Assembly: GCA_903813345.2 (NCBI GenBank)
Contig: CAIIXF020000008.1
Coordinates: 33,008,867-33,072,866 of the forward strand
Origin: Owenia fusiformis
Taxonomy: Eukaryota; Annelida; Polychaeta; Sabellida; Oweniidae
Direction of reading: 5' to 3'
Length of the DNA stretch: 64,000 nt
Part shown: positions 1 to 64,000 of the stretch, one piece after another
Numbering within the stretch: position 1 is the first letter of the stretch
Layout of the letters: every line of letters starts with the position of its first letter
The notes under the pieces: generated by a model
The model's input: the letters and a program-made list of their open reading frames with translations, nothing else
Databases searched by the model: none
Told to the model about the DNA's origin: nothing
Made by a program: the position numbers and the translations under genes

Positions 1-1740
1 TAATTCCAGCAATTGATAATAGAAAATTATTTACAAATTCTTATTTCACAGTTTTGGTATTTGCAACTTCATGTATTTAAGGGAAATGGTGCCAGAGATC
101 TGTCAAACATTAGACCGAGTCGGCTAACATTTTCAATTGAGAACAAGCATTTAAACGTGCAAAATGTCATAACCTGCCGTTTGTTACAGTTACCAAACAC
201 CAACTGCTGAAACATCAACCCGGCAACCGCCAGATGCCAAATACCAACTGCCGAACACCGTCCAACCGAGACCGACTTGGTTTTGAGAATTGTGAAAATT
301 GAAATTTTGCACGCATGAGGAAAAATCCAGGGGAGAGCCCCAAGGGGGAGGTTTACAAGGGTAACTACTTGCACAGATCACAATGACATTGATTGATGAG
401 ATAATTCATCATGTCCTGAGATATAACAGGACAGATGGACCCATGAACTCTTATAAACAATAGAACAGATATAGCATATCCAATGCCTGTGTTTATATAT
501 CTGTCTCTTTGAAATTAACCAATGGGGTTTACTTTTTAATCCTACCTTATTAACATTCAACATAACAGTCCACTGAGTTCAGAACATTGTGGCCTCATTT
601 GGAAAGTAAAAGTAAATGAAAGTAAACATGAATGACATCTTGAATTGCTGAAGTTGAAAAATAGTCTCAAATGGATACTTATCAATAGACTCTTATAAAC
701 TTTGATATATTACAGTGCATGACACACACTCCCAGGGTATCTGAATAACACAACAGGAAATTACAAAATGATCATCATTATTCAATCAACAAAAATCCCA
801 TAAAGAAAATATCACATCTGGGGCTCAATTCAAAAACACCAACAATAGTGATGAAAATATTACAGCAAGGAATAAAGTAAGCAATGGTAAATACTACTCC
901 ACACTGAAAGGATATTTTATATTTTTGGTTAAAAAACGCTGACAGAAATGTCAAGGATAATATTTTTTTTAGGTCCAGACAGACATGAAATTACTTTGAT
1001 AGACGTTCCTTTTATAACCCAATTGGCTATTAATAATCAAACTACCAGATGGGACAAGAACGAACCACTTGTCATAAAAATATACCTTTGGCTTATAGCT
1101 AAACATTTAGCATTTATCACGATGATTATTCCATGCATTGTTGTCCTCGTGATTATATAATCAAAGGGGTGAAAATCCTTTATTTCATAATTCTTACCAA
1201 ATTTGATCAAATTTGCCTTTTTTCGTATTTTCAAGATTCAGGAATATGCAAACACAAAGATTTTTTCTTGGATGGTTGCAAAATTTACATGTTCCATAAA
1301 TGTATTTGGACCCATTCAAAATAGCAATTAATTATTATCTAATATTTTCAATTCTAAATTTCTCAAATGGGTGAAATACTATCAACTGGGTGCAACATAA
1401 TTATGTGAAACAATATAGCTTCATACTTCATTGTTGGTCAGATCACTGCCAAGTGCTGAATTATTAACGAGATACCCACAACAGAAACCGTAAAACAATG
1501 AATCAATTACGAATGAATGCATCAATATCATAGTACATGTATAGTATTCCATTCACAATTATAACAACATGATGGATCACATTTTTCGTAACCATATGTC
1601 TAAAGCGAAGCTTAGAACATGTACCTTCAATTAGTAATAGTACACATGTATCTCCTGACTTTATGCTATTGTATGTTAAGTAAAGTAGCAGACTTAAAAT
1701 CTGTAGGCATCCTGCAAAAATATATCATGATACACTGTAA

Positions 1741-1905
1741 AACCTGTCTTAGTGAACACCTCGCTCTAATAAACACATGTGTCTAGTGAACACCTTTTCT
1801 TAGCACATACTCCACTGAGTTCTGTGTAAAATTGCCACTCTGTAGTGAACACCTTCCTACAGTGAACATTTTTGTGGCTCAATAGATGTTCACTATATAC
1901 ACAGG
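1741..1905. repeat. Degenerate GTGAACACCT repeat
   Basis: Diverged units of AGTGAACACCT separated by 10-20 bases. Same motif family as 23745-23925 and 49180-49510. Confidence 0.7.
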
Positions 1906-2024
1906 TTTTACTGTACTGTAAAACTGTCAAACATTGAGATATGGCAATATTTTGACATTAACAGGTGAAGAGCCTTGTATTAGGTGATGATGAAGCTCTC
2001 TTTTAAAGAAGAAAGATCAAACTG

Positions 2025-2165
2025 CAGTGATACCTGTAAAGTGGGACACCTCTAAAAGTGGAACACCTCTATAAGTGGAACACTTTTCAAAGTCACAAGA
2101 CAAACTGACTTAATGTTAAATGAGCCTCTATAAATGAAACACCTTTCCAAGTAGAACACCTTTAA
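2025..2165. repeat. Degenerate AAGTGGAACACCTCTA repeat
   Basis: Six or seven diverged units of AAGTGGAACACCTCTA. The closest copy in this window is the array after the peroxidase gene. Confidence 0.75.
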
Positions 2166-2944
2166 GAGGACCCAGAAAAATGTATAGGGCCCCAAAGATT
2201 TTGTAGATCCTCAGAAATGGGCCTTTATAGTCTATTGCACTCTGTGATCTTTTAGTTGAAGTAACACTAAAAATACACATGACTGAACTTTCCTAAATCC
2301 TAAACTGCAAAAACAAGAGTAAGAGAAATCTTTAAAGGTCAAAACATCAAAACATTCAGCAATGAATACAATAGTAGTACGAGATAATTCTCGGAATGCA
2401 AAATCAAAACATTGAACGCCACAAATGTAAATATTATTCCTTTTATCTATCAAACAAAACGATCTATAAAGTTAAGTGTTTACGCTGCCTAGAAATCCTG
2501 GTCTCCTTATTTTTAATCAGTTCAATGCCCCCTACATTACTATGATTTCTATGGAGATTTATTCCTTGAATGGTGTATAGTGCTCCGATTAATCTGAATA
2601 ATTATAGACTTTAGATATCAATTTTCCCTGTCCTTCCAAAGCCATTTTCAATAATAAACAAGGATGAAGAACAAAACAAAATAATGTAGGGACGCATGAG
2701 ACATTAATAAGTAGTGATCTCGCTTGGGCTTTTTTCAACATCCTAAATTTTATCTCAATTTTTCACCATATTGGCAGGGTGCAAATAGATTTTTAGGTGC
2801 ACTTTTTCGGATTTCCAAAAGGATGAGGAAAACAGTTTCCCTATTGCTAGAATATCACTAACAAGTATATTGCAATTCGAGTAAAAATGATTTGCTAAAA
2901 CCGAACTGGCTCACTCTCAAAATCTAAATCAGACTTCATATTCA

Positions 2945-3035
2945 ACACAAGGCATTAATATGCAAAATGTCACCACCTACCATTTGTTACATACACTGAA
3001 CACCAATGCTGAACACCGTCTATAAAAATAGGGAG
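2945..3035. repeat. Dispersed GCAAAATGTCACCACCTGCC repeat (one of seven copies)
   Basis: Consensus GGCATTAATATGCAAAATGT / CACCACCTGCCATTTGTTACAGATGCTGAACACC. Other copies: about 150-260, 11607-11690 and 14280-14352 on plus; 29640-29732, 43140-43260 and 48290-48390 on minus. Length 75-110 bp, variable. No clear inverted ends. Confidence 0.8.
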
Positions 3036-3735
3036 GAGAAACACTTCTTGTAGTGACATAATAGCCTTATCTCACAAATTTATTTTCCAATGTGTTTTGA
3101 AAACATATTTGAAATCAAAGATGCAAATTACTTGTATTACAGAAAAGCCTAGAGTGAGAGAATATAACAAGAACATTTAATGCAGAGAAAAAATACAGAG
3201 CTGTAAAGTATGTTAAACTTAGTGATAACAACTAAAAAGATTATTGGCATTTTTTCTTATTTTCTATGTGCATTTTTTGGAATCTCTCAATATCGTACCC
3301 CTTTAAATTTCAATTTGTGAAACATGCACGCTCATAGAGAATAGGGTAACTCTAAATGACAGCTTATTCTCCCTGGTAGTTAAATATCAGCCAATATATT
3401 GCTGGGTTCTCTTATGTCACAGTCAATGTGACATCTAAAACACGAATGACATCTAAAACACAAGCCCTTTATATCTATGTACTTCATTAGTCTGCGTTAT
3501 CTACCAATTGGAGATAATTGAATTTCATATAAATTAATCCATAAAAATGTGACTCATATTTTCTCATTGATCAGCCATGTGGTCTGTGATTTTAAAGACT
3601 GTTTTATTTGCAGTATTTGCTTTTTATTGTGACTCATCTCCAATTAATTCTGTCATCTATTATAGGCAGGTATATGTCAAACTCAAAATAAAAATTGCAT
3701 ATATTTCTACAGTTTATACAGCTCAGAAAAACATT

Positions 3736-4336
3736 TACCGTATTCTCTGTAATTACCGCCCACTCTCTAATAAGCGCCCACCCCGCTTCACAAAGTTCAA
3801 GAAACATCGAGGAATCATAATAATCCATAATGAATGAAGGAATTGTTCTTTATCGGCATTCAGAAATTTCAAAAGCTACTGCGCAGAACAGCATGTCAAG
3901 GTCGTGAACTTTCTGGTTTCTTTTTAATGTTTCTCGACTTTTACACGACTTTTGCACGAATAATGATGATCTCTCATCAAATTAGAAATAATGTATAACT
4001 TTAGATCGATATCCAGCAGTCTCTAGTGGAAATATTGAAGGTAATCGGCGATAATGACAAAGTGGGCGTGCCGGAAATAAATTAGACATAGACGGGTCTT
4101 CAACCACTGTCAATATTGTCTAAGCGATCTTTACCGTATTCTCTCCAATAACAGCACTTGTCATATTATTATAAAAATATGTTGAAGAAAATGCATTCTT
4201 GTCAAGAAAAATTGCCATACATGAAATTCCTCGGGATTTCTGATTTCTTTCATACATGGGCGCTTATTAGAATGGTCTAAATAATGTATTTTCAATTTTC
4301 TAAATGCCCTGGGCGCTAATTACAGAGAATACGGTA
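3736..4336. mobile_element. MITE-like element with TIR TACCGTATTCTCTGTAATTA
   Basis: Terminal inverted repeats of about 26 bp (TACCGTATTCTCTGTAATTA at the left, its reverse complement at 4311-4336) enclose ~600 bp without coding capacity. An internal partial copy of the end lies at 4132. GCGCCC motifs follow each terminus. Confidence 0.85.
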
Positions 4337-5814
4337 CCTGTGATCTCCTCGATTTAGAGTAATCAAGTGCCCTAATAAAAATCTGAGAATTAAACACCAC
4401 CATGTTTAAAATACCTTTGCACCGTGTAAAAATGGTGAATGGTGACATATTTTGACAAAGTAGGTATTTAAGACTTTTCACCGGTTGAGAAAATGTACTG
4501 TAAAGCATGTCTAGGGTACAAGAAATTATAACAAAAATTTTCATAATTTAAAATGTTCAATTCAAAAGGATGTTCACTGTTCACACAATGTATATATGTT
4601 TTTTTCGAATAAATGAACCATAAAAAAATAAAATAAAACTGTTCACATACATTAACCAAGGTTTTACTGCATATGAATCATTTCTACAGCTGTAAGTTTA
4701 AAAATTGTCAGATCTAGTTTTGATAAAAAGTTGATTGTTTTTTTACCTGTATAATGTAAACAATGTTTCAACTTTCAAGATATAAAAATATTTTGAAATG
4801 ACTAATCACTTTTCTTAGGTGCTAGGCAGTTAGTTACCATGTGCATACAAAGATACTGATTACTGACATATTAAGAGTCAGTAAAGAAATAAACACGGGC
4901 ATGAAATGATAGTGAAGTTTAAGTTTTAGTCTGTTAATCAAGCAGTTAAAGTGTCAATTCAATCATGGTATATGTACTGCACTGGGCAATGTCCTTAACA
5001 AGATTTCTGACTTTGTTTTAAACCTATGTGACCCCCCCACCTTCAATACACTATCTGGTGATGTAGGACTAGTTCTACTTCAAGGCCCTGTACCAAAAGC
5101 TTCACACAAGACTAATTTTGAAATTAGAAGCAAAATATAACTAATAAAAAATGCCCAAAACCAGTCAAATGATCTAAACTTATCATGATTTACAAGTTCT
5201 AAATCTGAGATAGAAATAATACATGAAGTTACTCCAAAACTGGGGAAAGCACCAGTCAAAACAAACTTCCTTATTTCTTAAAATGTATATTAAGTGCACA
5301 ATTTTCTTGATCATTTTTGTACCTTCTAGTTAACACATTTTGTTATTTGACAGAAAATGATGCATAAGACACACAAACCTTACTAACACTTCATTACCGT
5401 TCTATGAAGTATAGACAATTTCTCTGAAGTACCAGAACTCTCTTTGAAGTACTGAACCGAAAAAAGGTAAGATGCATCAAGACAAGTTGACATTGAGCAT
5501 AAATAAACAAAATTTCTCCTGCATATTTCACTATTTCAGTGTACGTGTCATATAAATTTTAGCCTGTCTAATATCTAGCTCTTATTAGTGATGAAGGTGC
5601 ATCAAGTATCAATCTGCACAATATACAAAAGGTTGTAGTTTTTATACTGGCTTTTGGCGAGGGTGTAATTTTGAGTGAGACTGACTTGAAATAATGATCA
5701 CTTCTTATATGTGAGTCAAGGACTAAATTCTAGCTTTTTTAGTGCATAACTCCTCTATTTTTGAAATCGTTATTACGACTATCATTCTTCTAAAACAAGA
5801 GTGCATCAATCATG

Positions 5815-6015
5815 GGTTATTATGTAGCATGTTACTATATACACAGGTTATTATTAATTATATAGCATGTTATTATATAGCAGGTTATCATATCGCATGA
5901 TATTATATAGCTTATACAATATACACAGGTTATTATATAGCATGTTATTATGTTATTATATTGCAGGTTGCTATATAGCATGTTATTATATAGTGAGTTA
6001 TTATATAGCAATAGG
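5815..6015. repeat. AT-rich satellite (TTATATAGCATG units)
   Basis: Repeated TTATTATATAGCATG / TTATATAGCAGG units of about 16-17 bp with local palindromes. Confidence 0.85.
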
Positions 6016-6324
6016 AGGCTATCATATTGCAACAACATGGGTATTCTGTGGTAAAACATACTAAAACTTTGATGAAGCTGTTTCCTTGCTTGCCTCTTGC
6101 CTCAGGTAAACCAATATATATTTTATTAATTGGATTAGACTAGATTACTGATTAGATAGTTTAGCATGACAGATAGGCGTTATAATCATTTATCAGTAAT
6201 AAATTAGCATCATGAGTCTAGGTTAGAGCAGGCTTGTATTACTATTGCATGTTTCTAATCCATGATTTGCAGATCTGTATATTAGATCAATGTTACAGAT
6301 GATCTACAATTGTATACGTATCTC

Positions 6325-6530
6325 AGGCCCGTAGCCAGGAGGGGTTCGCAGGGTTCGGGCGAACCCCCCCCCTGGCCAAAAATTCTTTCAAAATCATGCA
6401 GTTTTTCACCATTTTGGGCACTTCTCAAGTGATTTTAGCCATATTTGGGCCAAAATTGTCAAATGTGAACCCCCCCTGGAAATTTTTGAAAAATGAACCC
6501 CCCCCCTTGGCAAATCTTGGCTACGGGCCT
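6325..6530. mobile_element. MITE-like element, AGGCCCGTAGCCAGG family, copy 1
   Basis: Ends AGGCCCGTAGCCAGG and GGCTACGGGCCT are inverted repeats. Interior is a C-run and AAAATTGTCAAATGTGAACCCCCC. Confidence 0.85.
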
Positions 6531-7725
6531 GTATCTGACAAATTTTAATTTCAGATTGGAATATCGAAAGTTATTTCGTTATATGTGAGATGTATGTTCA
6601 AGTAGTCAATTATTTTGTTGTTTCCTCGCCTTGGACAGTACAGCTACTGGTCTAGCCTTGTATACATATTTTATTGAGGTAAAGTGAACACATTAACAGC
6701 CCAAACTCAAAAGTATGATGTTAGGAAATTTTGTAGATAATATAGTCTGTCGCGTACTTCGTAATAGACTGGCTGTCATGGGCGTAGCACTATATTTCTA
6801 AGTAACACGCCACCACGGGAACAAGAGTTGTCGCGAAGCAAAAAACGAGTGTTTAGGAAGGTCTGGGGAAGGTTTAAAATTTGCTTGTATTTTGATCGAA
6901 TTTGCAACAATCTGGTATGCCTGCGTGTACCAGGCGCTACACCTATGACTGTCAATATCGGATCACAAAATAGACCTCTGACTAGACCCTCTAGTCTATG
7001 TCAGTGCCAAGGCTACTAAAATGTCAAGAATGCAACAATGATCCATTTACACATGTCACACTATTGCATTATCATTACTATTATTTAGACATTCAGCGAT
7101 TCAGAAGCCTTTTTTTAAAATCAGTTTCATATCAGAAAATCATGATGATCATGAAGGAAAAAATAATTTATTTTGAAATGAATGATCCAGAAAATAGCGG
7201 ATATCTACCCATCTTGAGGAGCGATTTTTCTGAAACTACAGCAGAATGGTTTACATACCTTGGTATACAATTTGGGGCAGTTTTCTCGACCTCCCATGTC
7301 GCGAACAGCTTCATTGGGACCGGTTTTATGCCCGGTCCCGACGTCCGACCTCCTTTATCCGCCATTAGAATATTGATTAATGCGCATGCGTTGTGACCCT
7401 AATGTCAGCCTAACCTTGACCTCAAAATGTAAACAAGGCCACGTGCTTTGTACTGAATGACAACAATGAGATCCAACCAGTTTTCTCCATCCTTGAATAA
7501 GTAGTTTAAATTAAAACTACACAACGTGTTTGCACATGCAAGTAGCCTTAACTTCAGTGATAAATGATAATCGATTATGGATTATTGTTTTGACTTATTC
7601 ATCCCTGAAAGCCAATGGGTTGACATGCACAGCCAGGATCCAGAAGGCAAGAAAGCCAGTGAACACTATTTAAGGATTTACTCCCAGGACTCAATAAATT
7701 GTAGATGCTTTCAAGCACAAGGGTC

Positions 7726-7985
7726 AGGGGCGTAGCCAGCTTTCAGTCATGGCGGCGGGTGCGATCCCCCAAAAATTGGTTTTCAGTCGCGGAGGAGTGT
7801 GATTGTGGCATAAACAAACACAAAAATTAAGATTTATCTTGAATTTTACAAAATCTTTCTTCAAAATTGAGCTAAAAGCTTCAAATAAAAAGCATTTTAA
7901 AGCTATTTTCTTCTATCTCATGGTTATATTTTAATTAGTTATGGGGGGGGGGTGCGATCCCATCACATCCCCTGGCTACGCCTAT
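7726..7985. mobile_element. MITE-like element related to the GTAGCCAGG family
   Basis: Ends GGGGCGTAGCCAG and CTGGCTACGCC. The interior has inverted GGTGCGATCCC motifs, different from the other copies, so a separate subfamily. Confidence 0.7.
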
Positions 7986-9256
7986 GAGTGTCTAGGATAA
8001 ATCCAGGAGGGAGGTAGCCTGAATTAAAAGCTATACAAGATGCAAGTGTTTTGAATCACCTGCATTTGTACATCTGATTGAAGCTCTGTTGGTTTTGGGG
8101 TACTTCACCCATAAATGTAGGGGAAAGGATCGATTGCAAAATGGTGAACTGAATTGTGCAATTACAATATTGAGAGACCTAAAAAGTTGTGTTTATGTCA
8201 TTTGGTTCCAAAGAGGTTGGGACATGTGGGATAGATGTTTCATTTTTTCTGAACATATGGTACCACGAACAAAAGTGTCTGATGTACTTTCTAATACCAT
8301 ATGTAGAAAAGTAGATATTTTTTCAAGTTGAGTAGTAATAACAAATCAACAAATTATCATAAAATTGACGATGTGTATTTTTTTCAGAATTTTTTGATGT
8401 CTGGTTTTAGAGAAACATGAGTTCAATTTAATTCACCATGTCGCTACCAAGCCTTTGTTTTTCTTAGTAAAAATGCAAATCAACCCCCATATTTACGGGG
8501 GTATGGGGTAGATACACATAGAGACACACGGGATAATAAACAAGGATACAACAATACAATTATTTTCAAAATATTTATTGTTATTTACACTATACATGTA
8601 CATGCATTATACGTGGAGTATTATTCTTTAGGAGAAATTCCTAATGAAATACATAAATGATAAATAATTTGAAATAATTATATGAATGTTCATAATGTGA
8701 TGGTCAACAATGTACACATTTGAACATCATCTCTTAGTTTTATGAACAGCAAGCACCTAACAAGTCTGACTAAATAAAGGGATTATACTCAGGTGGCTCC
8801 AATCATATAGACAAGGCCTGCATCCCCTCCAAAAGCTCCCATTTGGACACTGCCAAGACTTTCATACAAATTATGTTCCACAGCTGATCAGAGTAAGGAA
8901 AATGGCCAAGTGAAATAATTGCCCAAAGTACAAGTACACTTCCAGACTAAGAAAAAGAAGACTGACTGTGGTTGTTTTATTAAGAAATTTTGAAAGTTTT
9001 CTGTAAATTAAACTTTTAACTGAGCCCTTCATTCACTTCTCATCTGCTTATTAATATGGCAGCCAGTATCATTGAATGCACACCTTTAGATCAATCATAA
9101 GTGATTAGATTAACAGATTCCCAAAAGGGGAACGTGTTGTCCACTATGCAAATGAAAATACCTAACTAACTACAGTATAAATTGGTAATGGTATAACACT
9201 ATGATATGTTCCTTCTTTTCTTCTTCAAGGTTACATCTTTGGGTATTTCATATGTC

Positions 9257-9427
9257 AGGGGTTTCATTAGCAGCAGGCAACAGGCGATTTTCACCAGTTA
9301 TTTTCACAAAATCGCCTGTTGTTTTAGGGACTTATTCAACCGTTTCATGCTAAATTTATGATTTCCATTAATATTGCCTGTTTTTCATTTATTTATCCTG
9401 TTGTGAGAAACTCTAGTGAAACCCCTG
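9257..9427. mobile_element. Short inverted-repeat element GGGGTTTCATTAG, copy 1
   Basis: Ends AGGGGTTTCATTAG and CTAGTGAAACCCCT; interior contains the hairpin AACAGGCGATTTTCACC...AAAATCGCCTGTT. A second copy in the opposite orientation lies in YIF1 intron 5. Confidence 0.8.
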
Positions 9428-9784
9428 TATGTGCATTTTATAACTGGCCTATACAATCCCAAGTACCAAAGGAAAATATTTCAATTGTATTGTCAGTCTA
9501 TTGTGGCCTCAATTTGATTTAAATACTCATCGTGAGGTAAATATAGAAAGTTGAAAACAGTGTTATCGTAAGTCCTTGGGGAGAGAAGGTTCTATTTTCC
9601 AAGATCCTCAAGGGAAGTTGATTGTTTCGAGAGATTTCCAGAGTTTGTTTTGGCATTTTACATATTTATTACACTCTACAGGTTAATCTTCTTCAAATTG
9701 AAATGACACGACAATTTCTTATTTCCCTTGCCATTGCCATGCATATTAACGAGTTAACAGGGTTTTGGTTTTTCCTATGTTAGA

Positions 9785-10009
9785 CATCCTCAAATCACAG
9801 GGCTTCAAAATCCAGAATATCTTCTTTCTTTTACCCCTGCTATAAGCAGTTAGCATTTCCCCGATTAAGAACTCGCAATTTGATTCGCTGTCGCATACGT
9901 CATCGGCGCATAATTAGATCACACGATTCAGTTTAATCGGGCGCTTCCAACATGGTTATAGCAGGGGGAAGAAAGAGGTATGGATTCTGGACACCTGCTT
10001 AGGAGGATG
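9785..10009. mobile_element. CATCCTC inverted-repeat element, copy 1
   Basis: Ends CATCCTC and GAGGATG with extended inner complementarity (CCCTGCTATAA... / ...TTATAGCAGGGGG). It ends about 145 bases downstream of the YIF1 stop. Confidence 0.8.
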
Positions 10010-10152
10010 TATGTTAGAGAACCAAATCTTATTGATTCCATCCAAAGTGAAATGTTCCACAACGTACCATTCCGAAGATATGTCGCTCCTTTATAATATA
10101 GAGTCATCCAATGACAGACAGTCACTATTGCAATTAATATTCAGATTTAACT

Positions 10153-13100
10153 TCAGATTTTCAGTCCATTTACATTGAATCCGGTTAAATGTCCAGTAAG
10201 CCACCACATGAAAATTGGTTGAATTCCTGCTATAAAAAGCAAGATATATGTCCGTCTTTTGTTTCCAGTGGCTAGGCTATCTGGGTCAGAATGAGGCAAG
10301 ACTTGGACCTTTAGTGTACGTATCTGAAACAAGAACATTGAGTAGATTACATTGAGTAAATTCAATGAGTGGAAAGTCTTCTAACAATTTCTTCAATATC
10401 ATTTTTAAAAAAGGTACAAAATCCAAATTTTAACGGGTCCAATCGTCTTAATAAAGACTGATAAATAATCAGAATAAAATAAGATTTCTGCATTGGAATA
10501 AATAAAGTTTGTTAAAATTATTCTTTTTTGACATTGATTACCTAGCCACTTTTATATAAGATATATTAATATTTAAAGCAACATTGTCACTTTAAATAAC
10601 TACTTACCAGAAAGAATACAATAGTGCAGCTACAGTAGATGAGGACTAGATAATATCCCCCAGAGTGGAAGAAAAGGCCAGCTATAAGACTACATATCAT
10701 TCTGAAATGTACAATACAAATGTTAAATAGGACTAGATAATATCCCCCAGAGTGGAAGAAAAGGCCAGCTATAAGACTACATATCATTCTGAAATATACA
10801 ATACAAATGTTAAATAGGACTAGATAATATCCCCCAGAGTGGAAGAACAGGCCAGCTATAAGACTACATATCATTCTGAAATATACAATACAAATGTTAA
10901 ATAGGACTAGATAGTATCCCCCAGAGTGGAAGAAAAGGCCAGCTATAAGACTACATATCATTCTGAAATATACAATACAAATGTTAAATAGGACTAGATA
11001 ATATCTCCCAGAGTGGAAGAAAAGGCCAGCTATAAGACTACATATCATTCTGAAATATACAATACAAATGTTAAATAGGACTAGATAATATCTCCCAGAG
11101 TGGAAGAAAAGGCCAGCTATAAGACTGCATATCATTCTGAAATATACAATACAAATGTTAAATAGGACTAGATAATATCTCCCAGAGTGGAAGAAAAGGC
11201 CAGCTATAAGACTACATATCATTCTGAAATATACAATACAAATGTTAAATAGGACTAGATAATATCCCCTTGAGTGGAAGAAAAGGCCAGCTATTAGACT
11301 ACATATCATTCTGAAATGTACAATACAAATGTTAAATAGGACTAGATAGTATCCCCCAGAGTGGAAGAAAAGGCCAGCTATTAGACTACATATCATTCTG
11401 AAATGTACAATATAATTTTTAATATACAGGGTGACCAAAAGTTGCAAACCCAATTTGAATTTACTTTCTCAATAATGGTAGAATCTTCTTGAATTTTCCA
11501 ATTAGACAACTCTAAAAGGATATTGCACAAGTGTTTCAGAGTGCAACACAAAGTGTAGTTGATATATTAATCCAGGGATTATCTATAACCTTGAGGCATC
11601 GTAGAAATCATTAACATACAAAATGTCACCACCTGCCATTAGTTACAGATGCTGTTACATAAGTTGTTACAGATGCTGAACACTGTCCACAAAAAGAATT
11701 ATAAATTTTTATAGTTTTATACTTTAATTTAATAATGATTTCTGATTACTATAATTTAGATCATGAGATACAGTTTGGCAAGGGTTTTTCACCCTATTTC
11801 TTCATTTTAGGATATATTTGAGGTGGAAATACATTAAGAAACTTACCCTACATATTTATATCCACAGAAGGCTAAGAGATCTAAATACTTGAGGTCTGTG
11901 GACACATTCATGATGTAGAGTGTGAATAGGATTACTAGGATTTCTATGATCAACCATACTAAGGCTGAACTGGCTTGCATCCCTAGCTCTTCAGGGGCAA
12001 ACCTGGAGACAAAAAAAGGAAAATATTAAAAGAAAAATTCACAAAATTTAAAAAGGTGTCAATCTAGCCAAATTGCAATGACATTTTAGATCGAAGCACA
12101 ATCTGAACTTTCATTTAGCATTTATCAAAGAAGTGTTTTCCCCTATTCTTCAATTATCTACAAGTCTCATTGAAATGAAAAATTTTATGTAATAATCTTT
12201 TAAAATTATAGTTAATCTAAAGTATCATAGTAGTATTCATTTTGCTTGTAATAAAGATACCAATGTAACATGTCACTTACATGCTTATGTCATGTCACAT
12301 ATGTAATGTCACACCCTGGTGTCACATGTCATACAAAACTTACTTATCTTGAGTTCCTAGGATAAATCCAGCAAGCAGTATGTATGTTACAAATGCCATC
12401 ACAGGGATATAGAGATCGGGGGCGTTGATTTCATATCTAGGCGCTACAGGTTCATCCTGGCTGTATTTTATGGACCAATCCTAAAACATTGAATAATATA
12501 TAGGTCAATGTTTTATTAAACTGTCTGTCTGAAGGGAGTTGAAATACTCAAACCTGATTGGCCAAAGGGGAGTCAATAGTTTTGTTTGTTGATGGCACAA
12601 TGCAATACTGGTAAATAGTGTAGGTTAATCACAACATTGTTACAAAGGAGCAGAGAAAAATTAATGGGGATGATGAACATTAATTAAATAAATATCAAAA
12701 TGTTTTAATAAGCTTTACTTGACATCTTATTAGACTTACTACAATCTCAGTTCACAGTGAAAGGATACAATTTTTCCAGTCTACCTCTGGCCAGGTAAAT
12801 AATTTATGATGTATTTTTTCACTAAGACCACGTAAATGACTTACAGAATGTGTAAAGGGGAATAGTAGTAATGCTATTTTCTTCCCAACATATGATGTAT
12901 CTACAGCGAAGTAATACTTTAATCTTGACTTTGACATATATTTTTCCAGCTGAAAACAAACAAACAAACAAGCGTTTATATAGAAGGCTATTTGATCAAT
13001 AAACCAGCATTCATGTAGTTTGAGTAATAATCCTCTTTTAATGTCAGCATTTGAATAGTTGAAGATTTATCTATTTTAAAGTTACAATTCTCTCATTCAG

Positions 13101-16100
13101 TCAAATGAGTTATCTTTCCAAATAATACATTTAAAATCATTGATATTATATTTGCACTTTGTTTGCTTAAAATATAAGACACTTCGCAATTGATTCAACT
13201 TCTGATGACACCCCTATGAAATAAAACAAATGTGATGATATATAGTCATAACAGAGTAATTCAGTGACTTCACACTGGCTTTTATTTGAATAACTTAGCT
13301 CAAATATTGAAGAAATCAGAGATCCTTCTCTATTTTATCAAGTTCAGGGGCTTTACTAGAATTTCTCACAAAAGGCAAAAAAGTGAAAACAACAAGCAAA
13401 ATTAATGGAAATCATAAATTTAACGTGAAAAAGTTGAAAAGTCCCTAAAAACAACAGGCGATTTTGTGAAAACAACCGGTGAAAATCGCCTGTTGCCTGC
13501 TGCTAATGAAACCCTTGAAGTTGATGACCTCATGTGGCCAATGATACACAGGGGTAAAATGATCATAACTTACATTCTGTTGGACGTATTCCTTTCCCTG
13601 GCCCGCAAAATTCTGTCCGTACTGTACGGCCATATTAGCCATGGGGTCACTCATGAGATTTTGTGGAGCAAACGGCTGACTCATTCCGTGCGTCGGACTA
13701 CCAAATCCAGCTGACTGGTCAAATCCTTGGGGTGGAGCTAAAATAAAATGTATTTACTTTAGAAAGATAGCAATTCAACTTTAAAGAATCTGTTCAAATT
13801 TGCTTCACCAATATTCACTGACTTAAAACTTAAAAGTGTAAGAGAATCAATTTCTATAACTCGCAATTTATTAATTCTTTAAGAATATACAAAATCTTGG
13901 GCTTTTTAATTGTGAGTTAATGTTATCAAATGTTGTTGATTAAACACAGTATAAATAGAAAACTTTAAAAACTGGTAGAAGACTTATACATATTTTATAC
14001 ATATTTACACATGAACCCCATAAATCTACTTAAAAATGTCATGCTTGAAAAAAACAAATCTACTAAAATGTGAGACTTGAATTTTTTTAAATAACTCACA
14101 GGAGACTTATATAACAAATGAATCTACATGTACTCATACAATACATATGAGACTATTTGAAAAAAATCTATAATGACATATCAAAAATAAAATAAACAAA
14201 AAAATATTTACATTGGAAACCATGCTGCGCTGGGTCAAATGCTTGGGGTGGGGCTACAAAATAACAACAACTACATTACAAAGCAAAATGTCACCACCTG
14301 GGAAGTTACAGCAAATTGTTACAAAGGTGTAACACAGTGTTACAGATGCTGACTTTGAATGAGAAATAAAAATGGTGACAACAAATTGTCACTACTCATC
14401 ACTTCTGAGTGTTGACATAAAAAACACAAAAATTAGTGATAAAAAAATCTAAACTCAATGACAAAATAGTTTTTTAATTCCAAAATTGTTAATACATCAG
14501 CAAAATATTAATGTTACAATTCCTTATGACAGAAGTGTTGAAAATGAATAATTACGTAGTGCTTGTGCAGGATGCTGTAGCGGGTCAAAAGTTTGGGGAG
14601 GGACTACAAAATAATCAAGTATTATAAATAAGAATACTTAAAACCAACAAATCTTGAGTAAAATAGATAATTTAGTAAAAAAGGAGGTGTGTTAGATTTT
14701 AAATATGGTGATACAATATAAATATATTGAGGTATTAATAATAAATCATAATGGTCAGCTTTATTCCACTGTTTTTCTCCAGAATTTCCTGGGCATAATT
14801 CATCATTTTTTCACATTATTTTTAAACATTTTAGCGAAAAATTCGTTGTAGTATTCTTTATTATTTAGTTTTAGCTGACCATAATGACTTTCCAATAAAT
14901 GTGAGCTAATCTAATACTAGAATAAACAATCAAAGTGTTCTTCCCAGAATATTTCGTCAAGTGGGTGCAAGATTTCATTTTCTCAACTGTGTGAAAAAAT
15001 GCAAATATGTGGATGCAATTGGGATTTCATCAGTGCAAGCCTATTTCTAAAATATCAAATGGATGCAACGCCCACTTGCTTCAATACTGGGAAGACCACT
15101 GTTACATGATATATATCACACGGGACAGACACATATTCCCCACATTATGGTTACCTTGACTACCAGGGGGTGGATACTGCTGCTGCTGACCCCCATAAGG
15201 TGGTTGTTGACTTGTGTCATCGAAAAGTTGCGGATTCTGATTTGGTGAAATCTTCTTTCCACGTATTCTGCTTGGCTTCCCTCCACCACCAGTGGAACCA
15301 GCTGGAAATAGCATATAGCATGGATATGTTAGTAATATTATATAACTTTATTTAAAAAAAAGAATGTAGCACCCTTGAAACTTGTAGACAAGCCGACAGC
15401 AGATAAAATTTTAGGATATGAAGTCCAAAATGGCCACCTTAATATTTACCCAGAATGCCCAAAAACTAATCAATTCTAGACTTTCCTACATAGAAACATC
15501 CCTGAAAACTTCAGATGAATCCCTCAAATGGTTTGGCGGGAAACCTGTTAATGAGACTTATAAGGATGCTCATCTACCCAACTGCCCACCCATCCACCCA
15601 CCTGGCATATTGTAGCAACCTTACATTAACTTCCCCTTTCTTAGACTTCCTATTGTTTAAGCCTTCATAAGGGAAGGCAATGCAGAAACATGCAAATTAA
15701 TAGCAATTTATATTTTATGTGATTTGGTTGGTTACAACATAAGGTATAATAAAGGAATAAAAACCAAGATTCTATGATTTATAGAGCAATATATGACCAA
15801 TGATTTTTTCTGATCATTAAAATCGCAGAGAAATTGAGGTATTTGGCAATAGGCACAACAAAATAAGATGTCATATATTTGCCTTAAATCATAGAATCGA
15901 GATCTTTGTTACGATTCTAATATGATAAAGAAAGCATAAAAACAATGTTTTGCTTTCATTGAATTAAGTGATCATGTATACCCTACTATAGAACAGTAAA
16001 TCAATTGTTCGTGTTATTGTGACATCACATATTGCATATTAGTTCAACAAGTTAAACCCAATACCACGGCTTTCATTTTAATATAAATCTGAATGTTCTT

Positions 16101-17070
16101 ATTGCTGTGATTGGGTTTAACTTCCGTGCTATGCTTTCATTGGTTGCAAATTCTCACTATAAATTATAAATTAAACGCGCATAAAATTTCATGCGCTGCC
16201 ATTGGCCACCATTAAATTTTTTGCATCAAGGGCCAAATAGGCACAGACGTTAAACCTAAGGCGGGCCACAAGATATGTCAGATAAGAAATAAGGCCCAGA
16301 CTACATGTAGGTTTAACTTGTTGAACAAATTGCATATCAGAATAATCTATGTATTTATAAAAAAAATGGAACAACTAAGCTATTGTGCGGATTAAGAAAT
16401 CATGCCAGCAAATGTATGGTATATCTATATCGTTCAAAAGGTCTGAATTCTTTTACGGGGACTTCAGAAGGGAACAGGATAGGCATTTAAACTGCTTAAA
16501 TCTGGGTCAAAGGTTTTAACTGTGACTGACATAGACATGCTTAGATCAATAGCCAATAAATTATGTCTAAATTTGTCAGCTCAGTAAGCATCAGCAAATG
16601 AAGAAAATTCTTAGCGAAACCATGCTCTCAAATAATAACTGTATAGATTCCACAAAGGGATACACAAAGGTATGTTTGACTTTATTCTGTTTATAAATAG
16701 CAAGCGAAGAGAAGCAACGGTGAAAATCAAACAAATACAAAATCGGGGGCACCAAAATCGGCTGGAATCTTGATGCAAGGCCGGAATACACAGACAGCCA
16801 CAGAATAAGGTAAGACCCATCCTGCTTACTAGATATAAGTTGGGTGCGAGAATAATAATTTGACAAGCAGGATACATGCAGAGGATGATAATTCAAATTC
16901 ACACATATAAAAATGACAGATGAGAGACCAGGGGCAGACTTCAAAATTTTCAAAAATGAAAAACAATTTCAAAGCACAACCTGGCGTAACACTTCAATCC
17001 AACACAATATCTATGGAGTATTTTGTTCCAACGTACACTTACGATTACGAAATCCCGACGGTGCATCCAT
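10153..17070 (-). CDS. YIF1: YIF1 homologue (Yip1-interacting factor, ER-Golgi membrane protein), 10 exons
   Basis: YIF1 proteins are multi-pass membrane proteins that work with Yip1 family members and Rab GTPases in ER-to-Golgi traffic. Coding exons in gene order: 17043-17070, 15155-15301, 14556-14603, 14212-14253, 13574-13737, 12845-12949, 12344-12480, 11847-12002, 10608-10701, 10153-10323. All junctions are GT-AG, phase is kept, and the total is 363 aa. Family landmarks are PQLFDDTS near the N terminus, [57 protein letters not shown] and the C-terminal [12 protein letters not shown]. The N-terminal cytosolic region is longer than in human YIF1A/B because small exons 3 and 4 repeat the PPQ-x-FDP motif that starts exon 5. 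Exon 9 is the last of nine tandem copies of a partial exon, so mature protein length depends on which 3' splice site is used. Animals often have YIF1A and YIF1B; I do not assign a paralogue. Confidence 0.93.
10615..11416 (-). repeat. Nine tandem 87-bp copies of YIF1 exon 9 with its 3' splice site
   Basis: The exon 9 acceptor (TTTCAG|A ATG ATA) recurs at 10701 + 87n for n = 0 to 8, the last at 11397. Each copy contains pyrimidine tract, AG and the first ~60 coding bases ([14 protein letters not shown]...YYLVL); only the copy at 10701 continues into the unique part ([11 protein letters not shown]) and the donor. Because 87 is a multiple of three and no copy has a stop in this frame, all nine copies form one open frame. 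Copies differ by a few substitutions (SGG, SGR, SRG). Confidence 0.95.
13346..13518. mobile_element. Short inverted-repeat element GGGGTTTCATTAG, copy 2 (YIF1 intron 5)
   Basis: Reverse-complement match over its full length to 9257-9427, only 56 bases from the end of YIF1 exon 5. Confidence 0.8.
14746..14887. mobile_element. Short MITE, TIR TCATAATGGTCAGCT (YIF1 intron 2)
   Basis: Perfect 15-bp inverted repeats TCATAATGGTCAGCT / AGCTGACCATAATGA at the ends of a 142-bp segment. Confidence 0.8.
14934..15100. mobile_element. Short MITE, TIR GTGTTCTTCCCAG (YIF1 intron 2)
   Basis: Ends AGTGTTCTTCCCAGAATAT and ACTGGGAAGACCACT; shares GTGGGTGCAAG and GCAAGCCTATTT with the larger element at 46669-47345. 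Confidence 0.7.
15745..15925. repeat. Inverted repeat in YIF1 intron 1
   Basis: AAGATTCTATGATTTATAG near the left end pairs with TTAAATCATAGAATCGAGATC near the right end, a likely MITE remnant. Confidence 0.6.
16030..16338. mobile_element. MITE-like element in YIF1 intron 1
   Basis: ATATTGCATATTAGTTCAAC...GTTAAACCC and the complementary GGTTTAACTTGTTGAACAAATTGCATAT bound a 309-bp segment. Confidence 0.75.
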
Positions 17071-17545
17071 CGTGTCTTTATGAGGACGGAGGTCTGAGGA
17101 AACAGAGTAAATGTGTGAATATTTCCAGAAAAGTCAAAATTTAACAGCCTCGATTTCGTTTGCCACGAAGCTTGATGGTCTAAAAGTCAAACGTGTTTCA
17201 GCATGATGGTGAAATGTTTAATTAATGAATTAACAAATGAATGAATTTAAATGAATCATAAATATCTTATTAAACTATAAAAACAACGACAAAAGTCTGT
17301 GTGTTACAGCAACAATGAAATGATCACGATTTTAAAATGTATTTTTCATAATTTCGTTTTCTACAAAGTTTGACATTGGTGGTTGGTAATTTAAAAAAAA
17401 AGTTTGTCCAATGTTCTGACTCTTATTATAAATTTCCTATCCCTAGACAGGTACTGCAAACAACATTTGCAGACAAAACAGTAGAAAACGTATACTTACA
17501 ACTTCAGACTCCTCCATTAGACTACTTGCTGTCACTTAAAAAAGT
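17071..17545. promoter_or_regulatory. Head-to-head promoter region of YIF1 and FH
   Basis: Only 475 bp separate the start codons of YIF1 (minus) and the tentative FH start (plus), so the two housekeeping genes probably share a bidirectional promoter. No TATA box is clear for either gene. The YIF1 start has A at -3 and G at +4; so does the FH candidate. Confidence 0.55.
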
Positions 17546-20500
17546 ATGGGATCTAAGGCAAATGGAGAAGAGGTAGATCTAAATATTTTTCTAGGAAATG
17601 TATCAATTATCACCCACGGCATGAGATTTTAACATCGGTAAACGAAATGATGCCATCATGTGAAAATCTTTTAGAAAATACCCAATGTGCTTTTCTTGCA
17701 TGTCCTATCTCAGGGAAACATTTTTTTATCTAGTTGTATCTCATGTCATCTCGGTGAATTCATCTCAGATAAAAGGGCCAACCTTTTTTATCCACCGTCT
17801 CTAATATCCAAGCAAATACCAATGGCGCTGTTTCCACAGTGTAATCAAATTGTTAGATTTTCTAAATAATCAGATATTATAATCAGTCATTTCCAGAAAT
17901 TGAAGCGACATCCTCAAATTTAGACGATGGCCATGATCGCATCACCCTGATAACATTGTACAAACAAAATAATTTCAAGAGGCTACCTTCACCATCTTTT
18001 ATTTGTAATAATTTGTTAATAAAATCTTTTCACTTATTTCATTTATAGGCAGAATTTAGAACTGAATCTGATTCATTTGGACCTCTTCGAGTCCCCAATG
18101 ACAAATATTATGGCGCAAATACAGCACGATCGATGAAAAACTTTGAAATAGGTGGAGAAAGTGAGAAAATGCCAGTAAGTAATAATCACCAAATAGTTAC
18201 TGAAATTGAAATGTTTTTTGATCAGACCTGTTTTGACTTTTCTGTTGGCCAATAGGCAAATTGTAACTGATTGTATGTGTCTGACAGACTTTTATAATGA
18301 CCTGACCTATTTTTGTAGTTAAATCTCATCACTTGAAAATCAATTTTTTAATCATTAAATGATTCTAAAACAGCCCAGGCTGCACAAATACAATTGATGA
18401 TGTCTTTGTTATATTGATTGTGATTAGCTTGCTGCATTCATGTTCTTTGTGTTTGGAGAAACCTTTGACTAATGAAAAAAATAGATTTGGAAATGACAAT
18501 TATGTTCAGGCAATTTTGATGGGGTGGTTGGTTTTCCAATTTTTACGCTTTCTACTCTACTGTCCAACAGATTTTAAAAGTCTACTTTGATTGACTTATT
18601 CTAATCAAGACCCTATATCAGGGTATAGTTATCAGGGCACGCCCTAAGGGCCGGTCATTACCAGGTTACTTTTTATACTGACCAGTTAATTTTTTCACAA
18701 GGTATAGGAAAACAACATTGCAACTGGTCCATGATGCCATTTTGACCAGCAGCTCTCAGATCCTTAGGGCATACACTGATACTTAAGATAAGTTTTCTGG
18801 AAAGAGGAGGGCACCCTCTGCCTCTGCCCTCCCCCCACCAAAAAAATAGGAAAATATGAAATTTGAAATTTTTAAAAGATTATTGTTTGATTGACTCAAA
18901 CAAATTCAAAATGGCCATTAATTACCAAATATTATCTTATTGTAGACCATTTGGACCTAATATATAATCTCAATACTCTTTTTTTTTTTCTTCTTTGGCT
19001 GATGCTTTCTTCTATTTTTTTCTCTGTTTTTAGGAACTTTTGCCAGCCTATCATATTAGGTCTCCTTATTTTCCTTTTACATGTGTTTAGGAATATCTTT
19101 TGTTTCAGGAATAGATGTTCGTTTTCTGTTTTTCCATCTCCGAAAAGGAATTTCTCAATCGTGGGTACATCTTCGTCAAGTTGGTTGAAAGATGTTATTA
19201 GGAAGTCTTGTACGGCCTCACAATGGTATATTCCATGTTCTAAAGTATCTATTTCACTACGGCATAGACTGCATATATCAGTGTTATAGCCGTCTATGTT
19301 CATTTGTTTTAGCTGTTTGTTATAGTATAGTATCCGGAAGAATATTTTTATTTGGAAATATTTCTCTTTTGTCCTGAGAATATTTTTTCTATTTTTGTGG
19401 ATTTTGGCCCACATCAATGGATTTTGTAGTTGCAGTTTGTTTTGCCACTTATCTTCCATCTTCTTTGGCAGTTTCACAGCATTGTTCTTTTTTAGTAAAA
19501 TCTTGTAAACTTCTTTATTGTTTGTCTTTTTTAACCATTCTGTGTTAATTGTGACATTCGGATTCTCGGTTTCTTCTTCATTTTCTCTTGGGTGTCTTAA
19601 TTTTCTTTTCCAATTTTGGGGGATGGCTGTAATTATACTGTTATATTTCAAAGTATTCCTTTGGTTCATAACAATATCATATTTATGGCCTAATTCTGCT
19701 GCTGTGAGGAATCGATTTTCGTCCTGGATGTCTTTTATAAATTCAATACCTTTTTGTATCCAAACTTCGTTTTTCATGATTTCTCCATTGATTTTTATCT
19801 GTTCATTGTGCCATAATGATTGTTGCTCTGGGTTTCTCGTATCCGGAATTGTTTGATATTTTAGACTGCACCAATTTTTGTAGACTGTCTTCAGGTACCT
19901 TAAGTCTAAAACATTTATTTTGTCACTATTTTTTGAAAGGTTCAAAGCCCATACTTCTCCCTGCGTCAGGTTCTTCAGGTAGTAGTTCCATATCTTCTTC
20001 CATTTGCCACTATATGTAGGGTCTATATATTTCTTTATCCATTTGATGCTTAGGTTTTTTATGTATGATTGTAAGTGGAGCATGTTTAGGCCACCTCTCT
20101 CTTGTTCGTTCATCATTATCTTTCTTCCAATTTTGTCTGGCTTCTCATCCCATATAAAGTTGAAAAACATGTTTTCTATTACTTTGATAAAGTCATCTGT
20201 TGGTGTGAGCACTGTACATAGATATGTCAGCTGAGATACGAGGAGTGATTTTATCATTATTATTTTTCCTAGAGGTGTGATGTTTCTACTTTTCCATGCT
20301 CTAATAAGTCCTTGAATTTTGTTTCTTTTCTCTGGGAAATTTAAACTGTTTATGTCTCTTCCATCTAAAGGAATGGTTATACCAAGGACTTTTATATCTT
20401 TATCTTGGTATTTTAGCCCTGATGCCATGCTTTCATCTCTTACTTGTTGCTGTAATAGTGCATTTTCTCTGCCTATCACGGCTTCTTCTGTTTTGTGGAG

Positions 20501-23500
20501 ATTGATGTTCAGTCCTGAGATTTCTCCAAAATTTCTGAACTTTTTAATTACTTTTTTCGCGGATGCAATATTTCTTACAAAGACTGATGTATCATCGGCG
20601 TATTGTGAGATCTTTACTTCTCCATCTGGTATTTGTATGCCTTCAATTTCTTCATCTCTTCTGATTGATTCACTCAATATTTCGGCACATAGAATAAATA
20701 AATACGGACTTAGGGGGCATCCCTGTCGTACTCCTCTGTTCAGGTTAAAGTAGCGTGATGTATACCCGTTATTTATTACTGAGCTTTTTGCATCGTTGTA
20801 TATGGTTTTGATCCATTTTCTAAAGTCTGGTCCAAAATTGAAGTAATCTAGCGTCCGATCAATAAATTTCCATTCCACTGTGTCAAAAGCTTTTTCAAAG
20901 TCGATGAAAAGCATTATGCCAGATTCATTGTTTGATTTAAGGTATTCCATACAGTCTATTATGAGTCTAATATTTTCTGATATATTTCTCCCTTTAATAA
21001 AACCTGTTTGGTCTTCGTTAATTATTTTTGTTAAATGGGCTTTCATTCTTTCTGCTAGACATCCTGTAATTATTTTGTAGTCTGTGTTTAGCAGTGATAT
21101 TGGTCGCCAATTTAATAGGCATAGAATGTCACGGTCTTTTTTAGGTAGTTGGGTTATAATGCTTCTTTTTTGTTCGGTTGATAATTCTCCTTTATCCAAT
21201 GCTTCCTTGTAGCTTTTTACCAGTATTGGCACAACTGGTTCTTGGAAACATCTATAAAATTCGCTTGTTAAGCCGTCGCTACCTGGTGACTTCCCGGTCT
21301 TCAGGGACTTGATCTGTGTTGTTATTTTTTCTAAGGTAATATAGCCCTCGCAGCTCTGTTTTTCCTCTTCTGTGAGACTGGTGATTGATTTTATAGCAGG
21401 GAAGAATGTTTCTGAGTGCTGCCTAATGTTTGGGAGCCTGCTTCTGTACAGTTCTTCATAGAACCTTGCACTTTCTTTCCTTATTTGTTCAGGATCATTA
21501 AGTTCCCTGCCATCGTCCGTATTCAGTTGTGTGATGTTCTTTTTTGCAAAATTTCTTTTTTCTAACTTCAGGAAGTAACTAGATTGTTTTTCACCTTCTT
21601 CCGCCCATCTTATTTTTGCTCGAAGTATTGCGCCCTTTGCTTTTTCATCATTCATCTCTTCTATCTCTCTTTGGAGTTGTTGTTCTTCTTCTCGTAGCTG
21701 TGTTTCATGGATGTAGTTATCTCTTAGGTTTGCCTCTATTTCTTGTAGCCGTCTTATTTTGTTGGTGATATCTAGGTGTTTTCCAGCGTTTTTTTGCTTA
21801 GAGTACCTAATGGACTCTGTTTTGATTTTGAATTTTATGAGTTCCCATAAATTTTGAGCAGTCATGTCCTTCATGTCCTCATGTGCTCTTCAACCAAACC
21901 TCTGATTAGGTTTTTTATCAAAGCTCAATACTCTTAAAAGCTCATGGTAAAACTTATCCATCCTTGCCGAAAAGTGCCAATACAGATTCAGAAAAATCTT
22001 AAATATATTATATTCATTATATGTGGAATTGTTAATGTCACAATCAAGCATGAAAGGGCTTCAAGGGCTCTCGCCAGAAAGTACAGGGTGACAAAAAAAG
22101 TGCCACCCACATAATACTACATAACCTTCTTTTTGTCTGCAGGAATTTTGACTTTATCTTTAGGTCAACTAGATGCACTTTTATGAGTGTTACAAGATGT
22201 GCTCGCTCTAGATGTGGTGCGTTCCTTTGCAAGTACACTTCTGGATTCTACTGGCAAAGTTATTGACCACATATGGCTTATAGGAACCCTCCAAATTTTC
22301 ATCTCTGGGGGTCCTTGAAGATCATGTATATGAAACACACCCTAAACATGAAAGATCTAAAGAGACAGATCAGAGCCTTTTTTGTGTTGGGGCCAACAAT
22401 AACTTTGCCCGTAAAATCCAGATGTGCCTGACATTGAGCTGAGAGCACATCTTGCAAAGCTCATAAAAGTGCATCTAGTTGAGCTATTCATCTGACACTC
22501 CTTGTGTAGTTGCTCCATGGAGTTTAATTTTATTACTGTGCAAAAGAACAAGTCAGAAATCATGCAGACAAAAAGTTATGCAACATTATATGGGTGGCAC
22601 TTTTTTGTATCACCCTATACTTGGTGGAAACATCTTCAGCATAACAGTTCAATCGTGATAAGTCACATGCGTTATATTTTATCCTTTTTGCATGTGTTAT
22701 TATTTATTATGTCAGATTTAGACTGTAGAAACAATCATGATTTGCCAATAGGTTGCGGTGGGAGCTAAATAGACTCATTTGACTGTGGTGCTGCTCCACA
22801 GTCTAAAAGCCTAGCGAGAACATTGGCTTCATTATACAACAGTTACTGTTGTCGTATCTACAGGAATTATTTACACGTTACACGTTGCATGTTACATTTT
22901 GTTGAGTGTAGCTATTGCATCCTGGCCTTTAGCCGTCGAAGATAGAGAACATAAATCAGATCCAGATTTATTTAAGATTGTATTATTAGGAAATACACAC
23001 AGTTTAACAGCAAAATTTCAAATAATTTCAAGACTTAGGGAAAACTCATGAACTACAAAAAATCTAGCAGATACACTACAGTACTTAGATAGATAACTAG
23101 ATTGGTCCTTGAGAAGCATTTTTTACATTAAAGGCAAAATTAAATCTAGTGAGCAACATTTTCAACCATCATTTCCATGTTTGAAATCCCAAAGTTCTGA
23201 CTTAATTCCAAGAAAACTTAAGATTTTTATATTAATTATCGGGGAGAGTTTACACTTTGTTTTCACACTTTGAATGTTTAATAACCATTTGATAAAATAT
23301 CACAATTGTTAAGAAAGGATACAAATGTATTTATTATACAATTGTAGTCCAGTAACCTGGTAGCCAGGGGGGCTCCGGGGTTTGCTCACTGAGCACTTTT
23401 CATATGATTTTGGGCCAAAGTTGTCAAATGTGAACAACCCCTGGAATTTTTTAAAAAGTGAATCCCCCTTGGCAAAAGCTGGCTAGTGGCTACAGACCTG

Positions 23501-26500
23501 AATTGCCTCATTTGTCTTTTATTTAATTCTTTTTAAAACAGTTATTCTCTAAGTTGAAAAATATCATCCTCATTAGTCTGATTTTGCCTTTATATGTAAA
23601 ATTACATTTTGAGATGTAGCGATTTTTGCAAAATAAAAATCAGAATGAGTGGTCTCCAATTATTATGTGTCAGAAGTCTTATGAATGTCTTGATTTTTAA
23701 AGTGTAGTTAACTGTTCTTATATATTAAAACCTGTCAGGTGGAATACCTCTGAAGGAAGAACACCTTTGTATGTGGAACACCTTTGTAAGTGGAACACAT
23801 TTGTAAGTGGAACATGTTTGTATGTGGAACACCTTTGTAAGTGGAGCACCTTTTTATGTGGAACACCTTTGTAAGTGGAACACCTTTGTATGTGGAACAC
23901 CTTTGTAAGTGGAACACTTTCTGCTACAGGTTTTATTGTATATGTATTATTTACTCTTTTGTGGGCTCTATAGAATTTCCACTGTTTCTTCTGGGTATTC
24001 AAGAGTTCCCTCATCATACCCCGTTTCGATGAGCTTTTCAAAGACAGCCGTAAACTCTCTCAACCACAGATCATTATCAGCAGCGAAGTCGAGCATATCT
24101 TGGCTGGTGTCGGCCAGAGGACAGGACTTGTAGTTGCATGTAGCACGGCCCGTATCCTTTAAAGTGAGGTCTTTGTAAAGCCCGATGTCTGAGTTGAGCA
24201 TCGTGTTTTCAGTGTCCTCTGGTTCTCCTCTCGTCTGCCTCCATTGATATTTAATAATTCGTCCTCCCTTGATTGGATGTTCCTCCTGTATCCAGCGTTT
24301 GGATGAATTGACGATATCCACATAGAATTCGTTGTCGAAACGGTCACGATGTTTCACCCAACGTCCTTTGAAGCCAGAGAATTTCTGACTTACATGTCCG
24401 AGCGTATGGGCACCCATCAAAGCCACAATTTCCCTGGGTGTGTATCCAAATGCATCTGTCATGAATGTAATGATCGCATCGCCATTCCACATTCCATCTG
24501 GAAATACCTTGCCGGGCTCTTCGGTGTATGGGGATGTCGATCCGCAATCCTTGCGGCCATAACGAAATCTTGGCTGTGGTAGGTAGTCACTAAAGCGATC
24601 TTCTCGGCTACAATGCTGTATCGCATAAATTGACGCTAGTGTCCAGAAATCAGCATGAGAGATAGGGATCTCCATGTTATTGATAATCTCCTCATAAACA
24701 GGTTCAAGTTGTGCGATGTATTGTTCTAACCCTGCATTCCCGACATTACTTTTATCGATACACCCGTCACAGCCTCCTAGACAATCGTGGAAGATTAGCC
24801 GCACGATTCCCGGTGCCAACATGGAGTGTCCAAAATTTTCGACTGCATCGGCGTCAATGACTTCCTTCATCAGAGTCATTATACTATTCACCTCTGATTG
24901 TTTTAAGCTGATACACGTCCCAAATAGACCAATCAGAATCAAGCATAGCGTGAACATCTTGGTAATTGGTTGGCTTTAACAAAAATAAAATTAAATCTTA
25001 TTACCATGGAAACAATCAATATTCATAACACATTGGGCAAGATTGAAAGAACATAAAAATCCTCCATGAATGATCATTATTTGTAATAATTTCATTATGT
25101 TCAAAATATAAAAATAAAAATTAAAAAGAATAAAAAATACATGTACATATGAACTATAAAAACCAATATAAGATCTATATTTTAGGTCTATCACATTTAA
25201 GGGAAGTTATTAAAGAAGAGCACTTGTTGGAAGTAATCTTTTTTTTAAAAAAACATGCTAATGTTTCTATTGCAATTCTAATTTTATTTTCTGAAAAAAA
25301 AATTGAAATTAAATCGGATGAAATATCGAAGTTTTAAGGTGCATAAATAATCAAATTCATTATACATGTACAAATGTACATGTAATTGAAAAGGTATTTC
25401 TACTTTTTTCGACTTTACATCACAGATAAATTTAAAAACGGAAAATTATCCTAAAATAAATGAAGTCTGAAAGCTGTTCGACCTTCTAGGAAAAAAGGCA
25501 ACACATGGGTTGATAAGAGCAAAAAATATCATGAATTCCTGACAGTGTTTTAAAACTACATTCAATTTGTCCCTTCCCCTTCTACTTTCTTTAAAATATA
25601 TTCAGAAAAGTTAAAGGTAGTGTCAGATCTAGGCTCATATCATTCCTTTGTCATTTCTATTTTCTATAAATCCCCAAAGGACATTATAGCAAGAATGTAT
25701 AATTTCTATTTAAATGTAGTTAAAACATTTATCATTTGAGAGAATTTAAACATTTTTCCATATTTTTCGTGGATCTTTTGGGAAATATTATATTTGAGAT
25801 CGTTAGGAATACATGTACATGTTAATAGAAGGTTAATTGTACATGTTGCTTGCAATTTTGTCACCCTCTATACAGGGTGGGCCAAAAAAACGCCACTTTT
25901 TTAAGACACTACAACTTTTTTATTTTCCAACCTACATACCCCAAATTCTGCAGTTATATAGTGCCAGGGGTTCTTAGTAATAATATAATGTAACAAGTCC
26001 TTCAACTAGGATTATATTTCATCTAAAAGAGGAGTTCAATTGGTCCGCCACCCTATTTGATGATATATTTTAGTTTTAGTCGCCCTGCTGATATAGTTCA
26101 GGAACATTTTGCAAATTATGCTTATTTCTCATGACATTCCACATGTTTAAGTGAGACGCTGGAGTCACTGGTGACATGTTTTATTCAAGTAAAAGTGTAC
26201 AATTCATGATCCATGGCTAGATAACAACCTCAAGTTTCATTTGGTATGCAAATTATGATTTTGTATCAAAAATTAAAAAAGTTATAGCATTTTGAAAAAA
26301 AGAGGCTTTTTTTGGCCCACCCTGTAGATCTGATTCTATCTTTAATGCTTTCATTTGAAAAAAAGTAAAAGATATGAAAATATATAAAACATATAACTCC
26401 AGATCCTTACCTCATCCTTCTGAGATCACCAATATACAAAATAAAACCTACTTGAATTTCCTTAAAATTAATAATCTTGAAATCGTGACCATCACAAGCC

Positions 26501-29500
26501 GACAAGACTGTGTCACTTAGATGTTGTATTTACCAACAAACAAAAACTAAATTGTTCTATTGATGGATTATAATTGGCTTATCCATTTTAATATTAGCAC
26601 AGCTTTGTCGTGCCTTTAAGATTAAGTTATTATGTTAAAACACTTATTAGCAGTCCAATTGGTTTTATGGAAAAAAAATGACACCTGTTTTTATAGGATT
26701 TTTAGAGAAGGAGAAATAATATTATTAATAATTTGTGTCAATTTATTTTATTTGATGAAAAAGCAACGTTGAATTAAGCATATGTTACATTGAGGTTTTA
26801 ATTTAGTTTTATTTTGTTTCATGGCATTTTTCACATTATTTAATGCAAACACACTTAGCAAATATTCAATTAAATTTTCAACAACATTATTTTGTTTCTT
26901 GCTTGATTGTGTTTGATGGAAATGTTGTCGCCATGGCTACATCACATCTTGCAGAAAACATAAATATTTTAAGAGATCTTAGATTACTTTGAAAAGGTTT
27001 CCTAAGTTTATTAGGGACGCAACCAATATCCAAGGGATTCAAAAATATCTTTATCCTTAGACAAGAAACATCACACTTAATTCTGGGAGATAAAATTTTC
27101 ACATTTTTCGGGAAAGCCCATGTATATGGGTATCAATGCCCATGTTTAATTTCTGATAGAAAATAAAGTTCTATGTTTGCCCATGGGCTTTCAAATAGAG
27201 TTGTAGTTGAAAGCCCATGGTTTGCCTTAATCCTCCAAATATATCATGTTTCAAATATATCATGTTTTTCAGCTTCCAAATATTCAATATTTTTCAGCTT
27301 CCAAATATTCAATGTTTTTCAGCTTCCAATAATTCATGCATTTGGTATTTTGAAAAAAGCAGCTGCGGAAGTAAATCAAGAATATGACCTAGATCCAAAG
27401 ATTGCGTCTGCAATATCACAAGCCGCACAGGAGGTACTAACCCACAATTCCCTATTCTACTTCATTTCAATTCTAAATCTAAATTGATTTTTTAATATTC
27501 AAGATTTTTATGGTTAAAGGGAGCAGTGTATGCTTCCTGAAAATAGAAAGAATTGTGAAAGTAACTAAGCTATAATTTTTAGTTTTGTGTGTACAATTAG
27601 TAATTTTGCTGAATACTTTGATTTACAATTAGATATTATCTAATTTTTATCATTTTCATTTGTAAAAATTGGTAAATTGTAATACACTGTTGCCTATGTT
27701 CAAGGATTCAGGCAGAGAAGTTCAAATCCTGAATTTGGAAAATATTCCATCTCGATTTATAACATTTATAAATTATTTTATGTACAAAATAATTAAATGC
27801 TTTTCATTTAGGTGACAGATGGGAGACTGAATGATCATTTCCCACTAGTAGTTTGGCAGACAGGATCGGGGACGCAGAGTAACATGAACGTGAATGAGGT
27901 GATAGCAAACAGGGCGATAGAGATGCTAGGGGGCGTCCTGGGGAGTAAGACGCCAGTTCACCCCAATGACCATGTCAATAAGAGTCAGGTAGGTCACAGG
28001 TTGATCTGTGGGTCAGAGTTCAGGTTGACATATGGATTAAAGTTCAGGTCATAGGTCAAGGTTCAGGTTGACCTCTGAGTCAGGTTGACCTATGAGTCAG
28101 GGTTTAGGTTCACTTATAGGTCAAAGTTTAGGTCATAGGTCAAGGTTCAGGTTGATTTCCAAGCCAGGTTGACCTGTGAGTCAGGGTTTAGGTTGACCTC
28201 TGGGTCAAAGATTTAGGTCATAGATCAGTTCAGGTTGACCTCTGATGCATGTTGACATTTGGGTCCTTGGCACATGTCAGGGTTCAGGTTGATCTATGGG
28301 TAAAGGTTTACACTGCTAATCTCAAACAGCACTGTTTATGAAACAGTGCTAGACAGCGCTGTAAAAACAGTACTGTACATCGTTGTTTTCAAAAACAGTA
28401 CTGTACAGCGCTGTAAAAACAGGACTGTACTATGCTGTTCAAAACAGGTGATGCTAGAATAGCATTGTACATCGTTGTACAGCGCAGTACTCGAACTGCA
28501 CTGTTCAGTACTGTTTACATCGCTGTACGGCACCTGTCTGTCAGTTCTCAATGAAATATTAAGCCTTAAATTATATATTTTATTGAAGTTCAGATATAGT
28601 GCTTGAGCTTTGTTGTTGCTTGATTGACGCAGGAATAGGAAATCATTACCTAAAATAAATGTTCATTCATTTATTACAATTAATGATTTACATCCATGTA
28701 CATGTACATTTATTTATTTATGAGAGCCACATTCTTCCGTCATTGATTACTTTATGGAAAATACAGAGGCTGCCCATTGAGTCATTTCAAGATCAGTATG
28801 CATGCCTGTAATCCATCTTCGTGCTTTAAAGCTCAAATATTAAAAAGATGTCATCATGGAATAATTTAAGGTGAATGATAGTCTAAGACCTTAAAACTGG
28901 CATAAGCTTGAAAAATAGTGTCATCATCTCAATATTTTCCACTGCTCGGTCCCCGTCAACTCATTTGAAGTTTGAGCGCCATCATTTTATTTTCTGTTAC
29001 CTATCAGTCAGTTTTGCCAATCAACACATTTTTTGTTCCTGTCATTTCAATTCTCCAATCGGATACTAACAGGGCTGTCAGTTCATTTGCCAAACAAATC
29101 ATAACATTTCTTATATTCACTAATCAGACTTATTGGTCATTTCTAGAAATTTTGAGTTGACAGTTCATATTTTGAGTTGACGGTCCCTAATTGAGTTGAC
29201 TACCCAACAGTATCCCCCATTTATTTATACATATACAACCAACATGACATGAAAACTCTGTTTTGAATTCCATTTCAGAGTTCCAATGACACATTCCCAA
29301 CTGCGATGCATATAGCAGTTGCCATGGAGATAAGGAGATGTCTGTTACCAGGACTACAGCTGCTGTTGGTTACACTTAAAGATAAAGCACAAGAATTTAA
29401 AGATATCATCAAAATTGGGCGCACTCACACACAGGTACCTGTAGGAATTCTATTTGGTGGATTATAACAGCACTGATTGTTTGGCTCATTATCATTGTTA

Positions 29501-32500
29501 TTGTGATTGTTGCCCGGATCTTCATAGGTTTTCAGTGTTGAGGATTTTCTTATTTTATTTAGGAATTTTGTAACTTTTTATGCAATATTTTTAGTTTTAT
29601 TTCACCACCAAAAATCGTGACAAATGTTTATGGTCTCAGTTTTTTGTGACGGCGGTTGGTGATCGGCGGTTGGTGGTTGGTGTCTGTAACAAATGGTGGT
29701 GACATTTCACATGTTAATGCCTTGTTGGATTTTGAATGACGTATTCTGGATCTTATTATCTTTTGTTTTAACATTTATCAAGCATTGAATTAATGGAAGA
29801 ACATTTAGGTTTAATGAAATACATGGCCGTGATTTGCCCAAGATATGTCTTTGTGTGGAGGGGACTTCTACTGAAAGTTCCCATTGAAAAGCATGATGCC
29901 TGTTTGTGTATAAACATTTAATTTTCTCAATTATATTTGTTTGTAAATTAATGACTGCTGGATTTGCTCAAAAACAGCACACATAAACAGGCTAACATGT
30001 GATCTGAAAGTGGATTTCCAGTTGCCTAACTTATAGATGGCAGTGTATGTTGTGTAAAATGTGATTAAGAATTAAAAGTACCTTTTCATAAATATGCATT
30101 GTGTGGGTTGTATTCACTCGCACACAGTAGTATCATTGCCATATATTTGAGGAGATCATGGTGCATGTATGATATGGGCATGAGCACTAATCAGGCACAG
30201 AGGCACAGCCTTTAGTGTTATACCATATATGATTTGGTATATAATATGCTGTCTCAAAACTCCATTCATAGGTAAAGGCCGATAGGAATAATTTTTAAAT
30301 AAAGATGGCATGGAAATCGATCTGTGTTTATCTGTTTCTCGGCCCAGAACCTATGGTTGAAACAGAAATCATTCAATTATGTATTTCTACCTGTACATCC
30401 ACACAGCATAGTCATCTACATGTATATACAAAATTATTTTCATGTTGTTATCTTACTTAATTGTTGTTCAACTAATATGGAATCCTATATGGCCTCACAC
30501 TTTTTTCATGTATTTAATTGAGTCCACTTAAGTATTCTCCATGTCTGACCAATGTCCATATGGAGTCTATTTAAATCTATCAGAAGCATCATACTCATGA
30601 AAAAACAGACAAAAAAATATTTATTACAACTTTGATTCTATTAAAGGGCACTCTGATGGCACAAATTACATATATATATTTATATTATTGAGGACATGCA
30701 ATGGCAGATCCCCGCCACTCCAACATACTTTGTAATTTTGGGAATATACACAAACCCTTGTGTCACCCACTCATTGTATATGTATATTGTATGTGTTTTG
30801 TGAAATAAACAAATTGAAATTGAAAAATTGAAATTTTAACAAATCTATTTTAATTTATATATCTATTTGAAAATCTTTTTATATGGTACCTGTACCTTGT
30901 CATTTCTACATCCTCTTATCAAGTGATATGTTTTGCCAAGTTATCATTTCTTTATATCCACTTAAAATCACTTTAAATTCAAATTTCCTTTAAATATAAT
31001 TGTTTTAATACGGTCATTTTGATGGAATATGTGAGTTTTTTGTAAGTTTGGATACTCTTGGTGGTATTTACTTCATTGGATTTAGTCATATTTTGGTGTG
31101 AATTTATGTAACCTATCAATGGTTGGTAATTGTTTTTTTTTGTTAGTCATCATCTTTTGGTGTGAAATATAGTTCCTTTGTAAGCATAGATACTATCGAT
31201 GATTGCTTTATTTTTTTCAGTCGTCATCTTTTGGTGTGAAATATAGTTCCTTTGTAAGCATAGATACTATCGATGATTGCTTTATTTTTTTCAGTCGTCA
31301 TCTTTTGGTGTGAAATATAGTTCCTTTGTAAGCATAGATACTATCGATGATTGCTTTATTTTTTTCAGTCGTCATCTTTTGGTGTGAAATATAGTTCCTT
31401 TGTAAGCATAGATACTATCGATGATTGCTTTATTTTTTTCAGTCGTCATCTTTTGGTGTGAAATATAATTCCTTTGTAAGCATAGATACTATTGATGGTA
31501 TTTGCTTCATTTGATTCATTGCAGGAATTCTGGGATTGTTAGATTGAAAATCAAAAGCTACTCTTCTGTTGACCCTTGTCATGATTTTCAGGATGTCAAA
31601 ATCGGGGTCTTCTCCATGTTCCTCCAGTTCAATACAAAGCGCCTGTATGAACCATGAACCCTCTCTTGAGTTCCTCCATGCAAAATAGCCTGCAAAAATA
31701 TTTTAGTTTGGATTAAAATGCCCCAAAGACAACTTTTAAATGCCCAAATGATTGCATAGAGCCTATATATATATTAAAAGACCCCTTATGAGTTCCTACA
31801 TGCAAACTGAGACTAACATAAAACTCAGATGCAAAGTAAACCTTAACAAATATTGTAATTAGGATTAAAAATTCCTAGCCTCACAATTCGTAAAAATGCG
31901 CAAAAACTGTATAGGACCTGCTTATAAATACTAATCAACACCCTCCCAGGTTTGTCCATCTGAAATTGGATATGGCACAATAATGCAACTTTTGAATAGT
32001 GGTATTTTTCCATCCTCCTAAGCAGGTATCCAGAATCCGTACCTCCTTCTTCCCCCTGCTATAACCAATTTGGAAGCGTCCGATTAAACTGAATCACGTG
32101 GTCTAATTATGCGCAATGACTTATACATGATTTCTGTCGCAGTGTTGTGACAGACAATCAGATTGCGAGTTCTTAATCTGGGAAATGCTAACTGCTTATT
32201 GCAGGGGGTAAAAAGAAAGAATATATTCTAGATTTTGAAGCCCTGTGATCGGAGGATGTATTTTTCAGTAATTGGCACTTACAGAGTACTGTTTTTAAAT
32301 TTGTTGGCTATGTTAAGCCTAATACACCACTATGATACAAAGGGCTTTATACCTGGTACTACAGAATATGCCATTAAGAAATCTGCCTCTGCTGGGATCC
32401 TGTATGTTGTGTTAGTGTTTGTTTCATCAATGTCATCACCTCCATGACCATCTGTTACTTCTATTCCCTCATCAAGCTTTGAACCTCTACATGCCTATAA

Positions 32501-35500
32501 CATCATATTTTATTTTGTAAAAATTCTGAAACAGTATTAATCCTATATTTAATTTTTATCATATATTTTATTTAACTAAAAGTCTAGTTGTAGTTGATTA
32601 TATATTAGAATGTATAAGTTGTCAAAATTTCAGCAAAATTGTTCAAAATGTCTGAAAATTGGTTTTTCCATAGTCTGAACCAGGAGTCTTATATTGCACC
32701 ATGAGACAAATCAGCTAATAAGACAAAGTAAAAAACTAACTTGTATGAAAAACAGTTTAGGTTTTCCTGCCAGACTTGCACAATTGTTCCCTTTCAGTGG
32801 CTCTGTGAGAGTGTCAATGCTGACAGTGGCATCTTTCCCATATACTTCTCCATTGTCATTCCCATGGCTTAATATTACACAAGCAAAACAGTCCGCTTGG
32901 GAGTGGTCCATACTGCCGGCTTTGTTTAAAATACAAATACAAAATTGTTGGTATGGATGAACATTTTTAATAATTTTGAAAAAATATACAATTCCCAAAT
33001 GATCATGAGAATAGAAAATAACATAATGTGCACATAGATTCTATCTGGAATTTTATATATTATGTATGAATGCTTGGGTTATTGACTCAAAGATATCATT
33101 TTCCAAATCTTATATTACCTTTTTTCATAAGACCCAACATTTCTTTAACTGTCTGATTTGTCTTGACTTCAGGTTTAAAGCCTAGTTCATGCAACTGTTG
33201 GCGTATATTGGACGCGTCAACATCAGAACCCTTTCTCTCTTGCTGTCTTGTTTCAGGATCAAAGGACTTGTTGTTTATAATGATTGCCATGCCACGTTTT
33301 GGATGTTTCATATTGTATCTGTACTTTTCGTCCTTTGGTCCTTGTAGATTTAGAGCTTCCATATTGTCTTCAAGGCCAGCCCTATTAAAATTGTATAAAG
33401 TAAGAACACCAAACAAATTGGGTTTATAATTTCAACACTTGAATTGTACCAAAATGCATTGAATCAAAATACATTGAATCAAAATACATTGAACCAAAAT
33501 ACATTGTACCAAAATGCATTGAATCAAAATACATTGTACCAAAATGCATTGAACCAAAATACATTGTACCAAAATGCATTGAATCAAAATACATTGAAGC
33601 AAAATACATTGTACAAAAATGCATTTAACCAAAATACATTGAACCAAATGCATTTTACCAAAATGCATTGAACCAAAATGCATTTTACCACAATAAGGAT
33701 GTGTTATACAGATTTTAGACAGACTTTAGCCTATTTATTTGAGTAACTATGTTAGTGTTCCATATACACGAGGGGAAAGAGTACCCGTGTATATACAACC
33801 TACCGCCGAGAAAAGACCGGAAGATGTCTGAAAATGTAGGGGGTGAGTTATAAACTTTTGTTTATATCTTGAATTTCTCAATATGAGAAACAGATAAAAC
33901 ACAGAATTGTGTGTAACTGATAAAGTTATTGTTCCAGGCACTCATGTTTGCAAAATAATGAGTACTTAGCGCAATGTTCACTATCCAATCGCTAAATTCA
34001 ACTTTTAAATATTTGAATGATGATTTACATCTTGAATAAGCAACAACCATGGCTGTCTTTACTTCATTTGATTCAAAGATACAATAGGCGTAAATGTATC
34101 TTATTTATTTCACTGCCATACGTTGCATATCATTGAAATCACCGGTGAAAGGTGAAAATGAAAGACCCAATTATGTCACGAGTACGATTATATAGGACCC
34201 GAAGCTACCACCGAGCTATTCCGACTATACCGTGAGTAGAACCCGATGAGGTAGTGAGTAAGCTTTCGAATGAGCATATACAGGGCGTCAAATAAGTCTG
34301 TTCTCCCCCTTAACTTTTTTAATTCAGAAATAACATAGGGTTGGTATATATCATCTTAAAGGAAATTTAATTTGCTGATCACACACCAAATTTCAGAATG
34401 ATTGGTTAAATTCCAAATTTTTTAGAGTATTTTTAGTGATGTCCATAATTCACTTTTTTAATAGTCTGTATGTCTCCCCGGTAGCCCGGATTGCCTCAAT
34501 TCTACGAGGATATGATCCTGTATAAATCATTCAGAACGTTTAATTTTGGCTGCTATCAACTATTTTGTGCCCCTGCTTCAAAAGCTCCCCTGAATGTAAC
34601 ACATTTTACTCTGTGACGATATTGAGAAACATTGAAATCACCCAATGTTGGCATTGTTACTGCAGTATCAACTTTTCACTTTTCATTCACTATACCTTGT
34701 AATTTTACTTGTTTTGACGTAATCAAAGGTCAACTACAACCTTACAATAAATGTTGTAGCAATTTTATTAGGAGGAGGTTATGATTGCTTTTTTGAGGGT
34801 GATCAGCATTTTTCATAAGCTTCAAAATGATATATGGAAAAGTATGATCAAATTAAAGATAAAAAAGTTAAGGGGGGAGAACAGACTTATTTGACACCCT
34901 GTAATATCATGACGATATCACGAATATTCCTTTTTATTTATCATATACTCCTGGCACCGGGATATAATATAATATGATATAATTCCCGCAGCACTATACG
35001 TCAACGTCTGTTTCCGGCAAAGTTCTTTAAAACATTGAATTCATGCTTACACTTGAATCACCATAATTTCCCATGTGTCTATGGTAAGAGTGCAACCCAA
35101 AAACATTTAATTCTGCATTGCAAGCGCCATTCTACTCAAAGAACACAACTTGAAGAATCCCAAGCTTCACAAGCTTCATATCCTCGAAACGAAAATTACC
35201 GTGATCTTTCTTTGATAATACAATACCATAGTCAAAAACATTGTAAATCCATTTTTTGCCATTTAACTCAGGCACATTAACTTTAATACTCAGTAATGGA
35301 TGGTGTACTGACTGAAGTGGACCACAAAGTCATCCATCTCGTGTGATTTATAACTACAGTGGAAGCATTTGTACCGAGGACCTGAAATACAATGTTTCGA
35401 TGTGCAGTGGTAACTGGTGATAGCCATATTTTTTTCAGTTTCATTTATTGTTCACAACAAAATGATTCACATGAATGATGCAGATTGTATGTTTATTATT

Positions 35501-38500
35501 TTTTCATCAGCACGTCATAAACTCGACGATATAATCGGATCTCAACAGATTTTACTCAAGTAATGTTCGGATCTTTATAATATTACTCGTCGATCACATC
35601 GGGTCCGATGTCCGATAACCTCGGATCTTTTAGGACAAAGTTTAAGTGAAGATTTTGCTGTTCAAAAGTGCTATTTTGACCTAATATTTTGACACTTAAT
35701 ATATTATGCATATGCACATCCATTTACCGACCCAAGTATGTCTTATGTATGGCTCATTATCAATTAAAGCGAGTATGAATGAGAAAAACAAATCGAAACC
35801 CATTATACGTTTACCTTATCTCTTAATTTGGACATAAAAATATATTTCAACTATAATTCTAGGCCAATTGCGCCTGCTAGAACATCTTAGTAACAACTCT
35901 AACCATCCAAAGGAATTGTTAGTGACATTATATTACCTTTATTGTCCATTTTCCTACGAGATGACATTATCAAACATTTGCTCGGCGGTATGTGCGTGTC
36001 TTGCTCGGCGGTAGGTTGTATATACACGGGTACTCTTTCCCCTCGTGATATATGTTAAAAAATAAACTGGCCAAGATCTGACCTTGTATTCGCGAATGCA
36101 GCTAATGCCTGTAGGCTACCGGATTAACCTACAATTTTATGGCCAACTCATTTAAATATTAATGGGATAGTGGCAGGGACTATTCATATTTAAATGAGTT
36201 ACCCATAAAATAGTAGGTTAATCCAGTAGCCAACAGCCGTTAGTTGCATTTGTGAATACAAAGGAAGATAACTAAAATTAGACCTTATATCCAAACCCCT
36301 CTCATTATGTACCTCATGTATTAACTGCATGACCTTTAGTGTGTGAGCCTGACCCGGCTACGTATAGCACAGAGTTTATACTGGCGGATTAGACTAGTTC
36401 ATTTTTTATATGTGTGTGAAAGCTTTCTCTTATTTGCGTTTTTTTCGTTTAGTACGGTTTTGTTATGATTGCCGAGGTCATATAACCGGGATGAAACAAT
36501 GATTATCGTTGACTGCCCACACACAAAACATACGTTGAGTGAACAGTGTTATTACAAACAACAGGCTTTAGAATACAAAGCCCAGTAGTGTGATAATAAG
36601 CTGTACACTACCACTGCTGCATGTACATATTAGTAGGGTCCCAAAGAGTGGATAGGGAGGTTGTGTTAGTCACTTTTAAATTTACATTTCAAAATTGTCA
36701 TTTTACATGTCATAATTTGTTGGTTTCATTCGTTTAGCCAATCAAAACATTGTAAAACAATAAATTGTCTGTTACGTACAATCAATTTTGTTCAGTTTTG
36801 ATTAGTTGTCAGAATAAAGTTACGTTCATCTAAATCCATGTATCAAAACAAAAATCTTATTTTCACTTCAAAATACATCAGTGAGATGAATGCTCGGAAT
36901 TGTCACATGCAATAACTTATTGTCGTATTCGTTATTTTATCTTCTCGATAGTAGCATTTAGTCGCACATTTGATGCCAGGTCACCTTGGGGAGCCCCACA
37001 TTTATGTGTGTACTCATGGAAGTAAATTCCCCGGTGTAGCCGAGAGCCACAAACTTTTCAACAGCTTCGAAATGGCCAATTTCTCTCATATATACTCTAA
37101 ATATTTTATTATTTAGCACCTACAAAGTATTGCTAATAACCATATGTAATTTCAATAAGGAAACTTATCTGGCTACATGTAAATTCAATATCAACACTAG
37201 CTGTTCTCTCAACACGCCCTGGCTTACCTTGTGGTGACAAACCCTGGATTTTCGCTATTTATAGTTTATCAACACCTGGACGCATGCACATTTTATAGTT
37301 TATCGGGCACTTTAAACTGCTTGGAAAACAAGCCAATTAATTTTTATGTGTACAGATCAAATAGTTCACTGTAAATTCAAGGCAATCAAACCAATAGTTC
37401 TTTGGTAGAGTTGCACACATTTAGGGCGTATTTTTGTATGACCATGGAGCAAGTGAATTTGATATTGTTGCATAATATTTAAGCTGTTATAACCACAAGT
37501 GTCATTTAGGCGAGTAGCATTTATGCCGTGAGCATTCAAAAATGCAGCCTTAATCTAACCACAATCTAATTTTTAGGATTAAAATCTTGCTCACGGTCAA
37601 AAAATCATGTAGAAAAATGCAGCCTTATGCCTGGGTCACATTTCACTCTACTATACCTAACACCTAGAAATGCATAAGATACTTTGTTTGTCTAATTGTA
37701 TTGTTTAGTATATTTTTGAAAGTGCCTTAGTAACATCTAACATTCAACTGATAAACCATTAATAAGGAACAGGCAAATAAAACAAATACATAATCATTAC
37801 TAATAAGCCAAATGGGTTGCTCATGAACACCAAATGCAAGGTATAGTAGAGTGATTTGCTCTGATTCAACGGCGAGCACCCGGACAGATTTAGTATTTTA
37901 TTCAAATTGTATTCAGTTTTGAACAAAATACTCATTTGGCCAGTCGCTGGTCAATGAATCGGAGCAATTGTGACTCAGGTATTAGCGGCACTCATGCATG
38001 ATAGGGCGGGTCAACCAGAAAACCACTGTTATTCCTGACACTCTGATTTCAACCAGTTACGCTTTTACAACGTTTTACAACTTTTTTACATTTAAATTGA
38101 TCACATCATGGGCTTTCAATTAGAAAGCCCATGGTCACATTTAGAACATTTTTTTCTGTCTCAATTTTTAGCTCATATCGATAAGCTATATTGTTATCAC
38201 CCATATTTTTTAATTTGCCATAGAATTCCATGTTAAAAATTTCCAAAGAGAACACCTGTCAATCTGAACACTTTTGGCCAATCTTAGTATAGAACTCTAG
38301 AACTCTTTTGCTGATAATTTTGTGATAACAACAATTAATGCCTTGGTCACATTTGATCCGATTCGTCGGCTGGGCGCCAGTCCTGAAAATCTGAGCAAAT
38401 GTGACCACGGCATAATAGAGCCAAGGCTTACACAACTGTCACATCTACGTAGTGTTATACTCTGAAAAATGTTAGTTCCCCAAACCACAATAGTTCACCC

Positions 38501-41500
38501 CAAGTATTCCAGCTATAATGCTGTTCACTTATTTATACCCTTGCTAAGCTGCCAGGCCCATAGCCAGGGGGGGTTCAATGGGTTCGAGCGAACCCCCCCC
38601 CCCTGGCCAAAAAATCTTTCAAAATCATGCAGTTTTTCACCATTCTGAGCACCTTTTGAGTGATTTTGGCCATTTTTGGACCAAAATTGTCACAAGTGAA
38701 TCCCCAATGTAATTTTCAAAAAGTGAACCCCCCTTGGCAAATCCTGGCTACGGGCCTGGCTGCTATGTTTTTTTCTTTGTCCTGTATTGATAAAAGATCA
38801 ATAAAAATTCTATAGGTCTGCATTAGTAATAAACACAGTAAGTAAGAACTTGAGTATGTCAACAAGTTATAAAGATGAAGAATCAAAGTTTACATAAAAT
38901 ACCTACACATTTTGTGTGTCACCCTGGGCTCTTGCTGCAGTTTTTGAGGTTGGGGTTCCATCTACCAAGTCTGCCATCGTGTTTCTAGCCTTGTAGAAAT
39001 AGAATAAAGAAATAAATTAGAAATAATGAGCCTGACCTTATAACTGAGAAAACTTAATATATAAAATATATAAAAAACAGAAGAAACTTTTTTAGATTTT
39101 AAAATAACTAGTTATTAGATATTTTAGTAGCCAGTCAACTACTCGATAATTGATGTACATCTCTATATCTCTGGCTATCTTTTCTCACATTTATTAAAAA
39201 TACATTTATTAAAAATACATTTATTAAAAAAACATTCATTAAAAATCTATGGCTATATGTCTTTGATGAATGGGGCCATTTTTTCACCTGGATTGTCCTA
39301 AACTTCAACTTTCACAGCTTTACAGGGAAAATAGAAAAACTAATGTCAAATTCAAAATCGGAATCAAAGACCTTAGCATGCATTGATACCCTCATAATCA
39401 TGGGTAAAGTTCATACAAAGTACAATGTTTTCATACTGAATGATACATGATATATTCCATACAATGAAAATGAGTGCATTATTTAATAAAATGTCAAATG
39501 TCAAAATAACCTCAATAATACTATGTACAGAGCTCAAAACAGGTTTTTACATGCACTCCCTGGAACATTTCACTAGACAATATATTCCATTTCGGAAATA
39601 ACACCATTTTCAACAATGTTTGTCTCTATTTTTATAATATGTTTATAAATGAGTCAATGAATAATTGATAACAAATCTAAAAGTATGAATTCAGGTCATC
39701 GCAACTTTCTGTGTACGTTAGATAAAGGTATATCATGTTATGTGGGTATAGGTTTTTATTTGATTTATTTGCCTTGATTTATTGTGGTAAGCCACACCTT
39801 TGTCATTTCTCTGTCTTATGTGCCCAATATAGTGCTCTAAATAATACAATCTTTGAAAATTTGATATCATTCATAGAAAAAGAAAAAAATGAAAAAAATG
39901 AAAAGCTATCTATTTTCCTTGTTATGACTGCCATTTTTGTTTCGGACAATTTTTGTAAAATTTCAAAGATTGCATCATTTAGAGCAATTTATTGGGCACA
40001 TTTTCTGAAAGCTTCAAAAGATTCTGTTCAGTGACCTCTCCTAAGCTCCAACTTTTAGCTATTTTAAGTCACATTTTCAGAGGACTGAAAAAGTTATTTC
40101 ATCATGTTTAAAGTCATTTTGACCATAGACATTGTGATCCTGGTCATGTAAATGAAATGTGGAACTAGTTAAACTAGTTAAACAGAACTGTGTTATCTTG
40201 GTTCAAAAATGTTTGAAATCCAGGATGGTTTTTTCACTTCCTGTTTTGTCATTTTCTGTTATTAAACGCTCATACCTGTAAAATTTGTTTTCTTGGACGT
40301 CCTGACACTATTGTAACTGAATCAAGTCCAGTCCCTCGTAACCTGCTAATTGCGTAGTTGTCCTTGTCTATATTTTTAAATAACATTAAGAGGAAGTGAA
40401 TTTTACAAGTTCAGTCTCACTCTATATGTATTTGTAGAGTACTTACATGTACTTGTTCTTAGAATACAAGTCTTTATCAGTTGTTATGTGTTAAAACGAA
40501 ACTGCTTTGCAGTGTATGTACACACCACATATGTGTGCTTTCATATTTGTGAAGTTTGAATTTTGTGTACATTGTTCAATGCGACTATTTATTTATTTAT
40601 TTTTAACATTGAATAGAGGAGTTTCATATAGCTTTGAAATCTAGCTAATTCTCATTTTTTCATGGGTTTTTAAGAGATTTGCACTTTTAACCTTTTACAA
40701 CTAATTTTTCTTTCTTTTTAAAAGCATATATGAATTCAGTGAAAAGTTTTCCACAGTAATAACTTTGAATTATACAGTTTTGTCATTTAAATCATTTTCC
40801 AAGACGTTTTAAAAAATCTCTTTTGAAGCTATTATTGCATTGATGCAATTATTCATTTGACAACCAATGATTTCATGATTAATCACAATAGGTACATTGA
40901 CGACAGGATTGTTCCACAGTATGCCATTTGAGTTTCAGACAGATTCAACCAGCACTTTTTCATGAATCATAAATTAAGTGACGGTTGCAAGTTTATAACA
41001 TGGATCGCTATTGCAGTCTTGCCCAAGCAAAATGAAGAATGACAAGGGTGACATCTATTATGTCAGCTTTATTTATCAGCTTTATTCAGCTACTACAGGG
41101 TGGGCCAAAAAAAACCACCCCCCTAGCCAATATTTCTGATAAATATTCAATTTTTAACATGCACACCAACAATGATATATCATTCTAAAGATAATTTAAT
41201 TTGCAACAAAATGATATATAATAGAACAATTTTCAACAACTCTGGCTCGAGATATAACCATTTATGTGACATGGGGGTCAAAAAACACCTTTTCAATTTC
41301 CGCCGATTTTGCCAACAATTGCCTATTTCTACCGAATTTTAGTAAATTACAACATTGTCTTGAGTCTTTCATAATTGGATATTATATATTGTTTTCATTA
41401 AGTTTTTGAACCTTGCATGCTCAATATACATGTGTATGCTTATAAAACTAATTCATTTCTTCTTCAGTCTGTCAAAATATGGCTCAATAGACTCACCCCC

Positions 41501-44500
41501 GGACCCAACTTCTGATTTGATTTCTCGCTTAAAACGCGAAAGCCATTGGTATAATTGATGGACCTCTGCAGAAGTACCATCCAACACCTAATTATTCATT
41601 CTTTCTGTTTGTCTACACCCCTGATGTTCTAGGGATCTCCATAGGCCAACTGTTCTAAATGCCCCAAGTACTATACATGTAATCAAAAGGCTATACTCTA
41701 TATCAGTAAGCAAGAATAGTGACATTTGCGATAAAAGGCTACTCAAATTGAGATGACATTTTTCTGAAAGGTAGGTGGTGTCCACTCGGTGTTTCCCAAA
41801 AAGGAAAGACCATACAGGCCCTGTTTTTGAACCAGGAGCAAAAATATACTCTGAATGTTAATGATATGAGGTGGTAAAAAAGGACTCCTCAAGAATATAA
41901 AAAACATGTGAAAGAAATTTCATTTTCTGATAGAACAGTACTCCATCACACAGGTCCAATGCTACCCTGGAGTTTTTGGAGATTCGAAATGTCACCATCT
42001 CTAGCCCAGAAAAATGGCTTACTGGCAGTCCAGTTGCCAATAATGTTGATTACCATACCTGGGGGCATCTAGAACAGTTGGTATTTAAATATACCCAGCC
42101 TATCAGGGATGTAGAGGAACTAAAAGAAAGAATAACTAGTAGTTGAATGGTACTTCCGCATACATTCATCAATTATGCCATCAACCAATGGCTTCCACGT
42201 CTTAAGCGAATAATCCAATCAGAGGATGGGTCCGGGGGTGGGTCTATTGAGCTATTTTTGGACAGACTGAAGAAGAAATGAATTAGTTTTATAAGCATAC
42301 ACATGTATATTGAGCATGTGTGGTTCAAAAACTGAATGAAAACAATATATAATATCCAATTATGAAAGACTCATGACAATGTTGTTATTTACTAAAATTT
42401 GTTAGAAATAGGCAATTGTTCGCAAAATCGACGAAAATTGAAAAGGTGTTTTTTGACCCCCATGCCACATAAATGGTCATATTTCTATATGGGGTTGTTG
42501 AAAATGGTGCTATTATATATCATTTTGTTGCAAATTAAATTATCTTTAATATGATATATCATTTTTGGTGTGATTGTTAAAAAATAAATATTTATAAGGA
42601 ATATTGGCTAGGGGGGTGGTTTTTTTTGGCCCACCCTGTATTTAGAAACAATACTATTATTGCTGGTTGCAGTTTATTGTAATTTCAGTATATATGTTTG
42701 TAACGTTATATGTGGTCTCTGTCATAATTTGTAAAAAATGCTCTCATTAAGACATTCTAACATACTATATATAACTATGACTATTTTTAATGAGTATTTC
42801 ATTTCATTTAGGATGCCACCCCTCTCACCCTAGGCCAAGAATTTAGTGGGTATGTCCAACAGATTGAGAATGGAGTGGAGAGGGTGAAATCAACATTACC
42901 AAGACTCTACCAGTTAGCTGCAGGTGTGTGTGCCTTTATAATAAGTTACAATAGATTCTCAAAACAATATATTAAGTCATATTGCAATTAATGAAATACT
43001 TCAGTATTCTGGGTCAAAACTGAGATTGCAGTAAATTTTTAATTAATCAAAATGGATGTGGCAGTCAAGGTCAAATTTGAGAGATTTCAAAAAATAATTA
43101 TTGCAGAAAAAGTGACATAAATTAAGGCAATTATTACATGTTGTTTTAGTCTCCAACTTTTTTGTGGACAGCAGTTTCATTGAGCAGTTGGTGTTTGGTG
43201 TACGGCATCTGTAACTAATGGCGGGTGGTGGGTGGGTTTTGTTATTGCCTTGTTTTATATTTTATTTATATTGTAGCGTTTGCGGGTATTTATAATTTGT
43301 ATTTAAACATCGCGGCTACATTTCTTTCCTTCACTAACCTTCGTTTCCATTCAGAAATATTTCTTGCAAATTTCGGTGCGATAATTTAGTCACCATTTTA
43401 ATTGTTAGCGACCTTTATATTAATCACCGTTTTCAGCATATTTATTAACTCTGTAGCTTCCTTTATCTATCTGTATGCATATCCTTACGCAATGTTCAGC
43501 ATTTTGTAAGTATTTCATTTTAATTGACACATTTATAAACTTTTGCAAACTTTTCATGGGCGCCGCCATCAATGACGTCACATTTCCCACAGTGCACTTC
43601 GTACTGATTGCGGGAAATTCAAACAGAGGAATGACGTCAGATTCTAAGAATTAAAACTGTGACGATAGAACGCTGCATATCAGCGGGAAGGAAGGACTTC
43701 AGCTAGATTTCAAAGAGCGAGGACGTATTGTCGAATTCTCTTCATGTAACTTCATAAATCATGTACTTTTGGGGGGAGGGTTGTAAATATCAAATAAACT
43801 CTTGTAAATATGTTAACCAATAAGCTAGTCTGTAGTATTTTATATGGATTTCAAGTGAAAGAAAGTATTGCCACGGGACTTGGAACATTTTCCGTGGTTG
43901 AGCCCATGTTTTATGATCATGATGTAGTTTATCCCTACTTGATCATATGTGGTTTATCCCCACATTATATCCTGTTATACTTGTGATGTTGCCTTATCTG
44001 TGGTCTATCCCCACTGGCATAATTTTCACAATGCAGTTTTATATGCAGAGATGTGATAAGCAGTTATCACAGTATCAATCAATCAATGTTAAATCATTGT
44101 ATGCAGTGTGTCACTTTATTTGTCACATTTGTAATGCTGTACAGAGTGACCCACAATATTGGTAACTCATGAATATTGCTGCTTATAGCAATAATAATGC
44201 TGTATTCCAGTAGCTGTTAATCCCATAATATCACACATTCCATAAATTTACAGACACTACCACACACTACCATTATACTTGAATTCTGAGACATACATTC
44301 ATAACCATCATATTATTTGGCACCCCGGCTATACTACAATATGTTATACTACTGACAGCATCTTATTTCTAGGGTGAGAGAAAATGTATATGTATTTGAT
44401 TTCTCCTCTTTTATTTTTTTAAAAAATATCATGTTTCAAAGTTGACCTTCAAATGACCCATGGGTAAAGGTCAAATGTCAAAATATCAGAAATCACATTT

Positions 44501-46651
44501 TAACCAATAAGTTCAAATTGCTTTTCAAATCCATGCCCATTAATACTTGTTTTCTAATGGAAATAAAATGGGGGTCATACTGACACCTTTCTTAATTTTC
44601 TGCTGTTTCTTATAGGGGGCACAGCTGTGGGGACTGGACTCAATACGAGGATAGGATTTGCCGAGAAAATTGCGGAAAAAATCTCTGACATCACAGGTAC
44701 CGTTAAGTAAACAATACACAAGATACAGAGATATCTCCAGCTATTATAAAACATATGATATTAGGGAGGTTAAGCCACGCAAGAGAATTTTTTGTGAAAT
44801 ACTTGTAATTAGGTTCCTGAAAAAACAATTGAGATGGAGACGGTAATCTTTGAGAGTCATAATACACATTCACAGTTCATACACAAAATCTCCTCAAACG
44901 TGTGGTTTGACCCCAGTATTTTTGCAACTAGGGTAAGAATTGTCTCGGTTCATATTCTTTCTTGCAAGGATTTTTTTTTCTATCACAGTAAATGTATTTA
45001 TTATTATTTATTATGAATAATTTCAATAAAATTTTGACTGTGTCAATGAATAAATAAGAAATCACTTTGGTTTTCAGGTTTACCCTTTGTGACTGCACCT
45101 AATAAATTTGAGGCTCTAGCAGCCCACGACTCAATGGTAGAAGTCCATGGTGCTCTGAACACAATTGCTTGTAGTCTGATGAAGATAGCTAATGATATCA
45201 GATTCCTTGGGTCAGGTCCTAGGTGTGGGCTGGGGGAGTTGATGCTACCTGAGAATGAGCCAGGAAGCAGTATTATGCCTGGTGAGTATTTGTATTATGC
45301 CTGGTGAGCATTTGTATTATGCCTGGTGAGTATTTGTATTATGCTTGGTGAGTATTTGTATTATGCTGGGTGAGTAGTTGTATTATGCCTGGTGAGTAGT
45401 TGTTTTATGCCTGGTGAGTACATGTACTTGTTTTATGCTTGGTGAATTTTTGTATATGCCTGGTGAATGAGTAGTTGTATTATGTCTGGTAAGTAGTCGT
45501 ATTATGCCTGGTGAGTAGTTGTTTTATGCCTGGTGAGTATTTGTATTATGCTTGGTGAGTATTTGTATTATGCCTGGTGAGTATTTGTATTATGCCTGGT
45601 GAGTATTTGTATTATGTTTGGTGAGTATTTGTATTATGCCTGGTGAGTAGTTGTATTATGCCTGGTGAGTATTTGTATTATGCTTGGTGAGTATTTGTAT
45701 TATGCCTGGTGAGTATTTGTATTATGCTTGGTGAGTATTTGTATTATGCCTGGTGCGTATTTGTATTATGCTTGGTGAGTATTTGTATTATGCCTGGTGA
45801 GTAGTTGTATTATGCCTGGTGAGTATTTGTATTATGCCTGGTGAGTAGTTGTATTATGCCTGGTGCTATCTTTGAAACAAAGCTATTAGATATTACAGGA
45901 TACCTGATTATGTTCTTGCGTGTACATTGTACATTATGTATTGTAAGCAGTAGCACGATTAACAAATTAACGAAATGCTATCAGAATTACATACTATTAC
46001 ATACAGTACATGCATTCATTAATGGCACAGATAATATTCCCTCAATGTTTCAACTTTCTCAGTCAACCATTGAAAATTCAATACTATTCAAAAATATGTT
46101 TATAAGATCATAACTTGCACGTGGATTAAAATTTAATTAATATGTTTGCGTGTCTTTAAAATGATGATTTTATGTTGATTGTACAGAATGATAAATGTTG
46201 ATCAAATGTATATAATATTCCTATAGGTAAAATCAACCCAACCCAATGTGAGGCCATCACCATGGTAGCAGCCCAAGTAATGGGAAACCACGTAGCTGTC
46301 ACAGTAGGTGGTAGCAACGGCCATTTTGAATTAAATGTCTTCAAACCAATGATGGTTCGTAATGTACTCCAATCAATTCGTCTCATCGGAGATGCGAGTG
46401 TATCATTCGCTAATAATTGCGTAGTTGAAATACAGCCAAATAAGGACAGGATTGAGCAACTATTGAACGATTCATTGATGTTAGTGACTGCGTTAAACCC
46501 GCATATAGGATACGATAATGCAGGAAAGATTGCTAAACACGCCCACAAGAGTGGATTGACATTGAAGCAGGCAGCTGTTGAGCTGGGCTTACTCACTGAA
46601 CAACAGTTCAATGATTGGGTTAAACCTGAAAACATGCTTGGGCCAAATTAA
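17546..46651 (+). CDS. FH: Fumarate hydratase (fumarase, class II), 9 exons
   Basis: Interconverts fumarate and malate in the TCA cycle (mitochondrial form) or in cytosolic/nuclear fumarate metabolism. Coding exons: 17546-17572 (tentative), 18049-18174, 27323-27433, 27812-27988, 29279-29434, 42812-42923, 44616-44696, 45078-45281, 46227-46651. Every junction is GT-AG and phase is kept, giving about 472 aa. Visible hallmarks are [15 protein letters not shown], the [21 protein letters not shown] active-site region split between exons 4 and 5, [19 protein letters not shown], and the superfamily signature GSSIMPGKINP across the exon 8/9 junction; it ends in MLGPN. Exon boundaries match those I recall for vertebrate FH. 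Exon 1 (MGSKANGEE) has a good Kozak context but an in-frame TAA just upstream at 17537, so no mitochondrial presequence is visible; an unseen alternative first exon is possible. Introns 2 and 5 contain other genes on the opposite strand. Confidence 0.95.
18932..21874 (-). pseudogene. LINE ORF2 fragment: reverse transcriptase plus zinc knuckle
   Basis: A 980-codon open frame. The N-terminal part is charged and coiled-coil-like (linker between endonuclease and RT). RT landmarks follow in order: [54 protein letters not shown], and the catalytic YADDT. Near the C terminus is a CX2C-X8-HX4C zinc knuckle ([18 protein letters not shown]), typical of L1 and Tx1 ORF2. The endonuclease domain is missing, so it cannot be autonomous. 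The frame has no stop of its own before the poly(A); its last ~17 codons ([11 protein letters not shown]...) are read from the tract, the target duplication and intron sequence. Confidence 0.92.
18979..21923 (-). mobile_element. 5'-truncated non-LTR retrotransposon (L1/Tx1-type LINE) in FH intron 2
   Basis: The element lies antisense to FH and is flanked by the 12-bp direct repeat CTCAATACTCTT at 18969-18980 and 21924-21935, a perfect target-site duplication. The 3' end is an 11-base poly(A), seen as T on the plus strand at 18979-18989. The 5' end lacks the apurinic endonuclease domain, the usual result of incomplete target-primed reverse transcription. About 2.9 kb carries an uninterrupted reading frame, so the insertion looks young. 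Confidence 0.93.
22082..22619. mobile_element. Mariner-type non-autonomous element, TIR TACAGGGTGACAAAAAAAG (FH intron 2)
   Basis: TACAGGGTGACAAAAAAAGTGCCACCC at the left mirrors GGGTGGCACTTTTTTGTATCACCCTATA at the right. No transposase frame. The TACAGGGTG end with TA at the boundary suggests IS630-Tc1-mariner mobilisation. Confidence 0.8.
23351..23502. mobile_element. GTAGCCAGG-family MITE, decayed copy (FH intron 2)
   Basis: Shares CATATGATTTTGGGCCAAAGTT and GTGAACAACCCCTGGAATTT with the copies at 6325 and 38554; termini are worn. Confidence 0.7.
23745..23925. repeat. 16-bp GTGGAACACCTTTGTA minisatellite after the peroxidase gene
   Basis: About 11 units of GTGGAACACCTTTGTAA, beginning about 40 bases downstream of the peroxidase stop. 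Related to the GAACACCT repeats at 1741-1905, 2025-2165 and 49180-49510. Confidence 0.9.
23932..23937 (-). terminator. Poly(A) signal AATAAA of the peroxidase gene
   Basis: AATAAA on the minus strand 31 bases after the peroxidase stop codon. It lies between the stop and the GGAACACC tandem array at 23745-23925. Supports this being a complete transcription unit rather than an ORF by chance. Confidence 0.55.
23968..24957 (-). CDS. Secreted haem peroxidase of the plant/fungal (non-animal) superfamily, single exon
   Basis: An uninterrupted 329-codon frame starting at a true ATG, with a hydrophobic N terminus (residues 1-17, [17 protein letters not shown]) that looks like a signal peptide. The distal haem pocket is R53, F56 and H57 in VRLIFHDC; the proximal ligand is H184 in [12 protein letters not shown]200 lies 16 residues after the proximal His, the spacing of the class I (ascorbate/cytochrome c peroxidase) proximal Trp, within SGFKGRW; D257 in NSDIGL is the likely His-hydrogen-bonding Asp. 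The distal Phe and the HDC...GCDG cysteine/calcium-type region are instead like classes II and III. Expected activity is H2O2-dependent oxidation of small donors outside the cell or in the secretory path; the substrate is unknown. Related genes called putative ascorbate peroxidase are known to me from several marine invertebrates. It lies within FH intron 2 on the opposite strand. No introns were seen. Confidence 0.88.
   Translation of the reverse strand: MFTLCLILIGLFGTCISLKQSEVNSIMTLMKEVIDADAVENFGHSMLAPGIVRLIFHDCLGGCDGCIDKSNVGNAGLEQYIAQLEPVYEEIINNMEIPISHADFWTLASIYAIQHCSREDRFSDYLPQPRFRYGRKDCGSTSPYTEEPGKVFPDGMWNGDAIITFMTDAFGYTPREIVALMGAHTLGHVSQKFSGFKGRWVKHRDRFDNEFYVDIVNSSKRWIQEEHPIKGGRIIKYQWRQTRGEPEDTENTMLNSDIGLYKDLTLKDTGRATCNYKSCPLADTSQDMLDFAADNDLWLREFTAVFEKLIETGYDEGTLEYPEETVEIL
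25871..26326. mobile_element. Mariner-type non-autonomous element, TIR TACAGGGTGGGCCAAAAAAA (FH intron 2)
   Basis: Left TACAGGGTGGGCCAAAAAAA, right TTTTTTTGGCCCACCCTGTA, a perfect 20-bp pair; 456 bp, no coding capacity. The same terminus occurs at 41094-42640. Confidence 0.88.
27244..27330 (+). repeat. Triplicated 25-bp FH exon 3 acceptor
   Basis: TTTTTCAGCTTCCAA occurs with AG at 27271-27272, 27296-27297 and 27321-27322. Only the third AG keeps the FH frame ([10 protein letters not shown]); the others would add 25 or 50 bases. Confidence 0.9.
27984..28312 (+). repeat. Imperfect tandem repeat starting at the FH exon 4 donor
   Basis: The exon 4 end plus donor reads GAGTCAGGTAGGTCACAGG, and the following 320 bases are built of related blocks such as GAGTCAGGTTGACCT, GGTCATAGGTCAAGG and GTTCAGGTTGA. 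Divergence is much higher than in the exon 8 array. Confidence 0.75.
28325..28535. repeat. Palindrome-rich ACAGTACTGTACAGCGCTGT repeat
   Basis: Repeated blocks of AACAGTACTGTACAGCGCTGT type, each nearly self-complementary, immediately downstream of the exon 4 donor array in FH intron 4. Confidence 0.8.
31143..31496 (-). repeat. Tandem 74-bp copies of the caspase C-terminal coding sequence, stop and poly(A) signal
   Basis: CAGTCGTCATCTTTTGG (reverse complement encodes PKDDD-stop) recurs at 31218, 31292, 31366 and 31440 on plus coordinates, with a slightly diverged copy at about 31144 and a more diverged one at about 31070. The copy at 31440 is the real gene end; the others lie downstream of it. 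Each intact unit carries [18 protein letters not shown] and AATAAA. Confidence 0.92.
31429..31434 (-). terminator. Poly(A) signal AATAAA of the caspase gene
   Basis: AATAAA begins five bases after the caspase TGA, an extremely short distance. The same stop-plus-AATAAA combination is repeated in most of the 74-bp downstream copies, so several alternative signals are available. Confidence 0.5.
31439..38977 (-). CDS. Executioner-type caspase (caspase-3/7-like), 5 exons, nested in FH intron 5
   Basis: Cysteine-aspartate protease of apoptosis. Coding exons in gene order: 38907-38977, 33119-33381, 32741-32919, 32353-32494, 31439-31689; all GT-AG, phase kept, total 301 aa. The large subunit starts near [16 protein letters not shown]. 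The catalytic His is H130 in [10 protein letters not shown]. The catalytic Cys is C173 in QACRG, split exactly at an exon boundary (Q ends exon 3, ACRG starts exon 4). An acidic inter-subunit linker (DDIDE) follows, then small-subunit motifs [25 protein letters not shown] and the C-terminal [15 protein letters not shown]. The prodomain is short (about 45 residues) with no CARD or DED, as expected for an executioner. The whole gene lies inside FH intron 5 on the opposite strand. AATAAA sits five bases after the stop. Downstream are tandem copies of the terminal coding segment. The first exon (MADLVDGTP) is the least certain. Confidence 0.9.
32011..32259. mobile_element. CATCCTC inverted-repeat element, copy 2 (caspase intron 4)
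   Basis: Same element as 9785-10009 in opposite orientation (shares CCCCCTGCTATAACCA, CCGATTAAACTGAATCA, GCGAGTTCTTAATC). Confidence 0.8.
33437..33690. repeat. 15-bp minisatellite beside caspase exon 2
   Basis: About 17 units of ACCAAAATGCATTGA / ATCAAAATACATTGA. It ends about 55 bases from the caspase exon 2 acceptor (33382), within intron 1. The multiple of 15 keeps several frames open on both strands, giving spurious reading frames. Confidence 0.93.
34279..34903. mobile_element. Mariner-type non-autonomous element nested in a larger DNA element
   Basis: Ends TACAGGGCGTCAAATAAGTC and GACTTATTTGACACCCTGTA continue as inverted repeats for about 40 bp. It lies inside the 2.28-kb element 33767-36047. 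Confidence 0.88.
35041..35200 (+). pseudogene. Possible LINE zinc-knuckle remnant
   Basis: An 81-codon frame includes [17 protein letters not shown], which has the C...HX4C pattern seen near the C terminus of LINE ORF2 proteins, followed by Gln/Arg-rich sequence. Too short for a firm call. Confidence 0.25.
36080..36266. mobile_element. Palindromic MITE, ATTCGCGAATGCA family (caspase intron 1)
   Basis: Long imperfect palindrome: TGTATTCGCGAATGCAGCTA...GGCTACCGGATTAACCTAC pairs with GTAGGTTAATCCAGTAGCC...GTTGCATTTGTGAATACA. Confidence 0.8.
38338..38414. mobile_element. 77-bp MITE, TIR ATGCCTTGGTCACATTTG
   Basis: TGCCTTGGTCACATTTGATC and GAGCAAATGTGACCACGGCA are inverted repeats. A related, less perfect pair (ATGCCTGGGTCACATTT / CAATTGTGACTCAGGTAT) bounds 37627-37982. 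Confidence 0.75.
38554..38757. mobile_element. GTAGCCAGG-family MITE (caspase 5' flank)
   Basis: Ends AGGCCCATAGCCAGG and GGCTACGGGCCT, interior AAATCATGCAGTTTTTCACC as in copy 1. It lies 150 bases downstream of caspase exon 1 in intron 1. Confidence 0.85.
41094..42640. mobile_element. 1.55-kb foldback element with TACAGGGTGGGCCAAAAAAA ends (FH intron 5)
   Basis: The two ends share the 25871 TIR, then the inverted identity continues for several hundred bases: TCACCCCCGGACCCA at 41490 pairs with TGGGTCCGGGGGTGGG at 42225, and CAACTGTTCTAAATGCCCC at 41647 pairs with GGGGGCATCTAGAACAGTTG at 42060. Only about 400 bp in the centre is not obviously paired. Confidence 0.88.
45271..45866 (+). repeat. 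About 27 tandem 22-bp copies of the FH exon 8 donor
   Basis: The unit TATTATGCCTGGTGAGTATT plus TG begins inside exon 8 (codons for I-M-P-G) and repeats through the first 585 bases of intron 8. Most units keep GGTGAGT, a consensus 5' splice site. Variants include GCTTGG, GTGAGTAG and one unit with GGTGCG. The last unit ends at about 45866. Confidence 0.96.
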
Positions 46652-46668
46652 TAGACGGGTACCAGTGT

Positions 46669-47345
46669 TCCAAAAAAAAAAAATACCAGTGTTCTCCCCA
46701 GAATATTTTCACTATGTTGGTGCAAAATTCTTGATTTCACAATTTAGACCAAAGGATTGGTATCAATATGATGAACTTTTTGAACACACGTTTCTCCTTA
46801 CCGGACATCAAAAAATTCTGAAAATTTTACACACCATCAATTTAATGGTCACAACTTGTTTAGGTCTCTCAATACTGTAAGTGCGCAAAGGAAAGTTTGG
46901 TTGATTAAAAAAGTATTTTTTAATAAAATAAAAGGTTTATCTTAATTTGTATAACTATAATATTGAGAGGTCTAAGAAAATGTTGTATATGCTACTTTGT
47001 TCCAACAAGGTTTGGATATATCTTTTATTTCATTCTCAAGAATTAGTAGAAAGGAACAAAAAACAATTGCACTAAAAAACAAAAAATGTTAACAAAAACA
47101 GTTATATAAAATGTATATAAATACTTTTTTGCGTTGAATTGTTGTCAATCAGTCAACAATTGGTTTAAGAGAGAAACATTGTTGAATTCAGTTCACCGTA
47201 TAGTATCGATACCATCCTTTGGTCAAAATATGCCTATTTTTCATGATTTTTCTCATTTTCAAGTGGATGCAAATGGATTCTTGGGTGGGTGCAAGCCTAT
47301 TTTTAAAATCCCAAGTGGGTGCAGGGTTTTAATGCTGGGGAGATT
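46669..47345. mobile_element. Inverted-repeat element in the FH 3' flank
   Basis: Begins CAGTGTTCTCCCCAGAATAT about 20 bases after the FH stop and ends AATGCTGGGGAGATTAC. Inner part 47130-47235 is repeated at 62135-62255 (GTTGTCAATCAGTCAA, ATTGGTTTAAGAGA, GTTGAATTCAGTTCACC). If it is transcribed with FH it supplies the 3' UTR; AATAAA occurs at about 46922. Confidence 0.65.
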
Positions 47346-49179
47346 ACAGGGTACAATGCACCTGTACTGGTTGTTGAGAAATTGAGCATAGAAAAGAGAA
47401 AGGGTTATTGATTATACTGTAGTATAAAACCTGTAAAATGTAAACACACACCAGGAAATATGTTGGTTGTAGTTGTAAAATAGGTTTTATTCTCATAGGA
47501 GCGAACCCTCTTTTTCATCAAAATTAAGATTGCATAATGTGTACGTTATTATGATCATTTATGGCCACTTGTATCATTTATGGTATTTTGTATCAATAAT
47601 GTATATTAATTTGTTAAGGAGGACCATTTGAACAAATAACTGTGCCTGGTAATACCTTGAATTAAACAGGTCTACAAACTATTTCTATGTCTTGTACACC
47701 AGTGTTGCTCTTAAACAATTTTTACCATAATTTTTTATCTCTGAATCTAGGGAATTCTTAAAGGCAGAATCTGATCTTTAGGGTGTGACAAAATTACAAG
47801 CAACATGTATAATTGACCTACCAATCTATTCCTTACAAAATCAAATACAATATCTCCCAAAAGATTCACAATATGTTATAAATTGGTGAAGTTATTAATG
47901 ATTCAAAGTGCAAAACTGAGTGAAAAATGTTTAACTTCTCCCAAATAATAAGAATGGTAACCATTCTTATAATAGAAAAATAATACATTATTGTGAAAAT
48001 CTTTAGTTTTCCTGGAATAAAGTTTGCACTTTTGTGATTTTTAGAAAAAAGACATGACAAGGAATGACATGAGACAAAAATATTCTAAAATTGAAACAAT
48101 TTTTTGTTTAGCCTGCTCGCTATATCTGATTCTCTCTTTAATATGTGTACCGTGTATGTGGCTGGGTGTGGGTGTATATGGGTGTGAGTTAAAAGCCATA
48201 TCAGGTGGTAATAGGAATAAGTCAATGGGGTTAATGGACACAGTAGGCAGATCTGCGGTTTTTGCGTCAACACTAGAAGTTATTTGTGGCGGTGGTTAAC
48301 TTTTGGTGTTCGTTGGTTGATGTTTGGTGGTTGGTTTCAGCATCTGTATCAAATGGCAAGTGGTGACATTTTGCATATAAATGCCTTGTGTAAATTTGTT
48401 GAAGAAAGCAATATTCAAAGATGGCATGTGGGGAGGTTGGAAATTTGACATACAATATTGTCTCGGGGAGCATGCTTTTTTCTAGTACTTCATCTGGGAT
48501 TAGTGACTTTTGAAATGTAATTGTAATCAGAATTTTTACTATATTTGCCTATCTATCAATTCTCCCAGGGAGAGGAAATTGACTCCCTAGGTGCACCCTG
48601 GGTAGGGAATTTTGCAGCCCAGTTTCTGTTTGGTCATAATCCCGACCCCCTCCCCCCGCATGGGAGGGGGGTCTCAAGTGAACCTTTGAATGGTGCATTA
48701 ATTGCATATCGACCTGGATCCTTATAATATTTTATATTATGTGCATGTTCTACAGTATTAATGGACTATATTGGAAAAATAATGCTTCTCTTAATGTATA
48801 TGTGAAAACTATACCAGACAGTATATATAGATGTAGATGAACCATATGGCACTTAAAGATCTAATTCTGAATTTGTTATTTAGAATGATCTGCCAATAGT
48901 TAATGAAATATAATGCTGCAGAATTATTGTAGGATGTTTCTAAGAAAGTATCTTTATAGATTTCCTGAAATAAGTCGAGATGACTTTATAATGTGAAAGT
49001 GCCGTACGTTGACATTTCAATTGTAGAAATATTATACTTTACATTAAGGGTTTATTACTCTCTAAATAGTCTTACAGATTCTTATGTTGACACCTCTGTC
49101 ATAAGACATTGATTGAGTGTGTGTTTAACATGTGTATCAATGGGAGAAAATTGACTTGGTATCCAACAATGGATGACTC

Positions 49180-49510
49180 TGAGAGGTGTTCATATGTTTG
49201 CATTTGAGAGGTGTTTACATGTTAACAATTTGTTCCTGATAGGTGTTTACTTAAGATCATAATCACCATAGACAAGTGTCCATATAAAGGGGTGTTCACT
49301 TAAACATGTGTTCACATGAAGATGTGTTCACTTCAACAGGTGTTCACTTCAACAGGTGTTCATTGAAACAGGTGTTCACTTCAACAGGTGTTCATTGAAA
49401 CAGGTGTTCACTTCAACAGGTGTTCATTGAAACAGGTGTTCACTTCAACAGGTGTTCATTGAAACAGGTGTTCACATAAAGATGTGTTCACATAGAGAGG
49501 TGTTCCTATA
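49180..49510. repeat. Tandem AACAGGTGTTCA repeat
   Basis: Core 49325-49470 alternates CACTTCAACAGGTGTT and CATTGAAACAGGTGTT, a ~32-bp higher-order unit; flanks are diverged. The motif is the reverse complement (TGAACACCT) of the family at 1741 and 23745. Confidence 0.9.
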
Positions 49511-49914
49511 TCATATTATAGCCTTAGAGAGGTATCGGATGACTTATGCTCATCCCTCTAGCACAGATATATATTACCCATAAATCCTAGCATAGCAATT
49601 CATTACCCATAACTCCTGCTTTAAAGGAATAATATGGATTTTCTCTGTGCCATAATCGTTATGAAATGGCTAGGCTCAATGGCTCATTGTCTTGAAAATT
49701 GTAACAAAGACTGCTGATAACTGCAGGGTCTAAAGAAAATGTTTATTTTTGCCTCAAGCCCTTGTATTGTGACCCCCCCCCCCATACTCATATCACCTCT
49801 TGGGGTGAAGTGGTGAAGGGGGTGGGGGGGGCAAAAGCTTGATTCAAGACTACAAAATTACACAACATATTTACTTTGATCCATGCGTTCTTCAGACACC
49901 CTCCTCTGATCATT

Positions 49915-49972
49915 ATACAGGGTGTGCATAAATTCTAGCGTAGAGGCTTTATAGACACCCTGTATTGACATT
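49915..49972. repeat. Minimal TACAGGGTGT...ACACCCTGTA inverted repeat
   Basis: Two mariner-like termini only about 35 bases apart, as left by an internal deletion. Confidence 0.6.
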
Positions 49973-50256
49973 TTCATCCATAATAACTTATTTTAGTCCC
50001 TGTAACTTAAATAATCATAGAAAGGATGAGCATTCATAAGATTTCTATTGAATTCCTTGACTAGATACATTTCTTGCATTCCTGACATTCCTAGTTATTA
50101 AACCCTATTACAATGGCAGCTATAAACATTGTATTATTTTATGACCAATTTATATCAACAGACAGTAATTTGATTATCTGTGTATTGCTTTATGGAAAAA
50201 TAAAATGCAACAATTACATTTACTTGTTTATTTAGTTCTATTAGGGTAAGGTAGTC

Positions 50257-50458
50257 AGGTCTATAGCCAGCTTTTGCTGAGGGGGTGCACTTTTTAGAAA
50301 ATTTCAGGGGGGTTCACTTTTGACAATTATTGGTCGAAAAATGGCCAAAATCATTTAGAAGTGCTCAGAATTGTGAAAAACTGCATGGTTTTGATTTTTG
50401 GCCGGGAGGTCACTCAAACCCATCGACCCCCCCCCCCCCCCACTTGGCTACGGACTTG
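50257..50458. mobile_element. GTAGCCAGG-family MITE, reverse orientation
   Basis: Ends AGGTCTATAGCCAG and TTGGCTACGGACTT; interior matches the reverse complement of copy 1 (GTGAAAAACTGCATGGTTTTGA). Confidence 0.8.
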
Positions 50459-51615
50459 TTTGTATCCATCCTCTGAACACAGGCCTCCAGAACTCGTAGA
50501 ACTCGTCTTCCAAAAAGGAAGGAACTTGTGGATGACTTCTGGACATCTGCGTTTGGAGGATGGTTAGTATCAGGCCTAAACTATAGAGGACGCTCTTTAT
50601 TATCTCCATAGCTACTGCAATCACTCAACTTGTCTGTCCATCCGTCTGTCTCAATTTATTGCAGACGCATATTTAGCATTAAAAAGGGTTTGAACATTAA
50701 AATACATTAAAATTGGAGTTTTCACCATTGTAAACCTTTTCACTGTAATTTCTATGTAACTTCCTACACAGGACCACAGAGATACCTGTTTTCCACAATA
50801 ACAGACACGACTCATTTTAACAACTCTTAATTAATTACATCACACTTACTGCAAATAGTCATGACATGATAACATTTATATGTTCGTGCTGGCACTCATA
50901 ATTAGGAGCACGAAGTTCTGAAAGTAATATAATTACGCGCAGGATGATGATATTATTTTCACATAGTGGCACTGATTTGCCAAGCCCTCTGAATTTCACG
51001 ATAAAATAAGCGATATTCATCACCGCGTGTATTATTCAAAAACATTATTAACACCCTGCAACTGGACGATGGATTTTTCCATCACTAGCAACCGTTCGTT
51101 GTAAAATACGTGACATGTCGCTATTCAGGTCTGGTGACAAAATTAAGGCTTTTTAAAATATTGAAAAGTGGAATGATTCTGAATGATGTTTAAACGTTTT
51201 AGAATTCTTGTCATATGGGTGTGTCTTATATTAGAGTTTCGGTCCTATTTATTTCATTAGTAAACATGTCTTTACCAACCTGCACTATTGTTGTTGTTAT
51301 ACTTATCAACGTCATTTCAATTCCCAAAGCCCTTTGGTAAGGCTTCGGTACGTATAATTATGTCTTTTGGGCTTTGTTGGTGTAATATTCCACGTGTTCC
51401 TGCGTCATTGTTTTGACTCTGTCATCTACACCCAGAGACAAGTCGGGAAAATTCAAAATAATCTTCCAAGAAGTCTCAAAATTGCTGAAACCGACATGGG
51501 ATTTTTCAAAAAATAATTTCTTATTCAGTATTTATTGATGTTTGTAAACTTTCATACATGCGTTACATAACACAGCGTAACATAAACATAATGTTTAACC
51601 ACGCGATACTAACTA

Positions 51616-51992
51616 AGACCTTTAATTTGAATTTTTGACCTATCAGATGCTTGAAAATCAAGGATTGCGATTCTCATACTGCACCGTTTTTCTTCAAACT
51701 TATACCATTAAAAGCAAAACAAAATTGCCTTTCTGTCAGTGCATTACTTTATTGTAAAGAGTCCTTCGTTCTAGCAGCGTTTTGGTCCCCAGCTGTTAGA
51801 AGGCCTCTTACAGCTGGGGACCAAAATGCCGCTGGAAGTAGGGACTCTGTTTAAGAGAATAATGTACCAACAGAAAGGGATTTTTGTTATGCTTTGAATG
51901 GAACAAGTTTGAAGAATAACGGTGCAATATGAGACTCGTAATCCTTGATTTTCAAACATCCGGTAGGTTAAAAATTCAAATTAACGGTCCAA
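51616..51992. mobile_element. Foldback palindrome
   Basis: CTTTAATTTGAATTTTTGACC to TTTTGGTCCCCAGCTGTTAG pairs with CTTACAGCTGGGGACCAAAA to AAAAATTCAAATTAACGG; the centre is at about 51800 with almost no loop. Confidence 0.85.
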
Positions 51993-52398
51993 GATAACGT
52001 TACACAAACCATACATAACAAGTGGAAATTAATATTTTTAAACAAAAAAATCTCAAAGTAACCTACACACGCAACATGGACTTACTTTAGTCAAGTTCAG
52101 TAAATATAATTTGTTCCTTCCTTCACTTCACAAGTGTTGTCTGGATCTCTATGTATGTTTTTTCCAAATTTGGAAACATTACATACACAACATGGCTTCA
52201 AGATTGAAGCGCATGGCTCAATCAGTTGTGGTTGGAGTAATGCATGGGTTTATTGAATGAAAAATGATGAAACCTATACTAGAGCGCCATGTTGATATGT
52301 TTTTCGTTATGTTAACGTTTTCCGTATTTTTGGATGATTGTTGGTCATTTCATTTGTAAAGTATTTTAAAATCTACTAGAACAAACCAATTAAATTAA

Positions 52399-52512
52399 GG
52401 TAGCATTCGCGAATGCAACTGACAACTGACGGATTAACCTATTATTTAAAGGAGATGGTCATAAAACATAATTTAAATTGTCAGCCGGCAGCTGAATTCG
52501 CGAATGCTACCC
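52399..52512. mobile_element. Palindromic MITE, ATTCGCGAATGC family, short copy
   Basis: Ends GGTAGCATTCGCGAATGC and GAATTCGCGAATGCTACC; shares CGGATTAACCTA with 36080-36266. Confidence 0.8.
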
Positions 52513-52880
52513 AAGCGTGGCTTATACGTTGGCAAGAATGGATGGTGAACTCAGAACAAACTCAGACTCAAACAAATTTCACGACACTATCCCACTTTAT
52601 TAAGTTTTGAATACAAGTAATACATTATACTCGTGACTAAGTGTGGGATCACGCTATGATGACGTTAATTCAAATTAAACGTTAAGTAACTGAAACAGAT
52701 TGTCTTGATTACAGCATCATGATAAACCTTCTAAGACCTGAGGTGAAACAAAAAGATGCTATGAGTATCAGAATGTGATTAGTGTCATCCCGACGCCTAA
52801 TGACTTGACTGGATGACGTAACTTTATTGCAGTCTTTATTCTCTGAAATTGCGAGTCTTTTTCGAAGTGGCTGTGCACAG

Positions 52881-53030
52881 GATTTGCCAGGGGGGGGGGG
52901 CACTTTTTGAAAAAATCCAGGAGGGATTCACTTTTGACAACTTTGGCCCAAAATGGCCAAAATCCTTTGAGGCCAGGGTGGGGTAGTGGGGGGCTCGAAC
53001 ACTGCGATCCCCCCTGACTACGGGCCCGTG
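52881..53030. mobile_element. GTAGCCAGG-family MITE, partial, reverse orientation
   Basis: Interior TTCACTTTTGACAACTTTGG and right end GACTACGGGCCC; the left end is lost. Confidence 0.7.
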
Positions 53031-53329
53031 AAGCTACACGTTCTATGAGAACTTGTACGTGAACAAGGAATATCATGACCATAGGGATTACTCTCCTTCT
53101 CGATAGTTTTGACTAGGGCATAGGACCTTATTACAACTTTATTCATTTTACCTTTTAATTTAAGCAAATGCTAAGAAGCTGGGAAGGAGAACTTATCGCC
53201 AGAAGCCCATAATTCTACACGTTTCCGTACACATTATGATAAAAACGTGTAGCTTAATCTCATTACACGTATACTTATATTACATGTAAAGGTCCTTATT
53301 AATGCTAGGAACAGATATATACAAGTATA

Positions 53330-53915
53330 TACAGGATGAGCCAAAAAAGGTAATCCAAACAAATGTTAATAACTCAGTCATTCAGCATTAGGTTTAAGGT
53401 TCACTTTTAAGCACGTTTATGTAAAATGGTCATAACATCATGACCATTGGAAATATACCAATGGAACTTATTAAGTTATTAGGATGGAATCGAAGAACAT
53501 TGAACAAGGTTCAATTGTGCCAAATATGAATGAGTTATTGACATTTGTTTAGGTTCACTCTTAAAAATGAATTACTTGAGTATTTCCCAAGTATTTCCTA
53601 AGTATAAAAATTACTTAAAGTTAAATACCTAGTTTTACTTCATTTTACTTAGGTTTAACTTATATTGTCATTTTGAGTTTTTTAATTGCTTAATTATGTA
53701 AATGAGTATTACAATTACTACAGTAAGTATTTCAGTTTCTCTCCTTGCATCAGTAAATTCACCATAAATGAATTACTTAAAAATTACTTAAAAATTATTC
53801 AGTAGTTCAAGATTATTTAAGTTATTTTTGACTTAAAATGAGTAGTACAATTTCTCAATATAAGGAAATCCAAGTAATAATTTTTAAGAGTGTTACCTTT
53901 TTGGCTCACCCTGTA
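53330..53915. mobile_element. Mariner-type non-autonomous element with internal TTACTTAA repeats
   Basis: Ends TACAGGATGAGCCAAAAAAGGTAA and GTTACCTTTTTGGCTCACCCTGTA. The right half (53570-53870) is rich in AATTACTTAAAA and AAGTATTTC units. Confidence 0.85.
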
Positions 53916-54281
53916 GGGTACGATTTTCTAGATTGATGTCTTTAAAATTACAATACTAATTTAGATAATATCTCAAATTATCTCATATAGCACTAATTAA
54001 AGGAACCTATAGACACTCACGTTGATCCTCAAATACACAAATTACAAAACAATCGGAACATCAGTAACTTATCATCAATATAAATCTCTATTCTGTAAAT
54101 ATTACTCTTTGAAACAGTTAATCACATAGTAATATGAACTCTCTAATTTAAACTATAGTCGTTTCAAATAGGATCACATTTCATAATTCATTAAAGCCGA
54201 CTAAGTGTGTCTACGTAAATCTCAACTATAAATGTTATTCTAAATGATGAATTGGATGTATTTTCTGCGTTTCTAGGTAGA

Positions 54282-57200
54282 TTATAGTCTTGTCACTGAA
54301 ACAGGCAATTTTGTGTGGCAGTGATAGACAGCGTCAGAAGTGTGCTCCTTTCCCGGCTCTTTTCTAATTTCATCTCGTAATATACCCGCCGAATCGTCCT
54401 GAGCTAAGTCTAATTTAAATCGTATATTATGTGACGATTGAAGCTCTTTTGAATCCGCAGAATTGTCTTTTGTATTTCCCGCCGGGGCATGCATGTCCTC
54501 TTCGTGTCGTACACTGATCCATGCTGTCGCTTTTTCTTTCTCAATATGCCCATGATCCAAGTCATATTTGACGTTGTCTTTACCAATAGGTTCACATACT
54601 TTTACGTCAACGTTTTGAGTAGTGCAGGCACGTTTATCTTGAGCACGCTTTTTCAATCCATACTTGTGTTTTTTCTTCTTTCTGAATTTGTATTTTTTCT
54701 TGTTTTTCGTATCAGTCATTTCCGCATCAATTGGTGGCAGAAACGGTCTCGGTAACCCTAGCGTATGAGCGAATTTAGGGAATGGTACATTTTCGTCGAG
54801 GTCTTCTGATAACGGTACGGGGGACGCCGTATCTTCCCTATCGGAGAATCCCGGATCGGGGGAAATAGCCGCAACAGGGTTGTTGATTGGAATCGGCGGC
54901 AGAAGGTGCTTCACCCGTAGCGAGTCTCCCAACATTGTGATGACATCTGTCCTCGGTGGAGTATAAAATGAGGTCACTACGTTGTCATTGATGGTAGTTT
55001 GCCGATTTCCATCGCATATAAAGATGGGATCGATTTTAGTAACCGAGCATGGTGACCCCGGGATACTGGGTGGTATGGAGACATCTGACTGGCTAGCCAC
55101 CATGTGGTAGTTGTCGCAAATTGTCGTTTTTCTTTCCTCGGTAACGACAATACTGGGGACCTCCTTACAAAACTCAGATTGGAGTTCCCTACTCACGTCA
55201 CGAGCACTTTTTGAGACGGTATAGCGGAAATCGCTGCTTGTGGTGTCAACCTTTGGGAAGGCACTATTTCCGTACACGGTAGTTACGGTGAAGTCAACGT
55301 TTAGATTATACGTACACTGACAAGGACAAACTCGTAGTAATTCATAAAGACTCTGTCTAAATTGTTTATTGAGATACCCATATATAAATGGGTCTAGCAC
55401 CGATTGCAACCTTGTTATCCAAACAGCAGTTAAAACTAGAATATCAGATGTCGTCCAGTAAGACGTAAACTGTACGTGAAAGAGAACACCTACAAAAGGT
55501 CCCCAAAATAGAATGTAGCAAAACACCATCACTAGTAACATTTTCAAAAGTCTTGTCTCCGTTTTTGTAGAATATGGCAAATATTGTGCAACTTTTGGTC
55601 TTCGTAAGGCATTCACAACATTCACTCTCCGATGACTGAGCCGAAACGCCCTCCAAACGAAGCAATAAGCCAAACACGTGACCAATAATGGCCCAAATAT
55701 GGTGATGAGTGAGTAGAATGTGAAGTACATTTGACCTTGAACTTGGTTCGTCCAGTGTTGGTAGCAGACGACACTCTGAGGTACGAGGCATGCGAGTGTA
55801 TAGGTCAGCAGATAGGGGACGCAGACTATTGTAGAATGGAGCCAAATGTAAAGAACTATAAGGCGACCGCGAAATAAGGTGATTTTCCTCTCTAGTGGAT
55901 AAACGACAGAGTAGTACCTAAAACAGATTTAACAGTTTTAGACGGACTAATAGAACAAGATGAGTACAATGTACGATTTATAGCGTAGCATTAATTATTG
56001 CTATTGACACTATTACGGAGACAGGATATGGGTTATAAAATGACGACAAATGATCGTATATATTGTCTCGTTAAGATCTTATTGCAGAAGTTACATTAAT
56101 CAACTAGTACTAGTAGGTGGCTGCGGGTAGTATTGTTTTTATGAGTCTACAAAGCTGTAAAACGGAAAATGCAGAGAGGGGGATCTTATGACTTGCAAGA
56201 TTTATTTTTTCATGAGAAAGCTTACTAATAAATCGCTAAATGAATACGTATTGCTACGTAACAGTGAGATTATGATCATATGAATTGTACCATATTTTTT
56301 ATAAAATATGAAATAGATCTTGAGAAAAAGGTCAGGCATCCTTATATAGAAATCCCTTAGATATGCCTAACGTTTCTCGATATCCACGCATGGTGATTTT
56401 CATACCTGTCAATTGCTATTGCACTGAGAGTAAGAACAGTAGCAGATGTGAAGACCATATTGAGGTATCGGAGAATTTTGCAGCTGACCAATCCGGCGAA
56501 CCAATGGCCTCCATTGAAGCCGGTGGCAGCGTCCATGGGTACAACGGTGAGGCTAGCGAGGAGATGGGAAACAGCCAGGTTGACCACTAAGGCATGTGTG
56601 AAAGTATGCAGCACAGAGCGTCTTCTTACAACCACGATTATGACAACGCTATTCCCTATAGAATAATAAAAACATATGAACCGTTTAATTGCCCACACCT
56701 CGGCCATTCTCTCTTTGGATGTGAAATAATACATAGTGGGATTTCAGGCTCAGATACATGGTGCACGATATGAAACGTTTATTTTTGAAGCTGCTGCTTC
56801 AAACAGGATGACAATAATGAAATTAACCGTGATTGTCTTAAAATAAATTCAATGACGCGCGTTTCGGCCTACGATGTCTGTTTGTAGGCAATAAATATTA
56901 CCAATTAATTGCTCAACTGAATCAGTTTATTTAAATCTCATTTCTGATTAATCATCGATCAAAGATACTTTAATCCCGCCGACTTTCCCCACGTAACTCA
57001 ATAGCTTAATGTCAACGTAGCCATAAATATGTACAGAAGGATTATGCCATATAACAAATGAACGCATCCGTGATACTGGTCGTTACACATATCCCATTTA
57101 ATAAAAACAACTGTCCTCGAACTTAGAGCTTAAATAAGATAATTGTTTTTCGTGCTGAATGTATTGAACGTCAGTGTTCAGAACTTCAGTTTCTCAATCA

Positions 57201-57768
57201 AGATTAACCTATTTATTGACACGGATGAGAATTACATACGACACGTCCCTGGATTAAAAAGGAAAAACCCGCGATGGAAATTTCACGGATTTACTGCTCA
57301 CTTTGCCGTAAATTAATCACATATAATTCTTTGAGAATTTAGAGATTTTAGTATTTCTATTTTAATATCACCTTTGAAATTGTATCAGTGAAAGCATATT
57401 ATAAATGTTGTTTACATTTGTTGTCTTAAAAATCTGAATTAATCCATGCAATTTTCGTTACACCATATGTCGGATATTCTTGAATCTGAAAAACTGTTTA
57501 GAAGATGAATCAGGAAAACAAGCCTTGACATACCTATAGCTGCGATTGAACCGAATATTAGGAGTATACAAGAAGAAGCAATCATATATGCCGCTATCTC
57601 TTCATTCTCAGGTATCGTATGATTAGTAATCACAACATCTGCAATCCCTCCGCACCCTCGGGGAATGTCGTCTTTATCAGTCCAAAGAGTCCATGACACA
57701 GTGGAAGCCGCCAAGTCGTCATCTTCGTGCATGATTTCTGTTTCCACGTCCCGCATTGTCTCAACCAT
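54282..57768 (-). CDS. GPR176: Class A (rhodopsin-like) GPCR, GPR176-like orphan receptor, 3 exons
   Basis: Coding exons in gene order: 57534-57768, 56406-56655, 54282-55917; GT-AG, phase kept, 706 aa. The N terminus is acidic and extracellular with an NHT glycosylation site. TM1 carries GNSVV (joined across exons 1/2), TM2 LAVSHLLAS, TM3 ends AIDRYYSVVYPLERKI (DRY retained), TM6 VFCYILFWGPF (CWxP replaced by LFWGP), TM7 DPFIYGYLNKQFR (DPxxY form of NPxxY). Cysteines CPCQC after helix 8 are likely palmitoylation sites. DRYYSVxYPLERKI, YIWxH and ALRxP...PY are features I associate with vertebrate GPR176, a Gz-coupled circadian orphan receptor. The C-terminal tail is about 390 residues, with a very basic patch (KNKKKYKFRKKKKHKY) and a final TRL that fits a class I PDZ ligand. 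The orthology call is from memory and should be treated as likely, not proven; the GPCR class is certain. Confidence 0.85.
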
Positions 57769-58279
57769 TGGACATCTCTGCTAGAACTTGCCTAGAATTG
57801 AGTGAGATATTATCATCTCCATATTCATATATAGGTCTAAGCAGCGATGAGTTGCGCAGTGCCAATGCGTAATAAGATCGTATAATTTAATCCTATCTTA
57901 TCTAAGCTAATTAATATCCAAGCTAATTACTATTGTCGCAAAATAACACAATACGGTGGGTCTTGTGCTCTCTCGTTTCGAGTCATAGCTCAGTTACGTT
58001 TCCAATCAATTCTGCCAAGTAAAACGAACCATTCGCTTGAGTCAGATATCACCATAGTAACGGTGAAAGATGATGGGATTATTTTCTTCCGTTCTTTAGA
58101 AAAGTGTCATCCATGTATCACAATCATTGAGTTTTGTTACTCGTAGCTTATGATATTAATTTCTCACTTATAGAACAATATTATAAGTACTATAAATAAA
58201 TCCAGGGTCGCTTTAACATTCTAAAGTAGATTCTCTGAAACACAGAGGCTATTTAATAGTATCTACTACCCCCACTGGC

Positions 58280-58466
58280 ACAGGTCCATAGCCAGGGGGG
58301 GGGGGTTAATGGGTTCTCCTCCGCCCCTCAAAACTCATGCAGTTTTTCATCCTGAGCACTTTTTAAGTGATTTTGGCGATTTTGGACCAAAATTGTCAAA
58401 GTGAACCTCGCTGGAATTTTTTTAAAAAGTGAACCCCTTCTTGGCAAAAGCTGGCTACGGGCATGT
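58280..58466. mobile_element. GTAGCCAGG-family MITE, decayed
   Basis: Ends CAGGTCCATAGCCAGG and CTGGCTACGGGC; shares CATGCAGTTTTTCATCCTGAGC with copy 1. Confidence 0.75.
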
Positions 58467-59140
58467 GGCATAAGGACAATTTTCAGTTCTTGCGAATTTG
58501 ATTTCAATGACGCCAAAAGTATCTGTAATTGGCCTCCAATCTGTCCATGGGGGCTGGATTAATAAGGAGGCCCTCTGAAGGAGGCATCCTATATCTTTCT
58601 TAGCTTTTCATTACTTTTCTATCAAAGCATTTTTCTACTTCCAAATAGCTTTGAACTATCTTCTATGCTCCTACTAGGAACCCGGGTTGGACTTAGAGGT
58701 AAATTTTTTTTACCTAGGTCAAGGTCAAAACCTAGATCAAATCGAAGCTTTCTCCAAGCCTGACACTACACTTTTCTTAATTTTTGGATAAAGATATATT
58801 AGTATTTCATTTAAGGAATAAAGATTGGATATACCGTAGCTTTAGCTTTGTGAATTGCACCAATAAACACAGATAAACAATTGACCAAAATATTCTTATA
58901 AGTAAAAGTTTGTTTTATTTTAGAGAATAAATTTGTATGCATGCGATTAACAAATATTCCAATTTTTTGACCACCCTGTATATTCCGGCTCCAACCATCA
59001 AAACAAGCTAAAAAAGCCACTGTGAATAAAAAGTTACTCATTCTCACATGGAATTTTGTCATGTTTGTTGAACATTATTTTTGAAGAAATTCAGAAATCA
59101 TTCTCTTAAATAGCCGAGCAGAATCGCTACTCGTGCAACT

Positions 59141-59720
59141 GGGGCAGTGAATTCGTACAATCCCCAATCCAATCCGGATAAATTTTAACTTTTGGGATAA
59201 ATCTTGGATTACTAATCCCATAAAAAATTGGTGAATTCGTACGACAACAATACGAGGATTATGACGGGGAATCCCTAAGATTTATCCAATTTGCATTGGA
59301 ATTCGGATAAAATTCATCCAAAAAGTAATCCACCTCAAGAGGTGGATTGAGATTTATTCTGAGATTAATCCCAGGATCGTACGAATTCACCGATTTTTGG
59401 ATTAATTCTAGGATTAATCCCACAATGCATCATTACCATGACGAAATAGACTAGATGCAAGTAGAAATATATTTTCTTGTATTGGACAGATAACATTTTC
59501 TTTTACTGGACATATTTTAATTTTCATAACTATTAAATACAGGGTTATCGTGAAAATTGAACCACTAAAACAGATGTAGTTTAAGTTAAAAGGAACTTTT
59601 TACAATACCCACCATGCTATCTGAACAAGCCACCTGGTGGTGAAACTGGTAACTACTTACTCGCATAGATCTGCGTTATTTATCCGGATCGGATCGCGGA
59701 TCGTTTGAATTCACTGCCCC
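59141..59720. mobile_element. MITE-like element with TIR GGGGCAGTGAATTCGTAC
   Basis: GGGGCAGTGAATTC at the left and GAATTCACTGCCCC at the right. An inner inverted pair (GGTGAATTCGTACGA / CGTACGAATTCACC) repeats the terminus, suggesting a composite. Confidence 0.8.
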
Positions 59721-60622
59721 TGCTGGACTTCCGACTTTTGCGGTCATTAGCCGATGTCTATGTGACGTTTGTCAGTGTATTGGCTACTCGGATGCCATAA
59801 GAAGTTTGAGAGTAGTCACGCAATGTTGTAATTTGAACCGGATGCATGATAGGTGTATTTTCGTCTCGCTAATGTCTATAATCGTAAAAGCAATAAAAGA
59901 GGACTTGGGTCTAGAAGTAAATTAGAAACGCCAAGAGATAAAGTAACAATCTTGACGAGTGTGTGACGCGAAAAAAAGATTTGTTTACTTAATTTGGAGA
60001 TCGATCAAGTTAATATTATCAACTTTATTATCCGGGTCATTTTTCTAATTTCTCAAAGTTTGACTCATATAATATGAATATTTTTATTTGCTAAAATGCT
60101 CACATTGCTGCAGTAAATGCTCTATATTATTAGTAAAAAGGTCAATTTAATATTTCTAACTCGCATCAAATTCGGATAGGTCAGTACTAAGACTCAAAAT
60201 CAAAAAAGTCGGCTAACTTCATGGACCTTCCTATTAAAGCTTTAGTATTTCTTTTTCCAAACTAATCGGATCCATTGCTTTACTTTGAAAGTTTCTAAAA
60301 TAAATCTAAAATATATTATTTTTTCGTCTTGAACACGCGTTATTAGGGAAAATGGAGGATTTTAATGGGGTAAACAGCTATTTATGAACTGCAGCCTTTT
60401 TGAATATGGGTAAGGAAAAATAAGCAGTCTAAATTGTTAAAGGCTTGAATGATCAAAAGAAAAGAGCCGACGTTTTTTTTAAAATTTAAGATGCAAAGCG
60501 TAGGCAAATAGACGATCTCTTTTGCTAACTGCCATTTCACTTGCTTAACATTCAGACATTGTAACCATACAGCCGCCATTGTAAACATTCATAATTCAAT
60601 TTCTCGTTTGGAAGGATTGGGT

Positions 60623-60638
60623 GGCCCTAAAAAGGGCC
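60623..60638 (-). terminator. Histone mRNA 3' stem-loop (H2B)
   Basis: On the minus strand GGCCCTTTTTAGGGCC, identical to the H2A copy, 26 bases after the H2B stop. It is followed by CCAAACGAGAAA, a near copy of the purine element after H2A. Indicates replication-type, non-polyadenylated processing for both genes. Confidence 0.95.
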
Positions 60639-60664
60639 GTTGTTTGTGGGTTTTATGCCGATGT

Positions 60665-61033
60665 TTATCGAGAGCTGGTGTATTTGGTGACAGCTTTTGT
60701 ACCTTCGCTGACGGCGTGCTTAGCGAGCTCACCGGGCAACAAGAGACGAACAGCAGTCTGGACTTCTCTGCTAGAGATGGTAGAACGTCTGTTGTACTGA
60801 GCGAGACGGGAGGCTTCACCGGCAATACGCTCGAACACATCGTTGACGAAGCTGTTCATGATGCTCATTCCTCTGCTGGAAATGCCAGTGTCGGGGTGCA
60901 CCTGCTTCAAGACTTTGTAGATGTAGATGCCATAGGATTCCCTCCTCCTCCTTCGGCGCTTTTGTGCGGGTCTGCGCCCTCTCTTGGCACCTTTCTTGCT
61001 TGGAGATCCCTTCCTTGGAGTTTTAGCAGCCAT
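60665..61033 (-). CDS. H2B: Histone H2B, sperm-type-like
   Basis: Intronless 122-aa core histone. The globular domain is standard H2B ([38 protein letters not shown], the [28 protein letters not shown] helix and C-terminal AVTKYTSS). The final Lys of the usual TSSK is Arg here. The tail has a TPRK and an SPSK motif (S/TPxK, DNA minor-groove-binding type) and a six-Arg run before ESYG, resembling sea urchin sperm H2B rather than the Lys-rich tails of replication-dependent H2B. The sperm type usually has more SPKK repeats, so this is a short version. It is divergent with H2A from a shared 370-bp promoter and has the histone stem-loop 26 bases after the stop. Confidence 0.96.
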
Positions 61034-61403
61034 TGTGCAATCAGTGAATGGTCAATGAATGATGTCCAAGTTGTAGAGACCTCCTATTTATGTGCCAAAA
61101 TATGCAAATGAGTGGATTCAGAATGTATCGTCTTTGATTGGTTTAAAAGACACGGACTTAAAAGTGCAAGATAATTTTGCCGCCAAAACCTAAGCACGCG
61201 GACCTGACAGAAAATAGTGACTTGCGGACTTGAAGGAAAGTAACTGACGCGGACGTAAAAGAAAATAAATTACTGAAATCTCATTGGTTATTTCAATTTG
61301 CAATCTCAATCCACCCAACGAGTATAAATATAAAGATCGATTGATTAATTCTCATCTTATCTTCTAATTTCTAAAATCGAGTGAACGTTAGAAAAATACT
61401 ACC
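61034..61403. promoter_or_regulatory. Divergent H2B/H2A promoter
   Basis: The 370 bp between the two start codons contain, towards H2B, the octamer ATTTGCAT (ATGCAAAT on plus, 61102-61109), a known H2B promoter element, a TATA-like CATAAATAG at about 61084-61092, and CCAAT boxes seen as ATTGG at 61137-61141 and 61283-61287. Towards H2A there is a TATA box TATAAATA at 61323-61330, about 80 bases before the start codon. Confidence 0.8.
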
Positions 61404-61769
61404 ATGTCTGGACGAGGAAAGGGCAAAGGAAAGCGAAGAGGTGCGAAGAGCAGGTCTAGCCGCGCTGGTCTACAGTTCCCGGTCGGTCGCGTTCACCGTC
61501 TCCTTCGCAAAGGGAATTTCGCAAGACGTGTCGGTGCTGGTGCTCCAGTCTATCTAGCTGCCGTGATGGAATATCTCGCTGCTGAGGTTCTCGAGCTTGC
61601 AGGCAACGCTGCACGTGACAACAAACGTAGCAGGATTATCCCAAGACATCTGTCTCTTGCTGTCCGCAACGACGAGGAACTGAACCGTCTTTTCGGGGGT
61701 GTCACCATTGCCCAAGGCGGTGTGCTGCCCAACATCCAAGCTGTGCTTCTCCCAAAGAGAAAGAAGTAG
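61404..61769 (+). CDS. H2A: Histone H2A, divergent, short C-terminal tail
   Basis: Intronless 121-aa H2A that pairs with H2B in the nucleosome. Canonical parts: [57 protein letters not shown], and [20 protein letters not shown]. The acidic-patch residues are retained. Differences from ordinary H2A include an N tail rich in Gly/Lys/Arg ([15 protein letters not shown]), KRSR for KKTR, HLSLAV for HLQLAI, NRLFGG for NKLLxG, and a tail that stops at PKRKK, so the segment beyond the ubiquitinated Lys region is absent. Together with the neighbouring sperm-like H2B this suggests a germline-type pair. It is not H2A.Z (no H2A.Z-type docking sequence), H2A.X (no SQ tail) or macroH2A. Confidence 0.95.
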
Positions 61770-61803
61770 ACTAATGTCAAGTTTCCAAAAATAACAAACC
61801 AAC

Positions 61804-61819
61804 GGCCCTTTTTAGGGCC
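61804..61819 (+). terminator. Histone mRNA 3' stem-loop (H2A)
   Basis: GGCCCTTTTTAGGGCC, a six-base stem with a four-base loop, 34 bases after the H2A stop codon, matching the metazoan SLBP-binding consensus. A purine-rich CCAAAAGAGAAA follows at about 61828, in the position of the U7 snRNA histone downstream element. Confidence 0.95.
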
Positions 61820-62099
61820 ACCCATTTCTTCCAAAAGAGAAATTGCAATTATGGAATTTTCTATACAATATCGATCAATAATATTAAACAAATTCCCCGT
61901 CCATAATGTGTAATGTCATGAATGTGTGCTAACACTGCTAAGTCGTGTGTGTGTACTGTGTTTCTTGGAATACGATCCATGCGTTTTTGATAGGCCTAGA
62001 CTAGTGCCCGACCGTCGAAGTGTCGGATAGAACCGCGTTATACCGAACGTGATCATACCGACGGCGCGCATTGTACCGAAACGTTTTCCTGCATGCGTG

Positions 62100-62265
62100 T
62101 AAACAAAAAAATATATATAAATATTTTTTTCTATTAAATTGTTGTCAATCAGTCAAAAATAATAAAGGACTGTGTTTTTTACAGAATGTTTTCAATAATT
62201 GGTTTAAGAGAAAAATATTGTTGAATTCAGTTCACCATATCGATACTAATCCTTTCAACATGTCA
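62100..62265. repeat. Dispersed repeat shared with 47100-47235
   Basis: Shares TTGTTGTCAATCAGTCAA, AATTGGTTTAAGAGA and GTTGAATTCAGTTCACC with the FH 3' element; a diverged related stretch also lies at 8100-8450. Confidence 0.7.
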
Positions 62266-62879
62266 AATGTTTGGCAATTTTGACTCAGAATGCCTTGGAA
62301 TGGTTTGAAAATAAAGATTTTACCCGATGCTTTCTTCGTCAAGATCATTCCATAATGGACTCTATTCTATCAATAGTTGTTAAAAGCCGCAAATAACGAT
62401 AGGAATTAACAAAAACTAGATCGTGTTTAGCAATAATTATTCAAATTCTCAAATCGGAAGCGATGATCAACTTTCATGGTATTTAGTTTTTGGAGGGGGG
62501 GGGGGGGGGGTCAGAGTCAAAACTAGATTTATCTAGTTTCCGATCCGACATCGAACTTTTGATGCCTCCCCTAAAGGCTATCAAACTTGTACAGGTCTGT
62601 TTATAATCAAAAGTAAGGGTGGTATTGGCTTGTTGAAATCACTGCTTATCTCCTTAGATGTCCCTTTTGGTAAAGTGACCTCCAAAACTTAGTGAACAAC
62701 TTACTGGTCCTTGTTCATGGTGATAGCACGTCACCAGTCACCTTCGAACCAAAAAGGACTGATGATTCCATTTCCTCATTGCCACCCAGGCAGTGCATTG
62801 TTCAGAATACAATGGATGCTGTAACACTTCATCAGGAGGATGTAAGCCCCAGTAGCAACAAACTTGTCCATTCAGAAAG

Positions 62880-63133
62880 ACATGGTGTGTAGGAGGATCA
62901 TCAACAACTTTGTTCGCCGGATTGAATTGTGCATAGAGAGGAGAGGTGCACATTTGGGGCATGTTTTGTAAGGAGCTATAGTTTTTGACTCAATTGGTAG
63001 ATTATTATCAAACTTTTACAACTAAATTCACATTGAATGAACTAAATAATTCTGAGATTTCAAGGCAAAATATGCAAAATTGACCGAGTTATTCAACTTT
63101 CTTACGGTCCTGTTTTTTTGGACACCCTGTATC
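62880..63133 (+). pseudogene. C-terminal fragment of a mariner-type transposase with its 3' terminus
   Basis: From about 62887 the plus strand reads VCRRIINNFVRRIELC followed by IERRGAHLGHVL and a stop, the typical C terminus of mariner/IS630-family transposases. About 150 bases later is GGACACCCTGTA (63120-63132), the usual terminal repeat. The upstream catalytic part is lost or frame-broken and the left end was not found. Confidence 0.6.
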
Positions 63134-63473
63134 TTCATTAGGTTAAAGAAAGATGGATCGTGTACATGTGTAGGCCAGTTCGATCATATTCACAATTAAC
63201 AAATGGGTGGTAGTAGCCATTATAGGTTATTGTTAATGAACTCCTCGTGGCTTCTACATTATTTCAGTAAGGAAGGTTAATTATAAGTAAGTAAGTTAAT
63301 AGTAACACAACATTAAATTGTCTTCCTATTTCCTAATGTAGTTTAATTTAGTTATTTTAGTTAATTTAGTTATAATGTAGCTATTTCTTCCTATCAAAGT
63401 GTTACGTAGATGCGCGAAAAGACGACTGCGCATCCCGATAGGTGTCGAAATTTATCGGAAGACTCTATTTAAG

Positions 63474-63625
63474 AAATATAGACCGAAGAGCAGGGGTAAT
63501 ATTGTCAAATACACCCCGCAGGGCTAGGCACAAACGCTTTCTGTACCCCGAACGACCGAAGGGAGTAAGCCTAGCCCTAAGGGATGTATTCGACGATATT
63601 ACACCTGCTCTGAGGTCTATATTAC
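63474..63625. mobile_element. 152-bp palindromic MITE
   Basis: AATATAGACCGAAGAGCAGG...CAGGGCTAGGC pairs with GCCTAGCCCT...CCTGCTCTGAGGTCTATATT. Because of this the two strands encode look-alike frames. Confidence 0.85.
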
Positions 63626-64000
63626 GATTCGAACATGAAAATTCACCAAAATGTTTCGAATATTCAGTTTTGTCCGCCATTACTACGTTATGACGTCACA
63701 CATTACACGTATTACCAGGGGTTTTGTTCGCGAATATACCCCGGGTGGAATGTTGACTTTGTTTACAGTTTATAGAAGGCGTGAATACAGTCATGTTCGA
63801 ATCTGATTTATTCCTCGAACAATCATACATGGTGCATCTTGGAATGGAATAGAGTAAACATGTTTTGATCGATGAGATTCGTACTCCTTGGATTGGCCGT
63901 AGTTTTACTTAAACTCCTTTATAAAAACATGCTTGGCGAAAGTGGAGACCCTTGAATTTTTCCAGTAATTGTTTTTAAGTGCTCCAGAAGACTCGCGTTT

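Follow-up and report, generated by a model that had tools for sequence, protein, structure and literature searches.

Tandem arrays spanning exon boundaries in the genome of Owenia fusiformis

Genes and arrays in the window

The window, meaning the whole stretch of 64,000 nucleotides that was analysed (G000:C8:33008867-33072866), lies within a 498-Mb assembly, about 477 Mb of which is held by 12 contigs of 32–62 Mb each (our own sum). Gene models were obtained by tblastn with human proteins and from Pfam, and arrays in the window were called with Tandem Repeats Finder (TRF). FH occupies 18055-46651 on the forward strand; eight of its exons were identified, and they keep the numbers 2 to 9 of the preliminary description. 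YIF1, with seven coding exons found, is on the minus strand. The third gene, a caspase, had been described as adjacent to these two, which is not simply so, as tblastn places it on the minus strand, nested antisense within FH intron 5. A haem peroxidase is nested in FH intron 2, also on the minus strand (23968-24975; PF00141, E 4e-22), and its single open frame begins in a signal-like stretch; to our knowledge, this superfamily is unusual in animals. The same intron holds a retroelement reverse transcriptase (RVT_1) with an unbroken frame of 985 residues (18932-21889, minus strand), and a reading of the ORFs indicates a divergent histone H2B/H2A gene pair at 60665-61769.

The YIF1 array (10642-11412, minus strand; 87 bp × 8.9, 97% matches by TRF) repeats a unit consisting of a TTTCAG acceptor, the first 60 exon bases and about 27 bases that resemble the intron end. 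The innermost array copy forms the 5' part of the authentic exon (10599-10701, minus strand, first exon base 10701), and this copy alone continues into the rest of the exon. The preceding exon ends GYKYVG, and the array exon resumes the human order there (tblastn); it had been counted as exon 9 but is the sixth of the seven coding exons found, the next-to-last. A search of the assembly with this array, within the limits of the tool used, matched only the array itself. Its eight extra acceptors are in frame (six of eight among the copies listed), the reading frame is open across the whole array, each step of which would add 29 hydrophobic residues, and inter-copy changes fall on codon positions 1:2:3 in the proportion 2:0:5. 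By its coordinates, the start of the last YIF1 exon falls in a weak 14-bp array (10335-10370).

Two arrays span splice sites of FH, both on the forward strand. At the acceptor of exon 3 (27323-27433; first exon base 27323, end set by eye) the array covers 27236-27336 and is made up of 3.4 copies of 25 bp (27252-27336), preceded by a 16-bp pair (27236-27267). The sequence TTTTTCAGCTTC recurs at 25-bp steps, and the exon is joined by the last copy only. The donor of exon 8 (45077-45281; last exon base 45281, start set by eye) belongs to an array of 22 bp × 26.7 (45270-45865) with a unit of 12 exon bases plus the donor. Here GTATTATGCCTG, followed across the boundary by GTGAGT, occurs in about 27 copies with small changes (both substitutions and small indels), the motif GGTGAG is found 22 times, and only the first copy is joined to the exon. 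Steps of 25 and 22 bp break the frame at both exons. RNA folding at the start of the exon 8 array gave no signal (z −1.08).

The caspase array (31129-31497, minus strand; 74 bp × 5.0) lies at the gene end. Codons for the 17 C-terminal residues, the stop and AATAAA are present in five copies that extend outward from the authentic end of the terminal coding exon (31439-31690, minus strand; stop at 31441-31439, start taken from the tblastn match end). The motif GACGACTGA occurs in four of the five copies, and AATAAA was found in four.

The preliminary description had claimed exon-edge arrays for YIF1, for FH exons 3, 4 and 8 and for the caspase end, and TRF together with the gene models bears out all of these except FH exon 4. 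There, an 84-bp array (27997-28256, forward strand) starts 9 bp past the last exon base (27988), and the likeness of 7–8 bases to the exon end, seen by eye, is too short to support a spanning array. Two further minisatellites had been placed close to an exon or a stop codon. They are indeed near: one of 15/30 bp (33443-33695) lies upstream of a caspase acceptor, at a distance of about 60 bp, and one of 17 bp (23759-23917) follows the peroxidase stop after about 50 bp (neither is assigned to a strand), but no boundary lies inside either. A 16–17 bp core (GTGTTC...) is seemingly common to unlinked arrays in the window (2032-2083, 23759-23917, 49291-49505) and at four loci of the genome sample described below (L076, L009, L116 and L125), in which an 11-base form of it occurs; it perhaps marks a dispersed minisatellite family.

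In all four spanning arrays of the window the authentic copy sits at the coding end, and the units (22, 25, 74 and 87 bp) show no mutual match at E 0.01, as their reported difference in sequence had implied. The 32 splice sites of the three genes were placed by hand from tblastn ends and consensus. Four of them lie inside TRF arrays (at the YIF1 array, FH exon 3, FH exon 8 and, in the weak array, the start of the last YIF1 exon) against 2.5 expected by circular shift (P=0.30), so that a local clustering peculiar to the window is unsupported.

Spanning arrays in a genome sample

Boundaries elsewhere in the genome were sampled in two sets. The first was built by matching kinesin, myosin and dynein domains one exon at a time and comprised 296 exon matches in 165 stretches (240,219 letters). 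Before counting, 28 repeat matches were dropped: 16 of 144 for kinesin, all from the interior of a single array (C2:23266359-23269174), and 12 of 92 for myosin, which belong to a repeated exon (C9:37986009-37994334). The second set comprised kinases and helicases (46 exon matches, 20 stretches, 79 boundaries), picked by eye from 144 and 52 listed matches as genes with matches close together, and it is therefore biased against arrays. It leaves out C10:18194977-18195528, a match with many stops inside one of the stretches, as well as at least one gene whose matches are close together (C9:20349300). Splice sites were called by consensus, by an open frame and by how far they lay from the end of the match, and phase agreed at 111 of 119 testable junctions, where chance would give one in three. 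One called boundary (L022) is a decoy copy, included in totals of 607 and removed from those of 606; L166 and L167 enter no boundary count. Two detectors were applied. TRF required the boundary to lie inside an array with a period of at least 10, and the other looked for a 40-base self-match within 420 bp, with reversed sequence as control.

By TRF, 19 of the 528 first-set boundaries and 1 of the 79 second-set boundaries lie inside arrays; of these, 18 are firm once the kinesin C2 decoy and the weak second-set case (one exon base, two copies) are subtracted. Self-match found 20 of 607 (19 of 606 without the decoy) against a background of 0 of 607 in reversed sequence. The two methods agree on 18 boundaries, with L056 added by self-match alone; the second set gave none by self-match and the one weak case by TRF, against 2.3 by shift. 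The splice sites spanned by arrays number three in the window (at YIF1, FH exon 3 and FH exon 8) and, where the two methods concur, 18 outside it, and 16 of 99 gene clusters hold at least one (TRF, weak case included). At all 19 authentic boundaries found by self-match the copy is located outward. The same anatomy at 18–19 of 606 sampled boundaries elsewhere supports two earlier suggestions, that the phenomenon is genome-wide and that such arrays are tolerated.

The extreme case is a kinesin gene in which 18 copies of one exon part follow each other at 159-bp steps. In the copies read, from both ends of the array, CCATAG precedes each exon part and the last copy alone enters the exon. A dynein exon (L160, C12:24488538-24490872) has, by eye, its acceptor and about 130 exon bases in two copies roughly 176 bp apart; it was missed by both scans and left uncounted, so the counts are slightly low. 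A shared repeat family was considered as a cause and rejected, as comparison of the spanning units (setting aside L021 and L022, which are opposite ends of a single kinesin array) gave only two cross-matches at E 0.01, of 14–24 bases (L064-L097 and L096-L066).

Other repeated stretches were also seen among the matches. A GSK3-like kinase, identified by eye, has one whole exon in two diverged copies about 50 bp apart (L167, positions 420-900; C10:2256400-2257700), and the repeated myosin region on C9 contains 12 matches to one N-terminal motor stretch; both are candidates for mutually exclusive exons. A dynein region has three matches to one domain stretch (C9:7082562, 7083728 and 7087077).

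Among the 87 extra copies that could be walked within the fetched stretches (in FH exon 8 the walk stopped early, after 7 of about 26), 82 keep the AG or GT and 54 equal or exceed the score of the authentic site, so that site strength alone cannot mark the authentic one. The TRF period is divisible by three in 8 of 21 arrays, near the chance value of one in three, and in-frame selection on the arrays was rejected on this count; the other 13 periods break the frame, and several arrays contain stops. As inter-copy changes are moreover spread over codon positions 1:2:3 as 8:10:15 overall, most copies do not look translated. Clean arrays, whether spanning or not, show a weak tendency towards whole unit numbers (10 of 20 within 3 bp, about 4 expected).

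Exon boundaries, introns and the origin of the arrays

The arrays had originally been described as seeded at exon boundaries, but the sample does not support this. By TRF, 20 of 607 boundaries lie inside arrays against 32.3 by circular shift (P of 20 or fewer = 0.0065), and the peak of tandem-repeat coverage that seeding predicts is absent (3.6% at boundaries vs 5–8% in introns, 11–400 bp in, and 2.4% in exons). By self-match, the duplication rate falls smoothly from 4.2% in introns 40–200 bp away, through 3.1% at the boundary, to 1.4% in exons 60–80 bp inside (bootstrap medians), as expected from random placement combined with selection against broken exons. The boundary/intron ratio, which rests on one sample of conserved genes, is 0.75 (95% 0.52–0.98, bootstrap by gene). 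Introns are thus duplicated as often as boundaries or more often.

The explanation that we favour, and hold to be probable, is that these are boundary-spanning minisatellites of the kind called “mirages” in lancelets, ordinary repeats tolerated by splicing that require no boundary-directed process. In this genome, local tandem duplications are often found around the sampled exons, and boundaries are duplicated almost as frequently as intron sequence; a unit carries a splice site (or stop) together with exon bases because some duplicated segments straddle an exon edge. Unequal exchange or slippage would then amplify the array. The authentic copy occupies the inner end of the array, which extends outward into non-coding DNA, an outward growth that is partly a necessity, as inward copies would break the exon. 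In exon definition, splice sites are paired across the exon. If the nearest sites are paired in this manner, the innermost site would be used, and the outer, similarly strong copies would be removed with the intron or would lie beyond the poly(A) site. From this established knowledge we infer that the arrays persist because exon definition selects the innermost site.

A rival view, which we consider unlikely, is that a mutational process, such as breakage linked to R-loops or to splicing, favours exon edges, above all 3' splice sites, and seeds the duplications there. When the sampled loci of this species were scanned against shifted positions, the enrichment of boundaries that had been anticipated was not found, but the density of array ends proved 1.6-fold higher at distances of up to 60 bp from a boundary (95% 1.02–2.54), by part 1.8-fold in the near intron (95% 1.00–2.94) and 1.4-fold on the exon side (95% 0.71–2.53). 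Furthermore, both 3' and 5' boundaries are affected but unequally, acceptors at 14 of 299 and donors at 5 of 307 (duplication ratio 2.9, 95% 1.3–11.6). Both observations speak for an exon-edge process, whereas the deficit of boundaries inside arrays speaks against it, as does duplication at least as common 40–300 bp inside introns. The asymmetry is also present in the introns beside the sampled exons (L001-L165 and L168-L187), with 5.6% on the acceptor side vs 2.8% on the donor side (95% of the ratio 1.08–3.93). This acceptor-side excess extends 300 bp into the intron, the limit of the scan, and is therefore not centred on the splice site. We read the array-end density and the acceptor excess as a regional intron bias rather than splice-site seeding, and a bias toward 3' intron ends is possible.

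A bolder proposal can be made, to which we give little credence: this lineage would duplicate preferentially toward 3' intron ends by a transcription- or splicing-linked process, affecting acceptors about three times as often as donors. By extrapolation, the genome would then contain thousands of intact decoy acceptors, a few of which, such as those of YIF1, may be used and so vary the protein between individuals.

It is quite improbable that some arrays are functional, with outer copies serving as alternative splice sites and producing proteins with variable repeat number. The YIF1 array, in frame and open throughout, would suit such a role, as would three sampled loci whose outer copies are also in frame and open (3 of 3 in L062, 6 of 6 in L089 and the first 5 of 6 listed in L064). 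However, chance alone would leave in-frame units open in some arrays, 13 of the 21 have the frame-breaking periods described above and several contain stops, and the changes between copies are not clearly synonymous, either overall or in YIF1. That the arrays are assembly artefacts is hardly credible, as copies differ by substitutions, with small indels in addition in FH exon 8, and arrays built in the same way from different units are found at many loci.

Tolerated minisatellites remain our preferred explanation, and the pattern, though real and striking, is nothing unusual for this genome within the loci sampled. Each array amounts to a natural experiment, in which several splice sites of nearly identical sequence and similar strength stand at known distances. 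Frame-breaking arrays are common, and in these a single choice leaves the protein intact. By extrapolation, gene annotation and short-read splice calls may err at many places in the genome.

Relation to known systems

Mirages have been reported in lancelets, and the Owenia host is not a cephalochordate. Indirect evidence from the assembly agrees with this: three exon matches exceed the 27-bit cut-off for the erythrocruorin linker domain Eryth_link_C (PF16915; 28.4–38.1 bits), which is annelid-typical, and the large contigs number 12, as against lancelet chromosome numbers of 17–20. A search of the assembly with mitochondrial COX1 gave no match. We found no annelid case of boundary-spanning arrays in titles and the beginnings of abstracts, a weak absence, as subscription literature was thinly covered. 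New are the annelid host, the frequency and an estimate of a near-neutral rate, while the kind is already known from lancelets. A lancelet curiosity is thereby carried into a probable protostome, and with a number, as about 3% of the sampled splice sites are self-copied in tandem.

In amphioxus, the original report describes mirages as boundary-spanning minisatellites in the Adh3 and globin genes, with units of 10–160 bp at acceptors or donors and the AG or GT kept in many, not all, copies (PMC3087553). PGBD5 and troponin C were added as mirage genes in another paper (PMC3902484). The Owenia arrays resemble these in that the unit spans the exon-intron boundary, at acceptors or donors alike (PMC3087553, PMC3902484). 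Splicing of mirage genes is seemingly undisturbed by RT-PCR, haplotypes vary in copy number and Adh3 shows somatic instability, according to the original report; splicing and length polymorphism were thus observed in amphioxus, whereas the Owenia arrays are known from the sequence of one assembly (PMC3087553). In Owenia, the frequency was measured over 606 boundaries. The earlier statement that no process with this pattern had been described holds for the generating mechanism, which the amphioxus report calls unclear (PMC3087553), and fails for the pattern itself, which was described in the amphioxus mirages and in a human VNTR.

The latter is a 31-bp repeat in CBS, c.1444_1467+7(16_21), which by its name consists of 24 exon and 7 intron bases, so that the donor is repeated 16–21 times, as in FH exon 8 (PMC2630376). 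CBS is a single human locus, whereas the arrays in Owenia occur at many loci. Extra splice sites also arise through duplication when introns are gained by tandem genomic duplication (PMC3443670). In that process an exonic segment containing AGGT is duplicated and gives rise to a new intron, whereas in Owenia the intron already exists and its edge is multiplied.
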